64,000 bases of DNA from positions 1,550,001 to 1,614,000 of the forward strand of contig JAKVNF010000001.1 in the NCBI GenBank assembly GCA_022483465.1, in the 5' to 3' direction. The DNA is from Lachnospiraceae bacterium (lineage in GTDB: Bacteria; Bacillota; Clostridia; Lachnospirales; Lachnospiraceae). A program made the position numbers and the translations under genes. Below, piece by piece: positions 1-64,000 of the stretch (position 1 is the stretch's first letter; each line of letters begins with the position of its first letter). The notes beneath the pieces are model-generated. The model had not been told where the DNA came from and did not search any database. It saw only the letters and a list, made by a program, of their open reading frames with translations.

Positions 1-50
1 CCGGCTTCCCCAGCCGAGCCGCCTTTTCCGTGAACATATACTAATCAGTA

Positions 51-720
51 CCACCAGCTTTGCTGGTGGTCTGTGTTCGCCCCTCCGGGGCTTACCGGTG
101 CGTTTCCGCCTAAAGGCGGTCTAGCAAACCGTTCTTACATTACTGGTGGCCGCCTAAAGGCGGCTCCCTTTTTGACTACTTTTCGGGATCTCCTTCCAGT
201 CGATCCCTTTCGTACTGTTCTGCAATATACTTCTTGATTGTCTCTTCATTGACATTTCCCACCGTTTCGCAATAGTAGCCTCTTGCCCAGAAATGTCTGT
301 CGTATCTTTGGCGATATTCTGGATGCTTGTCGAAGATCATGAGAGAACTTTTTCCTTTGATGCGGCCAACTACCTTTGCCACACTCATTTTCGGTGGGAT
401 CGACACATACATATGTACATGATCAGGCAAGGTGGCCGCTTTGATAATCGTGACTCCTTCCATCTTGCAGACCTTCCCTATAATTTCGCCTATTTCCTTC
501 CGCAGCTCCCCGAACATTACTTTTCGTCTATACTTCGGAATGAACACTATATGATATGTGCAGTTATATCGACTGTGTGCTAAACTCAAATCGTCCATGG
601 GCGCCTCCGCTGTCTTGAAGTGGTTTGCTAGACCTACTTCATTGTACAGCGGAGGCTGTTTTTTGTTACTCCGCTTGCCGCCACGGGCTTCTGTCACTCC
701 CCCAGCTCCGCTGGGGGATT
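51..720 (-). mobile_element. IS200/IS605-type insertion sequence
   Basis: A single small transposase gene is flanked by stem-loops instead of inverted repeats, as expected for this single-strand-transposing family. Perfect stems are seen at 51-69 (CCACCAGC/GCTGGTGG) and 699-717 (CCCCCAGC/GCTGGGGG). Two further hairpins built on GCCTAAAGGC lie at 106-119 and 149-164, just downstream of the gene, and may limit read-through or translation. No tnpB is visible in the window. Exact ends are approximate. Confidence 0.75.
176..598 (-). CDS. tnpA: IS200-like transposase (HUH, Y1)
   Basis: A 140-residue single-strand transposase of the Y1 HUH family. The HUH metal motif is visible as HVHMYV near residue 63, and the catalytic tyrosine lies in the C-terminal helix region around GYYCETVGNVNEE. 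The start at 598 is chosen because GGAGG precedes it by about six bases; an in-frame extension to 697 has no such site. The length matches the family's usual 130-150 residues. It would cut and join hairpin-marked ends at the replication fork. Confidence 0.92.
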   Translation of the reverse strand: MDDLSLAHSRYNCTYHIVFIPKYRRKVMFGELRKEIGEIIGKVCKMEGVTIIKAATLPDHVHMYVSIPPKMSVAKVVGRIKGKSSLMIFDKHPEYRQRYDRHFWARGYYCETVGNVNEETIKKYIAEQYERDRLEGDPEK

Positions 721-767
721 AAGATCTGTTTCATTAAGTCTTTCATTGTATCCTCGAGAACCCTTTC

Positions 768-1235
768 TCAAAACTGCGGTATCTCACCGTCAAAATGCGC
801 CGCCTTTTCCAGCAATGGCCCTTTCGCTCCCATGGTAAAAGCAATGTCGCTGCTGCGGATAGACAGAAGCCGCATTTCCGGCTTAAGATGCAGAAACACC
901 ATCATTTCTTCCGTCAGCGTGATCTCGCCGAACGCTGAAATATCTGTCCAACAGTACGAACGCCCCTTATAGGGAAGAAAAGTGCCGTCAGGAACTTCAT
1001 AATGTAAAAGTGACGGCGTTTCGGTCAGAATATGTCCCAGCTTTGACGGCAGGAGCAGTCCCTGCCGTGTCACGCAGAAGCCGCCTGTAATTTTGCTTCC
1101 GGTAAACAGATAGACCTTTCCTTCCGAAGCAATGCGGTATTCGTCCACGGCCTGCGGCGGAAGCTGCACCCGTCCGTCAGAATGAACGTCTGATTCTCCA
1201 AAAGCGAATTTTCCGCCCTTGTTCATTTGCGGCAT
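768..1235 (-). CDS. Conserved hypothetical protein, 155 aa
   Basis: I do not recognise this family with confidence. The protein is soluble, without a signal peptide or membrane segments, and rich in beta-prone stretches (GRVQLPPQAVDEY, GKVYLFTGSK, LLLPSKLGH), which recalls AbrB/SpoVT-like or similar small barrel domains but is not diagnostic. AAGGAAG precedes the start. It is the last gene of the minus-strand cluster that begins with the TetR regulator, 20 bp after the membrane protein gene, so it probably shares that transcript. Confidence 0.6.
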   Translation of the reverse strand: MPQMNKGGKFAFGESDVHSDGRVQLPPQAVDEYRIASEGKVYLFTGSKITGGFCVTRQGLLLPSKLGHILTETPSLLHYEVPDGTFLPYKGRSYCWTDISAFGEITLTEEMMVFLHLKPEMRLLSIRSSDIAFTMGAKGPLLEKAAHFDGEIPQF

Positions 1236-1255
1236 AAGTACACTTCCTTTTCACT

Positions 1256-1666
1256 TCAAAGAATGATTCGTGCGATCTCCATCGTCACGATCTTCAGAAC
1301 TGCACCGCCGGACATCACATAGAACCAAACTTCGCGCATCTTTTGCGTTTTTGCAATCGGCGTGGCAATGGCAGCAATGATGATCAGCAGTGCACCGACG
1401 CAGCCAATGATGGTGGGAATACTGACCAATTGGAACAGACCCGGTGCGCAGCTACCGTCAATGGCATTCTGAATCGTTTTATCTAACCCGTCCCGCGCCG
1501 CTGCGAAGCAGCAGACCACAAGTCCAAAAACAAACAGAAGCACACTTCTGCGTCCCCAATACTGAATCACTGCGCGGTTGAAAACCGACCATCCGATAAA
1601 GCCCAGCAGGGCAAGGATCATCAAGGTTGTCGCCGTAGTGACGGCGTTTCCAAAATAGAGTCTCAT
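1256..1666 (-). CDS. Small integral membrane protein, 136 aa
   Basis: Predicted membrane protein of unknown function. Three or four hydrophobic segments can be read: one after the N-terminus (TLMILALLGFIGWSVF), one around SVLLFVFGLVVCCFAA, one around IIGCVGALLIIIAAIA, and a weaker C-terminal one. I chose the start at 1666 (MRLYFGN) because GAGAGG precedes it; the longer frame from 1708 overlaps the upstream zinc-ribbon gene. Its position in the TetR-led cluster suggests co-expression, but no function can be read from the sequence. Confidence 0.65.
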   Translation of the reverse strand: MRLYFGNAVTTATTLMILALLGFIGWSVFNRAVIQYWGRRSVLLFVFGLVVCCFAAARDGLDKTIQNAIDGSCAPGLFQLVSIPTIIGCVGALLIIIAAIATPIAKTQKMREVWFYVMSGGAVLKIVTMEIARIIL

Positions 1667-1680
1667 TCTCACTACACCTC

Positions 1681-1902
1681 TCAATACTGGATCATGATCA
1701 TTCTGCACGCATCACAGCAGCAGGCTTCCACGCTCGTGCGACCACCGACCTTCAACCCGGTGAGCTTTACAAATCCCTCCGCATTTTTGGCGTTTTCCAA
1801 GGCGCTCGGCACTTCGCTTGCAAAGCTGAACGCGCCGTCCTTGCTGCTGAACAGATAGCCGTTTCTCATTTCTTTTCCGCATTTCGGACACATCATTATC
1901 AT
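1681..1902 (-). CDS. Small zinc-ribbon protein
   Basis: A 73-residue protein starting with a CPKCGKEM knuckle and ending with a second cysteine cluster (CCCDACRMI), consistent with a treble-clef or ribbon domain of the PF20097/DUF6487 kind. The middle contains a short predicted beta region (GAFSFASEVPS). It lies directly downstream of the interrupted flavodoxin gene and upstream of the membrane protein. Function unknown; members of this family are usually small stand-alone proteins in Firmicutes. Confidence 0.7.
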   Translation of the reverse strand: MIMMCPKCGKEMRNGYLFSSKDGAFSFASEVPSALENAKNAEGFVKLTGLKVGGRTSVEACCCDACRMIMIQY

Positions 1903-2340
1903 TTTCTTCTATTCTTATTGTTGCGCGCTGAACCAATCGAGAACAGCACTTAGATTTTCCGCCTTGACCCGCTCGCCGCCGCACCGCATCATATCCAGCA
2001 TATCGTCCTCATCTGGCGTGCGGTCTTTCTTTTCGGCAAGAGCTTTGCCCGCCGTTTTGACCATGATCTCCATCATGGGGCGGTAAACACCGTGCTGTTT
2101 TTTGACATCAAAGTTCCCTTGCAGGGCGAACAGCGGAATGTCAACAGGGATCCCCGACTTTTTCCGCACGCTGTCCGTTTGTGTCCCGGTTTGCCCCATG
2201 CCGACACCGCAGACGGCGCGTACCCGGTAACGCTTTGCGGCCTCGGCATAGCCCTTGACAGAGCCTGCCATGATCCAGCCAAGGTAAATAACCTCCGCTC
2301 CGGCAAAGACTCGCTTCTTTGCTTCCGCAAGGGAATACAC

Positions 2341-4112
2341 TAATGGTTTCCCAAATATTGGTACTATAAGGCGCTGATCAGCCCGTGGACACATTCTTCC
2401 GCGGCCTGCCACGTTTCCTTTTCGGCGGCTCCGGGACTGGCTTCGATAGGCCAAGTGCTTCCATGAGCTGAAAGCTGTTCTTCAACGTGTGAATCCAGTA
2501 TCCATCATCCGAAGACGGCTCGGCAGGTCCATTTACCTTTCGCCATGCCTCAGACAGATCCTCCATCATGTCACCATAGGTTTCGTCTTCCAGAACTTTT
2601 GCGTCCCTGGCTTTGTTCAGAATCCTGCATGTCACTATCGTGGCAATGAAGTTGATGAACTCGGAGCCGATCACGGAGAAATCGTTCTGTACATTGGTGT
2701 GATCAAGGCACTCGTCATTCTTATACCGATCGAAGACCAGTTCCAGCAGCCATCGATCGCTATAGCTTCGATAGGCGGTAAGCGGAGACATATCCTCATC
2801 GGACTCAAAGACAATCGTTCCAAAGGAGTCTTTCTTCTTAGAATACTTATCCGCATCAAAGTCTTTTTGCAGGGCGTGTTCCACAAAACTGTGCTCCTCG
2901 CGGGATGCTGTGGAAATTTTCCGGAAGGAATACAGCCAGGTTCCATTCTTTATGGTGCGTTTGCTGTACAGGATATCCTCGCCAGCACCTTCCAGAACTC
3001 CATCAAAACGGAGAGCGTCATTGTCCGCAATCCGTTTGTCGTTTCTCTTGAGGGGCGTCAGGTAGTGGAGACCTGGCCGGTCTGCAAGATCTCTGCGGAT
3101 TGTTTTTACCGGGAAGCCCTTATCATCGACAATGAGTCCCTTCTGGATATCATTGTCCACGATGAAACTCCTGTAAGAGGCTGCATCAATGCTGTTTCCA
3201 GGGAACACCTCCGCGCAGACAGGCTCCATCTTATCGATATCGTAGGCGTAGAGGACAGAGACATCCCTGGTTCCTTTTACTCTCCCTTTGTATGAAAACT
3301 TGGAGAGATCATTGACCTCACTGTTATCCTGTTTGAGCATTCCATCGATCGCGACATGATGTTCCACTGCTACCTTGCTCAGGCACTTATTGTAGTAGCT
3401 GCGTCGTTTGCTTCCATCCTGGCCGATCCGTTGAAGGAGATCACAGACCTTGTTTTTCGACAGAGAGCAGTCTGGATAAAAGACCCGGGTAAAGGTCCGA
3501 TCATAGTGCGTCTGCATCCGATTGCAGGTGATGTTCGGCCGGATCACTTTCAGACATGCGATGGCGATGATGTCGTATGCGTCCTTTGCCGGATAAACCT
3601 TCAGCAGGCGCTGGAGCAGGTCACCACTGACAGAATGAAAGAGAGCGGCTGAACCGTAGGAGAGCATGTCAGGGCCTGTTTCCGCAGTCTTGTCAACGAT
3701 AGGAACGTACTGCCCGTTGATGATGTGTCCGATGACTCTGCCGTTTCGCGGCATCGGATTGCCACCATGATATCGGGCGCCATTCCGACTGCGTACAGCA
3801 TAGCGGTACATGCCGTCGCTGCCGCTGTCTTCAACGATGGTATTAACAGGTCTGGTGACCTTGCGAATCTCCTCTGGAACAGCCATAACAGCCTCCTTAT
3901 TTATAGTACTATTATACTTTATTTAGCACTATAATTGAAGGCTCAAGAGGAGCGATTTGAAATATATTTGAAGGCAAAAACGAGCGATAATCGCAAAAAT
4001 GAACCTGTTTCGAGGCATCCAGCATCATGTTTTGCTTGAAAATCCGATTTTCGTACCTGTCAGCATGGTGTTTGAACCTAGTTTTATAGTACGAAGGCTT
4101 GGGAAACTGTTA
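2341..4112 (-). mobile_element. IS4-group insertion sequence, 1772 bp
   Basis: The ends are TAATGGTTTCCCAA and, inverted at the other end, TAACAGTTTCCCAA. The 6-bp duplication ATACAC is present at 2335-2340 and 4113-4118. The element interrupts the flavodoxin gene, and excising it restores the reading frame, so the boundaries are firm. Confidence 0.92.
2378..3886 (-). CDS. IS4/IS1634-group DDE transposase
   Basis: A 502-residue cut-and-paste transposase filling nearly the whole element. Candidate catalytic positions are the first Asp in VAIDGMLK, the second in LIVDDKGF, and the YREK signature Y-x2-R-x3-E-x6-K in YSDRWLLELVFDRYKND, which places it in the IS4-like superfamily. A C-terminal basic tail, PKRKRGRPRK, is an AT-hook-like motif likely to bind AT-rich DNA. 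The frame is intact, so this copy may still be active. Confidence 0.88.
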   Translation of the reverse strand: MAVPEEIRKVTRPVNTIVEDSGSDGMYRYAVRSRNGARYHGGNPMPRNGRVIGHIINGQYVPIVDKTAETGPDMLSYGSAALFHSVSGDLLQRLLKVYPAKDAYDIIAIACLKVIRPNITCNRMQTHYDRTFTRVFYPDCSLSKNKVCDLLQRIGQDGSKRRSYYNKCLSKVAVEHHVAIDGMLKQDNSEVNDLSKFSYKGRVKGTRDVSVLYAYDIDKMEPVCAEVFPGNSIDAASYRSFIVDNDIQKGLIVDDKGFPVKTIRRDLADRPGLHYLTPLKRNDKRIADNDALRFDGVLEGAGEDILYSKRTIKNGTWLYSFRKISTASREEHSFVEHALQKDFDADKYSKKKDSFGTIVFESDEDMSPLTAYRSYSDRWLLELVFDRYKNDECLDHTNVQNDFSVIGSEFINFIATIVTCRILNKARDAKVLEDETYGDMMEDLSEAWRKVNGPAEPSSDDGYWIHTLKNSFQLMEALGLSKPVPEPPKRKRGRPRKNVSTG

Positions 4113-4213
4113 ATACACCGGAAGTCCGGTTTTCTGCGCCAGCAACTTAGCATAATGTTCTGTGCTGCCGGTATTGGTGGTGTAAATAATTGCGTTCATA
4201 GAAACATTCCTCT

Positions 4214-4263
4214 CAAAAAAATGAGACGCAGCGCATGATCGTCTTTGCAATCAGCACTGCGTC
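4214..4263 (-). terminator. Hairpin with T-run between the KTR and flavodoxin genes
   Basis: GACGCAG (4225-4231) pairs with CTGCGTC (4257-4263) and, on the minus strand, is followed by a run of T. It overlaps the end of the KTR gene and lies upstream of the flavodoxin start, so it may attenuate read-through inside the cluster. Confidence 0.55.
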
Positions 4264-4446
4264 TTAGCGTCTGGCTTCTTTCGTCTCAATCGTGAAATTC
4301 TTTGCGTTGATGATACTTTCGTGTCTGCACTTTGGGCAGAACAAAGGGAAGTCTTTCAACTCAGTTTCCCGAAATATTTGCAGCCGCGTTTTCGAGCCGC
4401 ACCAAGGGCATAAAACCCACTGTTTTTTCTCTTCACATTCCTTCAT
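4264..4446 (-). CDS. Cysteine-rich KTR domain protein
   Basis: A 60-residue zinc-ribbon protein with CPWCGSKTR at residues 14-22 and a second knuckle FCPKCRHE, the signature of the cysteine-rich KTR family (PF14205). The start at 4446 overlaps the stop of the TetR gene in an ATGA arrangement, which implies translational coupling. KTR proteins are often found next to TetR regulators in Firmicutes; their biochemical role is not established. Confidence 0.82.
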   Translation of the reverse strand: MKECEEKKQWVLCPWCGSKTRLQIFRETELKDFPLFCPKCRHESIINAKNFTIETKEARR

Positions 4447-5072
4447 ATCGTTTCCCTCTCCTTTCTGCAACAGGATTCGACCTTGGCAATGAACTGCTCA
4501 ATATGTGCATCCAGCAAAGGAGCAACGGAATCTTTATCCTGCGCACCGTCGTAGACGCTGTAGAGTAGGTACATTGGCCCATAGAATTCCAGCGCCAGCT
4601 GCATGGCGGCTTCGTCAGTATCTGTCAGCTTACGAAAAATTGCCGCCATGTACTCCAGAGGCCCGCCCGCCAAGTAGTCGTGATGGAGCTGCGCCAGCTT
4701 GGGATCACGGTATTGCTCCAGCGTCAGCATCTTGCGGAAATTAGAGGAAAACGGTTCCTTTGTCCAATGATGAAACTGAGCCATACTGTATGCGCGGATT
4801 TTTGAAATCGGCGTGTGCAGGTAAGCCTCCGCAAAACTGTCCGGCTCCGTCTCCGGCATTTCATAGCTTTCCGAACGTTCATAGTCCATCTCATCCATGC
4901 GTTCTACAATCCTGTCCAGAATCTCCTGTTTGCTGGTATAGTGCTTATACAGGGCAGCTTTTGTGAATCCTAACTGCTTGGCAATATCATTCATAGATGT
5001 CCCAAGGTAGCCGTTCTGAGCAAACAATTCCAGCGCTGTTTCCAAAATTCGTTCTTTCGTATCTCCAGCCAT
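4443..5072 (-). CDS. TetR/AcrR family transcriptional regulator
   Basis: A 209-residue regulator with a TetR helix-turn-helix near the N-terminus (ILETALELFAQNGYLGTSMNDIAKQLGFTK, followed by AALYKHYTSKQEIL) and an all-alpha ligand/dimer domain after it. The start at 5072 (MAGDTKERI) has GGAGG six bases upstream. An 18-bp inverted repeat directly upstream (5089-5132) is its likely operator, so autoregulation of this gene and the coupled KTR-flavodoxin cluster is expected. The inducer is unknown. Confidence 0.9.
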   Translation of the reverse strand: MAGDTKERILETALELFAQNGYLGTSMNDIAKQLGFTKAALYKHYTSKQEILDRIVERMDEMDYERSESYEMPETEPDSFAEAYLHTPISKIRAYSMAQFHHWTKEPFSSNFRKMLTLEQYRDPKLAQLHHDYLAGGPLEYMAAIFRKLTDTDEAAMQLALEFYGPMYLLYSVYDGAQDKDSVAPLLDAHIEQFIAKVESCCRKERETI

Positions 5073-5088
5073 AATATTCCTCCATGCA

Positions 5089-5132
5089 GGTAACCACTTG
5101 GTAACTCCTATTGTAGTTACCGAGTGGTTACC
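5089..5132. promoter_or_regulatory. TetR operator (inverted repeat)
   Basis: The half-sites GGTAACCACTTGGTAACT and AGTTACCGAGTGGTTACC are reverse complements with one mismatch, separated by 8 bp, and begin 17 bp upstream of the TetR start codon. Each arm itself contains two GGTAAC boxes. The size and position fit a TetR-family autoregulatory operator. Confidence 0.8.
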
Positions 5133-5204
5133 CGTCAAGAGGCAATATAATTTTCCTCCGAGGTTACTCGCCTGTTTCAATGGAGTCCACAATGTTTTCA
5201 AAAG

Positions 5205-5290
5205 AAAAAGCGGCACCGGCCTCTCTTTTCAGAAAGACGGATGCCGCAAAAATGGCTTAAAAGCAGCGTTTTATTAGGGACCCCGGCATA
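5205..5290. other. attL of integrative element copy 1
   Basis: The sequence GCTTA-AA-AGCAGCG at 5255-5268 marks the left junction; the core AA is 5260-5261. Thirteen bases to its right begins TAGGGACCCC (5275-5284), the mirror image of GGGGTCCCTA found 13 bases left of the core at the right end. The bacterial-side arm, with a GCGGCA/TGCCGC hairpin, recurs at 46932 and 53885, while the element-side arm recurs at 53937. This supports integration by the serine recombinase at 28527-30194. Confidence 0.72.
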
Positions 5291-5322
5291 AAACTACATA
5301 AGCCGAATCTTCAAGCGGGAAT

Positions 5323-5367
5323 AAGAACAGTTCCTGGCAAATCAGCCAAGGACTGTTCTTTATTTTT
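5323..5367. terminator. Strong hairpin terminator at the left end of copy 1
   Basis: AAGAACAGTTCCT pairs with AGGACTGTTCTT around a short loop and is followed by a T-rich run on the plus strand. It insulates the first cassette promoter from transcription entering from the chromosome. The same hairpin is at 53998-54042. Confidence 0.75.
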
Positions 5368-5391
5368 GTGCTAATTTTCTAGGAATATTGC

Positions 5392-5425
5392 TTGCTATAT
5401 TCCGAGCACAGAGTGATGTATGTAC
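5392..5425 (+). promoter_or_regulatory. Cassette promoter motif, copy 1, site 1
   Basis: TTGCTA (5392-5397), 16 bp, TGATGT (5414-5419), then ATGTAC. The TTGCTAT..AGAGTGATRTATGTAC block recurs before five other cassette genes with identical spacing. It can be read as a -35/-10 pair or as an operator. Confidence 0.65.
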
Positions 5426-5450
5426 TACCAAAACAAAGGAGGTACATACC

Positions 5451-6188
5451 ATGAAACTTACATTCAACGTTACCAAGGAAAACAAGAAGGCTTTTGCAAA
5501 GGCCATCGGAGCGATCACCGGAGAAAAGGCAGTTTACCAGTTCACCCCGACCTACGCCTTCCAGATCGGCGACCTTACCGTAAACCGGGATGCAACCCTT
5601 ACTGCTACGGATGACAAAGACCTCCGGAGCCTGCTCGAAGCCCTGAAAGCTCAAGGGTATGAACTGCTCGAGACCGAGGGAGCACTGGAAGATAAGCCAC
5701 TGAAAGAAGCACCTGCTGCAGACGAGAAGCCGGAAGCTCTTGAGGAAGCCCCGAAGCTTACGGTAAGCCTCCCGCTTACCGCTGCAAACGTCGGAACCCT
5801 CACGAACATCCTCTCCTCCAAGGGAGACCTGATCCGGCACGCCCTCGGGGTCACAGACCTCCGAATCAATGTCACCGAGGACAAGATTGAATTCCCTTGG
5901 TTCATCCGGGAGCTTACTGCCGACGAGACACAGGCCTACACCACTTTCCTTTCCCTGCTCTGCAAGTTCTCGAAGGAACTGAAGCACGCCAGCAGCAGGC
6001 CAGTCGAAACGGACAATGAGAAATACGCCTTCCGCTGCTTCCTTCTCCGCCTTGGCTTTATCGGACCGGATTACAAAGAAGCACGAAAGATCCTGCTTCA
6101 GAACCTGACCGGGAATTCAGCATTCCGAAATGGCGCTCCTGTAAAAGTGGAATCTACTGAGGCACAGAAGCAGGAGGCATCAGAATGA
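5451..6188 (+). CDS. Conserved mobile-element protein ('virulence protein' family), 245 aa
   Basis: This matches a family widely annotated as 'virulence protein' in Firmicutes conjugative elements; no biochemical function is known. Visible parts are an N-terminal domain (MKLTFNVTKENKKAFAKAIG), an acidic Pro/Ala/Glu linker at about residues 75-105, and a C-terminal helical domain with YAFRCFLLRLGFIGPDYKEARKIL. The start at 5451 follows AAAGGAGG; a longer in-frame start at 5388 would run through the promoter motif. It overlaps the next gene by 4 bp. A paralogue lies at 54126-54863. Confidence 0.88.
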   Translation: MKLTFNVTKENKKAFAKAIGAITGEKAVYQFTPTYAFQIGDLTVNRDATLTATDDKDLRSLLEALKAQGYELLETEGALEDKPLKEAPAADEKPEALEEAPKLTVSLPLTAANVGTLTNILSSKGDLIRHALGVTDLRINVTEDKIEFPWFIRELTADETQAYTTFLSLLCKFSKELKHASSRPVETDNEKYAFRCFLLRLGFIGPDYKEARKILLQNLTGNSAFRNGAPVKVESTEAQKQEASE

Positions 6189-6586
6189 GATATCCAAGTC
6201 AAGACGAGATCCGAAATCTTCGTGAGCACTACCCGGCAGGAGCCAGAGTGGAGCTCCTTGAGATGCGGGACGAGCAAGCCCCGCCGATCAGAATCAAGGG
6301 AACCGTCCGCTACGTAGATGACATCGGAAGCATAGGAGTTGATTGGGACAATGGCAGCTGCCTGAGCGTGGCTTTCGGAGCAGACCGCTGCCGGTCACTG
6401 GTTCCGGAGTTCACACAGACAGTATGGGATCAGATCATGAAGATCCGTGAGAGCGGCGAAAGCAACATGCTCCTCGTACCGGCAGTCCAGCGGATCGCGT
6501 TCGATCTTGGTTACTACGAGCTGATGACCTTCATCGAGGATTACAGGGGAGCCTACGTGACCTTCATCATGACAGGGCACGTCTAA
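6185..6586 (+). CDS. DUF4314-DUF5049 fusion protein
   Basis: A 133-residue protein in which residues 1-75 match DUF4314 (REHYPAGARVELLEM..GTVRYVDDIGSIGVDWDNG, a small beta-barrel fold) and residues 78-133 match DUF5049 (QIMKIRESGESNML..AYVTFIMTG). The two domains are often adjacent separate genes in conjugative elements; here they are fused. The ATGA overlap with the previous gene implies coupled translation. Function unknown. A paralogue lies at 54860-55261. Confidence 0.85.
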   Translation: MRYPSQDEIRNLREHYPAGARVELLEMRDEQAPPIRIKGTVRYVDDIGSIGVDWDNGSCLSVAFGADRCRSLVPEFTQTVWDQIMKIRESGESNMLLVPAVQRIAFDLGYYELMTFIEDYRGAYVTFIMTGHV

Positions 6587-6600
6587 GATCCACAGGTTTT

Positions 6601-6617
6601 GCACAAGAATCTTGTGC
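6601..6617. terminator. Short perfect palindrome after the DUF4314 gene
   Basis: GCACAAGAATCTTGTGC begins 14 bp after the stop codon and is followed by AGTTTATGG. It may be a weak terminator or processing hairpin. The matching site after the second copy (55275-55291) carries one change. Confidence 0.45.
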
Positions 6618-6637
6618 AGTTTATGGTCTACATTTCC

Positions 6638-6671
6638 TTGCTATCACAGGGCTTTAGAGTGATATATGTAC
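6638..6671 (+). promoter_or_regulatory. Cassette promoter motif, copy 1, site 2
   Basis: TTGCTA (6638-6643), 16 bp, TGATAT (6660-6665), then ATGTACATGC. It has the same spacing and same trailing AGAGTGATATATGTAC as the other cassette sites, although the spacer sequence differs. Confidence 0.65.
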
Positions 6672-6723
6672 ATGCAAAAAGGAAAGGCAAACAAGATAAG
6701 CGCATAGCAAGGAGGACAAAGCC

Positions 6724-7158
6724 ATGACGAACATTTTTGAAGAAACCTACAACCGCATTCAGGAAGCAAGAAAAGTCTACAAGGAAGCTACCACCGCAGA
6801 GGAGAGGGACGCCGCAAGGGATACGGTGAAGGCAGCCGAGGACAGGATCGATGCGATGGGCGACATTGCCTGGAAGATCTGGAGAGCCTACGAGAAATCA
6901 AGAGACAACGAAAATGAGATCCTCGACTTCGACGACATCATTTGGGACCGGGATGTGGAAGCCCTCGCCGCCTGCATGAAGGAGAACGGCATCAAGGCAT
7001 TCACCTACTCCTGCCGGGCAACCGACGCGGTCGAGACGCTTTGGCTTTTCAAGAAGGCAGGCTGCACGATCGGCGAGATGGTCGAGGTCAACCTCCGGAA
7101 GGACATCTTCGGAGAAGGCTACGAAAAGGGCCACGCCTTCAAGATGATCCTGAACTGA
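6724..7158 (+). CDS. Conserved mobile-element hypothetical protein, 144 aa
   Basis: An acidic, mostly helical protein of unknown function. Residues 1-45 form a charged helix (NRIQEARKVYKEATTAEERDA) that may be a coiled coil; the C-terminal half carries FDDIIWDRDVEALAACMKENG and FTYSCRATDAVETLWLFKKAG, patterns I associate with hypothetical proteins of Firmicutes conjugative elements. AAGGAGG precedes the start by 7 bases. It has its own cassette promoter motif. The second copy at 55394-55828 is nearly identical and the same length. Confidence 0.85.
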   Translation: MTNIFEETYNRIQEARKVYKEATTAEERDAARDTVKAAEDRIDAMGDIAWKIWRAYEKSRDNENEILDFDDIIWDRDVEALAACMKENGIKAFTYSCRATDAVETLWLFKKAGCTIGEMVEVNLRKDIFGEGYEKGHAFKMILN

Positions 7159-7351
7159 AAAAGAAGATCAGAAAGGGAGTCACGAAATGTTACTCCCTTC
7201 CAAAAACCGGGATGGAGTAACGAAACGTTACCCCATCTCTCTTACAGGTTTCTTTGAAAATGCCAAATCTATACGGATCGCTGCGGCGGTTCTTTTTTGA
7301 GCGACACAGATTCTCCGTCAGACATTTGTACATATTATACGTCTAATTTCC

Positions 7352-7385
7352 TTGCTATATATTGCCTGCAGAGTGATATATGTAC
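7352..7385 (+). promoter_or_regulatory. Cassette promoter motif, copy 1, site 3
   Basis: TTGCTA (7352-7357), 16 bp, TGATAT (7374-7379), then ATGTACATGCC. It has the same invariant spacing as the other five sites. The 190-bp gap upstream also holds an imperfect GTTACTCC/GGAGTAAC hairpin around 7190-7222. Confidence 0.65.
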
Positions 7386-7429
7386 ATGCCAAAGGGAAAA
7401 GGCACACAGAAGAAACGGAGGACAAAGCC

Positions 7430-7669
7430 ATGTGGAACAAAGGAAGCCTTTTAATACCAACAGACGACGGAGAGAAAACCTGCAGATACTGCGTAAAGAC
7501 ATGCGGCGAAAAGAGTGAGACCTACGGAATCGAGGGCGGCAGGATCATAAAGATGGAGATCAGGGTTGACGGAAAGCAGACCCTCCTCTACGAAAGAGGC
7601 TGGGAAGTCGAGCCGGAGGATGAAGCAAGCCAGCTTGCCTACGCGGTACTTCTTAAGAAATTCAACTAA
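7430..7669 (+). CDS. Small conserved mobile-element protein, 79 aa
   Basis: A small protein with two cysteines (CRYCVKTC) followed by an EYGIEGGRI-like beta segment (TYGIEGGRIIKMEIRVDGKQTLLYERGWE) and a C-terminal AYAVLLKKFN. This C-terminal pattern is common in short hypothetical proteins of Firmicutes integrative elements. The start at 7430 follows CGGAGGACAAAGCC, as in the other cassettes. Function unknown. It is nearly identical to 56005-56244. Confidence 0.82.
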   Translation: MWNKGSLLIPTDDGEKTCRYCVKTCGEKSETYGIEGGRIIKMEIRVDGKQTLLYERGWEVEPEDEASQLAYAVLLKKFN

Positions 7670-7724
7670 GCTTCAGGAAGCGTTGCTGAAGCGCAGAGTG
7701 CACAAACTGCAAAAGAAATTTTGC

Positions 7725-7783
7725 TGCGGCGGGGGGAGGGAAAAATCCCTGTGGCCAGATCATGGCTGACCGCCGCCCCCTCT
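7725..7783 (+). terminator. GC-rich hairpin ending the cassette array
   Basis: GCGGCGGGGGGAGG pairs with the complementary CCGCCGCCCCCTC about 35 bp further on. It lies 55 bp after the last cassette gene. A related GGCAGGGGGCGG hairpin ends the capsid gene at 28159. Confidence 0.55.
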
Positions 7784-7964
7784 TCCGTTAATTTCCGCGA
7801 AATTGCAAGAGGGGGTATTCAAGTCCGACACCAGCCTCAAAGCGGCTTATTTCCGCGCTTTATCGTCTATCTAGCAGCGTCATAAAGTTTATATACTTCA
7901 GATAGAATCGGCCAATTGTATCGATTTTCGAGTACATCAGGCGCCAGCTTTGTAGAAAAATACC

Positions 7965-8002
7965 GCACCAGAGCGAAACTCTCCGGTGCGGCACATTTTA
8001 GA
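7965..8002 (-). terminator. Terminator of the res gene
   Basis: CCGCACC and GGTGCGG enclose an AGAG/CTCT inner stem; on the minus strand the hairpin is followed by TATTTTTC. It lies immediately after the native res stop codon at 7998-8000. Confidence 0.65.
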
Positions 8003-8069
8003 ATACATCAGCTATTGGCTGCCAATGCTCATCTGCCATATCTTCGGCAAACACAGTGTTATTGATATA

Positions 8070-8377
8070 GGCGTTAGTTAAGAAACGGGTTGATAAGCGA
8101 TCGCCTAGCATGAGACCACTAATCCCTCACTTTGAGCTCGAGCTGGGTACACTCCTATCCGTGCTGTGTTGCATCATGTAACAAAGCATCACCTAGATTG
8201 CCTAAAAGCATACACCCACTTGCCGAGCATGTGACTATAAATAACAAGATAGGCATTATGCAGAGAAGAAAAGAGCTCCAAATGGGGATTCTATATCTTC
8301 ATCAGACATTATCGCGTCGAGAGTTCACCATGGAGGTTGTGGTATGGAACCCGTCAACCCGGTTCTTTACTAACGCC
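8070..8377. mobile_element. 308-bp MITE (GGCGTTAGT ends), copy 1
   Basis: The ends are GGCGTTAGTTAAGAAACGGG and, inverted at the other end, GGCGTTAGTAAAGAACCGGG. The 8-bp duplication TTGATATA flanks it (8062-8069, 8378-8385). The homologous empty site is present at 57858-57870, so the boundaries are certain. Its ends resemble those of the IS1595 element at 33689, the likely source of transposase. It has no gene of its own, though a frame beginning TTG at 8132 stays open through the right end. Confidence 0.93.
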
Positions 8378-10551
8378 TTGATATAAAGATGGTTATCCTT
8401 GTCGCGAACAAATCCCCAGTTCAGTTTATGGGCAGACGCATAGTGCTTGAATGCTTCAAACTTATTCTGAATCTGCCGGTCAATGTTCTTATCCTTTCCT
8501 TTTGCCTCTCCACCTTTTGTTTCAATCACCCAGATGGTACCGTCTTTCTTCTTTATGATGTAGTCAGCGTAGAAGAGCCACTGATGCCAAAGCGAATCCA
8601 GATATACGATAGAGAAGTATTGCTGACCGCTGTCGCCGTTCTTGTAGACCCAGTCTATATCGTCACGACCTTCGCAATACTGCTCGAACAGCTGCTCAGG
8701 CATACTGCGGATCAGCGAGGTGGCAAATCCGGAAGTGTATTCCTTATAAGCGTTGCTCAGATATTCGACTTCTTCCTTCACACCCGGGTCGTACTTGAAG
8801 AAGTCCTGATCCGGAATGTGAAAATCCGATACCTTTGGTTCCGGCATGTGCATCTGAATATTGCGCTCGCCCTGCTTGGACGCCGCTTCTCTGAATTCTT
8901 CCTTGAGCAAATGCACATTGTTGATAACAAAGGCGTAAAATTCTGCTGTCTCAAGAGATAGTACCTTCTTGTTGCTTGCGCGTCCCTTGCGGAACAGCCG
9001 CTCCAGAATGGTTTTCACCTTTGCGGTCGGCATGCCAATGGTCTGCTTGATCTCGTCCGTGCAATGCAGGAGCTTGATGCCATCCTTGTGCGTGTCAAGC
9101 TTCTGCCGTGTCTGAATGTAGGCATTAGAATCACGCAATGCATCCGTCCGGACGAATGTCCCTTGCAGCGCCCGACCATATAGCGTACTTCCTATTCTGT
9201 AACCCGAGCCTTTCAGAATATCTGCATTCTCGCTGAACTTCTTAGCGGAATCCGGGTTCGTGCTCAAATGATACTTCTGCATGAACAGGTCATAAATCTT
9301 GTACCAGACCTCACGTTCACCGAGACCGTGATACTCGAGGTCACGAATCTGCTTTGGCAGCGTGAATGTCTTGCACTTCTCCTTCAGGAACAGCCTTCTG
9401 GTCTCGTATGCCTTGTCAAGACTTGAAAGCAGACCTGCTTTGTACTCCTCATCAAACGTGTAGACATAGCAGAAATCGAGAATGTCATCGTCATAATGAT
9501 GCGCTTCCGGCATTCGGCGGATTCGTCCGATTGTCTGGATCGTAAACTGCTCACTCATGCCTTCGCGAAGCTTCACTAGAATCTTAGCTCGAGGGCAGTC
9601 CCATCCGGTACTGATTGCCTGTTTCATGAGAAGGAACACGGGCGTGGCGTTATTTTCCGTTAGGTCATCCGGAAGGTCTTTCTTATCCTCGCTCATCCAC
9701 TTGCTGGCAAGGCCGTTCTCATAGGTGTAGCCCATATCACGCAGTTTATCCTCTACGGCCTTGATCGTTTCAGGCTGTCCGCTAGGGAACTGAATCAGCA
9801 CGAGCGGCCGGATATTTTTTCCGAGAGCTTTATACCGCGCAGCAATTTCTTTGCGCTTTGCGTCAGCCAGATCGAGAAGAATGTCATAGTCATTGCCGAT
9901 ATCTGTATTTGCTTCGATGCCCTCATTGACGTAAATCGCTTTTGTGATCAGTCCGGCATCAATGACATCCTGCTCATCAATCTCGAAGAATTCGTACTTC
10001 TTATTCTGGATGGCAGTAGCAGACACACGAATAATGTTCTTTGCCGCAAAAGCGTCTATGATCTCCCGTGCTTTGCTTGTATTGTTCGAGTGCTCCTCAT
10101 CGATGATAACGACAAAATCAATATGGTTGCGATGAGCCTCCGCAATCCGGTCAAACAGGTTCTTGCGCTCACTGTCACGGATAGCTGTGTTGCCGCGTTT
10201 TGTCACAAGCTCCCAGTTGATGAATGTCGTGCTTTCCGGCGTAAAACCATTTTGCAGAGCATCGAAAAGATTCTGTGTGTCACGCTGCGGGGCAATCCTC
10301 TCCATTTTCTTCCGGCTCTGTTCCTCCAGATCGCCCTTACCCGGGCAAAGCCAGACAAATGCCGTGTTCTTGTTCACGCTGTCCATATAGGTAACAACGA
10401 AGTCAATCAGGATGATCGTTTTGCCTGCGCCGGTCGGTGCTTTCATAACGATGGTCTGCCTGCTGTTGCTGTTGGTCGTAAAATCAATCAGCTTCAAGAC
10501 AGCCTGCTCCTGAAAGTCAAAGATATGGTCGAGCGTCAGTCCGTTTACCAT
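8302..10551 (-). CDS. res: Type III restriction enzyme, Res subunit
   Basis: The ATP-dependent restriction subunit of a type III system. Walker A APTGAGKT lies near residue 40, DEEH near 150, helicase motif VI QTIGRIRR near 340, and a PD-(D/E)xK nuclease core with IETKGG near 674. The stop used now lies inside the MITE: the native 745-residue end (seen at 57796) is replaced by about 26 MITE-encoded residues ending SMVNSRRDNV. The catalytic domains are untouched, so activity may survive. It overlaps mod by 7 bp. Confidence 0.9.
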   Translation of the reverse strand: MVNGLTLDHIFDFQEQAVLKLIDFTTNSNSRQTIVMKAPTGAGKTIILIDFVVTYMDSVNKNTAFVWLCPGKGDLEEQSRKKMERIAPQRDTQNLFDALQNGFTPESTTFINWELVTKRGNTAIRDSERKNLFDRIAEAHRNHIDFVVIIDEEHSNNTSKAREIIDAFAAKNIIRVSATAIQNKKYEFFEIDEQDVIDAGLITKAIYVNEGIEANTDIGNDYDILLDLADAKRKEIAARYKALGKNIRPLVLIQFPSGQPETIKAVEDKLRDMGYTYENGLASKWMSEDKKDLPDDLTENNATPVFLLMKQAISTGWDCPRAKILVKLREGMSEQFTIQTIGRIRRMPEAHHYDDDILDFCYVYTFDEEYKAGLLSSLDKAYETRRLFLKEKCKTFTLPKQIRDLEYHGLGEREVWYKIYDLFMQKYHLSTNPDSAKKFSENADILKGSGYRIGSTLYGRALQGTFVRTDALRDSNAYIQTRQKLDTHKDGIKLLHCTDEIKQTIGMPTAKVKTILERLFRKGRASNKKVLSLETAEFYAFVINNVHLLKEEFREAASKQGERNIQMHMPEPKVSDFHIPDQDFFKYDPGVKEEVEYLSNAYKEYTSGFATSLIRSMPEQLFEQYCEGRDDIDWVYKNGDSGQQYFSIVYLDSLWHQWLFYADYIIKKKDGTIWVIETKGGEAKGKDKNIDRQIQNKFEAFKHYASAHKLNWGFVRDKDNHLYIKALVKNRVDGFHTTTSMVNSRRDNV

Positions 10552-12317
10552 GATTCACCCTCCTCCCGCAGTTCAAAATCGAAATAGTAGTCCGGGATGA
10601 TATATACTGGAATGTTCTCAAAGAGTGATTCCTGCTCCGTGGTAAGGAGCACATTTTTCGAGAGGTAGATGGCACTGACATCCGGATACTGATCCCAGTG
10701 CGAAGAAATATCATCCGCCTGTTCATCAGTCAGGATCATGAGATATCTCTTGCCATCCAGCTTGATGCCATTCTCCAGCTGGATCATTTCGGCAATATGC
10801 TGCAGAAGAGCATCCGACAGATATTCTGCATCTTTGGCTATAAAGTCCGTCTTATAATATTTTAGATTAGCAGGAATACCATCCGAATATTTGCTGCCAT
10901 TTGGACGGATGCCTGTAATTACCGTTTTTACTCTGGGATATGTTACACTCTCGCAGATATCATTCTCATTATTGGTGCAAAGAATAAAACGACGGTTGCC
11001 TCCATCCTCACGATTCTGTTCAAGCATAGCCTGAGCTGTGGTTCCCGAGCCTGCAAAAAAATCAAGTACAGTGATATTTTTATTTTCGATTAGTGTCAAA
11101 ATTAATTTTATAAGGCCAGTATTTTTTGGATTGCTAAATGGAGACTTTTCTACCCCAAATATATTTTTTAACTCCGATTTAGCGGAGGTCGTTTTAACAT
11201 CGATTTCAAAATTAACTTTTTTGTTATCAACCACTGCTTTATATTTACGATTACTAATAATGCTTTTGATTCTAACACTTGTACTGAAATTCTTTTCGTA
11301 TATCTTCCCGTTTTTAAAGTCAAGTGCTTCCTTTTCATACAATTCATTTAGCTTATCAGCTGTATATGTATTTAGAACAAAGCCATTATTATTGTATGAA
11401 TAATATCTCTCGTATCCTTCTGAAATGAGCTTTGTATTAATGGCATCTACAGAAGTTTCTTTAACGATCTTCATATCCCTATCTGATTTTCTGTAGTACA
11501 CTGTATAGTGCTTTTCACTAGAGAAATCATCTACATTATCATTAAAATCATTCTCTCCAACAAGGACACGTTTCCCACTATTGTGAACATAATTACCATC
11601 TTCATCCTGTGCAAGATCCCTAACATCCTTAGGTATATTTTCGATAAACTTACTGCACAGTTTGTTTTTTGCATAAATCAGAAGATATTCGCTACTTATA
11701 GATACAAAATCGGAATTTTTTCTTCCCTTTGGATTATTTTCAACCGTCAGCAGCGCAACAAAATTATTTTCTCCAAAAATTTCGTCGCATAGCAGTTTCA
11801 AGTTTGCCTGCTCATGGTCATCTATACTTATGAAAATGATGCCACTCATTTTCAATAAAACACGAGCAGATCTAAGCCTTGAACTCATAAAAGAAAGCCA
11901 CTTGCTATGTCGAAACGTATCATCGTTCGCAATAATTCGGTCATTATATATAAAATCCTTTTTCCCCGTGTTGTATGGTGGATCTATATATATAACATCA
12001 ATCTTTCCTTTATGCGTTTTCTCTAGTAGTTTCAAGCAATGTAGATTGTCTCCCTCGAGCAGAAAATTATACTGCCCGCTCTCATCGGATGTGATTTCCT
12101 TGCTGTGGTCTTCAGTGAACACGGGGATATAATCTTTCATTTTTACATCTACGGCCTCTTCGTGCTGTTCCCAGACAAGACCGTATTTTTTTGAATTCAG
12201 TTCATTCTCGATTTCTCCGATAGCACGGAGGACTTTGTCATCGTCCGTGTGCTCCCGCTTTAATGTATCCAGAAAGGCAAGCATGCGTTCGCGCTTCTGC
12301 TGTGACAAATTTGCCAT
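10545..12317 (-). CDS. mod: Type III DNA methyltransferase, Mod subunit
   Basis: A 590-residue DNA N6-adenine methyltransferase that provides the recognition function of the type III system. DPPYNTG (catalytic motif IV) lies near residue 110 and the SAM-binding FFAGSGTTAQAML (motif I) near 420, an order typical of beta-class Mod enzymes. The intervening 200-410 region is the target-recognition domain and is clearly more AT-rich (about 11050-11760) than the flanks, suggesting domain exchange. Transcribed with res. Only its first codons survive in copy 2 (62105-62171). Confidence 0.93.
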   Translation of the reverse strand: MANLSQQKRERMLAFLDTLKREHTDDDKVLRAIGEIENELNSKKYGLVWEQHEEAVDVKMKDYIPVFTEDHSKEITSDESGQYNFLLEGDNLHCLKLLEKTHKGKIDVIYIDPPYNTGKKDFIYNDRIIANDDTFRHSKWLSFMSSRLRSARVLLKMSGIIFISIDDHEQANLKLLCDEIFGENNFVALLTVENNPKGRKNSDFVSISSEYLLIYAKNKLCSKFIENIPKDVRDLAQDEDGNYVHNSGKRVLVGENDFNDNVDDFSSEKHYTVYYRKSDRDMKIVKETSVDAINTKLISEGYERYYSYNNNGFVLNTYTADKLNELYEKEALDFKNGKIYEKNFSTSVRIKSIISNRKYKAVVDNKKVNFEIDVKTTSAKSELKNIFGVEKSPFSNPKNTGLIKLILTLIENKNITVLDFFAGSGTTAQAMLEQNREDGGNRRFILCTNNENDICESVTYPRVKTVITGIRPNGSKYSDGIPANLKYYKTDFIAKDAEYLSDALLQHIAEMIQLENGIKLDGKRYLMILTDEQADDISSHWDQYPDVSAIYLSKNVLLTTEQESLFENIPVYIIPDYYFDFELREEGESW

Positions 12318-12642
12318 GTAAACACCTCTTCCTTATTTCTCAATCATTACCCGGATCTTTGTCTTATCAGTCTTTTCCAGTGTGTCCTGATCAAGGCAGC
12401 GGAGACGTTCTGAACGGATCAGCGCATCCACAGCCGCTTTGCCGTAGCTGTCCAGCGACGCATACATCCGGAGCGTTTCCGAGTAGTCATCAGCTATTGC
12501 CCATCTTCCGAGCTGATCGATGCCTTCTTCTGAAAGTCTGGGAGAAGATGCATCCTCAGATCGTCCGGTCAGATAATCAAGCCTGACGTCAAACAAATCG
12601 CATAACTCATTCAGTTTATCAAAATCCGGCATCCGCTTGTCT

Positions 12643-12966
12643 GTAAGCGTAACAACCACCGTACCCTGACTATGACGAGCCTCCTCTGTAGAATGAAGCC
12701 AGGAATCAACTAGCTCATGCTACAGAGGAGGCTTTTTATGAACACAAGCACAGCAGCCTCTTCTCGTATTCGGATGAGGGTGCTACCGCCCGTATGATTG
12801 CAAATTCCATTGCAACAACCGCAGAGCTGAATGGCGCAGACCCAGAGTGCTGCTTCCTGTATCTGCTCATCGAAATGCCGAAGTACCAGAAGCGGGGAGA
12901 CAGTCCAGACGAGTATCTTCTAAAGATGATGTGCTGGTCCGAAGAATACAAGGCCTTTGAAGTCGA
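12643..12966 (+). pseudogene. Internally deleted, diverged IS66 (left end plus TnpC C-terminus)
   Basis: The left end and leader hairpin (12678-12733, with ATG at 12738) are joined directly to the last roughly 75 codons of an IS66 TnpC (SSLFSYSDEGATARMIANSIATT and onward). The sequence differs from the complete IS66 at 15231 throughout, so it comes from a relative and not a recent duplication. The reading frame runs on into the EAL fragment. Confidence 0.8.
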
Positions 12967-13627
12967 GTCCTGTATCCGCAGAGTTCTGAAGAACGATGGA
13001 ATTCCGGTGTACTTCCAGCCGATCTGGGACGCGAAGACCGGCGCCATCGTCGCCGCGGAGGCACTGATGCGGGTCACGGACCAGGAGCTTGGCTACGTGC
13101 GCCCGGACATCCTCGTCGCCACCGCCGAGCGGTGCGGCCTCATCGGGGCGGTGGACCTGCAGGTGCTCGAAAAGGTCTGCCGGTTCATCCATGACTGCCG
13201 CCCCCAGGACCACGGGCTGAAGTACGTGGAGATCAACATCTCCGTCGGCGAGATGCTCGGCGCAAACCTCGCACGGGACTACACGGACATGCTGCACCGC
13301 TACGGGGTGCCGGTGGAGATGATCAACATCGAGTTTCTCGAGACCTTGCGCAATGATGACTCCTAGGTCTTCCAGCAGGCCAAGAAGAGCCTGCAGGACG
13401 CCGGCTTTGCCTTCTCCCTCGATGACTTCGGCACGGAGTTCTCAAACATGGGCCGGCTGTTCAACAACAATTTCACGAACATCAAGATCGACAAGAGCCT
13501 TCTCTGGGACGCGGACAAGGATCCGAACTCGAGGGAGCTCCTCGCCTCGCTGACCGAGATGATCGAAAAGATGCGCTTCGTCCCGCTGCAGGAGGGCGTG
13601 GAGACGAAGGAGCAGCTCACTCTCTAG
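12967..13627 (+). pseudogene. EAL-domain (c-di-GMP phosphodiesterase) fragment with in-frame TAG
   Basis: The core of an EAL domain is recognisable: EALMR, the metal/substrate segment YVEINIS, the IEFLET glutamate, DDFG, KIDKSLL and the final EGVET. The frame is continuous from 12967 to 13627 except for one TAG at 13364-13366 after NDDS. Both the N-terminal region of the original protein and the end of the domain are missing; the latter was cut near 13618 by the IS110 insertion. The segment is noticeably more GC-rich than its surroundings. Unlikely to be functional. Confidence 0.85.
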
Positions 13628-14221
13628 ATAAATTTGTACATAATCCACAATGAGCCTTAATCTATAGGGGTTTGAGAGTAAGACCTCTGTGAAAAATGTA
13701 TGCTTTAACATTACAACAGTGCATGACTACGGGTGAAATCGGTGTCTCTGGAGGTCCGGACACCTATGATTTCTGTGTTCAGGGTACAAAAAGAAAAGCA
13801 TCCTCTTAATTGTCTGACAATAGTGACATTAGCTGTCAGTATAAGAAACGCGTTTCAATCTCCCTGCTTCACCATGGCTGCCAACCTCTCATGTCTAGCG
13901 GAGTCTGCCTTCGGTCCCACCCGGAGGCATCCCAAATTCCTTCGTACAGCCGATCCCATAGTTCGGAGCGCCGCTTATGCTTTCGTTCGGGGTCATATGC
14001 CCCATGGAGTAAATCCTGCGGCTACGCTCATGCTCTGTTTGTTTGAGAGCACCCCTGTAATTCAGTAAATCTCGGAAATCCCGGGGGACGCATCCCTGGA
14101 TCCACACTGAAGTACATGGTGCGGTTAATACGTTACAGTTGAGGGGGAGTCATCCTAACGGTGTTGCCTGGTAGATAACCGCCCTGTTGGTCCTTGAAAC
14201 TGTCTGCTGTCCGGCTGCGCG
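13628..14221 (-). other. Non-coding 3' region of the IS110 remnant
   Basis: About 590 bp with no credible gene, downstream of the IS110 transposase. Long non-coding flanks of IS110/IS1111 elements encode the guide (bridge/seek) RNA, and some hairpin-forming stretches are present (for example around 13920-14110). I cannot define loops or a promoter by eye, so this is a candidate location only. Confidence 0.45.
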
Positions 14222-15230
14222 TTATGCAGGCATCATACCTGCCGCAGGATCGTGAATGACCTTAGACGGGTCAAAATCAACGCCTTTACGGAGGATTGCG
14301 TGGAAGATCCTCAAAGCCTTGCATGCCACTACTACGCGCGCCTGACGCCGTTTTAGAGGGTTCGTTGTCCGTGTGGTGTATTTGACCTGTAAGGCCTTAA
14401 ATGCACTGTTCCAGGCTATCAGAGACCCCGCAGCTTCATACATGACTCGTCTTAAGGCAGAACGCCCTCGCTTGCTGATGCGATGTTCACCGACCTTCTT
14501 GCAGGATTCGTTGTTAATCGCATTCAGTCCGGCAAGCTTCACCAGCTGCTTGGGATCGCTGAAGCGGTTGACATCGCCCACCTCTGCAATGAATCCCACA
14601 ACTGTCTGCATTCCGACTCCGCGTATACTCAACAGCTTGTCGACGTTAGGAAGCCGGCGAACCTGCTCTTCAAGTTTCCTGTCAAGCTCCTCCAGCCGTT
14701 CACTGTTCCTGCGGAAATCCTCAAGAATGTACAGGAAGGCAACTTTTTCAGCGGCGCAATAGTCCAGCCACATGTTTGCTGCAGCGGCCTCCACAAGCTT
14801 TTCAGCCTTTTTCCTGCCGCCGGTGCCCCGCATCTTTTTCGATTTCCACAAGAGCAGAATTCCGTCAACGCCAAGTTCATATACGTCTCGAGGCAGCGAT
14901 GCTATTTCCAGGACAGCCAGGCCGCCCTTGGAATCATACTTTGAATAGCAATTCAGGTATTCCGGGAAGTTTCTGCGCAGCCATGCCTGCATACGGTTCC
15001 GGGCCCTCGCCATGTTCTTCACAACGCTTTCCCTGACATTGAACAGGCTGCGGATCTCAGCGTAATCTCCCTGCGGATCATACGGTTCAAAGAAACGTCC
15101 TTCCCGCACCAGATCCGCAATGACTCGGGGATCCTTCTTGTCGTCCTTGCTTGGGGAGTTATCATCCAGCTCCTTCGATCTATGGACATGGAGTGTGTTC
15201 ACCGTAACAATCTTGAAGCCCTTTTTGGTC
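14222..15230 (-). pseudogene. IS110-family transposase, N-terminally truncated
   Basis: The remaining 326 or more residues carry the C-terminal transposase_20 domain: LPNVDKLLSIRGVGMQTVVGFIAEVGD (helix-hairpin-helix), then FSDPKQLVKLAGLN and the serine region RISKRGRSALRRVMYEAA. The upstream codons (DQKGFKIVTVNTLHVHRSKEL) continue to 15230, where the IS66 begins, so most of the RuvC-like DEDD domain at the N-terminus is missing. Not functional alone. Confidence 0.85.
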
Positions 15231-15267
15231 GTAAGCGTAACAACGGACGTACCATGACCCGGATCAA

Positions 15268-15327
15268 CCTCTTCTGTAGAATGAGGCTAGGAAACTACTA
15301 GCTGTGTTCTACAGAGGAGGCTTTTTT
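15268..15327 (+). promoter_or_regulatory. Leader hairpin masking the tnpA ribosome site
   Basis: CCTCTTCTGTAGAA pairs with TTCTACAGAGGAGG, so the AGGAGG of tnpA is inside the stem; a run of T follows just before the ATG. The structure can act as terminator or translational brake. The same design occurs at 12678-12737 and 42116-42175. Confidence 0.65.
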
Positions 15328-15846
15328 ATGGACAAGAGACAGCAGATGGTTCGTGAGGAGAAGCTTCGCTATTGGAGGCCGATCATCAATGCGTACGAGA
15401 ACAGAGAAACGAAGCTGATGTCGATTGCACAATGGTGCAGGGAGCATGAGATCAACGTCTCGCTCTTCTACTACTGGAAAAACGTGATCAGGGAGACGGA
15501 CGCCAGTAACAGGAAGGCATCCTCTGTTTCAGTGCCAGAGACAGAGAACTTCGTAGACATCACCGATATCGTAAACGGACATGTACGCCCTGATGTCAAT
15601 ACAATAGGCTCGGAACCGGGTACTGCTGATGACTCGGGTTCCCGCAGCCGGTCGAACCACTCTGATCTTCCGCGGATCACCGGTACACCGGAAGAAGGAA
15701 ATGCCGGATCTGTTCCAGGCAGGCCGGGAGGGCCTGCCGTGTCTCCGGAAGTTATCCTGGAGACACGGTCCTGTCGGCTCTATCTCTACTCTTCTGTCCG
15801 GCGCGAGACCCTCTCCATGCTTAAGGAGGCTTTTCATGTTTGTTGA
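15328..15846 (+). CDS. tnpA: IS66 TnpA accessory protein
   Basis: A 172-residue accessory protein of the IS66 family, with an N-terminal helix-turn-helix-like region (YWRPIINAYENRETKLMSIAQWCREHEIN) and a low-complexity middle. The start at 15328 is the ATG directly after the leader hairpin. The stop overlaps tnpB by 11 bp, which implies translational coupling. In IS66 elements TnpA and TnpB are needed alongside TnpC for transposition. Confidence 0.85.
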   Translation: MDKRQQMVREEKLRYWRPIINAYENRETKLMSIAQWCREHEINVSLFYYWKNVIRETDASNRKASSVSVPETENFVDITDIVNGHVRPDVNTIGSEPGTADDSGSRSRSNHSDLPRITGTPEEGNAGSVPGRPGGPAVSPEVILETRSCRLYLYSSVRRETLSMLKEAFHVC

Positions 15847-16225
15847 CGGCATCGGCTTCAGGAAGATCATTCTCTGCACGAAGAGGGTGGATATGCGCCG
15901 CGGCGTTGATGGACTCTCCGCTTATGTCATGCTGAACTATCACCTGGATCCAACGGACCGTGGAGTTCTCTATCTTTTTCGTGGCAGATCTGCCAGAACG
16001 ATCAAGGGGATCTGCTTCGAGGGAATCGGCACTGTGCTCTATACGCTTCGCCTTGCGCCGGGAAACTCATTCCAGTATCCCAGGAATGCGGACGAAGCCA
16101 GATCTCTTTCTCCGGAGCAGTACCGTCAGCTCATGAGCGGAATCGCACTTGACGGTACCATCCGCGAAGTATACCCGCACATCGACATGCCTGATCAGGT
16201 GGCCGCAGAATCCCAGAGATCCTGA
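15836..16225 (+). CDS. tnpB: IS66 TnpB (Orf2-type) protein
   Basis: A 129-residue protein with the IS66 Orf2 pattern: KIILCTKRVDMRRGVDGLSAYV, then GVLYLFRGRSARTIKGICFEGIGT. The start is the ATG at 15836, downstream of AAGGAGG and overlapping tnpA. The length fits the family (about 115-130 residues). Confidence 0.9.
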   Translation: MFVDGIGFRKIILCTKRVDMRRGVDGLSAYVMLNYHLDPTDRGVLYLFRGRSARTIKGICFEGIGTVLYTLRLAPGNSFQYPRNADEARSLSPEQYRQLMSGIALDGTIREVYPHIDMPDQVAAESQRS

Positions 16226-16281
16226 AAACACGCGGTTTTTGAACTTTCAGGCTACTTCAGTGGGGAGTATAAATATTCAGA

Positions 16282-16363
16282 TATCTATACCCTTATTTTC
16301 GGTTGACAAGAGGGTATAGATATGTTACTATACTCCTGAGAACTGATAAGCAGCTCTCAGGAG
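16282..16363 (+). promoter_or_regulatory. Promoter, 13-bp inverted repeat and SD-masking hairpin before tnpC operon
   Basis: TTGACA (16304-16309), 17 bp, TACTAT is a near-consensus promoter. ATATCTATACCCT and AGGGTATAGATAT form an inverted repeat around the -35 box, a plausible operator. Downstream, CTCCTGAGA (16333-16341) pairs with TCTCAGGAG (16355-16363) and covers the AGGAGG of the next gene. Confidence 0.7.
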
Positions 16364-16370
16364 GTCTGAC

Positions 16371-16748
16371 ATGGGTACCATTCATCTGAGACAGGGGGAT
16401 ACGGTATACGTTTATTCTTCACACAGCTATTGGGACAAGGAGGCTAAACAGCACAAGACAGACCGGAAGCTGATCGGGAAGCTTGATCCCGTTACAGGGG
16501 AGGTTGTGCCCACCAGGAAGTACGTTCGAAAGCAGGCATCGGCCTCCGACGCACCAGCAGAGCAGGCAAACTCTGTTCGGGCTGAAGGTTCGACGAAAAC
16601 TTTGATTTCCAGAATAACAGAGCTGGAGGAGGCAAATGCATCTCTGCGGAATGAGAATACACAGCTGAGGAAGGCTCTCCGCGCCTATCAGGATGCCGTT
16701 CAGAAGGCCAGCGCAAGCCTTGCTTCCGTAGACAAAGAGGCCCGGTGA
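16371..16748 (+). CDS. IS66-associated small protein, 125 aa
   Basis: A small protein encoded between tnpB and tnpC in this IS66 subtype. It begins with a beta-rich part (GTIHLRQGDTVYVYSSHSYWDKEAKQHKTDRKLIGKLDPVTGEVVP) and ends with a leucine-rich coiled coil (ITELEEANASLRNENTQLRKALRAYQ). Its stop TGA shares bases with the tnpC ATG at 16748, so the two are translationally coupled. It may help TnpC oligomerise; that is inference. Confidence 0.75.
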   Translation: MGTIHLRQGDTVYVYSSHSYWDKEAKQHKTDRKLIGKLDPVTGEVVPTRKYVRKQASASDAPAEQANSVRAEGSTKTLISRITELEEANASLRNENTQLRKALRAYQDAVQKASASLASVDKEAR

Positions 16749-18976
16749 TGGAAACCGAGATCCCTGTCCAGAGACTTCATAAGTACAACCTCCTGTACCA
16801 GTGTGGCGCTTTCAGTCCGAGCGACATCTCGAACATCTTTAGTGAGGTTATCGTGGATGACATCGTCAAGACGAACCGCATTGCAGCGCTGATAAAGGCA
16901 GCTGAAAAAGCAGCTGAAGATTATAAAGCGCTGCAAAAGGAAAATGAGGAACTCAAACAGAAGGAGCAGAATAAGGACGAGAACAACAAACTCGGACGTA
17001 GGAGAGCCTTTGGGGAAAAGGACGAGCAGCTCTCTGGGAAAGAACTCGAAACCGGGATTCCACAAGGCGGCAGCGAGGATGTGGAGACAGATCCGCTCAC
17101 CGAAGAGTCTGACGCTGATGGAGAGCAGGCCAAAGACACGACAGGGACAGAAGCACCTGCAGAGCCAGCCAATGCAGACGAAAATGGGAAAGACAGTGAC
17201 GGAAAAACTCAGGATGAGAATCCGTCCGGGAAAGGCGGAGCTGGCGAAAAAGACAGGAAACCCAGACGGAGCAGCCGTCCCCCGAGAAAACCGATACCCG
17301 ATGAATCAAAGGAAAAACAGAAGCGCAAGCCAGGCATCTGGGAGCGTGATACGCAGAATCTCCCGCACAGAATCAGCTATGATGTGGATGATCTGACTCC
17401 GGAAATGATCGAAAAAGCAAAGTCTTTATCTAAGCTGGGATTCGAAGCAAGAGAAAAACTCAGTATAGAGGAGGCTCATGTCGTCGTGCTGACGATCATG
17501 AAACCAATCATCGCATACTCAGAGGATGTCAGCAACGAAGAAAAATCCGATCCTGACAGTCATGAGGTGAATCGTACGCTATACCGGCCCTACAGCGAGG
17601 GATATATCATGCCGGGATCCCGGGCAACCCCGGAGATCGTCGCCTTCATGTACTACATGCTGACCAGTATGAGCATCCCGTACAAACGCATCGCTGCTCT
17701 GATCTGTCACATGGGCTATCCCATGAAAACGCAGAAAACGGTTTACTGGTGCAATACCTGTGCCGCAAGATATCTGCTTCCCGTCTTCGATTATCTCGTC
17801 AGCTTCATCATAGCGGGCAAGTACATTCAGATGGATGAAACCACCTGGAGATCCATCTATGATGCTGAGAAGCCGGGAGAAAAGTCCTATATCTGGCTGC
17901 TGATTACAAGTGAGCTGCGGGAAGGTCCCAAGGCTGCTGCATATTTCTTCAATCCCTCCAGGGCTGAGTCATTTCTGGATGGTCTGTTTGCAGACTTTCT
18001 TCCGGATAATGACGCGGATCGTTCGGATACCGCAGGCCAGACAACTCCGCTGGAACAGGAAACGGAGCCCGATCCTACGGCAGTGACAGGAAATGCATCT
18101 GTCGTATGCAAGAACGACAAGTATGCTGCATATCCGGAACTGGAGCGCAAGTCTGAAGGAAAGATCGTAGTCTCATTCTGCCTTGCGCATCTGAGAAGGC
18201 CGTTCTTTCTTGCCTGGTTTATTGTAAAGATGGCCTCAAAAGACCTCATGAAAACGGAGGAAGGCAGAAAACAGCTGGCACAGACCTGGGAATGGAAAAT
18301 CCTGCGCGAGATCAGCCTTGCCGAGAGCGAGGATACGAAGCTCAAGCGCCTGTCCGGAGAGGAGCGGGTTGCCGGAAGAATCAAAAACGTAAAGCCGCAC
18401 CTGGATCTGGCCTGGCAGTACATCTGTGAGTATGAGGAGGCCTATCAGGCCTCGCTGCATGGTACTTCCTCTGATCAATCAAAACGAGTAACGATGACCG
18501 CGACGATGCGCAGGGCGATGAACTACTTTGAGGACTGCAAGAAAGGCGGTCACATCGACAGCTTCCTCTACGATTCTAACGTACCTGCGGACAACACTTA
18601 CTGTGAAAGAAACATCCGTAGGATTGCTTTGCAAAGAAACAGCAGTCTCTTTTCTTATTCAGATGAAGGTGCCACCGACCGCATGATTGCGAACTCCATC
18701 GCAACAACAGCGGAATTGAATGATGCCGATCCGGAGTACTACTTCCGGTATCTCCTCATCGAGATACCCAAGCATCAGAGGCGGGGAGACAACCCAGATG
18801 AATATCTTCCAAAGATGATGTGCTGGTCCGAAGAATACAGGGCATACGAAGCGAAGCAGCGAGAAGCCACACAGGCCGGGAAAGGTATCAGTTTTCAATC
18901 TGAGACAGAACCCATCCTGGTAAATGGCCGGTGGATGCGAGATGGAAAGGTGGTCGGCCCATACCCGGCAGCATGA
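16748..18976 (+). CDS. tnpC: IS66-family DDE transposase TnpC
   Basis: A 742-residue transposase, larger than the usual 510-550 because of an N-terminal helical region and a long acidic, Lys/Pro-rich linker (about residues 75-200). The DDE domain includes IQMDETTW, VSFCLAHLRRPF and the C-terminal SNVPADNTYCERNIRRIALQRNSSLF segment with the catalytic Glu. A GTG three bases upstream is an alternative start. Intact, and near-identical to the gene at 38467-40695. Confidence 0.9.
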   Translation: METEIPVQRLHKYNLLYQCGAFSPSDISNIFSEVIVDDIVKTNRIAALIKAAEKAAEDYKALQKENEELKQKEQNKDENNKLGRRRAFGEKDEQLSGKELETGIPQGGSEDVETDPLTEESDADGEQAKDTTGTEAPAEPANADENGKDSDGKTQDENPSGKGGAGEKDRKPRRSSRPPRKPIPDESKEKQKRKPGIWERDTQNLPHRISYDVDDLTPEMIEKAKSLSKLGFEAREKLSIEEAHVVVLTIMKPIIAYSEDVSNEEKSDPDSHEVNRTLYRPYSEGYIMPGSRATPEIVAFMYYMLTSMSIPYKRIAALICHMGYPMKTQKTVYWCNTCAARYLLPVFDYLVSFIIAGKYIQMDETTWRSIYDAEKPGEKSYIWLLITSELREGPKAAAYFFNPSRAESFLDGLFADFLPDNDADRSDTAGQTTPLEQETEPDPTAVTGNASVVCKNDKYAAYPELERKSEGKIVVSFCLAHLRRPFFLAWFIVKMASKDLMKTEEGRKQLAQTWEWKILREISLAESEDTKLKRLSGEERVAGRIKNVKPHLDLAWQYICEYEEAYQASLHGTSSDQSKRVTMTATMRRAMNYFEDCKKGGHIDSFLYDSNVPADNTYCERNIRRIALQRNSSLFSYSDEGATDRMIANSIATTAELNDADPEYYFRYLLIEIPKHQRRGDNPDEYLPKMMCWSEEYRAYEAKQREATQAGKGISFQSETEPILVNGRWMRDGKVVGPYPAA

Positions 18977-19416
18977 TAACCTCCTGACAAACAGAATAAC
19001 CCGAGTAGCCGACGTCTGCCGAACAGGCAGGCATCGGCCACTTGCAGTTGCATAAGTGAAACTGCAGAATTGAACGTCCGGCATGGTATTGTTCCCACCC
19101 GGGGAATCGCCATGCCGGACTTTCTTGTGTCTGGATCCATCGCTTCAGGGTGACAGGAGACTGGGACCCGGATGCCCAACCTATCCAGGTACACGGAGAC
19201 GCCCATCACAACCGGCGTACCTGCAGGCCAGATCCGAACCTGCGCAGTTCATTCCCAGGGGATGCGTCGGCCGAAGGCAATACACCTGCAAAGAGATTCA
19301 CCTCCGCTGTCAACCGCGAATCTCTGAAGTATTTGCGGTTACAACTGGAACCCTCCCCCCCTTAATGGTAACGCCTCATGCAGGTTTTGTCAGCGTACGC
19401 TGGTTGTTATGCTTAC
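18977..19416 (+). other. Non-coding right end of IS66
   Basis: About 440 bp without a gene, present in both IS66 copies. It contains a long stem pairing GTCCGGCATGG (19077-19087) with CCATGCCGGAC (19111-19121), and shorter palindromes. It probably holds transposase-binding and termination sequences. Confidence 0.6.
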
Positions 19417-19603
19417 GCTTGTCTGTTTCCCACATGGCTACCGTTCCTTTTGATACGCCAAGATTATCTGCGAGCGTTACCTGCGTATAGCCGTTCTTTT
19501 TTCTCAGTTCTTTTAACCTTTCTCCTATCATAACGAATACCTCCTATGTGAGAATAATATCCTATTTGATGTGCTTTCGTCAACCATATTTTATTTATTT
19601 GTA

Positions 19604-19911
19604 GGCGTTAGTAAAGAACCGGGTTGATGGGTTCCATACCACAACCTCCATGGTGAACTCTCGACGCGATAATGTCCGATGAAGATATAGAATCCCCATT
19701 TGGAGCTCTTTTCTTCTCCGCATAATGCCTATCTTGTTATTTATAGTCACATACTCGGCAAGTGAGTGTATGTGTTTAGGCAATCTAGGTGATGCTTTGT
19801 TACATGATGCAACACAGCACGGATAGGAGTGTACCCAGCTCGAGCTCAAAGTGAGGTATTAGTGGTCTCATGCTAGGCGATCGCTTATCAACCCGTTTCT
19901 TAACTAACGCC
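19604..19911. mobile_element. 308-bp MITE, copy 2
   Basis: Same family as 8070-8377, in reverse orientation. The 8-bp duplication TATTTGTA flanks it and the empty site is at about 62669-62680 in copy 2. It sits between the XRE promoter and the excisionase promoter, about 20 bp upstream of the XRE -35 box, and increases the divergent spacing by 316 bp. Confidence 0.93.
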
Positions 19912-19949
19912 TATTTGTAAATATTTATATTGTTTTTGTGAGATACGTG

Positions 19950-19978
19950 TTGACATAGGTAACGCATTGTGATATTTT
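19950..19978 (+). promoter_or_regulatory. Excisionase promoter, copy 1
   Basis: TTGACA (19950-19955), 17 bp, TATTTT (19973-19978), 60 bp upstream of the xis start. The same sequence is at 62706-62734. It is the natural target of the divergently encoded XRE repressor. Confidence 0.7.
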
Positions 19979-20038
19979 CAAAATGTAAAATCTAACATAT
20001 AGTGAGATTTTAAGATCAACAGAAAGGAGGAACGGGAA

Positions 20039-20218
20039 ATGGAGAAAACCACCATCAGTGTTCAGGAGATGGCCGCTGAAATGGGAATCAGCCTGCCGAA
20101 AGCATACGCCCTCGTCAAGGAACCGGACTTTCCGACGATCCGTGTTGGCAATCGGATTCTGATCCCGGTAGAAGCGTTTCATGAGTGGCTTGTCGTTGCT
20201 TCCAATAAGAAGAAATGA
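20039..20218 (+). CDS. xis: Excisionase-type HTH protein, 59 aa
   Basis: A small DNA-binding protein with a winged or MerR-like helix-turn-helix: ISVQEMAAEMGISLPKAYALV, then the wing VGNRILIPVEAFHEWL. It matches the excisionase/helix_turn_helix_17 pattern. AAAGGAGG lies 8 bases upstream. It is the first gene of the plus-strand operon and probably directs the serine recombinase toward excision or activates replication genes. An identical gene is at 62795-62974. Confidence 0.85.
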   Translation: MEKTTISVQEMAAEMGISLPKAYALVKEPDFPTIRVGNRILIPVEAFHEWLVVASNKKK

Positions 20219-20255
20219 GTGCATCGAAGACGTCGGGGGAAAGGAGGAAAGGAAA

Positions 20256-22537
20256 ATGATGGAACCGATAACCATTGATGAGCTGAAGCAGAAACGGATC
20301 TGGGTCTGCTGGCATTATGAAAAAAGAAAAGATAAGCAGACAAAAGTTCCGATCACTGCATCCGGGATCCATACCGGCACGGACGACAGTCATTCCGGAG
20401 ACTGGATGACTTATCAGGAAGCCCGTGAAGCTGCCGGGAAGAACGGCTACGACGGAGTCGGCTTTGTAATCCCGAAAGGGTTCTTCTTCCTTGATGCCGA
20501 TGACAAGCAGCTTGACGATCCTTTCATCAAACTACTGCTGGAGCGCTTCCAGTCGTACACGGAATGGTCCGTGAGCGGAACCGGGATTCACATCTATGGC
20601 CAGTGCGATCTCAGCAAACTGCCTGTCGCGGAGACAAATGATGGAAAGCTGAAGATTGATACAGCCCATTATTATGTAAAGAATCCGAACAACCAGCTGG
20701 AACTTTATATCGGGGGACTCACAAACCGCTTTGCCGTATTCACTGGGAACGTGATTGCGGATAAGCCGCTTGCCGTCTGCACAGAGGCGCTTCTGACTAC
20801 ATTCAACAAGGACATGCGGAAAAAAGAGCCTGTCCGCTACAGTGAGAAACGCGATTCAGGTTCCGAGGAGGATTTTGACCTGATCTGCTCTCTACGGAAA
20901 CAGAAAAACGGCGAGAAATTCAAAAAGCTCTTTGACCTGGGTGACTTCAGCGATTATGGATCACAGTCAGAAGCGGATGCCGCACTCTGTGCGCTGATTG
21001 CTTTCCGAACCGGAAATGATCCGGAGCGCATCGATCGTATCTTCCGCGATTCTGCCCTGTATCGGCAGAAGTGGAAACGAGAGGATTACCGTACTGCCAC
21101 GATTCAATATGGAATAGATGCCTGTGGAGGACAGTTTCACCGCTCCGTAATGCCGCATGAAGACTTCATCCGGTTTGACGCAGACGGCATGGCATATGTT
21201 TCTACTCCCAAGCTGGTAAAGTACGTGCGGAAAAATCTCATCTATATTCTCGTCCGGGACAGCGGCAAACAGGGACTTCTGAAGTTTGTCTACAACGATG
21301 GCGTTTACCGTTTATATTCGAACGACATGTTTATGGGCGAAATCAAGAAATTTATTGCCGCCTATGATGAAGAGCTTGTCTGCATGAGAACTTTGAATGA
21401 GACGCTGGGACAGATCAACACAGATCTCAACTATGTCAGCCAGGATGAGCTGAATGCAGACGAGTCGATCATTAACTTCAAAAACGGGCTTCTTCGTGTA
21501 TCAGAAGACGATCTCGAACTGGAGCCTCACGATCCGGCAATCTACTCCACGATACAGATCCCTGCGAATGGACAGGAAAACCATCGCCAACGCCGGTATT
21601 TGACAAGTACATCAAAACGCTCACGGATAATGACCCGGGCGTAGAACAGCTCTTGTTAGAATTCATCGGCGCATGCCTGTCCAACGTGAAAGGCTGGCGA
21701 ATGAAGAAAGCCCTGTTTCTTGTTGGAAAAGGCGATACAGGAAAATCCCAGCTTAAAAGTCTTGTGGAACTTCTGCTCGGGAAAGGCAACTTCGCAAGTC
21801 TTGATCTGAGAGAAATCGAGGCAAGATTCGGTACGGGAGTGATTTATGGCACGAGACTTGCCGGAAGCTCAGATATGAGCTTTGTCACGGTGACGGAACT
21901 GAAAACCTTCAAGCTGCTCACCGGAGGCGATGAAGTACACGCTGAGTTCAAGGGGCAGCAGGGATTTACGTATCGATATAACGGCCTTCTCTGGTTCTGT
22001 ATGAATCGTCTCCCGCGCTTTGGAGGCGATGACGGACAGTGGGTATACGACCGCATCATGGTGGTCAAATGTCCGAATGTAGTTCCCAAGGAGAAACAGG
22101 ACAAGCATCTGCTCGACAAGATGTACGCCGAGCGTGATGGCATTGTCTACAAGGCAATTCTGGCCTTTCAGCAGGTGCTCAGGAACGGCTGCCGATTCTC
22201 GGAACCGGAAAGTGTCCGTAAAGCCCGGGAAGAATACATGGCGGATAACAATACGGTGATCAGCTTCTTTACCGAATGCATGTGCCGCAAGGAATCCGGC
22301 AAGGCCGCAGATGGATGCACCACGAACGCCATCTATGATGCCTACCGTTCATGGTGTGGGAACAACAATAACGGCTATGCCAAGACAGCGAAGGAATTCC
22401 GTGAAGCACTATCGTCGTACCTCGGAACTACCTACAAAGATATGACTGTTCATACAGAGCACGGCACCTGTTTCCGGGATTACACCCTGAACGAGGAGGC
22501 AATGGAGGACTATTCCGGTTTTCTCCGTTATGCATGA
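20256..22537 (+). pseudogene. Primase/helicase of the element, frameshifted
   Basis: The N-terminal part (20256-21644 frame) has a primase-like domain with RIWVCWHYEKRKDKQTKVP, GFFFLDADD and WSVSGTGIHIYG. The C-terminal part (to 22537 in another frame) is a D5/VirE-like superfamily 3 helicase with Walker A GKGDTGKSQ and YNGLLWFCMNRLPRFGGDDGQWVYDR. The frames change near 21563, within ATCCCTGCG: restoring one C would give IPCEWTGKPSPTPVFDKYIK. Most likely a 1-bp deletion; a sequencing error cannot be excluded. Copy 2 leaves the window before this point. Confidence 0.85.
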
Positions 22538-22771
22538 CCACAGTGTCATGCGGCACGTTGCCAGCGGCGCAAACGGCAGTTTAATTTCGGTGTTCTCTCC
22601 GTTGGGATTGTGCCAGACCGTAACCTGCGGCACACTCTGAGCAGAAATGCGGCATGATCCTGCCAGGTCTCTTACCAGTTCCGCGCCGGTGCCTGTTATT
22701 AAGGCGAGATACGGAAAAAGGCCGCAGAGAGATCCCCTCCTCACGGTCTTTTGATCTGTTCTTCTGCTTCT

Positions 22772-23584
22772 TCATCCGAGCTGCCGGTTATTTGCGGCGG
22801 CCATGATAACTTCAGCGTCGATGACCTTTTTATCCATCTGGGCGCCGATAGTCAGGGCATCCGTCATCAGCGTATCGATGACCCGGGGATTACCCTGCGA
22901 CAGGGAATGGACTGACGCCATAGCAGCATCGTCAATAATGGAATCGGCTCCTCCGGCGACATGGATCTTATGCCGCACATATGCCGGGATCTCATCTGCA
23001 GTGAGCCCCTTAAAGTCATAGTGAACAGTGATCCGCTGACGGATCGCTTCGTGGATGGGAAGAGAGAGCTTTATGTTCAGCTGGGATTCTCCCACAAGGA
23101 TGAGTGTGAAGCAGTTCAGGGAATCGTATCTGAAGTTCATGATCATCTTCAGATCGTTCAGGATCGAGGTGGAGAGCTCCTGCGCTTCATCTATCGCAAG
23201 GATCAGCGGCTGCCTCTTCTCTTTGTACAGGTAATAGATCTGCTCTTGGATCGCCTTGAACAACGCCGGTTTGCTGCCTTTCTGGCTGACGCCAAGGATG
23301 CCGCAGAACTCTTTATAGAAATCTGTGACGCCTACGGTGGACAGGCAGATGTAAGCCATGTGGTACAGGTTTGGGTTGAGTCCGGCGGCGAAGCAGCGCA
23401 GGACAAAGGTCTTGCCCATCCCGGGACGCGCGGTAAAAACGCCGATCCCACGCACGTCCTTGAGATAATTCAGGCGGCTAGTCATTTCTTTGAAATCCGA
23501 GGACTCGAAATGATCCCTTTCCTTCAGTGACTGCTTGTCGAACGGATTGCAGGTAAGCCCGTAGTACGCTGTAAAACTGCTCAT
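22772..23584 (-). CDS. ExeA/TniB-like AAA+ ATPase of the transposon
   Basis: A 270-residue ATPase with the ExeA-like N-terminus YYGLTCNPFDKQ, Walker A ARPGMGKTFVL near residue 53, Walker B LILAIDEAQEL near 127, and a sensor region VGESQL. It overlaps the DDE transposase gene by 4 bp. By analogy with MuB, TniB and IstB it probably selects target DNA and stimulates the transposase. Confidence 0.87.
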   Translation of the reverse strand: MSSFTAYYGLTCNPFDKQSLKERDHFESSDFKEMTSRLNYLKDVRGIGVFTARPGMGKTFVLRCFAAGLNPNLYHMAYICLSTVGVTDFYKEFCGILGVSQKGSKPALFKAIQEQIYYLYKEKRQPLILAIDEAQELSTSILNDLKMIMNFRYDSLNCFTLILVGESQLNIKLSLPIHEAIRQRITVHYDFKGLTADEIPAYVRHKIHVAGGADSIIDDAAMASVHSLSQGNPRVIDTLMTDALTIGAQMDKKVIDAEVIMAAANNRQLG

Positions 23585-24852
23585 GATGCATCTCCGATCT
23601 TCGCGTAGTCGATCGTGATGTTATCACGCTTCGTGTGGCAGTTCTCTACACGGTTGGTCTGACGGATCGGGAAGCGCTTTTTATCGTAAAGGATGAAGGC
23701 TGTGCTCATGTCGCTGGGCTGGAAGCGGATCTCAACGCTCTGCCCGATGAACTGCATGGGCACGTCGTAACTGACTTTATCGATGGAGACAGTGGCATCT
23801 TTCTTCACGCGTCGGTTGATCCGGTTGAGAAAACATTCATCCAGCCATTCCTGTGAGGCAGGAGCCTTGATCTGGTCCTTTGTCTTCAGGTACCGGTCCA
23901 TGGGCGTACAGCCGATCCCGGAATGGAAGGAAGTGTTATAAGAACGCATATATTCCCTGAGCATGCCGTTGAACTGCGCCAGGGAGTGGATGGACTCCAT
24001 ATCCAGCTTGTACAGCCAGGTCTCCTTGAGTGTTAACCAGCTGCGCTCGATCTTCGCTTTGGAGGCGCCGTCGCGTACTCTTGTGTGGAGCAGTACAACG
24101 CCGAGGCTGCCGCAGATGAGGGAAAGCTGTTCATTGGCATAGGAACAGCCGTTATCGACGTAGAGCTTTGAAGGGATGCCGTAGGCTGCGATGGCGTCTT
24201 TGAATACTTTCTGGAAGTTGGCGGCATTGTCACTGTAGAACAGTTCGCCGCCGACGAGGAGCCTCGAATGGTCATCGATGATCATGATGGCATAGACGCG
24301 GCGGACCTGCCCGTCCTCGGTGATGTGCGGCAGGTAACAGGTATCAGCCTGCCACATACGCCCGAAAGCGTCCTCCTCGAACTGTTTGCGGTCCCGTACG
24401 TTGGGATTTCTGGCCGACTTGAGATCGTTACGTCTGATGAAGCGCTGGACAGAGCAGACATTGACTTTTGAGGAGAGAAGACCGTTGCCAACAAGGTGGT
24501 GATAGATCTGTGTGGCGTTCAGCCTCGGAAACTTCTCCTTGACCTTGTAGATCTCCTCGATGGCCGCATCAGAGAGCGCTCTGGCAGAACCTTTGTCAGA
24601 ACGGGCCTGGGGCATCAGTGCATCATAACCACCACGTTTGTACATAGATGCCCACTTTTCAACGGTCTTGTAGCTGTATGTCACAGCAGTTCCGTCTGGA
24701 AGCTTCAGCGGTTTTTCCGTGATCCGTTTGTAATACTCCGTGGCACTGGCATCAGAATAAAGCCCCTGGATTACAGGAGCGATCAGTGCGAAACGGAACT
24801 GGGCAACAGCAGTAGCTTTTGCGAGTTCATCATTAGCATAAATATTATTCAT
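23581..24852 (-). CDS. DDE transposase with rve integrase core
   Basis: A 423-residue transposase. An N-terminal helix-turn-helix region (TYSYKTVEKWASMYKRGGYDALMP) is followed by the rve core: first Asp in MWQADTCYLP, second in LYVDNGCSY, and Glu in GASKAKIERSWLTLKETW. A C-terminal beta-barrel-like part follows (DKVSYDVPMQF). It matches the Mu/Tn552 transposase superfamily and is coupled to the ATPase gene. Confidence 0.88.
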   Translation of the reverse strand: MNNIYANDELAKATAVAQFRFALIAPVIQGLYSDASATEYYKRITEKPLKLPDGTAVTYSYKTVEKWASMYKRGGYDALMPQARSDKGSARALSDAAIEEIYKVKEKFPRLNATQIYHHLVGNGLLSSKVNVCSVQRFIRRNDLKSARNPNVRDRKQFEEDAFGRMWQADTCYLPHITEDGQVRRVYAIMIIDDHSRLLVGGELFYSDNAANFQKVFKDAIAAYGIPSKLYVDNGCSYANEQLSLICGSLGVVLLHTRVRDGASKAKIERSWLTLKETWLYKLDMESIHSLAQFNGMLREYMRSYNTSFHSGIGCTPMDRYLKTKDQIKAPASQEWLDECFLNRINRRVKKDATVSIDKVSYDVPMQFIGQSVEIRFQPSDMSTAFILYDKKRFPIRQTNRVENCHTKRDNITIDYAKIGDAS

Positions 24853-24957
24853 AGTACTCTTACCTCCTGATGGCTGTATCCTAAATCAGGCAGGAGGCCG
24901 GAACTATTCACACCTTATGGAATAAGAGCCATCAGCGGCGATAGAGGGTGTGGCCTG

Positions 24958-25533
24958 TCAGGAGTATGCCGGATTCCTGTGCAGCTGCAGGAATGAGGTA
25001 GCTGCCCTGAGAAAGAATGCGTGCAGGAAGGAAGAGAGATGCGGCTGATGATCGATGGATCTCAGAAAGTATGAGGGATCACTGTCCCGGCTGCGCAGGA
25101 GCCCCAGCCAGAGCTCTCGGTGTGCCAGAAAGACACGCTTCCACCGGTACAGGGTCGGCGCGGCGATGCAGAAGTCCCGACAGATCTGTGCTACGGTGCG
25201 GCTGTGGCGGAAATAGGCCTTCAGGACCGTGAGGATGAACCGCAGGGTGTACTGGGAGTAGGGAATGAGTGTGTCTTTCAGGAGAGCATGGGTATGCCCA
25301 CAGGTACATCTGACTCTGGGGACAGCGACCTGGAGTTCGTATATCTTTCCCCGATACACATCCACAACGTAGCGCTTGTAGCTGCCGTGGGGCTGATACA
25401 TGCCTCTGGCGCGGCAGGCCGGGCAGTTGACAAGCGAAAGGTCTGGGAGTTCATCTCCGGGGTATGTGAACAGAAGATCATCTGGCTCTGAGATCCTCTG
25501 GGTATTGCAAAGTAACGAAATTCTCCTTATCAT
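24958..25533 (-). CDS. DUF6431 protein
   Basis: A 191-residue protein with a zinc knuckle (CPACRARGMYQPHG), a second cysteine pair (RCTCGHTHAL) and a helix-turn-helix (TVAQICRDFCIAAPTLYRWKRVFLAH). It is the upstream gene of the transposon. The zinc-plus-HTH layout suggests DNA binding, possibly end recognition or regulation. A relative precedes istAB at 50490. Function not established. Confidence 0.82.
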   Translation of the reverse strand: MIRRISLLCNTQRISEPDDLLFTYPGDELPDLSLVNCPACRARGMYQPHGSYKRYVVDVYRGKIYELQVAVPRVRCTCGHTHALLKDTLIPYSQYTLRFILTVLKAYFRHSRTVAQICRDFCIAAPTLYRWKRVFLAHRELWLGLLRSRDSDPSYFLRSIDHQPHLSSFLHAFFLRAATSFLQLHRNPAYS

Positions 25534-25840
25534 AATGTTAGCTTTACGTATATGTGGGACGGTGGTGTGTTCACTGGCAAGGTGAGAGCCCGGCGGTTCG
25601 CATTGCGTACATAGTGCTTAAGGAGAAGACCGGCTGTCTGGGCGTGGATCTTCTCCTTTTTCTTATCCTTCTTTCGGGAGACTATCATAATCGGATTGTT
25701 AGAATAGTCAACAGTATACGAAAAAAGCATACCGCATAAGACAGCACGCTAGGATCATCATTTTTATGAACTTCAGAAATCAATCTGCCGCTATAGTGCG
25801 GTAGGTGGGGAGTTTAATTTGCTGCATGACAACCACAGTA
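25534..25840. other. Gene-free flank of the DUF6431 transposon
   Basis: No gene is evident. An AGGAGAAGA/TCTTCTCCT hairpin with trailing T lies at about 25620-25657 and may stop transcription entering the transposon. The right end of the transposon is somewhere in this stretch. Confidence 0.55.
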
Positions 25841-25930
25841 GTGTCAGTTCTGTCAGGAATCCTGACAGTGTCAGCTTTCAAAAAGTCAGTAATCATGCGG
25901 GTTTCAGAGCTTTTCTGACAGAACTGACAG
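25841..25930. repeat. CTGTCAG repeat block A (candidate origin)
   Basis: About 90 bp containing GTCAGTTCTGTCAGGAATCC and further CTGTCAG/CTGACAG words in both orientations. It shares its first 20 bp and the AGYCAGTAAYCATGCGG segment with block B at 26349, in direct orientation. Iteron-like arrays downstream of a replication helicase gene suggest an origin of replication. Confidence 0.6.
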
Positions 25931-25980
25931 TATTTCTTATACCGGCACAGAAAATCAAAAGTTCTGTGTGGAATGTGAAA

Positions 25981-26288
25981 GGCGTTAGTAAAGAACCGGG
26001 TTGACGGGTTCCATACCACAACCTCCATGGTGAACTCTCGACGCGATAATGTCTGATGAAGATATAGAATCCCCATTTGGAGCTCTTTTCTTCTCTGCAT
26101 AATGCCTATCTTGTTATTTATAGTCACATGCTCGGCAAGTGGGTGTATGCTTTTAGGCAATCTAGGTGATGCTTTGTTACATGATGCAACACAGCACGGA
26201 TAGGAGTGTACCCAGCTCGAGCTCAAAGTGAGGGATTAGTGGTCTCATGCTAGGCGATCGCTTATCAACCCGTTTCTTAACTAACGCC
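25981..26288. mobile_element. 308-bp MITE, copy 3
   Basis: Same family and length as 8070-8377, in reverse orientation. The flanks share AATGTGAAA. It separates the two CTGTCAG blocks. Confidence 0.9.
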
Positions 26289-26348
26289 AATGTGAAAAAT
26301 AACAAAAAGGGTGTAGGAAGTACGCTCTGTGGAAATGAAGTTCAGATT

Positions 26349-26457
26349 TCTGTCAGTTCTGTCAGGAATCCATCGAAAAGCCAGTAACCATGCGGATTCC
26401 CGGGCTGACAGTTCCTGAAATTACTGTCAGGCAACTGTCAGTTCTGTCAGCGAAGGA
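26349..26457. repeat. CTGTCAG repeat block B
   Basis: Second copy of the repeat block, with at least five CTGTCAG or CTGACAG words including ACTGTCAGTTCTGTCAGCG. It ends just before the AAGGAGG at 26453. It could also be a binding site controlling the downstream operon. Confidence 0.6.
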
Positions 26458-26533
26458 GGTGATGCCCTTGAGGGCCCTTTGATAATGAAAACAGCAATGA
26501 CTCAGGAAAACAAGCCAGGAAGGAGGAAGTCAG

Positions 26534-26812
26534 ATGATGCTCAGACCATGTTTACCAATCGTGAATTATGATTTGCCGCTGAAGCCGGAAGACCGCAGCT
26601 ACTTCTCAGATGAGAAATATGAGTGCGTGTCCCTGTTCCGGACCAAACAAGGAGCCCCTGTTCTGCTCCTTGAGCGCAGAGATCCGGCCAGACTGTGCTG
26701 GAAAATACAGACCGGTTCCATAGCAATGTATTTTAGAAGTTTCAGCGAAGCCAACGCCTACTGCAAGAGAAATTATTATGACCTGCACGGCAAGCGGCTT
26801 CAGACTGTCTAA
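26534..26812 (+). CDS. Hypothetical protein, 92 aa
   Basis: An unrecognised small protein. It contains a hydrophobic beta segment (GAPVLLLERRDPARLCWKIQTGSIAMYF) and no membrane segment. GGAAGGAGGAAG precedes the start. It is the first gene of the tight operon leading to the capsid gene (17 bp to the next gene), so it is probably expressed with it. Confidence 0.7.
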   Translation: MMLRPCLPIVNYDLPLKPEDRSYFSDEKYECVSLFRTKQGAPVLLLERRDPARLCWKIQTGSIAMYFRSFSEANAYCKRNYYDLHGKRLQTV

Positions 26813-26829
26813 GAAGGAGGAAATCAATT

Positions 26830-27162
26830 ATGGCAGTATTTGGATTACACAAACCGAACAACGCAGATGGAAGATTTGTCTATCTTTCATCACACAAGAC
26901 CTATTCCAGCGAGGATTACGCCAAGCAGAACTACAAGCTCTATCTGACAGATGAGCTGGACAAGGACGAGCATGGACGTATTTTCACCTATTACCGTCTT
27001 CATGCAATGGATGCGCACTCCCCTGAACAGGCGATGCGCTACAGCATCTGCTGTCCGAAGTGCGGCGCTGTCCTGCGCCAGATCGGAAGAAGTCTTAATT
27101 ATCACGACCTTGGGCTCTATGAGTGCCCGGAGTGCAGTGCAGAAAAAGAAGGGAGAAACTGA
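26830..27162 (+). CDS. Zinc-ribbon hypothetical protein, 110 aa
   Basis: A small protein with a C-terminal zinc ribbon: CCPKCGAVLRQIG at about residues 75-87 and CPECSAEKE near the end. The N-terminal half (YLSSHKTYSSEDYAKQNYKLYL) is unassigned. AAGGAGGAAA precedes the start and the capsid gene follows after 1 bp. A regulatory or nucleic-acid-binding role is possible but not shown. Confidence 0.75.
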   Translation: MAVFGLHKPNNADGRFVYLSSHKTYSSEDYAKQNYKLYLTDELDKDEHGRIFTYYRLHAMDAHSPEQAMRYSICCPKCGAVLRQIGRSLNYHDLGLYECPECSAEKEGRN

Positions 27163-27163
27163 T

Positions 27164-28084
27164 ATGGGTATCTATAACGCAGTCGGCGCGGCCTATGAGA
27201 CCGCATTCTGGAAAGCAATGAAAACACACGTCATTGACCGTGCTACGATGGAGAACGGAAGAAGCACGGATACGGACGCATATTACCTCCCTCTCGGGAA
27301 ACAGAATGAAATGGAAAACGCGCTCACAAAGGAAGATTCATTCCGCAGTATCGCTACATTCATCCGGGCATATGATCACGACAGCAGGATCCTCGCCTGT
27401 GATACCGAGGACACGGCTGCCTTCATTAAGGAAACTGAGGTAATTCCTGCCGTAGACGGACAGCAGGACTTCTCCAAGACCCCGGTTGATGTCTACAAGC
27501 TGGCGGCCCTTGTCTCTTTCGATGAAGATTTTGTAAATGATTCTGCCTTTGACTTCCAGAAGTTCCTTCTGAGAAGGTTCGCCCGGGTTATGGGAAAAGG
27601 CGAAGAGAAAGCCTTCATCAACGGCACAGGCAGCGATGAGCCGACCGGCATTCTGTATGAAGAAAAGGGCGCTCCGGTAAATGTCGAAACCGCGACGCTT
27701 GCTTTCGATGACATCGTTAAACTGTACTTTTCCATTGAATCCGAGTACCGGGATCACGGCACATGGCTGATGAACGACAAGACCGCCTTTACGCTCCGCT
27801 CCATGAAAGACAGCTCCGGAAACTACCTGTGGAGAGGTTCGGATGATCTGCTCTTCGGCAAGCCTGTCGTCATTTCCAATTTCATGCCGGATGCGGAGAG
27901 CGGGAAGTCCCCGGTTGTATTCGGAGATTTTTCCTACTACTGGATCATCTGCCGTAAGCCGGTGTCCGTCCGTGCTCTGCGTGAGCTGTACGCCCTGCAG
28001 AACAAGGTTGGATTTGTCGGGACAGAATATCTGGACGGAAAGCTCATCCGCCGCAAGGCTGCCGGACGCATTCTGGTGAAATAA
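27164..28084 (+). CDS. HK97-fold major capsid protein, stand-alone
   Basis: A 306-residue protein matching phage major capsid proteins: INGTGSDEPTGIL, TWLMNDKTAFTLRSMKDSSGNYLW, LLFGKPVVISNFMP and VVFGDFSYYWI. The N-terminal scaffolding (delta) region of about 100 residues found in many HK97 capsid precursors is absent. No portal, terminase, protease or tail gene is near it. It lies between small element genes and the TnpW-recombinase pair. It may form small capsids for a satellite or an encapsulin-like shell; neither is shown by sequence alone. Confidence 0.88.
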   Translation: MGIYNAVGAAYETAFWKAMKTHVIDRATMENGRSTDTDAYYLPLGKQNEMENALTKEDSFRSIATFIRAYDHDSRILACDTEDTAAFIKETEVIPAVDGQQDFSKTPVDVYKLAALVSFDEDFVNDSAFDFQKFLLRRFARVMGKGEEKAFINGTGSDEPTGILYEEKGAPVNVETATLAFDDIVKLYFSIESEYRDHGTWLMNDKTAFTLRSMKDSSGNYLWRGSDDLLFGKPVVISNFMPDAESGKSPVVFGDFSYYWIICRKPVSVRALRELYALQNKVGFVGTEYLDGKLIRRKAAGRILVK

Positions 28085-28158
28085 CGGCTCGCATCCGCTC
28101 TGTGGCAGACAGATTTGCATGGGGTTAATACCCCGTTTGAATTCGCGTTTTCTTACAC

Positions 28159-28224
28159 GGCAGGGGGCGGCGGTCACGTAGGCGATTCCCTTTTACGATA
28201 ATGACCGCCCCTGCCCTTTATTTT
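28159..28224 (+). terminator. Long GC-rich terminator after the capsid gene
   Basis: GGCAGGGGGCGGCGGTCA (28159-28176) pairs with TGACCGCCCCTGCC (28202-28215) with one bulge, followed by TTTATTTT. It separates the capsid operon from TnpW and the recombinase. Confidence 0.78.
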
Positions 28225-28270
28225 GCAGAGGGCATTCCGCAAAAAATCTGAAAGGAAGGAGGTACAGCGG

Positions 28271-28453
28271 ATGAATGCTGAAACGCAACATGTCACCGAG
28301 AGAAACATCGGCGGCATTACCTACATCATCGAATCGGTAGCCAGTGAATCCGCTAAAGAGACAGCCTATGACAAAATACGAAAAATAATTGAAAACGAAG
28401 CCAAACACATGACAAAAAACGAAAATACAGAGCCAATAGAGAGAGCATCCTGA
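28271..28453 (+). CDS. tnpW: TnpW-family transposon protein
   Basis: A 60-residue protein with the TnpW signature GGITYIIESVASESAKETAYDKI. TnpW proteins (PF14202) accompany TnpX-type serine recombinases in clostridial elements such as Tn4451; their role is unclear. The start at 28271 follows AAGGAAGGAGG. The recombinase gene follows after 73 bp. Confidence 0.82.
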   Translation: MNAETQHVTERNIGGITYIIESVASESAKETAYDKIRKIIENEAKHMTKNENTEPIERAS

Positions 28454-28490
28454 AACACTTGACTTCTCCGGCACTGGGAGGGATAGATAG

Positions 28491-30194
<1,704 letters not shown>

Positions 30195-30237
30195 AAGGCA
30201 TTCATACTGCCAATCAGACCCTTCTTTTACCCCAACT

Positions 30238-30290
30238 GGGGTCCCTATGGAAACCCTTAGAACACGGGCTTTCCCGGGTCTTTTCGTTGT
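30238..30290. other. attR of integrative element copy 1
   Basis: GGGGTCCCTA (30238-30247), 13 bp, core AA (30261-30262), then CACGGGCTTTCCCGGG, the chromosomal arm. The chromosomal arm recurs at 46985. It lies 44 bp after the recombinase stop, the usual place for the attachment site. Confidence 0.72.
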
Positions 30291-30350
30291 GCAACCGAAT
30301 GCTGTTAACATTTGATATTCAGCTCAATATCATTTCTCCAGAGTTAGCTG

Positions 30351-30381
30351 GCTTTGCCATACTTGGCCAAGTTGGCAAAGC
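30351..30381. repeat. Nested palindrome
   Basis: GCTTTGCCA and TGGCAAAGC flank the perfect 12-bp palindrome ACTTGGCCAAGT with one extra T. It is 25 bp before the end of the COG2865 gene, outside the element. Could be a terminator without T-run or a protein-binding dyad. Confidence 0.6.
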
Positions 30382-31045
30382 TTTGACCAAGTGCGGCCAA
30401 CCAATCTTATTTAATCTTGTATTGTCTATTCGGATCATGTGTATCACCGATTGGACTCAGAATTCCATCCTCAGTGAGTTTCTTTAATCGTCTTGACACA
30501 GTTCTTGTGGGTTTTCCTATTTCATTTTCGATTTCAGCCCTTGTTGCTACGCCTTTTTCCAAAATGAATTGAACAATGCTTTGCTCCAAACCATCCAATT
30601 GTTTCAAAACATTTTCTGGCAATGCAGCATTTAATCCTTCACCTGACAGATTGCCTGATGCTTTATTTCTGTGCGGCATCCGCTCATCAATATTGTTCCT
30701 AAGGATCAGCCGCACCGTATTCGGGCCTTCGATATACTCAGGAGCCGGAAGTCCGGCATCCGCCATATCGGAGTAGATCTTCTTCACACCTTCATTCAGT
30801 TCCCGCACCCACTCGAATTCAGTCATGACACGGGAAATCCGTTTATTTCGTGAGAACCTTGTATAAGTAATGTTGTCCGCTGTTACGATGTCCGGAAACC
30901 GTCCCGGGCTCTCAATCTCCAGCCGGTCATCATACATGCTGACCTTGATGAACTGTCCAGTTGCAGCCCAGTCCCGATGTGCGACAGCGTTGATGATCCC
31001 CTCGTACCATGGAAATTCGGGATATTCCGGCGTCTCTATAAACGT

Positions 31046-33206
31046 CATCTCTTAAGTTTTTTGGACTAATTTCGTAGATGGTTCTGCAGATTTTGGCTTA
31101 TGATGCGGCCCCGGTTTGGGGCCAGGCTTCTTTCTCAGACTGCCATCTTTGTTGTACTTGCTCCTGGTGCTGCCCGTTTGAACTCCTGGCTTTTTCCGGG
31201 ATGTTCCATCCTTGTTCACATCGGATCGCTTCGTTCCAGGTTTCACTCCAGGCTTCATGTGAATTACATTCCCATCAGCATCGTAGTTCTTGTGATGAGA
31301 TCCCTTCTTCGGCCCTGGCTTTCGATGCCGAAGAACAGGAGCCTTGCCGGCGAGCCGGTCGTTTTCGATCTTAACGGACTCATTCAGAAGTGCCAGTGCA
31401 TCGGCGCCCAGACTGCTGAAGAGATCTGACACGATGTTCTTCTCTGCATGCGTGTAGGTGTAGAAATCATTGATCTTCTGCATCTCGAGAAGATCGACTT
31501 CACGGATCATCTGTGTCGTACTGCGGTCCAAAGTAAGAGAAGCACTTTCGATTTCATACCGCAATACCGCGGCAACAAATCCAACAAGAAACTTTGAGTA
31601 TACGCCGTTTGTGTAGTAGATACGCGCAGTGCCATATCCAAGCTGGGTTTTCACGAACATGAACTGTTTCTCAGACGCATTGCGCGCCACGTACTTATGA
31701 TGGATCTCAGTCGGAGTCATCTTCTCGGAGCTGACGATTGCGTATAGGCCCTTACTGTCAAGTGAGGCTTGCAGCCCCTTCCGGTTTATGACTGCTTTCT
31801 GTTCCTTTTCACCGTGAATGGACTCCTCGGTAATGTCGATCATGGTCTCGTACTTCTTGGGGATCTTGGGGTTGAACTCTCCCTGCCGAATGCCGGCGTT
31901 CAGCTTATCCAGCATTTTGTAGAGAGAGTCGAGCAAGGTGCTGATCCGTTCTCCACCGTTCTGATAATCGTAAAACAGAGTGATGGTATCCAGGTGCTTG
32001 TAGTTGGAAAACAGCTGTCCTTCCTGCTGCGCACTGAAAAGATGCGTCCCTTCCACAAGATACTCCGCATTCAAACGGATTTTTGCGCCATACTCATTCG
32101 TGATATTGACGACACCATCCGGGCAGCCTTTGACCATGATGATATAGGGGAGACAGAGGCTGTTCAGGTATCGAAGCGAAGGACCATCGCAGTATCCTCT
32201 GTCGAGGATGACTCCTCTCAGTCTAATCCCACATTCTGAGAGAAAATCAACGACCTTTTTCAGTGCTTTGGCATCCACAATGCCGCCCTGGTACAGATCA
32301 AAAGTAACAGGCAGACCGCTCTCCGTAACCGCATATGTGAAGTTAACGTTCTTTACGTTCTTACCGGACTTCGAGTTGCCTTTTTCGGCCAGTTCTACTC
32401 CCTGCGCTTTGCAGTCATCGTTAGAACCGTCGATGCAGAGCCAGACTTCTTCAACACCCTCATTTTTGCACTGGATGGCCCAGTCCTTGCGGAACTGAAG
32501 AGCCTGTGCCTTTGACATTTGATGCTCAAAGAGGCTGGAATACCACGAATCACTCCGGGCGGTTTCAGAATACAGCATTTCGTCTTTCATGCTGTTTTCA
32601 AACGAAAAGGTAGAATCGGAGTGGTGACGGATCGAGAAAATCGCATAATCCATGATCCCGTTTGCCACAGCAGGTCCGTATGTAGCATCCAAGAGATCCT
32701 TGATTCCGGTCTTCTGATTCAGCGCCTGGCACAAACTGAATAGTCCAATTCTCTTAGTTGTGGGCATGACGGTTTCACCGGTTACATTTTTCCACAGGTC
32801 TGGAAAGATTTCCCTGTACTGTGTTGTCGGGTGCATCATTTTCGGATCATCCATGCACTGGTATCCGATGAGAGTCCTCTTGGGTTCTGCGTACCCCTTC
32901 TCCCGATTATAAGGAGCCACTATGACATATTTGATGCGCGCTGGCTTGCCGTCTTTTTGCCTTTCAATAGTTACATGATCTTTTGGAATGGCTACTTTGT
33001 AGGTCCAAAATACTGCCATAATTATCTATTTATCCTCGATTTAGGTAAGATTATTGTGGACTTACCTATATTGTAGCCAAATAGATAATTTAAGTCAAGC
33101 AAAACTGCCGATTTTTCCTTATTTTACCGGCACTTTTGCGGATAACGAGTTAGTCCACAACACCAGATGACGGCTGAAATTAGTACCAAAATCTTGGAAG
33201 TTAACG
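31046..33206 (-). mobile_element. IS1634-type element, about 2160 bp
   Basis: The terminal sequences share GGACTAATTTC and GGTACTAATTTC, respectively, within 25 bp of the ends. The flanking duplicates TATAAACGT (31037-31045) and TATAAAACGT (33207-33216) differ by one base; using one copy restores the interrupted gene's frame. The left end overlaps the transposase stop codon. Confidence 0.78.
31052..33019 (-). CDS. IS1634-family transposase with C-terminal tandem repeats
   Basis: A 655-residue DDE transposase. Catalytic candidates are LCIDGSND, VILDRGYCDG and the C-terminal RNASEKQFMFVKTQLGYG segment. The last 90 residues hold four tandem units of about 20 residues built on KPGxKxGxxR and NKDG (KPGPKKGSHHK, KPGVKPGTKRS, KPGVQTGSTRS, KPGPKPGPHHK), a basic tail probably binding DNA. 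The frame is intact. Confidence 0.88.
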   Translation of the reverse strand: MAVFWTYKVAIPKDHVTIERQKDGKPARIKYVIVAPYNREKGYAEPKRTLIGYQCMDDPKMMHPTTQYREIFPDLWKNVTGETVMPTTKRIGLFSLCQALNQKTGIKDLLDATYGPAVANGIMDYAIFSIRHHSDSTFSFENSMKDEMLYSETARSDSWYSSLFEHQMSKAQALQFRKDWAIQCKNEGVEEVWLCIDGSNDDCKAQGVELAEKGNSKSGKNVKNVNFTYAVTESGLPVTFDLYQGGIVDAKALKKVVDFLSECGIRLRGVILDRGYCDGPSLRYLNSLCLPYIIMVKGCPDGVVNITNEYGAKIRLNAEYLVEGTHLFSAQQEGQLFSNYKHLDTITLFYDYQNGGERISTLLDSLYKMLDKLNAGIRQGEFNPKIPKKYETMIDITEESIHGEKEQKAVINRKGLQASLDSKGLYAIVSSEKMTPTEIHHKYVARNASEKQFMFVKTQLGYGTARIYYTNGVYSKFLVGFVAAVLRYEIESASLTLDRSTTQMIREVDLLEMQKINDFYTYTHAEKNIVSDLFSSLGADALALLNESVKIENDRLAGKAPVLRHRKPGPKKGSHHKNYDADGNVIHMKPGVKPGTKRSDVNKDGTSRKKPGVQTGSTRSKYNKDGSLRKKPGPKPGPHHKPKSAEPSTKLVQKT

Positions 33207-33688
33207 TATAAAACGTCCGCTCACACGATCCTGATGCGTAAATTCCCGCAGCTGATCTGCAATATATGCCTTCGCGTCATCAACCAGCCGCAGAATCGGT
33301 TCATCAATGCTCTTATCCTTCACGACGTTATACTCAGCGCCGACATGCATCTCGCGGCCATCAATCCGGATGAACCGGATGCGGCAGTTCAGCGGAAACT
33401 GCAGTTCATTCTTTGCGAAGAGAAGTACCGCCGCATTGGTCAGCTGTTCCTCTCCGTCATGATCCAGCAAGAATCCTCTGGCGCGGAGAACCTGACGGTC
33501 ATCCAATCCAGCTGCTCCAATCCGCTCTTCGTAACGATTCAGAAGCTCCGGATCCAGATCCTCTACTTTCGCATACTGGCAGACTTCATCTTCAAAAATC
33601 CTGCCTCCTTTGTCGTATTCCAAGTTTCGGAGATTATCTCCGAGCATCTGCTTCGTCCGGTCTCCGATTCGGAGCCAGGTTTCATCAT

Positions 33689-34902
33689 GGCGTTAGTAAG
33701 AAAACGGGTTGATAAGCAATAAGTGCATCTTGTAGTCATCAAATTGCAAGCAGATTGAGCTCCTTAACATCTCCATAATGGTGTACCTTCTTGGGATTCC
33801 TGGATGCAAAGAGAGTTTCCGCAAGTTCCCCAATCGTTGTCCTCTGCCTGTACGCTGCCCTGAATACGAGGTTGTAACGGTTCAAATACTTGGTGGCGAC
33901 ACCGCGATATTCGGTATATCGGCGCTTGATAAAAGAGTGAAGGTTGTTCACAGTGTTCAGATTGAAGAAACCTGCCGACTCCTTCTTCACATTCATGACC
34001 GTGATTCCCAGGATCTTGCCCAGCCTCGGATACACATTCATGCCGTCCGTCAGGAAAAGTGTGCCCTTCTGGACATGACCAGTATAGATATCAACAACAT
34101 TTGCACTGGAAGGCCTTGCCCGGTTCTCGGATTTCACGATCAGATCGCCAGTCTTGCGCTGTACTGCGGTGCAGATACAGATCTGCTCGTCTGAAAGGCC
34201 GCGTTTGGATGCGGGAGTGCCACGCTTGCGGGGCTTTCGACTGGCATCAGGGCCAAATTTCGTACCTTTTTTGGACTCCGGAACGTAGGTTTCATCCGCT
34301 TCCACGACATCTTCCACCGTGGCTGGCTGCTCCACCTGCATGTCCTCGAGAGCAAGCATGATCTTATGCCGCATGAAGAACAGACTGCTATGGCTGATCT
34401 TGCATCCATGGCTGGCAAGTGACTTGACCGTCTTATCCAGAGAGGTCCCCCTGAGCGTCTCTTCCAGAACCTTGGTCCAGATCTCAGTACCAAAGTGTGA
34501 GCCTGAGAGCAAAGTGTTGCTCGTTGTAACAAATGACGTTCCACATTGCCTGCAGATGTATGCCTGTTTTCCATGTTTGTGTCCATTCCTAACAACATGA
34601 GCATTGGAATGGCAGATCGGACAATCCAAACGGGGAGCAATCATCTTCTTCGGAGAAGAGGTTGCACTCTCATGGGAGAAGCCCTCCATGAGCTTGTTAA
34701 CAAGAAGAATCAGGTCGTCCCTGGAAAGATCTCTGGCTTCGGTCAGTATGCGCTCAATGCAGCTCATAGTCTTGCCCTCCTGGCAAGACTATTGTAGTTC
34801 AAGTTAGAGAAGGCCGTTGTACAGCAGAATGTACAAAACGGCATATTTTATACTTCTGCTAAAATGCTTTGGAGCTTATCAACCCGTTTTCTTACTAACG
34901 CC
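33689..34902 (-). mobile_element. IS1595-family element, copy 1 (1214 bp)
   Basis: Both ends are GGCGTTAGTAAGAAAACGGG followed by TTGATAAGC, in inverted orientation. The 8-bp duplication TTCATCAT is at 33681-33688 and 34903-34910. A second copy of the same length is at 56534-57747. The ends match those of the 308-bp MITEs closely. Confidence 0.93.
33739..34767 (-). CDS. IS1595-family (ISXO2-like) transposase
   Basis: A 342-residue transposase with an N-terminal zinc ribbon (CPICHSNAHVVRNGHKHGKQAYICRQCG) and an ISXO2-like DDE domain: EADETYVPESKKG, LFLTDGMNVYP and VNNLHSFIKRRYTEYRGVATKYLNRY. AlbA-type neighbours are unrelated to it. Likely the enzyme mobilising the MITEs. It differs from the copy at 56584 at a few positions near the C-terminus. 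Confidence 0.92.
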   Translation of the reverse strand: MSCIERILTEARDLSRDDLILLVNKLMEGFSHESATSSPKKMIAPRLDCPICHSNAHVVRNGHKHGKQAYICRQCGTSFVTTSNTLLSGSHFGTEIWTKVLEETLRGTSLDKTVKSLASHGCKISHSSLFFMRHKIMLALEDMQVEQPATVEDVVEADETYVPESKKGTKFGPDASRKPRKRGTPASKRGLSDEQICICTAVQRKTGDLIVKSENRARPSSANVVDIYTGHVQKGTLFLTDGMNVYPRLGKILGITVMNVKKESAGFFNLNTVNNLHSFIKRRYTEYRGVATKYLNRYNLVFRAAYRQRTTIGELAETLFASRNPKKVHHYGDVKELNLLAI

Positions 34903-35276
34903 TTCATCATTATTCGTCCGTATGATCTGATGCTCACTGTTCGATATATGAAGCAGGAGCAGACGATCCGGCTTTCCTTCGTCATTCATGATATCAACAA
35001 ATTCGTACCTGTACCGCGGCATCGGCTTGCAGAAGTCCTTCGGAGCGTTCAGGAAGTCGTTGATCTTATCGTCGCCAACAGAATTGATTCCTTCCAGGAT
35101 CCTTTTCTTATCGCTGATGCCGAGCACGATCGTGCCCCCGTCCGCATTGGCAAATGCAGAGATCAGCGGCGCCAGCTCTACCACGCGGATCTGCGCAGAT
35201 TTTCTGTCAAAATATTTGTTTTCATGCTCCCGCTGCATGTATTCCAATGTCAACAGCGGGTTGATCTTCGAACTTA

Positions 35277-36611
35277 GAAACTGCGCGCAATTAACTCATG
35301 CATATTCTACCGGCAATAATTAGCTGGAGCGATGACATAATTCCAGTCTCCCCGAAACGTATTACGAATGATGTTCACTTGTCCCAGCTCCTCATCTGTG
35401 ACCTTGATCCCAGTCTTGTACGTACCGGAATCAAGCCCGCATTTGATCACAAGACCTTTTTCTGTTGTTGTATTCGCTATAAGGTTTATGATGATCGCCA
35501 GTGTTTCCAACGGCCTGCCGCGCCAGTTTTTGCTGATCTGGCTGAACATGCGGTGCTCAATCTTGTTCCATTTTGATGTTCCTGGTGGAAAGTGGGAAAC
35601 CTCTATCGGAATACCTATCTCGTTTACGAGCTTTTGCAATTCGACCTTAAACAGGCGATTACGGCTTCCGTTGCTGCCGCCACCGTCTGCTGTGATATAA
35701 AGCTTAGTTGCATTTGGATACCGCGTTTTGCCCATTTCCTCCCACCACATACGTATGGAGGCTACCGCAAATTCTGCAGTATCTGATGTGATACCAACAT
35801 TTACGAAACCTTCGTTTTGTGAGAGATCATAAACACCATATGGAATTGCCTTGCCTTTCTCAGGCAGCGGAAAATCGTGATCCAATACCTGTGTAGGGCT
35901 GCTTTTTGGAGCATATTCGGCACCATTGTTCTTGAAATTGCCAATGTTTTCCTTCTTCTTACAGTCGATGGAAATCACTGGTTCATCGTTAGTCATGTAG
36001 GCCAGGCAGGTCTCATTGATATGTCTGAATTGGGCATCCCGATCCGGCGATGGCTCACCAACCTGCTTGTTTTTCTGATTCTGTTGCAGGCTGTACCCAT
36101 TTACGGCCAGTAACTCGCGGACCGAAGTAGGGCCGATCTGATATCCCTGCTCTGTGAGCTCCTGAGCCAGATGCCGTGTACTTTTGGATGTCCAGAGAAG
36201 AGGAGTTTCGGGATTGCCATAGCTGTCGTTCTCTACCAGCTTCAGCAGAGCCTCTTCAATACCGGGTTGAGATTCCGTAATTGGTTTTCTTCCGGCACCC
36301 TTTTTACGGATGCGTCCGGAATCCTCCTGCTGGATTTCACGATCAGCCTCTGGATTCCCGGAATGAATTTCCCTCAATCCAGCGGCTATCGTATTCCTGT
36401 TCGCACCTGATAACTGGCTGACTTTTGAAATGCCACCGCGTCCGAGGGACTCGGCTTCATAGGCAAGATACTGCCTCCTCTGCTTCTCATTAAGGAGGGA
36501 CATGACACCGGTTATTCGCTTTTTAAGGATATCTTCATCGCTCATGCACCCATGATACGAAATGGGAGATGAAATCGCAATATATTGCTTAATTTATTTA
36601 CGCGCAGTTCC
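35277..36611 (-). mobile_element. ISAzo13-family element, 1335 bp
   Basis: The inverted ends are GAAACTGCGCGCAATTAA and GGAACTGCGCGTAAATAA. The 3-bp duplication TTA is at 35274-35276 and 36612-36614. It inserted after the third codon of the COG2865 gene. Confidence 0.85.
35307..36545 (-). CDS. ISAzo13-family transposase
   Basis: A 412-residue transposase of the ISAzo13 (Rhodopirellula-type DDE) family: RRQYLAYEAESLGRGGISKVSQLSG at the N-terminus, VISIDCKKKENIGNFKNNGAEY, LYITADGGGSNGSRNRLFK and HFPPGTSKWNKIEHRMFSQISKNWRG at the catalytic core. The frame is complete. Confidence 0.92.
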   Translation of the reverse strand: MSDEDILKKRITGVMSLLNEKQRRQYLAYEAESLGRGGISKVSQLSGANRNTIAAGLREIHSGNPEADREIQQEDSGRIRKKGAGRKPITESQPGIEEALLKLVENDSYGNPETPLLWTSKSTRHLAQELTEQGYQIGPTSVRELLAVNGYSLQQNQKNKQVGEPSPDRDAQFRHINETCLAYMTNDEPVISIDCKKKENIGNFKNNGAEYAPKSSPTQVLDHDFPLPEKGKAIPYGVYDLSQNEGFVNVGITSDTAEFAVASIRMWWEEMGKTRYPNATKLYITADGGGSNGSRNRLFKVELQKLVNEIGIPIEVSHFPPGTSKWNKIEHRMFSQISKNWRGRPLETLAIIINLIANTTTEKGLVIKCGLDSGTYKTGIKVTDEELGQVNIIRNTFRGDWNYVIAPANYCR

Positions 36612-36646
36612 TTATGCTCATGATACTTCACTTTTCCTATTTCATA

Positions 36647-37027
36647 TCAATCTTTTTTCATCTCAGAGTCCTGATTCTGCTTTATCTGATCTTCGGTATT
36701 CTGAAGCATCCGCAAATATGCCAGCATTCTTCTCTTATTACCTTCGGATAATTCATGATATTCTCTGGCAACTTCCGCCTCTATATCATCGACATAAAAA
36801 GGAGAGCTGCCTTTTCCCGGATTATCCTTAGTCCTGCCGATGAGCAGTTCTTCAGGTGCAATCTGAAGGGCCTCGCATATCACCATGATTTTATCCGATC
36901 CAGGATTGGTATTTCTGCGCTTCCAGTCAAAAATCGTAAATCGTGATATGCCCGTCATTCTTGATAATTCCGGCACTGAGATTTCTTTTTCTTCCAGTAT
37001 CTGAAATAGTCTATCACTTATAGTCAT
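36647..37027 (-). CDS. XRE-family transcriptional regulator, 126 aa
   Basis: An N-terminal helix-turn-helix (ISVPELSRMTGISRFTIFDWKRRNTNPGSDKI) is followed by a helical C-terminal part (EVAREYHELSEGNKRRMLAYLRML). The start at 37027 is preceded by AAGGCGG; the frame extending to 37099 lacks one. A dyad TGTTGG..CCAACA lies 15 bp upstream. It probably formed an operon with the COG2865 gene 25 bp downstream. Confidence 0.85.
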   Translation of the reverse strand: MTISDRLFQILEEKEISVPELSRMTGISRFTIFDWKRRNTNPGSDKIMVICEALQIAPEELLIGRTKDNPGKGSSPFYVDDIEAEVAREYHELSEGNKRRMLAYLRMLQNTEDQIKQNQDSEMKKD

Positions 37028-37041
37028 AAATGTCCGCCTTT

Positions 37042-37059
37042 TGTTGGTATATGCCAACA
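37042..37059. promoter_or_regulatory. Candidate XRE operator
   Basis: TGTTGGTATATGCCAACA is an 18-bp dyad with 6-bp perfect arms, 15 bp upstream of the XRE start codon. Position and size fit autoregulation. Confidence 0.6.
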
Positions 37060-38466
37060 GTAACATATATCTTCTTCCATCGCAATAGTTTATAATCAAC
37101 CTTAGATGAACGCGAAAGTAGCACTACAAGTGCTACTCAAGCACAAAATGCCTGAAATTCTTGCATTTTTCGTCAGTAGTACTACAATAAATGTAGTTCT
37201 AAGTGATACTACATTGCTTATTGGAGTGCTACATATGGCTTTCATTAAAGTGCAAAAGCTAACATATAACGACGATGGATCAATTAAGAGCGGTTCCGCC
37301 GCCATTGTGGATGTCACATACCAGGATAAAGAGCATCGTACCGGCTCTTATCACTCGAAACAGGTGGTTAGAGAGCGCCTTGGCCGTGTTCTTTACCTGA
37401 GCGAGAACAAAAAGAACGGTATCTTCCTGTCCCCGACTCGTGGTTTGGTGTCCTATGACGTCTTGAAGGACGAATTCACCACGGTGGAGCAGAATGATCC
37501 ACATATCGATCGGGAAAAATGGTGCGGCTCGCCGGAAATTCACACCGTATTCGGGGATGCCTATCTTCTCCTCACGTTTATGAAAAGCACAGGTATGACT
37601 GGGATCCTTAGGAGCGTTTTTCCAAAAGATGAGGAGTATGAGCGTGTACTTGCACACATCTTGCATGGTATCCTCCGTGATGGTGGCCACATCAGTTGCG
37701 ATGAATTCATTGAGAAATCGTTCGCATCCTATGTACTTGACGATGTTGCTGCCGCGACGCTCCACTCAGATACAAGGTTCTACTCTCTGCTTGGAGATGA
37801 CAGAACCAGAGTGGCATTCTTCAAGGCATTCGTGAAAGAGATGCGAAAACAGAACGCATCATTTGGCAAGGGATGCTATATCGACTCCACGCCGCTGCCG
37901 AATGACATTACAAACAATCCTTTCAATGCACTGTCCTGTCACGGAATCGCTTCATGCAGCACGCAGGTCCGGCTTGCCCTTGTGCTGGATGAAAAAACCG
38001 GATTTCCGGTCTGGTTTGATATCATTCGTAAGCATAACAACCAGCGTACGCTGACGAAACCTGCGTGAGGCGTTATCATTAAGGGGGAGGGTTCCAGTTG
38101 AAACCGCAAATACTTCAGAGATTCGCGGTTGACAGTGGAGGTGAATCTCTTTGCAGATGTATTGCTTTCGGCCTACGCATCTCCTGGGAATGAACTGCGC
38201 AGGTTCGGATCTGGACTGCAGGTACGTCGGTTGTGATGGGGCGTCTCCGTGTACCTGGATAGGTTGGGCATCCGGGTCCCAGTCTCCTGTCACCCTGAAG
38301 CGATGGATCCAGACACAAGAAAGTCCGGCATGGCGATTCCTCAGGTGGGAACAATACCATGCCGGACGGTCAATTCTGCAGTTTCACTTATGCGACTGCA
38401 AGTGGCCGATGCCTGCCTGTTCGGCAGACGTCGGCTACTCGGGTTGTTCTGTTTGTCAGGAGGTTA

Positions 38467-40695
38467 TCATGCTGCCGGGTATGGGCCGACCACCTTTCCA
38501 TCTCGCATCCACCGGCCATTTACCAGGATGGGCTCTGTCTCAGATTGAAAACTGATACCTTTCCCGGCCTGTGTGGCTTCTCGCTGCTTCGCTTCGTACG
38601 CCCTGTATTCTTCAGACCAGCACATCATCTTTGGAAGATATTCATCTGGGTTGTCTCCCCGCCTCTGATGCTTGGGTATCTCGATGAGGAGATACTGGAA
38701 GTAGTACTCCGGATCGGCATCATTCAATTCCGCTGTTGTTGCGATGGAGTTCGCAATCATGCGGTCGGTGGCACCTTCATCTGAATACGAAAAGAGACTG
38801 CTGTTTCTTTGCAAAGCAATCCTACGGATGTTTCTTTCGCAGTAAGTGTTGTCCGCAGGTACGTTAGAATCGTAGAGGAAGCTGTCGATGTGACCGCCTT
38901 TCTTGCAATCCTCAAAGTAGTTCATCGCCTTGCGCATCGTCGCGGTCATCGTTACTCGTTTTGATGGATCAGAGGAAGTACCATGCAGCGAGGCCTGATA
39001 GGCCTCCTCATACTCACAGACGTACTGCCAGGCCAGATCCAGGTGCGGCTTTACGTTTTTGATTCTTCCAGCAACCCGCTCCTCTCCGGACAGGCGCTTG
39101 AGCTTCGTATCCTCGCTCTCGGCAAGGCTGATCTCGCGCAGGATTTTCCATTCCCAGGTCTGTGCCAGCTGTTTTCTGCCCTCCTCCGTTTTCATGAGGT
39201 CTTTTGAGGCCATCTTCACAATAAGCCAGGCAAGAAAGAACGGCCTTCTCAGATGCGCAAGGCAGAATGAGACCACGATCTTTCCTTCAGACTTGCGCTC
39301 CAGTTCCGGATATGCAGCATACTTGTCGTTCTTGCATACGACAGATGCATTTCCTGTCACTGTCGTAGGATCGGGCTCCGTTTCCTGTTCCGGCGGAGTT
39401 GTCTGGCCTGCGGTATCCGAACGATCCGCGTCCTTATCCGGAAGAAAGTCTGCAAACAGTCCATCCAGAAATGACTCAGCCCTGGAGGGATTGAAGAAAT
39501 ATGCGGCAGCCTTGGGGCCTTCCCGCAGCTCACTTGTAATCAGCAGCCAGATATAGGACTTTTCTCCCGGCTTCTCAGCATCATAGATAGATCTCCAGGT
39601 GGTTTCATCCATCTGAATGTACTTGCCTGTTATGATGAAGCTGACGAGATAATCGAAGACGGGAAGCAGATATCTTGCGGCACAGGTATTGCACCAGTAA
39701 ACCGTTTTCTGTGTTTTCATGGGATAGCCCATGTGACAGATCAGAGCAGCGATGCGCTTGTACGGGATGCTCATGCTGGTCAGCATGTAGTACATGAAGG
39801 CGACGATCTCCGGGGTTGCCCGGGATCCCGGCATGATATATCCCTCGCTGTAGGGCCGGTATAGCGTACGATTCACCTCATGACTGTCAGAATCGGATTT
39901 TTCTTCGTCGCTGACATCCTCTGAGTATGCGATGATTGGTTTCATGATTGTCAGCACGACGACATGAGCCTCCTCTATACTGAGTTTTTCGCTTGCTTCG
40001 AATCCCAGCTTAGATAAAGACTTTGCTTTTTCGATCATTTCCGGAGTCAGATCATCCACATCATAGCTGATTCTGTGCGGGAGATTCTGCGTATCACGCT
40101 CCCAGATGCCCGGCTTGCGCTTCTGTTTTTCCTTTGATTCATCGGGTATCGGTTTTCTCGGGGGACGGCTGCTCCGCCTGGGTTTCCTGCCTTTTTCGCC
40201 AGCTCCGCCTTTCCTGGACGGATTCTCATCCTGAGTTTTTCCGTCACTGTCTTTCCCATTTTCGTCTGCATTGGCTGGCTCTGCAGGTTCTTCTGTCCCT
40301 GTCGTGTCTTTGGCCTGCTCTCCATCAGCGTCAGACTCTTCGGTGAGCGGATCTGTCTCCACATCCTCGCTGCCGCCTTGTGGAATCCCGGTTTCGAGTT
40401 CTTTCCCAGAGAGCTGCTCGTCCTTTTCCCCAAAGGCTCTCCTACGTCCGAGTTTGTTGTTCTCGTCCTTATTCTGCTCCTTCTGTTTGAGTTCCTCATT
40501 TTCCTTTTGCAGCGCTTTATAATCTTCAGCTGCTTTTTCAGCTGCCTTTATCAGCGCTGCAATGCGGTTCGTCTTGACGATGTCATCCACGATAACCTCA
40601 CTAAAGATGTTCGAGATGTCGCTCGGACTGAAAGCGCCACACTGGTACAGGAGGTTGTACTTATGAAGTCTCTGGACAGGGATCTCGGTTTCCAT
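38467..40695 (-). CDS. tnpC: IS66-family DDE transposase TnpC
   Basis: Same protein as 16748-18976 with scattered substitutions (for example EEPAEPANA for EAPAEPANA, and SDPSKRVTM for SDQSKRVTM). The catalytic segments IQMDETTW, SFCLAHLRRPF and ADNTYCERNIRRIAL are intact. It starts with ATG at 40695, overlapping the upstream small gene's stop. Confidence 0.9.
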   Translation of the reverse strand: METEIPVQRLHKYNLLYQCGAFSPSDISNIFSEVIVDDIVKTNRIAALIKAAEKAAEDYKALQKENEELKQKEQNKDENNKLGRRRAFGEKDEQLSGKELETGIPQGGSEDVETDPLTEESDADGEQAKDTTGTEEPAEPANADENGKDSDGKTQDENPSRKGGAGEKGRKPRRSSRPPRKPIPDESKEKQKRKPGIWERDTQNLPHRISYDVDDLTPEMIEKAKSLSKLGFEASEKLSIEEAHVVVLTIMKPIIAYSEDVSDEEKSDSDSHEVNRTLYRPYSEGYIMPGSRATPEIVAFMYYMLTSMSIPYKRIAALICHMGYPMKTQKTVYWCNTCAARYLLPVFDYLVSFIITGKYIQMDETTWRSIYDAEKPGEKSYIWLLITSELREGPKAAAYFFNPSRAESFLDGLFADFLPDKDADRSDTAGQTTPPEQETEPDPTTVTGNASVVCKNDKYAAYPELERKSEGKIVVSFCLAHLRRPFFLAWLIVKMASKDLMKTEEGRKQLAQTWEWKILREISLAESEDTKLKRLSGEERVAGRIKNVKPHLDLAWQYVCEYEEAYQASLHGTSSDPSKRVTMTATMRKAMNYFEDCKKGGHIDSFLYDSNVPADNTYCERNIRRIALQRNSSLFSYSDEGATDRMIANSIATTAELNDADPEYYFQYLLIEIPKHQRRGDNPDEYLPKMMCWSEEYRAYEAKQREATQAGKGISFQSETEPILVNGRWMRDGKVVGPYPAA

Positions 40696-41072
40696 CACCG
40701 GGCCTCTTTGTCTACGGAAGCAAGGCTTGCGCTGGCCTTCTGAACGGCATCCTGATAGGCGCGGAGAGCCTTCCTCAGCTGTGTATTCTCATTCCGCAGA
40801 GATGCATTTGCCTCCTCCAGCTCTGTTATTCTGGAAATCAAAGTTTTCGTCGAACCTTCAGCCCGAACAGAGTTTGCCTGCTCTGCTGGTGCGTCGGAGG
40901 CCGATGCCTGCTTTCGAACGTACTTCCTGGTGGGCACAACCTCCCCTGTAACGGGATCAAGCTTCCCGATCAGCTTCCGGTCTGTCTTGTGCTGTTTAGC
41001 CTCCTTGTCCCAATAGCTGTGTGAAGAATAAACGTATACCGTATCCCCCTGTCTCAGATGAATGGTACCCAT
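40695..41072 (-). CDS. IS66-associated small protein, 125 aa
   Basis: Identical in sequence to 16371-16748. It has a beta-rich N-terminal half and a C-terminal coiled coil. The same SD-masking hairpin and promoter lie upstream (about 41080-41161). Confidence 0.75.
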   Translation of the reverse strand: MGTIHLRQGDTVYVYSSHSYWDKEAKQHKTDRKLIGKLDPVTGEVVPTRKYVRKQASASDAPAEQANSVRAEGSTKTLISRITELEEANASLRNENTQLRKALRAYQDAVQKASASLASVDKEAR

Positions 41073-41217
41073 GTCAGACCTCCTGAGAGCTGCTTATCAG
41101 TTCTCAGGAGTATAGTAACATATCTATACCCTCTTGTCAACCGAAAATAAGGGTATAGATATCTGAATATTTATACTCCCCACTGAAGTAGCCTGAAAGT
41201 TCAAAAACCGCGTGTTT

Positions 41218-41607
41218 TCAGGATCTCTGGGATTCTGCGGCCACCTGATCAGGCATGTCGATGTGCGGGTATACTTCGCGGATGGTACCGTCAAGTGCGA
41301 TTCCGCTCATGAGCTGACGGTACTGCTCCGGAGAAAGAGATCTGGCTTCGTCCGCATTCCTGGGATACTGGAATGAGTTTCCCGGCGCAAGGCGAAGCGT
41401 ATAGAGCACAGTGCCGATTCCCTCGAAGCAGATCCCCTTGATCGTTCTGGCAGATCTGCCACGAAAAAGATAGAGAACTCCACGGTCCGTTGGATCCAGG
41501 TGATAGTTCAGCATGACATAAGCGGAGAGTCCATCAACGCCGCGGCGCATATCCACCCTCTTCGTGCAGAGAATGATCTTCCTGAAGCCGATGCCGTCAA
41601 CAAACAT
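41218..41607 (-). CDS. tnpB: IS66 TnpB (Orf2-type) protein
   Basis: A 129-residue IS66 Orf2 protein identical to 15836-16225, overlapping tnpA by 11 bp. It carries KIILCTKRVDMRRGVDGLSA and LYLFRGRSARTIKG. Confidence 0.9.
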   Translation of the reverse strand: MFVDGIGFRKIILCTKRVDMRRGVDGLSAYVMLNYHLDPTDRGVLYLFRGRSARTIKGICFEGIGTVLYTLRLAPGNSFQYPRNADEARSLSPEQYRQLMSGIALDGTIREVYPHIDMPDQVAAESQRS

Positions 41608-42115
41608 GAAAAGCCTCCTTAAGCATGGAGAGGGTCTCGCGCCGGACAGAAGAGTAGAGATAGAGCCGACAGGACCGTGTCTCCAGGATAACTTCCGGAG
41701 ACACGGCAGGCCCTCCCGGCCTGCCTGGAACAGATCCGGCATTTCCTTCTTCCGGTGTACCGGTGATCCGCGGAAGATCAGAGTGGTTCGACCGGCTGCG
41801 GGAACCCGAGTCATCAGCAGTACCCGGTTCCGAGCCTATTGTATTGACATCAGGGCGTGCCTGTCCGTTTACGATGTCGGTGATGTCTACGAAGTTCTCT
41901 GTCTCTGGCACTGAACCAGAGGATGCCTTCCTGTTACTGGCGTCCGTCTCCCTGATCACGTTTTTCCAGTAGTAGAAGAGTGAGGCGTTGATCTCATGCT
42001 CCCTGCACCATTGTGCAATCGACATCAGCTTCGTTTCTCTGTTCTCGTACGCATTGATGATCGGCCTCCAATAGCGAAGCTTCTCCTCACGAACCATCTG
42101 CTGTCTCTTGTCCAT
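41597..42115 (-). CDS. tnpA: IS66 TnpA accessory protein
   Basis: A 172-residue protein matching 15328-15846 with a few substitutions (INASLFYYW for INVSLFYYW, NGQARPDV for NGHVRPDV). It starts right after the leader hairpin at 42116-42175, whose stem contains the AGGAGG. Confidence 0.85.
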   Translation of the reverse strand: MDKRQQMVREEKLRYWRPIINAYENRETKLMSIAQWCREHEINASLFYYWKNVIRETDASNRKASSGSVPETENFVDITDIVNGQARPDVNTIGSEPGTADDSGSRSRSNHSDLPRITGTPEEGNAGSVPGRPGGPAVSPEVILETRSCRLYLYSSVRRETLSMLKEAFHVC

Positions 42116-43071
42116 AAAAAAGCCTCCTCTGTAGAACGCAGCTAGTAGTTTCCTAGCCTCATTCTACAGAAGAGGTTGATCCGGGTCATGGTACGTCCGT
42201 TGTTACGCTTACTATCATTCCGGGAAATGTGATTGATCTTAATACAACGCTTACCCTAATGGCTGACGTCACAGACACCCTTGATATCGTGATTGATTCC
42301 CTGGTATTGGATGCCGGATATGTCTCGCAGGAGCTGGTCAGGTTGATCCACAAAGGCACCGCAAAAACCATGATCGCCCGCATGCCTGCCAAGAAGGGAT
42401 ACCCATTCAAGACACTCTACTGGAAAGTCAAGGATGAGATCTTTCGGGGTAAGTACGAGTTTCTTATGCGAGATCATATGTACTTTGGTAAGCAGATCCC
42501 GCAAAAGATCTTCGAATGCGAAGAGTTCTGCTATGTATATGTAGACAAGGAGAACGCTCTCCAGCATCTACGGGATTATATCGAAGAACATGAAGACGAA
42601 TACTACGCCATGTCCGACAAAGATAAGGATTGGTATAACGTGAAGTTCGGTTATTTCATCCTGCTTTCGAACCGGGATGAGACACCAAAGCAGATCCTTA
42701 CGGAATACTTCGAACGGGAAAACATCGAGAGTGTATTCAAAACCAGCAAGGAGTATCTCAAGCTGCTTCCGCTGTCCAAGTGGACAGATCTGACCGTGCG
42801 TGGAAAGATCCTACAGGACATCATTGATACCATCATCGATTTGCAGATGCGCAAGCAGATTTTGCCAAGCGGGCTGTCTTGTTCCACGGTCATCGGAAAG
42901 ACGCAATCCCTCATGTGCCATCTGGCGAAGGGTAGGAAAGCATATGTGGAGCAGCCAAGCAAACAAGTAAAAGAGTACTACAAACTGTTTGATATTAAGG
43001 TCCCGAGTGAAGTTGATATATCGATATTTAAATTAAGCATATTTGCGTTAGATAGAAAAGTGTAGTGCTAC

Positions 43072-43535
43072 TATTTTGCTGATCTAAGGATCAATCGGTG
43101 AGATTTTTTCTCTATCTTTCATCCACCTCATCAGATGACAGTTCAAAGTCCTGCGATGGGTTAGATAATAAAAAGCCGCCAATGTACATTTGATTACATC
43201 AACGGCTCACGATCATTTCTTCTGTTTTATCAGGCTTAATTTTTCTTCGTGTCTTTAATCTTATAATAATCTTTCAGATCCACATCAATTCGAACTTTTG
43301 CATCTGGTTTTCAGTTGCTCTTCTGTAACAACGTCACACATTCGACACGCCCCGAGACAGCGAAAAATATAATTACACTGCCGACTGTCTGTGAGAATTG
43401 GTCGAATTCAGGGCACAGTGTGTGGAAACTGGTCTATTTCAAAACACTGTATGTGCGAATTGATCAAGAAAACAGTGTTTACTGCTGACCATTGATTATA
43501 TTTTTGTAAACAATAAGGAACCAGAAAACTGACAT
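43072..43535. other. Gene-free stretch with transposon-end repeats
   Basis: No gene is apparent. An imperfect AGCCG..CGGCT hairpin lies near 43170-43208, and the IS21-like left-end array starts with GCCCCGAGACAG near 43354 and continues to 43465. The rest is AT-rich. Confidence 0.6.
43354..43465. repeat. IS21-like left-end array, site 1
   Basis: After GCCCCGAGACAG come three units ending ..GAATTGGTC (43404), ..AAACTGGTC (43435) and ..GAATTGATC (43465), spaced 30-31 bp. The same header and two such units occur at 47046-47131. The units resemble, in reverse complement, the AAATAGC..CCACAGTC units at 46775 and 53758. Confidence 0.6.
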
Positions 43536-44084
43536 TTATACAATCCAGCTTTCCGCATCATATACGGATGCAAACTTCACAAATGCGTCCATTGCTTCAT
43601 CCATCAGCTTTTCAAAATTAATTCCATTTTCAAAACAATAAACCACGACAAGGATATCATGGGCTTCTTCCGTCACCATCGCCCGTGTGGAATCAGACAT
43701 TGATGAACCGAAAATTCCTTCATCATCAGCCAGCACAAGCATATTTTCCATGTCGAGAAAGCCTTTCCCGATTCCAATATATCCTTCGCCATGTTCCGCT
43801 TTGCGCAGCCTAATCGGCCCATGGATATTATGTAGATTATATGACCCAACAGACAGGCCGCTTTCTACTGAAATAAGGTTATTGACATCAACCACAGAAT
43901 TAATATGATACAGTTCATCACCACGATACACTCTGCGAATCAGAGCTTCTGATGAGGCCCTGTATCTTCCGGGATTCCTGCCAAACGCTTTATAAGCCGC
44001 ACGGCTGCCTCGGATACCAGGAATTTCACTCCACTCTCTGCCCTCAATTTCTTCTCTGATTTTTGGTAAGACTTCCTCGTCCAT
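43536..44084 (-). CDS. B3/B4 tRNA-binding-like domain protein, possibly 5'-truncated
   Basis: A 182-residue protein of the B3/4 family (COG3382), related to the editing-associated B3/B4 domain of phenylalanyl-tRNA synthetase beta subunit. Diagnostic stretches are AAYKAFGRNPGRYRASSEALIRRV, YHINSVVDVNNLISVESGLSVGSY and an IRLRKAEHGEGYIGIG segment. Usual members are about 220 residues; the missing 30-40 N-terminal residues cannot be found in frame upstream (TAG at about 44115), so truncation is likely. Possible role in clearing mischarged tRNA is inference from the family. Confidence 0.75.
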   Translation of the reverse strand: MDEEVLPKIREEIEGREWSEIPGIRGSRAAYKAFGRNPGRYRASSEALIRRVYRGDELYHINSVVDVNNLISVESGLSVGSYNLHNIHGPIRLRKAEHGEGYIGIGKGFLDMENMLVLADDEGIFGSSMSDSTRAMVTEEAHDILVVVYCFENGINFEKLMDEAMDAFVKFASVYDAESWIV

Positions 44085-44289
44085 ATATAACCCATTGTGC
44101 CCTTTGAAAGCGCTCTACACATTCCCCGTAGATTACCTTCCCGCTCATTGCAATACGACTTGAGTACACCCCGCTCAGCTTTAATAGCCGGAAGGGAACC
44201 ACGCGAGATGAAAAATGTTGGGAATTCATTGGTGTGTCTTGAAAAATAGCCAAATATGATATATGATTTAGCCACAAAGAGGTGATGTC

Positions 44290-44547
44290 ATGCAGATCGT
44301 TCCGATGAGAGATTTGAAAAACACCGTGGAAATAGAACGGAAGTGTGCAGAAGAGAACGGCCCTGTCTTTGTGACAAAGAACGGATACGGCCGTCTGGTC
44401 GTTATGGATATTGAATATTACGAAAGAACCATGCAGTCCATGGAGGAAGCCCGCATGATCAACCGCGGGATTGATGATTATGAAAAGGGAAATGTTACGG
44501 ATGGGAAGTCTTCACTGAAAAAACTGAGGGAAAAGCATGGCATCTGA
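44290..44547 (+). CDS. Phd/YefM-type antitoxin
   Basis: An 85-residue antitoxin starting MQIVPMRDLKNTVEIERKCAEENGPVFVTKNGYGRLVVMDIEYYE, the classic Phd/YefM fold, with an unstructured C-terminal toxin-binding tail. AGAGGTG precedes the start. It overlaps the toxin gene by 11 bp. It should repress its own promoter with the toxin. Confidence 0.9.
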   Translation: MQIVPMRDLKNTVEIERKCAEENGPVFVTKNGYGRLVVMDIEYYERTMQSMEEARMINRGIDDYEKGNVTDGKSSLKKLREKHGI

Positions 44548-44866
44548 TCGATACAACTATGTCCTGACGGAAATAGCGGAATCAGATGTCGATGAAGCCT
44601 TTGACCATATCGCCAATGAGCTGGTAAATCCTGATGCTGCCTCTGCTTTTGCCGATGAGCTGGAAGAAAAGCTTGAGGAAATCTGTAAGGCTCCAAAAAC
44701 AGGCCGACCCGTTCATAATCCTTATCTGAAGAGGGATGACGTCCGGCGTGTTCTGGTGAAGAACTATATTGCTTATTATCTGGTTGATGAAGAGGAAGAA
44801 CAGATCGTAGTGCTCCGTGTCGTCTACAACAGGCGTGACCGGGACATGATCCTGAAAACCATTTGA
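44537..44866 (+). CDS. RelE/ParE-family toxin
   Basis: A 109-residue toxin: YVLTEIAESDVDEAFDHIANEL at the N-terminal helices, GRPVHNPYLKRDDVRRVLVKNYIAYYLVDEE and VLRVVYNRRD at the beta-sheet core with the basic residues expected of RelE/ParE. Whether it cuts mRNA (RelE) or poisons gyrase (ParE) cannot be decided from sequence. The pair probably stabilises the mobile segment. Confidence 0.9.
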   Translation: MASDRYNYVLTEIAESDVDEAFDHIANELVNPDAASAFADELEEKLEEICKAPKTGRPVHNPYLKRDDVRRVLVKNYIAYYLVDEEEEQIVVLRVVYNRRDRDMILKTI

Positions 44867-44906
44867 GAAAATCATAACCACCTGTGTTAACCTGTAACGG
44901 TATGAT

Positions 44907-46568
44907 TTAGGTACGCTACGGATTGCTTGTGGTTTTTGTAGCTTCCTGTAAAGGAATAGTAAACTGCGCTAAATCTACACCCAGTTTGTTCCCCAGCGTC
45001 TGTACTGACCGCTTTACCGGCGGAATGGTCCACTTTTCATCAATCCTGCATGCACTGATTTTCCGCAGCGTCTGAATCAGATCCTTGAGAGAGATATCCT
45101 TCGACTGTCCAATCGAGTTGATCTCCTCTATGGCACTGATTCCAATTGTGCAGGACAAATGGTTTAGGAAAAGCCACGCTTCTTCGGATGAATTATCTCT
45201 CATGTAGGATGACTCATAGTCGAGTGTATCGTCATAGGTCTTGAAATACTGTTCGATGTTCTGACGTTGCTTCCAGATTGCGTAGATCTGTTCACCATTC
45301 AAATCCGTCCGGTTCGTTTTGATGGTAATGGTGCCCATTTCCTGTTTGTCGGCAAGTACATCCTTTACTGTAAGGGGGGCCAATTCGGCAAGCTGCTCAT
45401 CTGTGAGCCTGCCTTTGTTGTTACTCCGACGCTTTGCCTCTCTTGAGCGGCTGGCCTCTACTGTGTTGTTATGCTTCTCTGTTCTGGATGCTAAGTCAGA
45501 AATTTCATCTTCGAAGAGCTGAGTGTCGAAAAACAAATATATATCGACACCATTTTCACTGGATATCTTTTTGGACTGCACAGCCCGGTTGTGATAATTG
45601 AACAGATCATCATAATCCGATGGAGAGGACGGAACCTTTCCGCTGACATACTGATTTCCGCGCTTGAGCGGTTCGATGTATTTGAGCCCGCTGTCTTCCA
45701 GGATTTCGAAGCTTTCGCTGCTGGCAAAACCCTTGTCCGTGACAACCGTTACGACATTGCCGTTTCCATTGAGACCGCTCTCCTTCAGGATGTCCGTATA
45801 CGCACTGATATCCGGGGTGCTTCCGATGTACTGCTTATAGTAAGCAGGGAACCCGGTGTTTTCTCCCAGGGTATACAGATAAATCACGTTGATCTGTGGC
45901 TTGTATCGGCATTTTGAGTCATACCCGATTTCTGCATTTTCCATAGTCTTGGAAGCGGATAGAAGCCTATGGCCGTCAAAAAGGATAAAACGGTCACCCA
46001 TTTGGTTCAGGGATTCTTTCATATAGGATGAGATCGAGTTTCTCTGGTGTCCGAGTTCTGTAAGAAAGTTCTTTACAACGGGCGGTGTAAACACCATATC
46101 CGGATACAGATAGGACAGGATGCTGTTCTCATAATGGACTTCGAGTCTTCTGAACTTGGCATCATAGATTGTTCGCAGCAGCACGACCGTATAGATCATC
46201 TGCCAGTTGTCCGGGAAAAAACTTTTCAGTCTGTCCCGCATTTCCGCGGTACGCTGATAAAAGTAATTTACTGCTCCGACTTCCACAACATCATTCAGGT
46301 GATAAGAAGGAAGAGAGGCCCTCAGAATTTCGGCAGTCTTATTCCTGCTTGGCACAAGACCACTCTCTGTGATTTTGCCAAGACATCTTCCGGAGACCTT
46401 TCTTGAGCGCTTGATCTTTGGATCATACTTGCTGGTACGTTCATACAGGTACCAGTGACCGCTGATATGCTTGATCTCGGTATTGGCAGGCCTTTGAAAA
46501 TTGACCACAAAATCCGGTTTTGCATTTGAAGCAACTGTGCTCATTCCACTTTCCTCACAGCGTACCTA
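44907..46568 (-). mobile_element. IS4/IS1634-group element, about 1660 bp
   Basis: Inverted ends TTAGGTACGCT (44907-44917) and AGCGTACCTAA (46558-46568). Further TTAGGTATGC and GGTATGATTT sequences beyond each end make the target duplication unclear. It carries a single intact transposase gene. Confidence 0.75.
44916..46544 (-). CDS. IS1634-like DDE transposase
   Basis: A 542-residue transposase: RFILFDGHRLLSASK (first Asp), VVTDKGFASSESFEIL (second Asp) and IWKQRQNIEQYFKTYDDTLDYESSYMRD (Glu region), in the IS4-superfamily arrangement. N-terminal HWYLYERTSKYDPKIKRSRKVSGRCLGKI is typical of the IS1634 group. Intact; its stop lies inside the left terminal repeat. Confidence 0.9.
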   Translation of the reverse strand: MSTVASNAKPDFVVNFQRPANTEIKHISGHWYLYERTSKYDPKIKRSRKVSGRCLGKITESGLVPSRNKTAEILRASLPSYHLNDVVEVGAVNYFYQRTAEMRDRLKSFFPDNWQMIYTVVLLRTIYDAKFRRLEVHYENSILSYLYPDMVFTPPVVKNFLTELGHQRNSISSYMKESLNQMGDRFILFDGHRLLSASKTMENAEIGYDSKCRYKPQINVIYLYTLGENTGFPAYYKQYIGSTPDISAYTDILKESGLNGNGNVVTVVTDKGFASSESFEILEDSGLKYIEPLKRGNQYVSGKVPSSPSDYDDLFNYHNRAVQSKKISSENGVDIYLFFDTQLFEDEISDLASRTEKHNNTVEASRSREAKRRSNNKGRLTDEQLAELAPLTVKDVLADKQEMGTITIKTNRTDLNGEQIYAIWKQRQNIEQYFKTYDDTLDYESSYMRDNSSEEAWLFLNHLSCTIGISAIEEINSIGQSKDISLKDLIQTLRKISACRIDEKWTIPPVKRSVQTLGNKLGVDLAQFTIPLQEATKTTSNP

Positions 46569-46774
46569 ATTAGGTATGCTATAAATGTAACACAATTGTG
46601 CTTGCAATGCAATTTCTTTTACACGAAAAACGTTGAGATATTAATGAAAATCGGGATTGCTTTTAGCTTACCTAGTTGGCGTAATAGCGTCCCTAAGTTT
46701 ATCGATACAGATTAAGATCACAGGCGGCGGTGCAGATGATGATTCTGCACCGCTTTCTTTTCTGCTCCTGGTCA

Positions 46775-46893
46775 AATAGCGTTCCCACAGTCTCGACCTC
46801 CGAAAAATAGCCTTTCCACAGACACAACCTGCCCAAAATAGCAAAGCCACAGTCTCGCCCGCCAAAAATTCATCAAAATAGCCTTTCCATGGT
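46775..46893. repeat. IS21-like right-end array without adjacent istAB
   Basis: Four units AAATAGC..CCACAG (one degenerated to CCATGG), about 31 bp apart over the first three. The same array follows istB at 53758-53840, together with the preceding TCTGCA hairpin. It marks an IS21-type right end with no istAB in the preceding segment. Confidence 0.65.
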
Positions 46894-46929
46894 CACGCCA
46901 GAGCGACTTTCACATTTTCCCAGACAGAA

Positions 46930-47010
46930 AAAGCGGCACCGGCCTCTCTTTTCAGAAAGACTGGTACCGCAGAAATAGCTTAAACACGGGCTTTTCCGGG
47001 TCTTTTTTAG
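46930..47010. other. Apparent empty attB for the serine recombinase
   Basis: Left arm GCGGCACCGGCCTCTC..GCTTA matches the chromosomal arm at 5205-5259; core AA is 46983-46984; right arm CACGGGCTTTTCCGGG matches the chromosomal arm at 30263. No element sits between, so this looks like an unoccupied integration site. Confidence 0.65.
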
Positions 47011-47045
47011 TTCTGCCGAATTAGCAGAGCGACTGTCTCGACGTG

Positions 47046-47131
47046 CCCCGAGACAGTAGAAAAAATAATCATACCGGTTCATGCTATCTGAGAATTGGTC
47101 AAGATTGGGACATGCTGTTCGGGAATTTGTC
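47046..47131. repeat. IS21-like left-end array, site 2
   Basis: GCCCCGAGACAG is followed by units ending GAATTGGTC (47100) and GAATTTGTC (47131), 31 bp apart. Same structure as 43354-43465. It opens the segment carrying the radical-SAM pair and ending at istAB. Confidence 0.6.
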
Positions 47132-47199
47132 AGAAATATGATGTTGCCCCATTACCTTCAATTATATCAGCATCATTGCAAAACACATTGAACTGGAAG

Positions 47200-48108
47200 T
47201 TAGCGATTTCTTTTTCCAGTATTCTCTGTCCCACGGATTTCCTCATGATAGAAATAATCTACGATCACCGGATGCCCCTGCGGGACTCTGCCATAAGGCA
47301 TTTCATTATCCACAAAGGCACAATCATATTTCTTGGCCATTTTCTCAGCTTTTACTTCAAGTGCTTCAAAGTAGCTGCGATTATGCTTGTTATAGATCTC
47401 GTCGTAAAGTGGTACCAGATCAGGATATTTTCCGGCGATATAATCCATAATCGTCTTCTTGAAGCCGCCCCGAAGATTGAGGTTTTCGAGCCAGAACAGA
47501 TCACACTGATCCTTTACCCGCTCAAAGATTGCTTCAAAATCCGTGATACCGGGGAATACCGGGGATACGAAACAGACTGTACGGATACCTGCTTCATATA
47601 CCTGCTTCATAGCAGAGATACGGCGCTCAATGCTCGAAGCAGAGTCCATATCATTCTTGAAATTTTCATCCAGTGTGTTGATCGACCATGAAACGGTTAC
47701 ACGTCCAAGCTTCTTCAGCAGATCAATATCCCGTACCACAAGATCCGACTTTGTGCAAATCAGAATATCTGCGTCACTGCCGATCAACTGCTTCAGAAGT
47801 TTTCTGGTATTCCCGAATTGCTCCTCCTGTGGATTGTAGCCATCTGTCACAGAACCGATGACCACCCGCTGTCCGGCATATTTCTTCGGATTTTTAATTT
47901 CCGGCCAATGCTTCATATCAAGGAAAGTGCCCCATTCCTCCTTGTGCCCGGTAAAGCGTTTCATAAAAGAAGCATAGCAATACTTGCAGGCATGTGTACA
48001 GCCCACATAGGGATTGACCGAGTAACCGCCTACCGGCAGACTAGACTTAGTCATGATGTTCTTTGTTTCCACCTCACGAATGAGGATTCCATTTATTACT
48101 TCTTCCAT
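47200..48108 (-). CDS. Radical SAM mobile pair protein B
   Basis: A 302-residue radical-SAM enzyme with the iron-sulfur motif CTHACKYC (CxxxCxxC) at about residues 37-44 and an SPL-like layout (VIGSVTDGYNPQEEQFGNTRKLLKQL, VTVSWSINTLDE). It matches the B partner of the radical-SAM mobile pair found in mobile elements. It overlaps protein A's gene by 13 bp. The substrate is unknown. Confidence 0.85.
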   Translation of the reverse strand: MEEVINGILIREVETKNIMTKSSLPVGGYSVNPYVGCTHACKYCYASFMKRFTGHKEEWGTFLDMKHWPEIKNPKKYAGQRVVIGSVTDGYNPQEEQFGNTRKLLKQLIGSDADILICTKSDLVVRDIDLLKKLGRVTVSWSINTLDENFKNDMDSASSIERRISAMKQVYEAGIRTVCFVSPVFPGITDFEAIFERVKDQCDLFWLENLNLRGGFKKTIMDYIAGKYPDLVPLYDEIYNKHNRSYFEALEVKAEKMAKKYDCAFVDNEMPYGRVPQGHPVIVDYFYHEEIRGTENTGKRNR

Positions 48109-48785
48109 GATTTCTGTACCTCTAACACTTTATTAAATTCTTCCGGCATCTCCTGAATCATATTTTCATCCCCTATGATAGGGACAAGGTCTTCCTTCAT
48201 AAACACCGGAATGCCGAGCCTATGTGCCTGGTCCGTCAGAGACCATGCCCATTCCGGCTTCGTATGAATCTTCCTGCTCTGAGCTCCGGTCATGGTGCCC
48301 ACAACAATCCAATTGATTCCGGAAAGGTCAACTGTGCCGGGATCATCGAATAACGGCTCAAAGGTAACATGGTAATGTTTTGCTCTGACGTTTTTACGAA
48401 GTGCGTCGATACGCCACAGTTCTGCTTTCCTCGTCACCGTAACGCCAAACCATGCGTTTTCCAGATCGATATCAAAATCCAGCAAATCAGGTCGCTTGGT
48501 AAGGAACAGGAACTGATGCTGTGGATTTTCACGGATCTTTGCAAATACCTCGTCTCTCCATTCCGGCTTCCATCCGGAGAGATCGCTCATCCCGGTAAGA
48601 AGAAAATTCTGCGGACGTTTCTTTTCCATCATCCTGAGCTTACCCGGAAAGAATTCAGGGTCAGCGAAGTCATCAATCATATGCCAGCGTTTCACGTTGT
48701 TGCGGGCATAGCAATATGTACACCCCACTGTGCAGCCAATGACGATATTCATGTTCTGAATCTGATCTTTGATACAAATACTCAT
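48096..48785 (-). CDS. Radical SAM mobile pair protein A
   Basis: A 229-residue radical-SAM protein of the phage Gp37/Gp68-like type: CTVGCTYCYARNN iron-sulfur motif near residue 18, FLLTGMSDLSGWKPEWRDEVFAKI, FLFLTKRPDLL and WIVVGTMTGAQSRKIH. I chose the ATG at 48785, which overlaps the marR stop as ATGA; a GTG at 48797 is an alternative. Co-transcribed with marR and protein B. Confidence 0.85.
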   Translation of the reverse strand: MSICIKDQIQNMNIVIGCTVGCTYCYARNNVKRWHMIDDFADPEFFPGKLRMMEKKRPQNFLLTGMSDLSGWKPEWRDEVFAKIRENPQHQFLFLTKRPDLLDFDIDLENAWFGVTVTRKAELWRIDALRKNVRAKHYHVTFEPLFDDPGTVDLSGINWIVVGTMTGAQSRKIHTKPEWAWSLTDQAHRLGIPVFMKEDLVPIIGDENMIQEMPEEFNKVLEVQKSWKK

Positions 48786-49219
48786 GACTTCTGCCACTCC
48801 TCAAGATTCTTTCTGATGCGGTCGAGGAATTCCTCAAACTGGGTAATTTCTTCCTCAGAAAAACCTTTGTAGTAAATACTGCCCATCTCATCAGATACAG
48901 AATCGTACTCGCCCTTTAAGGCATGTGCTTTCTCAGTCAGAAACAGAAGTGTTTTCCTTTTGTCCGTTTTAGACTGAACACGGCTTATCAGCCCTTGATT
49001 TTCCATTCTTTCCAGCATCGTAGTAAGAGATGTTATCGCTAATCCGCATTTAGTCGAGAGTGCCCTGATTGAGATACCATCCTCCTGCCACAGCACATAA
49101 AGAATACGTCCCTGGGCTCCATTAAACGCATCAATATTCTTTTCACTAAGAATCTTCTCGAAAATCCGGTCTCCAAGCTGTTTTATTTTGGAGACAAGAA
49201 ATCCTCCATTCATTTCCAT
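48782..49219 (-). CDS. MarR-family regulator of the radical SAM pair
   Basis: A 145-residue MarR regulator: FNGAQGRILYVLWQEDGISIRALSTKCGLAITSLTTMLERMENQGLISRVQSKTDKRKTLLFLTEKA covers the winged helix. It is the first gene of the three-gene operon. Its own AGGAG lies in one arm of the 17-bp inverted repeat just upstream. Confidence 0.88.
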   Translation of the reverse strand: MEMNGGFLVSKIKQLGDRIFEKILSEKNIDAFNGAQGRILYVLWQEDGISIRALSTKCGLAITSLTTMLERMENQGLISRVQSKTDKRKTLLFLTEKAHALKGEYDSVSDEMGSIYYKGFSEEEITQFEEFLDRIRKNLEEWQKS

Positions 49220-49222
49220 ACA

Positions 49223-49270
49223 AAAGCTCCTATATAGTAGTTTATTAAAAACATACTATATAGGAGCTTT
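49223..49270. promoter_or_regulatory. MarR operator: 17-bp perfect inverted repeat
   Basis: AAAGCTCCTATATAGTA (49223-49239) and TACTATATAGGAGCTTT (49254-49270) are exact reverse complements around 14 bp. The near arm contains AGGAG, the marR ribosome site (minus strand), 7-8 bases from the ATG. It can act as DNA operator, and as RNA hairpin would hide the ribosome site. Confidence 0.8.
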
Positions 49271-49427
49271 CTTGTCAACAATTTATATCTTAATAGGTAA
49301 ATCCTGATTTATATCTTGAAATACATATCTTGTCTTCTTCCAAGCAGATTTGAAATCAGTGGCAATTATATCCATTTCTCATTAGCACAATTTCGATATT
49401 TAGTATATCATGTTGGGAATTCGTGAA

Positions 49428-49461
49428 AAACAGAAAAGCCGTCCCGATAGTCCGAGACGGC
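49428..49461 (-). terminator. Terminator of the recombinase remnant
   Basis: GCCGTC/GACGGC stem at 49438-49461; on the minus strand it is followed by TTTTCTGTTTTTC. It lies 16 bp after the stop of the recombinase fragment. Confidence 0.7.
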
Positions 49462-49476
49462 AAAATACTGTCAATA

Positions 49477-49862
49477 TTAAATTGTGATGTTTTCATGTGC
49501 ACCGCCTATCACCGTGATGGTAAGCTTATCGGGAAAGATCTTGATCTCCTTAATAAAGTTTCGAACCAGTTTTTCATCATAAGCGAGCACCTTATCCTTG
49601 GACTTCTCGATGGATTCGCGGAGAGCCTTGATGCGTTCCTTATCCCGCTCTTCCACTGCCTGCCCAGCTTCAATCTCTGTCTTTCTGCTTCTTAACTGCT
49701 GTACTCTTTCAGCAAGTCCTGTGATGTCCCGATGTGCTTTCACTCCGGCGAGAATATCCTTCTGCAGGTCAGCGATCTCTTGGTTGATATCCTCTAATTC
49801 AGTAGCCGGATTTTCTCCGAGCAGATTCATCACTTCATTGCTGATAGCCTCGTACTTCAAAG
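49477..49862 (-). pseudogene. Large serine recombinase, C-terminal remnant
   Basis: About 127 residues of a recombinase C-terminus: coiled coil (ATELEDINQEIADLQKDIL..RVQQLRSRKTEIEAGQAVEE) and the closing VRNFIKEIKIFPDKLTITVIGG segment. The frame meets a stop at about 49868, where the repeat-bearing transposon begins. The catalytic domain is absent. It is unrelated in sequence to the intact recombinase at 28527. Confidence 0.82.
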
Positions 49863-49920
49863 AGGATTAAAGCGATGGGAGGTGATGCAGATTGAATATT
49901 CCGGACGTTTGGGCCCAGTC

Positions 49921-50345
49921 TTCCGCGAGTCAGAGCCACTTTTCCGTTCATCGTTGAATCGGCGTTTCCAGATTGACAGAGCCACCTATCCGATGCTCAG
50001 AGCATAGCACTTTCCGCAGGTCTGCCAGGCTTCCGCACTTGGGAGCATACCCAATTCCGCAGACAGAGCAGATGTTTCACATGCGAGAGCATCTATTCCG
50101 ACGGTCAGCGCATTGTTTCCTTCCGCCATTCAGATCATCATCGGTTCCGATTTTCAGAGCAGTTCTGCTTTCCGCAGTGAGGGCATGAATTCCGAAGATC
50201 GGAGCCATTTCTATTTCACATCTCAGAGCAATTCTTCCGCATTCGGAGCATGCTTTCCGCTGCATGTTTCCAGTAGCATTCCGGCTTTTGAGCATGGCTT
50301 CCATAAGGAGAGCCATCGGATTTCGACATTTCAGATGCAGAAGCA
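49921..50345. repeat. Array of about 19 TTCCG boxes at 20-25 bp spacing
   Basis: TTCCG or one-base variants recur at 49921, 49942, 49966, 49988, 50012, 50031, 50055, 50076, 50096, 50121, 50145, 50170, 50190, 50215, 50235, 50255, 50280, 50299 and 50322. Many are followed by CA and, 6-9 bases on, by AGAGCAT or GGAGCAT. There is no open frame that explains this. Probably binding sites for a transposon protein. Confidence 0.75.
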
Positions 50346-50489
50346 CGCAATTATCAAGCTTTCTCTATAGATAACTATTCTACAGAATCAAATCAGTATA
50401 TACTGATTGTATCAGCGCAAAAAAAGAAGAAAGGTCCAAGCTCAGCCAGCTGCCCTTTCTTCAACGCATCACAACTGTTACCAGCAGTT

Positions 50490-51074
50490 GTGAATCATCC
50501 TTTTGAGGACAGCCCTATGATAGCCGAATACCAGAACAAATTCAATTCTGCGATAGTGGAGACACTCCTTGACATGGACGCCAGGTCACAGTCTTCGCTT
50601 GAGCATCTCATAAACGTTGTCGGGCAGAACCAATACGACCGCGGAGTGATCACGACCGATCCGGCAACCTCGATTATGCCCATGAGGGTCTCAATACCAA
50701 GACGCTATTCGCGTGCAACGGGCAAGCGTTACACCATGCTTCCCTGCTTTCTGCTCCCGCACTATCAATACACCAAATCGTTCATCTTCCTTACTCTTTA
50801 CTGCTACAAGTGCAGGCGGTGCCAATCGGTGCGGGATCTCTGCAGCCGGACGGGAATCGCGGTTACAACCCTGTACCGCTGGAAAGCCGCCTTTATGCAG
50901 GACCTGAATTGTCTGATTCTCCGGTCTCTTCTGATTGTGATCAGATCAAGACAGATTGCACCGCATCCGGCGCATACCAGATGCCGAACAACTGTTCTGT
51001 GCCAGATAACGGTAACTGACAGCCTTCTGACCCTCCGATATCATGATAGTGAGCCTAAAACGAAGACGCTTTAG
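50490..51074 (+). CDS. DUF6431-type protein upstream of istAB
   Basis: A 194-residue protein (GTG at 50490; ATG at 50517 also possible). The stretch SIPRRYSRATGKRYTMLPCFLLPHYQYT, the YKCRRCQSVRDLCSRTGIAVTTLYRWKAAFMQDL helix-turn-helix and the spacing align with the DUF6431 protein at 24958, but the N-terminal zinc knuckle is not evident. The last 40 residues look degraded. Function unknown; its position ahead of istAB parallels the other transposon. Confidence 0.65.
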   Translation: MNHPFEDSPMIAEYQNKFNSAIVETLLDMDARSQSSLEHLINVVGQNQYDRGVITTDPATSIMPMRVSIPRRYSRATGKRYTMLPCFLLPHYQYTKSFIFLTLYCYKCRRCQSVRDLCSRTGIAVTTLYRWKAAFMQDLNCLILRSLLIVIRSRQIAPHPAHTRCRTTVLCQITVTDSLLTLRYHDSEPKTKTL

Positions 51075-51191
51075 GTCCGCTCACTGCAGTGACAACACCT
51101 ATAAGACCAACTGGCCGGTAACCAGTCTGTATAATCGACTTCTCTGGCTGATGAAGCCTGGTTGAAGTGCGTTCATGGAAAGGAGGCGCTC

Positions 51192-52847
51192 ATGGCCAGG
51201 AAAATCCCGGTCAAAATAATTGTTCAGCTGAAGGATGCAGGCATATCCCAACGCATGATCGCTTGTACAAGAAAGGTCTCCCGAAACTCGGTATCAGAAG
51301 TCTTTCGTATCGCGGATTCGGAGGAAATTCACTACCAGGATATAAGCACGCTGGATGATGCCGCTGTCTACAAAAAGTTCTTCCCCAACAAGGACGCTGA
51401 CAGTGCTGCTTTTGCTGTACCGGACTACGAATACATTCACAATGAGCTGCGCAGGAAAGATGTCACCATGGCATTGCTCTATCAGGAATACCTCGCCAAG
51501 TGCAATTCAGAGGGGCTGCTTCCTGTCGGAAAAACCAAGTTTTACGATGATTACGATGAATTTACCCGTCTGAACGAACTGACCAACCACCTTGATCATA
51601 AGCCCGGGGAGGCGGTCCAGGTGGACTGGGCAGGCGATACCATACATTACACCGCCCTGGACGAAAAGAAACAGGTTAAGGTCTATCTCTTCGTTGCGGC
51701 GCTTCCATACTCCATGCATGCGTACCTGGAGCCCTGCGGTGACATGAAGATGGATACCTTCATCCTCGCCCAGGTGCACATGTTCAATTACTTCGGCGGA
51801 GTCACCCGAAAGATCATCTGTGACAACCTCAAGGCCGGTGTCGTGGAGCATCCCAGGGAAGGAGAAATCGTCCTTACAGACCTGTACGAATCCTTTGGAG
51901 AGTACTACTGCTGTGCAATCATGCCGGCAGGGGTCAGAAAACCGAAGCAAAAGAGTTCTGCAGAGGGATCGGTCAACACGCTTGCGAATTCGTTTATCGG
52001 TGCGACGAGGAACAAAGAGTATCACTCCCTGGAGGAGATCAAGGAGGATGCCAGGAAGTGGCTCGAGGCATTTAACCGTAAACCCTTTCAGAAACGCGAG
52101 GGCTCCCGGTACGAGGTATTCATGAGTGAGGAGAAGGGAGAGCTCCGCGCGCTTCCTCCCACGCCATTCGAGATCACCCATTGGGAGATGGGCTACAAGG
52201 TGCAGAAGGACTTCCACGTCAGGTACAGGCGGAACTCTTACTCCTGCCCTTACCAGTACTACCGGAAGAAGGTAGACCTGCTTGTTTCAAGTACCACCCT
52301 CACGATCTACTACAAGGGAGCAAGGCTCACCTCGCATCCGCTGTTTCCGTCGTTTGCAAAGAACAAGTACTCTACGCATCCGGAGGATATGCCGCCGCAG
52401 TTCCAAAACCTCTCCCCCTGGACAGAAGATCGCTATAGGAGCTGGGCCAAGTCAATCGGGCCGCATACCAGCACCGTCATTGACATGCTCTTCCGAAGCG
52501 TGAAGATCCCAGAGCAGGCGTATAACTCCTGCCATGCGGTGCTCGCATTGAGCAAAAAGTACTCACCGGAACGGCTGGAAACCTCCTGCGAAATCGCCTT
52601 GTCACGCGGAATTCCCCTGCCGCGGTACCGGATCCTGAACACCATCCTCTCTGACAGCCAGGATATCGTGTATCGGGAAAAGGAAGCCGCTTATGAGAAG
52701 GAGCAGGGACAGAAGGCAACAGGAGGCTTTCTGCGGGGGAGCAGTTATTACCAGAATGCATCTGGAAATCACAGTGCGTCTGGGCAGGTTCAGAGCAGTT
52801 CAGACGGTCAGAGCAGTAAGGAGGCAGCTGCCAATGGCAATGCTTGA
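51192..52847 (+). CDS. istA: IS21-family transposase IstA
   Basis: A 551-residue IstA: N-terminal helix-turn-helix (VKIIVQLKDAGISQRMIACTRKVSRNSVSEV), rve core with VQVDWAGDT, IICDNLKAGV and SSAEGSVNTLANSF (DDE), and a Mu-like C-terminal beta-barrel (HVRYRRNSYSCPYQYYRKKVDL). The start at 51192 follows AGGAGG. The last codons overlap istB by 14 bp. Confidence 0.92.
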   Translation: MARKIPVKIIVQLKDAGISQRMIACTRKVSRNSVSEVFRIADSEEIHYQDISTLDDAAVYKKFFPNKDADSAAFAVPDYEYIHNELRRKDVTMALLYQEYLAKCNSEGLLPVGKTKFYDDYDEFTRLNELTNHLDHKPGEAVQVDWAGDTIHYTALDEKKQVKVYLFVAALPYSMHAYLEPCGDMKMDTFILAQVHMFNYFGGVTRKIICDNLKAGVVEHPREGEIVLTDLYESFGEYYCCAIMPAGVRKPKQKSSAEGSVNTLANSFIGATRNKEYHSLEEIKEDARKWLEAFNRKPFQKREGSRYEVFMSEEKGELRALPPTPFEITHWEMGYKVQKDFHVRYRRNSYSCPYQYYRKKVDLLVSSTTLTIYYKGARLTSHPLFPSFAKNKYSTHPEDMPPQFQNLSPWTEDRYRSWAKSIGPHTSTVIDMLFRSVKIPEQAYNSCHAVLALSKKYSPERLETSCEIALSRGIPLPRYRILNTILSDSQDIVYREKEAAYEKEQGQKATGGFLRGSSYYQNASGNHSASGQVQSSSDGQSSKEAAANGNA

Positions 52848-53622
52848 TGCAGAAACCGACCGCAAGCTCCGGGTGCTGGGCGTCCCGGAGATGGTTGTTG
52901 CGTATCAGGAACAAACGAAATCCATGGATCGGGTCAACCAGCCGTTTGAGAAGCGGCTTGCTGAACTGGTCGATGCAGCCTATCAGGCCAAGTACAACGA
53001 GAAAGTAGAGCATCTCCTGAAGGCTGCTCATCTCAGGATTCCCACTGCGGATGTCACTCAGATCCTGTACGACGATAAGAGGCCATTCAGCAGGGAGCTT
53101 GTGGATGAACTCGCCACCTGCCACTTCGTGGAGCAGCACACGAGTCTGATCATCCAGGGTTATCCCAGCTCAGGCAAGACTTACCTGTCCTGTGCCTTCG
53201 CGAAAGAGGCGTGCAAGAAGCACTACAAGACCGCTTACATCCGGATGAGTGATCTTCTCAGCGCTGATGAAGAGGCACGCATATCCGGGATTCGCGAGGA
53301 GAAGCGGCTGCTGCGGAAGTACAGCCAGTACCAGGTACTCGTAATCGACGAATGGCTCACCACTGGCGTAGATGAGGATGAGGTTCGCTTTCTATATGAG
53401 TTGGCAGAGCGCCGCTTCGACTCCACCAGTACGATTTTCGCCACCCTTCATGACAAAGCCGAATGGCTGGCCTGTCTTGGAGAGGGGGCCCTCTCCGAGT
53501 CGATCATCGAGAGGTTTACACACAATGTCATCGTACTGAACACTGGAGAGAACGACTTCCGGGCAGTTTTCGAGCACCGGGATCCGCCATCTCTGGGCTC
53601 CTTCGGGGCGACAGCCAACTGA
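52834..53622 (+). CDS. istB: IS21-family helper ATPase IstB
   Basis: A 262-residue AAA+ ATPase with Walker A QGYPSSGKTYLSC near residue 107, Walker B VLVIDEWLT near 172, and the IstB C-terminus IIERFTHNVIVLNTGENDFR. AAGGAGG precedes the ATG at 52834 inside istA. It selects and bends target DNA for IstA in the known IS21 mechanism. Confidence 0.92.
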   Translation: MAMLDAETDRKLRVLGVPEMVVAYQEQTKSMDRVNQPFEKRLAELVDAAYQAKYNEKVEHLLKAAHLRIPTADVTQILYDDKRPFSRELVDELATCHFVEQHTSLIIQGYPSSGKTYLSCAFAKEACKKHYKTAYIRMSDLLSADEEARISGIREEKRLLRKYSQYQVLVIDEWLTTGVDEDEVRFLYELAERRFDSTSTIFATLHDKAEWLACLGEGALSESIIERFTHNVIVLNTGENDFRAVFEHRDPPSLGSFGATAN

Positions 53623-53665
53623 AGGTGGCACTGAAGAGCGGAAACAGAGGTTTAATTCACGGAAG

Positions 53666-53700
53666 GCATGCTCCGTCCACACGACGGAGCATGCTTCATT
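53666..53700 (+). terminator. istB terminator
   Basis: GCATGCTCCGTC (53666-53677) pairs exactly with GACGGAGCATGC (53683-53694); TTCATTGTT follows. Confidence 0.7.
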
Positions 53701-53757
53701 GTTCCGGAATACTCATGCAGATGAAGATTCTGCATCGCTTTTTTTCTATTCCTGGTC

Positions 53758-53840
53758 AAATAGCCTTTCCACAGTCACACCCCCCGAAAATAGCAAAGCT
53801 ACAGTCTCGCCAGTTAAAAATTCATCCAAATAGCCTTCCC
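53758..53840. repeat. IS21-like right-end array
   Basis: Three units AAATAGC..CTTTCCACAGTC, AAATAGC..GCTACAGTC and AAATAGC..TCCCACAGTC, about 30 bp apart. They match 46775-46893. Multiple short repeats near the termini are usual for IS21 ends. Confidence 0.7.
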
Positions 53841-53874
53841 ACAGTCACGCCAGACCAACTTTCACATTTTTTCT

Positions 53875-53965
53875 AAAAGAAAACGCGGCACACGCCTCTC
53901 TTCTCAGAAAGACGGATGCCGCAGAAATGGCTTAAAAGCAGCGTTTTATTAGGGACCCCAGCATA
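53875..53965. other. attL of integrative element copy 2
   Basis: GCTTA-AA-AGCAGCG with core AA at 53935-53936, and TAGGGACCCC starting 13 bases to the right (53950-53959), as at 5260. The chromosomal arm to the left resembles those at 5205 and 46930. Confidence 0.72.
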
Positions 53966-53997
53966 AAACTACATAAGCCGAAGCTTCAAGCGGGAAT

Positions 53998-54042
53998 AAG
54001 AACAGTTCCTGGCAAATCAGCCAAGGACTGTTCTTTATTTTT
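53998..54042. terminator. Hairpin terminator at the left end of copy 2
   Basis: Same AAGAACAGTTCCT/AGGACTGTTCTT hairpin with T-run as at 5323-5367. Confidence 0.75.
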
Positions 54043-54066
54043 GTGCTAATTTTCTAGGAATATTGC

Positions 54067-54100
54067 TTGCTATATTCCGGGCACAGAGTGATGTATGTAC
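54067..54100 (+). promoter_or_regulatory. Cassette promoter motif, copy 2, site 1
   Basis: TTGCTA (54067-54072), 16 bp, TGATGT (54089-54094), ATGTAC. Same block as 5392-5425 with one spacer change. Confidence 0.65.
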
Positions 54101-54125
54101 TACCAAAACAAAGGAGGTACATACC

Positions 54126-54863
54126 ATGAAGCTTACATTCAACGTAACCAAGGAAAACAAGAAGGCATTCGCAAAGGCCATCGAAGCGATAACCGGAGAA
54201 AAGGCAGTTTACCAGTTCACCCCGACCTACGCCTTCCAGATCGGCGACCTTACCGTAAACCGGGATGCAACCCTTACTGCTCCAGACGACAAGGACATCG
54301 GGAGCCTGCTCGAAGCCCTAAAAGCCCAGGGGTATGAACTATCAGAAACCGAGGGAGCCCCGGAAGAAAAGCCGAAGGAAGAAGCACCTGCCGCAGACGA
54401 GAAGCCGGAAGATCTTGAGGAAGTGCCGGAGCTTACGGTAAGCCTTCCGCTTACCACTGCAAACGTCGGAATCCTCACGAGCATCCTCTCCTCCAAGGGG
54501 GACCTGATCCGGCACGCCCTCGGGGTCACAGACCTTCGAATCAATGTCACCGAGGACAAGATTGAATTCCTTTGGTTCACCCGGGAGCTTACTGCCGAGG
54601 AAGCCAAGGCCTATACCACTTTTCTTTCCCTGCTATGCAAGTTCTCGAAGGAACTGAAGCACGCCAGCAGCAGGCCGGTCGAAACGGACAATGAGAAATA
54701 CGCTTTCCGCTGCTTCCTTCTCCGCCTCGGCTTTATCGGACCGGAGTACAAGGAAGCAAGAAAGATCCTGCTTCAGAACCTGACCGGTAATTCAGCATTC
54801 CGGCATGGTGCTCCTGTAAAAGTGGAATCTACTGAGGCGCTGAAGCAGGAGGTGGCAGAATGA
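54126..54863 (+). CDS. Conserved mobile-element protein ('virulence protein' family), copy 2
   Basis: A 245-residue protein aligned end to end with 5451-6188. Most differences fall in the acidic linker (about residues 65-105, for example GAPEEKPKEEAPAADEKPED) while the C-terminal FRCFLLRLGFIGP segment is conserved. This pattern suggests the terminal domains are under selection. Overlaps the next gene by 4 bp. Confidence 0.88.
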   Translation: MKLTFNVTKENKKAFAKAIEAITGEKAVYQFTPTYAFQIGDLTVNRDATLTAPDDKDIGSLLEALKAQGYELSETEGAPEEKPKEEAPAADEKPEDLEEVPELTVSLPLTTANVGILTSILSSKGDLIRHALGVTDLRINVTEDKIEFLWFTRELTAEEAKAYTTFLSLLCKFSKELKHASSRPVETDNEKYAFRCFLLRLGFIGPEYKEARKILLQNLTGNSAFRHGAPVKVESTEALKQEVAE

Positions 54864-55261
54864 GATTTCCAAGCGAAGAAGAGATCCGAAACCTTCGTGA
54901 GCACTACCCGACAGGAGCCAGAGTGGAGCTCCTTGAGATGCAGGACGAGCAAGCCCCGCCGATCAGAACCAAGGGAACTGTCCGCTGCGTGGATGACATC
55001 GGAAGCATCGGAGTGAACTGGGATAATGGGAGCAGCCTGAGCGTGGCTTTCGGAGCAGACTGTTGCCGGTCGCTGGTGCCGGAGTTTACACAGACAGTAC
55101 GGGATCAGATCCTGAAGATCCGTGAGAGTGGTGAAAGCAACATGCTCCTCATACCAGCAGTCCAGCGGATTGCATCCGATCTTGGGTACTATGAGCTGGT
55201 GATCTTCATTGAGGATCACAGGAAAGCCTACGTGACCTTCATCATGACGGGGCACGTCTAA
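54860..55261 (+). CDS. DUF4314-DUF5049 fusion protein, copy 2
   Basis: A 133-residue paralogue of 6185-6586 with the same domain fusion (GTVRCVDDIGSIGVNWDNG, then QILKIRESGESNMLLIPAVQ..AYVTFIMTG). ATGA overlap with the upstream gene is conserved. Confidence 0.85.
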   Translation: MRFPSEEEIRNLREHYPTGARVELLEMQDEQAPPIRTKGTVRCVDDIGSIGVNWDNGSSLSVAFGADCCRSLVPEFTQTVRDQILKIRESGESNMLLIPAVQRIASDLGYYELVIFIEDHRKAYVTFIMTGHV

Positions 55262-55312
55262 GATCCACAGGTTTTGCACAAGAATTTTGTGCAGTTTATG
55301 GCCTCCATTTCC

Positions 55313-55346
55313 TTGCTATATATCGCCTGCAGAGTGATATATGTAC
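55313..55346 (+). promoter_or_regulatory. Cassette promoter motif, copy 2, site 2
   Basis: TTGCTA (55313-55318), 16 bp, TGATAT (55335-55340), ATGTACATGCC. Confidence 0.65.
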
Positions 55347-55393
55347 ATGCCAAAGGAAAAGGCAAACAAGCACAAAGCAAGGAGGACAAAGCC

Positions 55394-55828
55394 ATGACAA
55401 ACATTTTCGAAGAAACCTACAACCGCATTCAGAAAGCAAAGAAAGCCTACAAGGAAGCCACTACTGCAGAGGAGAGGGACACCGCAAGAGAAGCCGCGAA
55501 GGAAGCCGAGGACAAGATCGATGCGATGGGTGACATCGCCTGGAAGATCTGGAGGGCCTACGAGAAATCAAGAGACAACGAGAACGAGATCCTCGATTTC
55601 GACGACATCATCTGGGACCGGGATGTGGAAGCCCTCACCGCCTGCATGAAGGAGAACGGCATCAAGGCCTTCACCTACTCTTGCCGGGCAACCGATGCGG
55701 TCGAGACGCTTTGGCTTTTTAAAGAGGCAGGCTGCACGATCGGCGAGATGGTTGAGGTCAACCTCCGGAAGGACTTTTTCGGAAAAGGCTACGAAAAGGG
55801 CCACGCCTTCAGAATGACACTGAACTGA
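55394..55828 (+). CDS. Conserved mobile-element hypothetical protein, copy 2
   Basis: A 144-residue paralogue of 6724-7158 with the same start context (AAGGAGGACAAAGCC). Substitutions are mostly conservative and clustered in the N-terminal helix (KAKKAYKEATTAEERDTAREA). Function unknown. Confidence 0.85.
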   Translation: MTNIFEETYNRIQKAKKAYKEATTAEERDTAREAAKEAEDKIDAMGDIAWKIWRAYEKSRDNENEILDFDDIIWDRDVEALTACMKENGIKAFTYSCRATDAVETLWLFKEAGCTIGEMVEVNLRKDFFGKGYEKGHAFRMTLN

Positions 55829-55927
55829 AAACGGAAAGGGAGGGAGCCCCGCAAAAGGGGCCTCTTCCTCGTACAAAATACACAGTTTCCGGGGCGGATC
55901 TTTGTGACATATATCCGGCGAATCTCC

Positions 55928-55961
55928 TTGCTATATAGCGCTCGTAGAGTGATATATGTAC
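55928..55961 (+). promoter_or_regulatory. Cassette promoter motif, copy 2, site 3
   Basis: TTGCTA (55928-55933), 16 bp, TGATAT (55950-55955), ATGTACATGCC. The upstream intergenic DNA differs from that of copy 1 whereas the motif is kept. Confidence 0.65.
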
Positions 55962-56004
55962 ATGCCAAAGGAAAGGGCACACAAAGAAAACGGAGGACAA
56001 AGCC

Positions 56005-56244
56005 ATGTGGAACAAAGGAAGCCTTTTAATACCAACAGACGATGGAGAGAAAACCTGCAGATACTGCGTAAAGACCTGCGGCGAAAAGAGTGAGACCTAC
56101 GGAATCGAGGACGGCAGGATCATAAAGATGGAGATCAGGGTTGACGGAAAGCAGACCCTCCTCTACGAGAGAGGCTGGGAAGTTGAGCCGGAGGATGAAA
56201 CAACCCAGCTTGCCTACGCGGTACTTATTAAGAAATTCAACTAA
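56005..56244 (+). CDS. Small conserved mobile-element protein, copy 2
   Basis: A 79-residue paralogue of 7430-7669 with a few substitutions (GIEDGRI for GIEGGRI, EDETTQLAYAVLIKKFN at the end). The same GC-rich hairpin follows at 56300-56358. Confidence 0.82.
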   Translation: MWNKGSLLIPTDDGEKTCRYCVKTCGEKSETYGIEDGRIIKMEIRVDGKQTLLYERGWEVEPEDETTQLAYAVLIKKFN

Positions 56245-56533
56245 GCTTCAGGAAGCGTTGCTGAAGCGCAGAGTGCACAAACTGCAAAAGAAATTTTGCT
56301 GCGGCGGGGGGAGGGAAAAATCCCTGTGGCCAGATCATGGCTGACCGCCGCCCCCTCTTCCGTTAATTTCCGCGAAATTGCAAGAGGGGGTATTCAAGTC
56401 CGACACCAGCCTCAAAGCGGCTTATTTCCGCGCTTTATCGTCTATCTAGCAGCGTCATAAAGTTTATATACTTCAGATAGAATCGGCCAATTGTATCGAT
56501 TTTCGAGTACATCAGGCGCCAGCTTTGTAGAAA

Positions 56534-57747
56534 GGCGTTAGTAAGAAAACGGGTTGATAAGCAATAAGTGCATCTTGTAGTCATCAAATTGCAAGCAGAT
56601 TGAGCTCCTTAACATCTCCATAATGGTGTACCTTCTTGGGATTCCTGGATGCAAAGAGAGCGTCCGCAAGTTCCCCAATCGTGGTCCTCTGCCTGTACGC
56701 TGCCCGGAATACGAGGTTGTAACGGTTCAAATACTTGGTAGCCACGCCGCGATATTCGATATAGCGGTGCTTGATAAAGGAGTGAAGGTTGTTCACAGTG
56801 TTCAGATTGAAGAAACCTGCCGACTCCTTCTTCACATTCATGACCGTGATTCCCAGGATCTTGCCCAGTCTTGGATACACATTCATGCCGTCCGTCAGGA
56901 AAAGTGTTCCCTTCTGGACATGACCAGTATAGATATCAACAACATCCGCACTGGAAGGCCTTGCCCGGTTCTCGGATTTCACGATCAGATCGCCAGTCTT
57001 GCGCTGTACTGCGGTGCAGATACAGATCTGCTCGTCTGAAAGGCCGCGTTTGGATGCGGGAGTGCCACGCTTGCGGGGCTTTCGACTGGCATCAGGGCCA
57101 AATTTCGTACCTTTTTTGGACTCCGGAACGTAGGTTTCATCCGCTTCCACGACATCTTCCACCGTGGCTGGCTGCTCCACCTGCATGTCCTCGAGAGCAA
57201 GCATGATCTTATGCCGCATGAAGAACAGACTGCTATGGCTGATCTTGCATCCATGGCTGGCAAGTGACTTGACCGTCTTATCCAGAGAGGTCCCCCTGAG
57301 CGTCTCTTCCAGAACCTTGGTCCAGATCTCAGTACCAAAGTGTGAGCCTGAGAGCAAAGTGTTGCTCGTTGTAACAAATGACGTTCCACATTGCCTGCAG
57401 ATGTATGCCTGTTTTCCATGTTTGTGTCCATTCCTAACAACATGAGCATTGGAATGGCAGATCGGACAATCCAAACGGGGAGCAATCATCTTCTTCGGAG
57501 AAGAGGTTGCACTCTCATGGGAGAAGCCCTCCATGAGCTTGTTAACAAGAAGAATCAGGTCGTCCCTGGAAAGATCTCTGGCTTCGGTCAGTATGCGCTC
57601 AATGCAGCTCATAGTCTTGCCCTCCTGGCAAGACTATTGTAGTTCAAGTTAGAGAAGGCCGTTGTACAGCAGAATGTACAAAACGGCATATTTTATACTT
57701 CTGCTAAAATGCTTTGGAGCTTATCAACCCGTTTTCTTACTAACGCC
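56534..57747 (-). mobile_element. IS1595-family element, copy 2 (1214 bp)
   Basis: Same ends and length as 33689-34902. Flanks repeat TTGTAGAAA (8-9 bp). The uninterrupted target is present at about 7950-7963 in copy 1, proving this insertion occurred after the element copies diverged. Confidence 0.94.
56584..57612 (-). CDS. IS1595-family (ISXO2-like) transposase
   Basis: A 342-residue transposase nearly identical to 33739-34767, with changes such as SSADVVDIY for SSANVVDIY and KHRYIEYRG for KRRYTEYRG. Zinc ribbon and DDE motifs are intact. Confidence 0.92.
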   Translation of the reverse strand: MSCIERILTEARDLSRDDLILLVNKLMEGFSHESATSSPKKMIAPRLDCPICHSNAHVVRNGHKHGKQAYICRQCGTSFVTTSNTLLSGSHFGTEIWTKVLEETLRGTSLDKTVKSLASHGCKISHSSLFFMRHKIMLALEDMQVEQPATVEDVVEADETYVPESKKGTKFGPDASRKPRKRGTPASKRGLSDEQICICTAVQRKTGDLIVKSENRARPSSADVVDIYTGHVQKGTLFLTDGMNVYPRLGKILGITVMNVKKESAGFFNLNTVNNLHSFIKHRYIEYRGVATKYLNRYNLVFRAAYRQRTTIGELADALFASRNPKKVHHYGDVKELNLLAI

Positions 57748-57795
57748 TTGTAGAAAAATACCGCACCAGAGCGAAACTCTCCGGTGCGGCACATT

Positions 57796-58400
57796 TTAGA
57801 ATACATCAGCTATTGGCTGCCAATGCTCATCTGCCATATCTTCGGCAAACACAGTGTTATTGATATAAAGATGGTTATCCTTGTCGCGAACAAATCCCCA
57901 GTTCAGTTTATGGGCAGACGCATAGTGCTTGAATGCTTCAAACTTATTCTGAATCTGCCGGTCAATGTTCTTATCCTTTCCTTTTGCCTCTCCACCTTTT
58001 GTTTCAATCACCCAGATGGTACCGTCTTTCTTCTTTATGATGTAGTCAGCGTAGAAGAGCCACTGATGCCAAAGCGAATCCAGATATACGATAGAGAAGT
58101 ATTGCTGACCGCTGTCGCCGTTCTTGTAGACCCAGTCTATATCGTCACGACCTTCGCAATACTGCTCGAACAGCTGCTCAGGGATACTGCGGATCAGCGA
58201 GGTGGCAAATCCGGAAGTGTATTCCTTATAAGCGTTGCTCAGATATTCGACTTCTTCCTTCACACCCGGGTCGTACTTGAAGAAGTCCTGATCCGGAATG
58301 TGAAAATCCGATACCTTTGGTTCCGGCATGTGCATCTGAATATTGCGCTCGCCCTGCTTGGACGCCGCTTCTCTGAATTCTTCCTTGAGCAAATGCTCAT
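57796..58400 (-). pseudogene. res: Res C-terminal remnant in element copy 2
   Basis: The last about 200 residues of Res, including the nuclease core (WVIETKGGEAKGKDKN), with the native end LYINNTVFAEDMADEHWQ. Upstream of about 58400 the sequence no longer matches copy 1. No ATPase domain remains, so no restriction activity is expected. It serves as the reference for the MITE-free end of res. Confidence 0.9.
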
Positions 58401-58654
58401 AGTCGATAAAGAAGCGGGCAATAAAAACACACAGATAGCCACCCCGCGCTATTCCGTAAATATACTTATGTTAGATAGGATAACAAATTAGAAATTTGTG
58501 GACGAGAAAGGATGTCAATTTTAGAAAAGAATAAAGTGGGGACTTACTATAAGCGAAAACGGAAAAACATTGATTTTTTGTCTGATTATTTGGATCAAAA
58601 AATTTTTGTCAATATTCACCTTGCATGTTATTCCAAAAGCTCCGCAGGCGGACA

Positions 58655-59884
58655 TCACAGCCGGATAATCTGCTGCCATACCTTTTGTGTCTCGATATAG
58701 CCCGCGTAATGCCGCTTTACATTTTTGCAATATTTTTCAAATTCCGTGGAGATGGTCAGAAAGCGCTCATCCTGAAAGTTTTCAGCCATTAGCGGCACGG
58801 CGCGCTCAAGAGAAGACCTTATGGAGCGCATCTCTGTCTCAAATTCGTCTGGCTTGGTAATGTAGCAGAGTAGTGGCTTATACCTCACCCAGCCCACACA
58901 TGCCTTGAAAAAGCGCGTGACTACCTGAGGCGACTCGGCGGTTATATGCGCAAGATGTATCGGCAATACGCCATCCAGCAGGTGCTGATAGTATGAAAAG
59001 CCGTCGTGAAACGCATAGCACGGCACCTTTAGGACCTTGCGGTCCCGGAGCATGGTGGAGAGGAAGGTATCTTCGCCTCTGGCGCCGGGCGGGTTATAAA
59101 ATGGCAGGGAGCGCAGCGGATCCCGGAGGTTTATGCATAGGTTCGCTCCAGAGATGAAGCGGCAACCGTTTTCCCAAGGGACCTCTATCGTCTCCGGTTT
59201 TGCCAATACTGCGGTGGAGGCATAGGTGACTCCGCCTGTGGCCATGAGTTGGCGGATGGTGTCCCAGTTTATTATGTCGTTGCTGATGGCCTCGATAAAC
59301 AGACGGAAATCCGACTCACCAAGGGTGTTGTTGAAGCGCATCTGCGGAATGGGCGAGATATATCCGCAGTGATAGCCGTTAGTGTAGTCGGCGTCTTCAA
59401 TCTCCTTGAGATGGTCGTAGAATACACGCTGGCCGCTCCAAAGACACAGGTCGTTGTTGTTTGTGACAGCCATTGGATATTCGTCATCGTCCAGAAACAG
59501 CAGATAGTCCATTTTCAACTCTATGGCGGCGAGAAGTATGGCATTACGTTTGCCAGCATATCCGGATCCGAACACGCGTTTTAATGCTTCAGGTGACAAG
59601 CTATCCCGCTGCTCTAATTCGGCAAGCTTTCGTGCGGTGTTTTTGGGGCCGATGAATATTATGTCGTCGAATGCGTCCACTATGTCTTGTTTGAGATTTG
59701 TAAAGTCCGTGGACTGGGTATTCTGATAGTTGAGGTCGTAGGAAACAAAAAGGCTCAGGTGTACATCGATGTCCTGAGGCAATTCCTTTTTTGTTTCATT
59801 CCAAGTGGCTATGTAGGCGTTCAGTACTTTTTTGAATGAGCGTCGCCCAGTGGCAAGGCCTATTCCGAAATCTATTTTTTTCAT
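58655..59884 (-). CDS. GT-A-type glycosyltransferase-like protein
   Basis: A 409-residue soluble protein. A Rossmann-like N-terminal half carries GIGLATGRRSF, AGKRNAILLAAIELKMDYLLFLDDDEYP (DxD-type metal site near residue 145) and a later GARGEDTFLSTML (acidic ED motif), the layout of GT-A enzymes of the GT2 sort. The start at 59884 follows GGAAAGGAAC. Donor and acceptor are unknown. It occupies the place of the deleted restriction-modification genes, a single-gene cargo. Confidence 0.78.
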   Translation of the reverse strand: MKKIDFGIGLATGRRSFKKVLNAYIATWNETKKELPQDIDVHLSLFVSYDLNYQNTQSTDFTNLKQDIVDAFDDIIFIGPKNTARKLAELEQRDSLSPEALKRVFGSGYAGKRNAILLAAIELKMDYLLFLDDDEYPMAVTNNNDLCLWSGQRVFYDHLKEIEDADYTNGYHCGYISPIPQMRFNNTLGESDFRLFIEAISNDIINWDTIRQLMATGGVTYASTAVLAKPETIEVPWENGCRFISGANLCINLRDPLRSLPFYNPPGARGEDTFLSTMLRDRKVLKVPCYAFHDGFSYYQHLLDGVLPIHLAHITAESPQVVTRFFKACVGWVRYKPLLCYITKPDEFETEMRSIRSSLERAVPLMAENFQDERFLTISTEFEKYCKNVKRHYAGYIETQKVWQQIIRL

Positions 59885-60333
59885 TATCCAGTTCCTTTCC
59901 CTGCGTTTCGACAAAGCCGATACCAGTCTGTTTTTTCATGCAAAAATCACTAATTATAATATAACAAAATATCGCCGCAAAAGCAAATTCGGACGAATGA
60001 GGGTTGTGGTCATAGTTTTGCGATATAACTTTTTAAAACATATGATTTTAAGTGGGATAAGACAGTAAAAGGCTTTATAGAGAAAGAAGAATTGATTGTA
60101 TATTAATAGACTGATTTGCATATCACGAGGAACTGAATTTAGTTGAGAAGACAGCATAACTGTTCGGAGAGGTCAACGGTCGAGATAAACAGGCATAGTT
60201 CTCCGTTGACAGTCCCGCCCATCTGCGCTGACGGGTAGTAATCAGGGGGAGCGAAAACCGAATAACACCGCGCCATGAGCCGCAGAGATTTTTTGAAAAT
60301 CCTGCGGCTTTTTTGCTGCCCTTTTTTCAAAAA
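59885..60333. other. AT-rich upstream region of the glycosyltransferase
   Basis: No gene seen. 59940-60160 is strongly AT-rich and probably contains the promoter. A hairpin AGCCGCAG/CTGCGGCT with TTTTTT (60278-60314) acts as a plus-strand terminator before the MITEs. Confidence 0.6.
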
Positions 60334-60957
60334 GGCGTTAGTTAAGAAACGGGTTGATAAGCGATCGCCTAGCATGAGACCACTAATCCCTCACTTTGAG
60401 CTCGAGCTGGGTACACTTCTATCCGTGCTGTGTTGCATCATGTAACAAAGTATCACCTAGATTGCCTAAAAGCATACACCTACTTGCCGAGCATGTGACT
60501 ATAAATAACAAGGCGTTAGTTAAGAAACGGGTTGATAAGCGATCGCCTAGCATGAGACCACTAATACCTCACTTTGAGCTCGAGCTGGGTACACTCCTAT
60601 CCGTGCTGTGTTGCATCATGTAACAAAGCATCACCTAGATTGCCTAAACACATACACTCACTTGCCGAGTATGTGACTATAAATAACAAGATAGGCATTA
60701 TGCGGAGAAGAAAAGAGCTCCAAATGGGGATTCTATATCTTCATCGGACATTATCGCGTCGAGAGTTCACCATGGAGGTTGTGGTATGGAACCCATCAAC
60801 CCGGTTCTTTACTAACGCCAATAACAAGATAGGCATTATGCAGAGAAGAAAAGAGCTCCAAATGGGGATTCTATATCTTCATCAGACATTATCGCGTCGA
60901 GAGTTCACCATGGAGGTTGTGGTATGGAACCCATCAACCCGGTTCTTTACTAACGCC
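60334..60957. mobile_element. 308-bp MITE (outer), interrupted by another MITE
   Basis: Outer copy in two parts (60334-60511 and 60820-60957), flanked by the 8-bp duplication TTCAAAAA. Subtracting the inner 308 bp and 8-bp target copy leaves exactly 308 bp. Confidence 0.92.
60512..60819. mobile_element. 308-bp MITE (inner)
   Basis: Complete MITE inserted in the outer copy in the same orientation, with the 8-bp duplication AATAACAA on both sides. Confidence 0.93.
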
Positions 60958-60984
60958 TTCAAAAAACTTTGGCTTAATTTGCAG

Positions 60985-62087
60985 GTTGGTGATCTAGCCT
61001 AATAGGCAAATAGGTCAGTAGCCTTCATATCGCAGATCCTGAAGAAGTCTGAAACGCCGTTGAGCACTGTTTTGACCTTCAGCAGTACCTCATCGGCATG
61101 CATTCCTGCATACTTTCTTACCATTACCAGCAGTGCAGCATATCTGTTGATGTACTTCGTTGCCACTCCTCTGTACCCACGGTTCCATTCATCAATCTTG
61201 GAATGGAAGGAGTTAACATTGTTCAGGTGGTCGATGGAAGTATAGGACTTGTGATCACCGAGAACTCGGAATTCGCAGTTCTTCCAAGCAAGGACTTTCT
61301 GATAGGCAGTCTTGCCATCAATCCAGACAAAGCTATGCTCTGCAAAGTTCGGACTAATCTTAGCAATGTCCTCTGCTTTCGGAGTAGCCATGTTGGTAGC
61401 TCTCAGTACTGCGTCTCCTTCTCTCTGGACTGCAGTGACGAGGCATACCTGTTCATCGGAAAGGCCACGCTTTGAGGCTTTCTCTCCTCTGTAGCGCGGC
61501 TTAACATCTTCTCGTTTCTCGCCCTTATGGCTGTTCAGAATATACTTCTCGTCCATCTCTATCTCGTTTGAAACCACAGTTTCGCTGGCAATAGATTCCA
61601 GAGCGTGCAAGAACTTCATCCGCATTCTCCAGACAGTATAGGTACTGATGCCAAGATTCTGAGCGGTCGTATGAATCGGAACCTGCTGAAGAGTATCCTT
61701 GATCAGCTGATCCCATTTGGAACGATCCTGCTGGGAATAGTAGGTAAGCTGTCCATAGTCGACCACAGTTCTGTGATTGCAGGAATGACATAGAAGCATC
61801 TGCTTTCCAGAGTTGGCTCTGCCTCCTCTGGTCCAGTTCGGAGTCTCAGAACCGCACTTAGGGCATACCTTGATGCAGTAACTCTGAGAAGTCTTATTCA
61901 GGATGGCACAATTCTCCAGATCAGACAGGAGCTTATCCTTCTGATACTGGTACAGACTGGAAAACATACTGGTAATTTTCTGAAGATCTTCGATATCTGA
62001 CATGGTTTTCTACCTCTTTATACAGGTAGTCTAAGCTGATATCCCATAATCACTGTACCTCATCAGGTACAGTGCTCAAGAAAATCA
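60985..62087 (-). mobile_element. Second type of IS1595-family element
   Basis: Ends share TTGGTGAT in inverted orientation (60985-60992 and about 62078-62085). It is not the same as the GGCGTTAGT-ended elements. I cannot fix the target duplication; flanks are both TTAAT-rich. Confidence 0.65.
60999..62003 (-). CDS. IS1595-family transposase, divergent type
   Basis: A 334-residue ISXO2-like transposase: zinc ribbon CPKCGSETPNWTRGGRANSGKQMLLCHSC, then EIEMDEKYILNSHKG, FVWIDGKTAYQKVL and VNSFHSKIDEWNRGYRGVATKYINRY. Same fold as 33739 but clearly different in sequence. Confidence 0.9.
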   Translation of the reverse strand: MSDIEDLQKITSMFSSLYQYQKDKLLSDLENCAILNKTSQSYCIKVCPKCGSETPNWTRGGRANSGKQMLLCHSCNHRTVVDYGQLTYYSQQDRSKWDQLIKDTLQQVPIHTTAQNLGISTYTVWRMRMKFLHALESIASETVVSNEIEMDEKYILNSHKGEKREDVKPRYRGEKASKRGLSDEQVCLVTAVQREGDAVLRATNMATPKAEDIAKISPNFAEHSFVWIDGKTAYQKVLAWKNCEFRVLGDHKSYTSIDHLNNVNSFHSKIDEWNRGYRGVATKYINRYAALLVMVRKYAGMHADEVLLKVKTVLNGVSDFFRICDMKATDLFAY

Positions 62088-62104
62088 CCAAGTCGCTAAT
62101 TAAG

Positions 62105-62171
62105 CTTTCTTTTTTAATGTGTCCAGAAAGGCGAGCATGCGTTCGCGCTTCTGCTGTGACAAATTTGCCAT
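62105..62171 (-). pseudogene. mod: mod N-terminal remnant in element copy 2
   Basis: Only the first codons of mod remain (MANLSQQKRERMLAFLDT), matching 12254-12317. With the res fragment at 57796 this marks the two edges of the replaced restriction-modification locus. Confidence 0.85.
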
Positions 62172-62186
62172 GTAAACACCTCTTCT

Positions 62187-62603
62187 TTATTTCTCAATCA
62201 TTACCCGGATCTTTGTCTTATCAGTCTTTTCCAGTGTGTCCTGATCAAGGCAGCGGAGACGTTCTGAACGGATCAGCGCATCCACAGCCGCTTTGCCGTA
62301 GCTGTCCAGCGACGCATACATCCGGAGCGTTTCCGAGTAGTCATCAGCTATTGCCCATCTTCCGAGCTGATCGATGCCTTCTTCTGAAAGTCTGGGAGAA
62401 GATGCATCATCTGATCGTCCGGTCAGGTAATCAAGCCTGACGTCAAACAAATCGCATAACTCATTCAGTTTATCAAAATCCGGCATCCGCTTGTCTGTTT
62501 CCCACATGGCTACCGTTCCTTTTGATACGCCAAGATTATCTGCGAGCGTTACCTGCGTATAGCCGTTCTTTTTTCTCAGTTCTTTTAACCTTTCTCCGAT
62601 CAT
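62187..62603 (-). CDS. XRE-family repressor of the element, intact
   Basis: A 138-residue regulator. Helix-turn-helix at residues 1-35 (MIGERLKELRKKNGYTQVTL, ADNLGVSKGTVAMWETDKRMP), a middle XRE segment (LCDLFDVRLDYLTGR) and an acidic C-terminal domain. It is divergent from xis across about 190 bp that contain both promoters, so it probably holds the excision/replication operon silent. This is the intact version of the gene broken in copy 1. Confidence 0.92.
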   Translation of the reverse strand: MIGERLKELRKKNGYTQVTLADNLGVSKGTVAMWETDKRMPDFDKLNELCDLFDVRLDYLTGRSDDASSPRLSEEGIDQLGRWAIADDYSETLRMYASLDSYGKAAVDALIRSERLRCLDQDTLEKTDKTKIRVMIEK

Positions 62604-62705
62604 AACGAATACCTCCTATGTGAGAATAATATCCTATTTGATGTGCTTTCGTCAACCATATTTTATTTATTTGTAAATATTTATATTGTTTTTGTGAGAT
62701 ACGTG

Positions 62706-62734
62706 TTGACATAGGTAACGCATTGTGATATTTT
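62706..62734 (+). promoter_or_regulatory. Excisionase promoter, copy 2
   Basis: TTGACA, 17 bp, TATTTT; identical to 19950-19978, here without the MITE between it and the XRE gene. Confidence 0.7.
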
Positions 62735-62794
62735 CAAAATGTAAAATCTAACATATAGTGAGATTTTAAGATCAACAGAAAGGAGGAACGGGAA

Positions 62795-62974
62795 ATGGAG
62801 AAAACCACCATCAGTGTTCAGGAGATGGCCGCTGAAATGGGAATCAGCCTGCCGAAAGCATACGCCCTCGTCAAGGAACCGGACTTTCCGACGATCCGTG
62901 TTGGCAATCGGATTCTGATCCCGGTAGAAGCGTTTCATGAGTGGCTTGTCGTTGCTTCCAATAAGAAGAAATGA
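62795..62974 (+). CDS. xis: Excisionase-type HTH protein, copy 2
   Basis: A 59-residue protein identical to 20039-20218 (VQEMAAEMGISLPKAYALVK..GNRILIPVEAFHEWL). Identity at the DNA level suggests a recent common origin of the two copies or gene conversion. Confidence 0.85.
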   Translation: MEKTTISVQEMAAEMGISLPKAYALVKEPDFPTIRVGNRILIPVEAFHEWLVVASNKKK

Positions 62975-63011
62975 GTGCATCGAAGACGTCGGGGGAAAGG
63001 AGGAAAGGAAA

Positions 63012-64000
63012 ATGATGGAACCGATAACCATTGATGAGCTGAAGCAGAAACGGATCTGGGTCTGCTGGCATTATGAAAAAAGAAAAGATAAGCAGACAAA
63101 AGTTCCGATCACTGCATCCGGGATCCATACCGGCACGGACGACAGTCATTCCGGAGACTGGATGACTTATCAGGAAGCCCGTGAAGCTGCCGGGAAGAAC
63201 GGCTACGACGGAGTCGGCTTTGTAATCCCGAAAGGGTTCTTCTTCCTTGATGCCGATGACAAGCAGCTTGACGATCCTTTCATCAAACTACTGCTGGAGC
63301 GCTTCCAGTCGTACACGGAATGGTCCGTGAGCGGAACCGGGATTCACATCTATGGCCAGTGCGATCTCAGCAAACTGCCTGTCGCGGAGACAAATGATGG
63401 AAAGCTGAAGATTGATACAGCCCATTATTATGTAAAGAATCCGAACAACCAGCTGGAACTTTATATCGGGGGACTCACAAACCGCTTTGCCGTATTCACT
63501 GGGAACGTGATTGCGGATAAGCCGCTTGCCGTCTGCACAGAGGCGCTTCTGACTACATTCAACAAGGACATGCGGAAAAAAGAGCCTGTCCGCTACAGTG
63601 AGAAACGCGATTCAGGTTCCGAGGAGGATTTTGACCTGATCTGCTCTCTACGGAAACAGAAAAACGGCGAGAAATTCAAAAAGCTCTTTGACCTGGGTGA
63701 CTTCAGCGATTATGGATCACAGTCAGAAGCGGATGCCGCACTCTGTGCGCTGATTGCTTTCCGAACCGGAAATGATCCGGAGCGCATCGATCGTATCTTC
63801 CGCGATTCTGCCCTGTATCGGCAGAAGTGGAAACGAGAGGATTACCGTACTGCCACGATTCAATATGGAATAGATGCCTGTGGAGGACAGTTTCACCGCT
63901 CCGTAATGCCGCATGAAGACTTCATCCGGTTTGACGCAGACGGCATGGCATATGTTTCTACTCCCAAGCTGGTAAAGTACGTGCGGAAAAATCTCATCTA
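63012..64000 (+). CDS. Primase/helicase, 5' part, runs off the window
   Basis: The first 329 or so codons, identical to 20256-21244 as far as I can follow. It contains the primase-like domain (RIWVCWHYEKRK, GFFFLDADD, SGTGIHIYG). The window ends before the position of the copy-1 frameshift, so I cannot tell whether this copy is intact. Confidence 0.85.
   Translation, partial: MMEPITIDELKQKRIWVCWHYEKRKDKQTKVPITASGIHTGTDDSHSGDWMTYQEAREAAGKNGYDGVGFVIPKGFFFLDADDKQLDDPFIKLLLERFQSYTEWSVSGTGIHIYGQCDLSKLPVAETNDGKLKIDTAHYYVKNPNNQLELYIGGLTNRFAVFTGNVIADKPLAVCTEALLTTFNKDMRKKEPVRYSEKRDSGSEEDFDLICSLRKQKNGEKFKKLFDLGDFSDYGSQSEADAALCALIAFRTGNDPERIDRIFRDSALYRQKWKREDYRTATIQYGIDACGGQFHRSVMPHEDFIRFDADGMAYVSTPKLVKYVRKNLI

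Follow-up and report, generated by a model that had tools for sequence, protein, structure and literature searches.

The 64,000-nucleotide stretch of Lachnospiraceae DNA analysed here (the window) probably carries two related phage-satellite-like elements, each with its own DUF4368-containing recombinase of the TnpX kind; intrinsic terminators would serve as attB for this clade, and in the window the attB would be the region downstream of rlmD. As read from the DNA letters, the attachment sites are real and base-exact. The proposed use of near-palindromic intrinsic terminators as attB by the DUF4368/TnpX-type clade is well supported by sequence comparison of relatives of the window recombinase. 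For a nearly identical enzyme the terminator rule appears in one case, and the window's own sites, which show no such hairpin, are an exception to it.

The two elements and their attachment sites

The coordinates of the two elements and of the junctions of element 1 are as follows.

5260..30262, + strand: element 1, about 25 kb from core to core, delimited by its junction letters
5260..5261, + strand: AA core of attL of element 1, with the element-side half-site at 5262-5284
30238..30262, + strand: element-side half-site of attR of element 1 with its AA core (30261-30262)
53935..64000, + strand: element 2, starting with the AA core 53935-53936 and running beyond the window to G000:C1:1619407

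The dinucleotide AA is read at 5260-5261, 30261-30262, 46983-46984 and 53935-53936. A preliminary description had placed junctions with a common 2-bp AA core at 5260, 53935 and 30261, and all of its letters are correct. It had also predicted an empty attB by joining the chromosomal arms, and this sequence (GCTTAAACACGGG) is present at 46978-46990 with no element in it. Since the empty site has GCTTAAA in common with attL and AACACGGG in common with attR, the overlap is exactly AA, and attL, attR and attB thus have a 2-bp core in common, as is the case for large serine recombinases.

The attP arms GGGGTCCCTA and TAGGGACCCC each lie 13 bp from the AA core. The element arms run CTAAGGGTTTCCATAGGGACCCC and AGCAGCGTTTTATTAGGGACCCC outward from the core, and the symmetry described earlier as perfect holds for the outer ten positions, which are identical and form a 10-bp in-register inverted repeat, but not for the inner 13, which match at six. 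When AA positions in the window were joined at random 200,000 times, five joins gave an in-register inverted arm of at least 10 bp. With the core base as position 1, the arms occupy positions 15-24 in our own mapping, and the ZD motif of the LI integrase is placed at positions 16-24 in the part of PMC3783163 available. It is plausible by this analogy that the zinc-ribbon domains read the attP arms, as had been proposed.

The sequence GGGGTCCCTA-N13-AA occurs twice in the genome, at window position 30238 and at G000:C1:1619383-1619407, so the left end at 53935 has a right end of its own. This consists of the same 25 bases and lies 58 bases from the contig end, making element 2 about 15.5 kb long. 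Its recombinase copy is 98% identical to that of element 1, and the backbone common to both elements is found in pieces of 91-100% identity. One explanation for the two copies is a single integration followed by duplication of the element with its flanks, and the left flank is indeed common to both and the element segments are 97-100% identical. We regard this as improbable, because the left 2 kb are 91% identical, the right flanks are unlike, and copies of the flank exist that are empty.

The main genes are the following.

28500..30194, + strand: large serine recombinase, 564 aa, with Resolvase, Recombinase, zinc-ribbon and DUF4368 domains
26951..28084, + strand: HK97-type major capsid protein gene upstream of the recombinase, with a copy in element 2
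20181..22537, + strand: P4/D5-type primase, encoded by two ORFs in element 1 and by a single 785-aa ORF in element 2 (L004 2937-5294)
8302..12317, - strand: Type III-like restriction enzyme (749 aa) and methyltransferase (590 aa), cargo

Matches above cut-off to the Resolvase catalytic, Recombinase and zinc-ribbon Pfam families bear out the earlier assignment of the enzyme as a large serine recombinase. DUF4368 is also present (PF14287, E 6e-25), and the nearest solved chain to residues 26-141 is the N-terminal domain of TnpX (PDB 2mhc, E 7e-40). The cargo of element 1 looks like a Type III restriction-modification system.

P4-like satellites and capsid-forming PICIs carry a P4-type primase, a capsid gene, an integrase at one end and defence cargo, and the elements described here likewise have a P4-type primase, a capsid gene, an integrase at one end and defence cargo. 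Capsid-forming satellites (cfPICI-like) combine a capsid with packaging genes such as terminase and portal. In contrast to these known satellites, the ORFs scanned here, a subset of all ORFs, include no terminase, portal or tail gene. We call the elements satellite-like. Among 37 related recombinase loci (see below), several of them truncated, an HK97-type capsid relative is present in 21 and a primase in 13.

Several other features of these elements were noted. In loci L041-L076 the capsid gene accompanies the recombinase without packaging genes among the scanned ORFs, and the relative element L046 encodes (at 2865-3872) a YhcG/DUF1016 nuclease (PADLOC PDC-S02) beside a Type III-like methyltransferase, which constitutes defence cargo. 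An ORF at the left end of element 1 (5388-6188) has an amidoligase PHROG match (E 5e-54). The window contains a 3979-nt inverted repeat of 99% identity (15226-19204 and 38239-42217) with an IS66-type transposase ORF in each arm, and one arm sits within element 1. MITE-like repeats of about 309 bp, with ends near GGCGTTAGT/ACTAACGCC, are present in both orientations (8069-8368, 19603-19902, 25980-26279 and 60333-60966), and an IS1595-type transposase (60999-62003) adjoins one cluster of them.

Target sites downstream of rlmD and the site of a near-identical enzyme

The empty site in the window lies next to the remnant of a gene.

46978..46990, + strand: empty attB GCTTA-AA-CACGGG (site C), core at 46983-46984
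46985..47048, - strand: last codons (HVETVALLIRQN*) and downstream sequence of an rlmD-type gene next to the empty attB, gene body absent

A second empty 13-mer is present in the same genome at G000:C3:389187-389200, where a 150-bp region around the site recurs with 91% identity, the identical 13-mer and no element. The targets are therefore not all in one island, and the earlier suggestion of several equivalent targets in a single island gives way to four sites that are copies of the rlmD downstream region, one of them on another contig. The last codons of an rlmD-type gene stand beside site B (VETVALLTRTN*), site C (HVETVALLIRQN) and site D (HVETMALLIRQN), and from these similarities we take the local targets to be copies of the rlmD 3′ end and downstream region. 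Site B may represent the native rlmD locus, cut by the contig end; the two rumA-family genes above cut-off in this genome do not end in the rlmD site sequence. Short copies of the rlmD 3′ end without a gene body are seen at two places, 46978-47050 and L006 (G000:C3:389131-389280).

The site region was matched in four of the 99 genomes searched, including the window's own; the others are G088, G111 and G004. The earlier proposal to look for sites without the element in related genomes is answered by two congeners, G088 with an identical 13-mer and G111 with one that is a base shorter, in both of which the site is empty and immediately follows a complete rlmD-type gene (above the TIGR00479 cut-off). 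In G004 (L125, G004:C19:152-238) the homology ends at the AA core with different DNA beyond it, and the break would reflect either another element or a rearrangement.

The core in G088 (766-767 of L123) lies between two opposed terminator-like sites, on the minus strand at 753-716 and on the plus strand at 771-785. A terminator scan of the window found none at the empty site itself; the minus strand beside it folds with a strong stem.

An IS21-family element (IstA, IstB) occupies 49893-53715 of the window. Its ends read TGAATATTCCGGA and TCCGGAATACTCA, and it has a duplication of 7 bp, TGCAGAT; it is absent from the corresponding place in the congeners and represents a separate insertion. We considered whether the attB is part of an IS21 end, given degenerate repeats and the nearby IstA and IstB genes. 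This was rejected because the region and the attB are present in G088 and G111 while the IS is not, and because the IS has ends and a duplication of its own.

A departure from the rlmD location is seen in the MAG UW_DM_ANA1_1 (G061), which encodes a recombinase 95% identical to that of the window (L041) next to the same right end. The same left end was found once in the G061 genome, by a pattern search in which the core was included, and the two ends are on different contigs (L078 left, L041 right). Whether the element ends elsewhere in related genomes had been put forward as a check on the junctions, and this insertion ends at identical bases on both sides. The G061 host arms join to AAATGCCCGAAACCTTAGTA-AA-ATCAAGGCTTTCAGGCATTT, adjoining a tRNA-Arg gene. 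Folded on the tRNA strand, the joined site gives a hairpin whose loop contains the core and whose tail is T-rich (-19.2 kcal/mol, z -5.2). With seven pairs, two of them G-C, it falls short of the paired-arm hairpin criterion given below. In G061, then, the same attP ends and AA core are joined to a tRNA-Arg terminator, and close orthologues occupy unrelated sites, the rlmD region in one genome and this terminator in the other; there is one such case.

An alternative is that the integrase is site-specific for the rlmD 3′ region, with the tRNA-Arg site of G061 a rare secondary site and terminators used by relatives only. As this predicts, the two insertions and the two empty sites of the window's genome all lie in copies of the rlmD downstream region, yet the G061 element, with the same end letters on both sides, is placed elsewhere, and relatives of 48-79% identity are at many different sites. 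We consider strict rlmD specificity doubtful, and below we follow the preferred reading, in which terminators are the targets of the clade.

Insertion sites of related recombinases

A first sample comprised 37 recombinase loci, excluding from analysis those whose match stops short of the recombinase end (L062, L063, L068, L069, L075-L077). Thirty loci were examined for a right end, and 27 have the end motif, [A/G]TCCC[T/A][A/T] followed by N13 and a dinucleotide; it is absent from L042, L064 and L065, and L061, which was anchored wrongly by the script, is retained in the 27. A T5 run is present within 6-28 bases of host flank in 19 of the 27, compared with 5.6% of 20,000 random AA/TT positions, and a T4 run in 20 of the 27, compared with 14.6% of 20,000 such positions. 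The binomial values (2e-18 for T5 and 6e-12 for T4) ignore relatedness and are too small, because the MAGs are related to one another.

Locating the left ends by pattern gave 11 paired insertions, nine on one contig and two split across contigs, and the same core is present at both ends in all 11. When the host arms are joined, a strict stem of at least 7 bp is found in 5 of the 11 pairs, compared with 1 of 110 mismatched arm pairs and 20 of 4000 random sites. Folding energies of -15 kcal/mol or lower are found in 8 of 11 pairs, compared with 24 of 110 mismatched pairs and 344 of 4000 random sites, and eight joined sites entered for folding have z values of -2.6 to -9.1.

A second sample was gathered after the idea had been formed, from 391 genomes of the class, and yielded 18 loci besides the window's own two. 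Dropping L148, which has the same flank as L058, and L156, in which no end was seen, left 16, whose right flanks contain T4 runs in 14 and T5 runs in 12. Eleven of these were anchored by the motif (T4 in nine, T5 in seven) and five (L150-L154) by eye at a different end sequence (T4 in five, T5 in five). Of 14 loci in which a left end was sought, seven had one that could be accepted, judged by its element-end sequence and its core. L149 offered three candidates with the correct core, and the choice among them was made by eye.

For both samples we used a hairpin criterion of at least eight pairs, with G-T pairs and one mismatch allowed and at least three G-C pairs, which was set post hoc and applied equally to the controls. 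By this measure a hairpin surrounds the core in 7 of 11 pairs in the first sample and 4 of 7 in the second, together 11 of 18, compared with 40 of 306 mismatched arm pairs and 128 of 6000 random sites. The seven pairs that fail are L041/L078, L045, L066, L044, L142, L149 and L155, and none of the four sites in the window's own genome passes. The cores agree at both ends in 18 of 18 pairs, an agreement that is not fully independent evidence because left ends were partly chosen by core.

The composition of the half-sites is also informative. In host half-sites read outward (n=41), G is the commonest base at positions 2-7 (20 to 29 of 41) and T at positions 11-18 (24 to 34 of 41, with 34 at positions 12 and 13). 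The element half-sites (n=41) read approximately AGG[G/C]GGT..AACTTAGGGATTT, with the TAGGGAT part in some measure a product of the search patterns. A simple explanation for the T-tracts is a tolerant enzyme preferring an A-rich, AA, T-rich target, as described for Cp36, which strikes terminators merely for their intergenic A- and T-runs. The Cp36 motif is published (in the portion of PMC10083194 available), 7 of the 18 paired sites fall short of the hairpin criterion, and 17 of 20 left host flanks have an outward T4 run, all of which fit. The dominance of G at positions 2-7 is not predicted by such tolerance, however, and the excess of hairpins in true pairs over mismatched pairs remains even though mismatched pairs retain the A/T runs. 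We therefore think A/T tolerance rather unlikely as the whole explanation, and prefer recognition of the terminator's two half-sites.

It is also conceivable that an extruded hairpin, or cruciform, is recognised at the terminator rather than duplex half-sites, and the core does lie in the hairpin loop in 11 of 18 pairs. But L044, L045, L066 and the local sites are unable to form the hairpin, and known serine integrases bind duplex sites (PMC3783163, in the part available), making cruciform recognition highly improbable. The case of L044 is instructive, since its arms cannot pair with each other and yet are T-rich at positions 10-18 on both sides (7 and 7 of 9), which would favour recognition of duplex half-sites. 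Rebuilding of a terminator at attR by the element ends is a weak effect, with a mean of -7.7 kcal/mol compared with -5.2 with random flanks, and 5 of 27 past the 5% tail.

A collection of viral contigs contained no relative, and the best matches among phages (24 records) and plasmids (45 records) were all below 60% identity.

Proposed target recognition and similarity to known systems

Multi-targeting serine integrases, whose promiscuity has been described as relaxed specificity, are under development as tools for integration. In the mechanism we propose, each element encodes the TnpX-type DUF4368 large serine recombinase that integrated it. The enzyme would join an attP whose two TAGGG arms stand 13 bp from a 2-bp core, one on each side, to an attB with the same core dinucleotide. 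In the relatives, an intrinsic terminator would be entered at its loop, with the host arms hairpinned around the core; we infer that a recombinase dimer contacts two duplex half-sites, with no extruded hairpin. A bidirectional intrinsic terminator would present the G-rich-then-T-rich half-site twice, head to head, and the abundance of terminators, their near-palindromic form and their position outside genes may be what suits them as attB. The window enzyme appears to have used the rlmD downstream region; in a congener, two opposed terminators stand on either side of this region. The relatives' frequent insertion into terminator hairpin loops suggests how one enzyme can use many harmless sites.

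A broader possibility, which we advance tentatively and hold to be somewhat less probable than its opposite, is that a large part of the multi-targeting DUF4368/TnpX clade, Cp36 perhaps among its members, evolved to recognise bidirectional intrinsic terminators as attB, and that multi-targeting is terminator targeting and not lost specificity. If so, the inverted-repeat symmetry of the terminator and its T-tracts would be what the two half-site contacts recognise. Were the terminator the natural target, sites would be predictable in any genome with genes expected to be spared, and the symmetry of attB would gain a biological reason. For this genome the analysis provides a base-exact attP and attB and two integrated copies.

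Group IIC introns are retroelements that target intrinsic terminators, inserting beside them and not into the loop. The feature in common is a mobile element with intrinsic terminator targets, and the mechanism is unrelated to that of this integrase. Among the papers listed in searches of openly accessible journal articles, none linked serine recombinases to terminators as targets; the word 'terminator' is absent from the main text of PMC10083194 and from PMC13137831, in the portions available of each.

According to the available sections of the first of these (Durrant et al. 2022, PMC10083194), a multi-targeting clade includes Cp36, Pc01 and Enc9, and 63% of it has DUF4368; the Cp36 motif is A-rich, AA, T-rich, and the targets are presented as A/T-rich and relaxed. 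The window enzyme and its relatives are similar to these in DUF4368 make-up, in an AA or TT core and in having several attB sequences. They differ in that the published sites are A/T-rich, whereas the half-sites here are G-rich then T-rich and often form terminators.

The LI/A118 integrase, in those parts of PMC3783163 available, similarly has a two-armed attP in which an outer motif is accompanied by an inner A-T triplet, located near positions 9-11 in our own mapping. It differs in that its arm motif is shifted inward by 5 bp in attB, and no such shift is seen by eye for TAGGG in the window's attB. TnpX of Tn4451 (PDB 2mhc) is similar to the window recombinase over the N-terminal domain, the sole part compared, and in the relative L046 an ORF with a TnpW domain precedes the recombinase.
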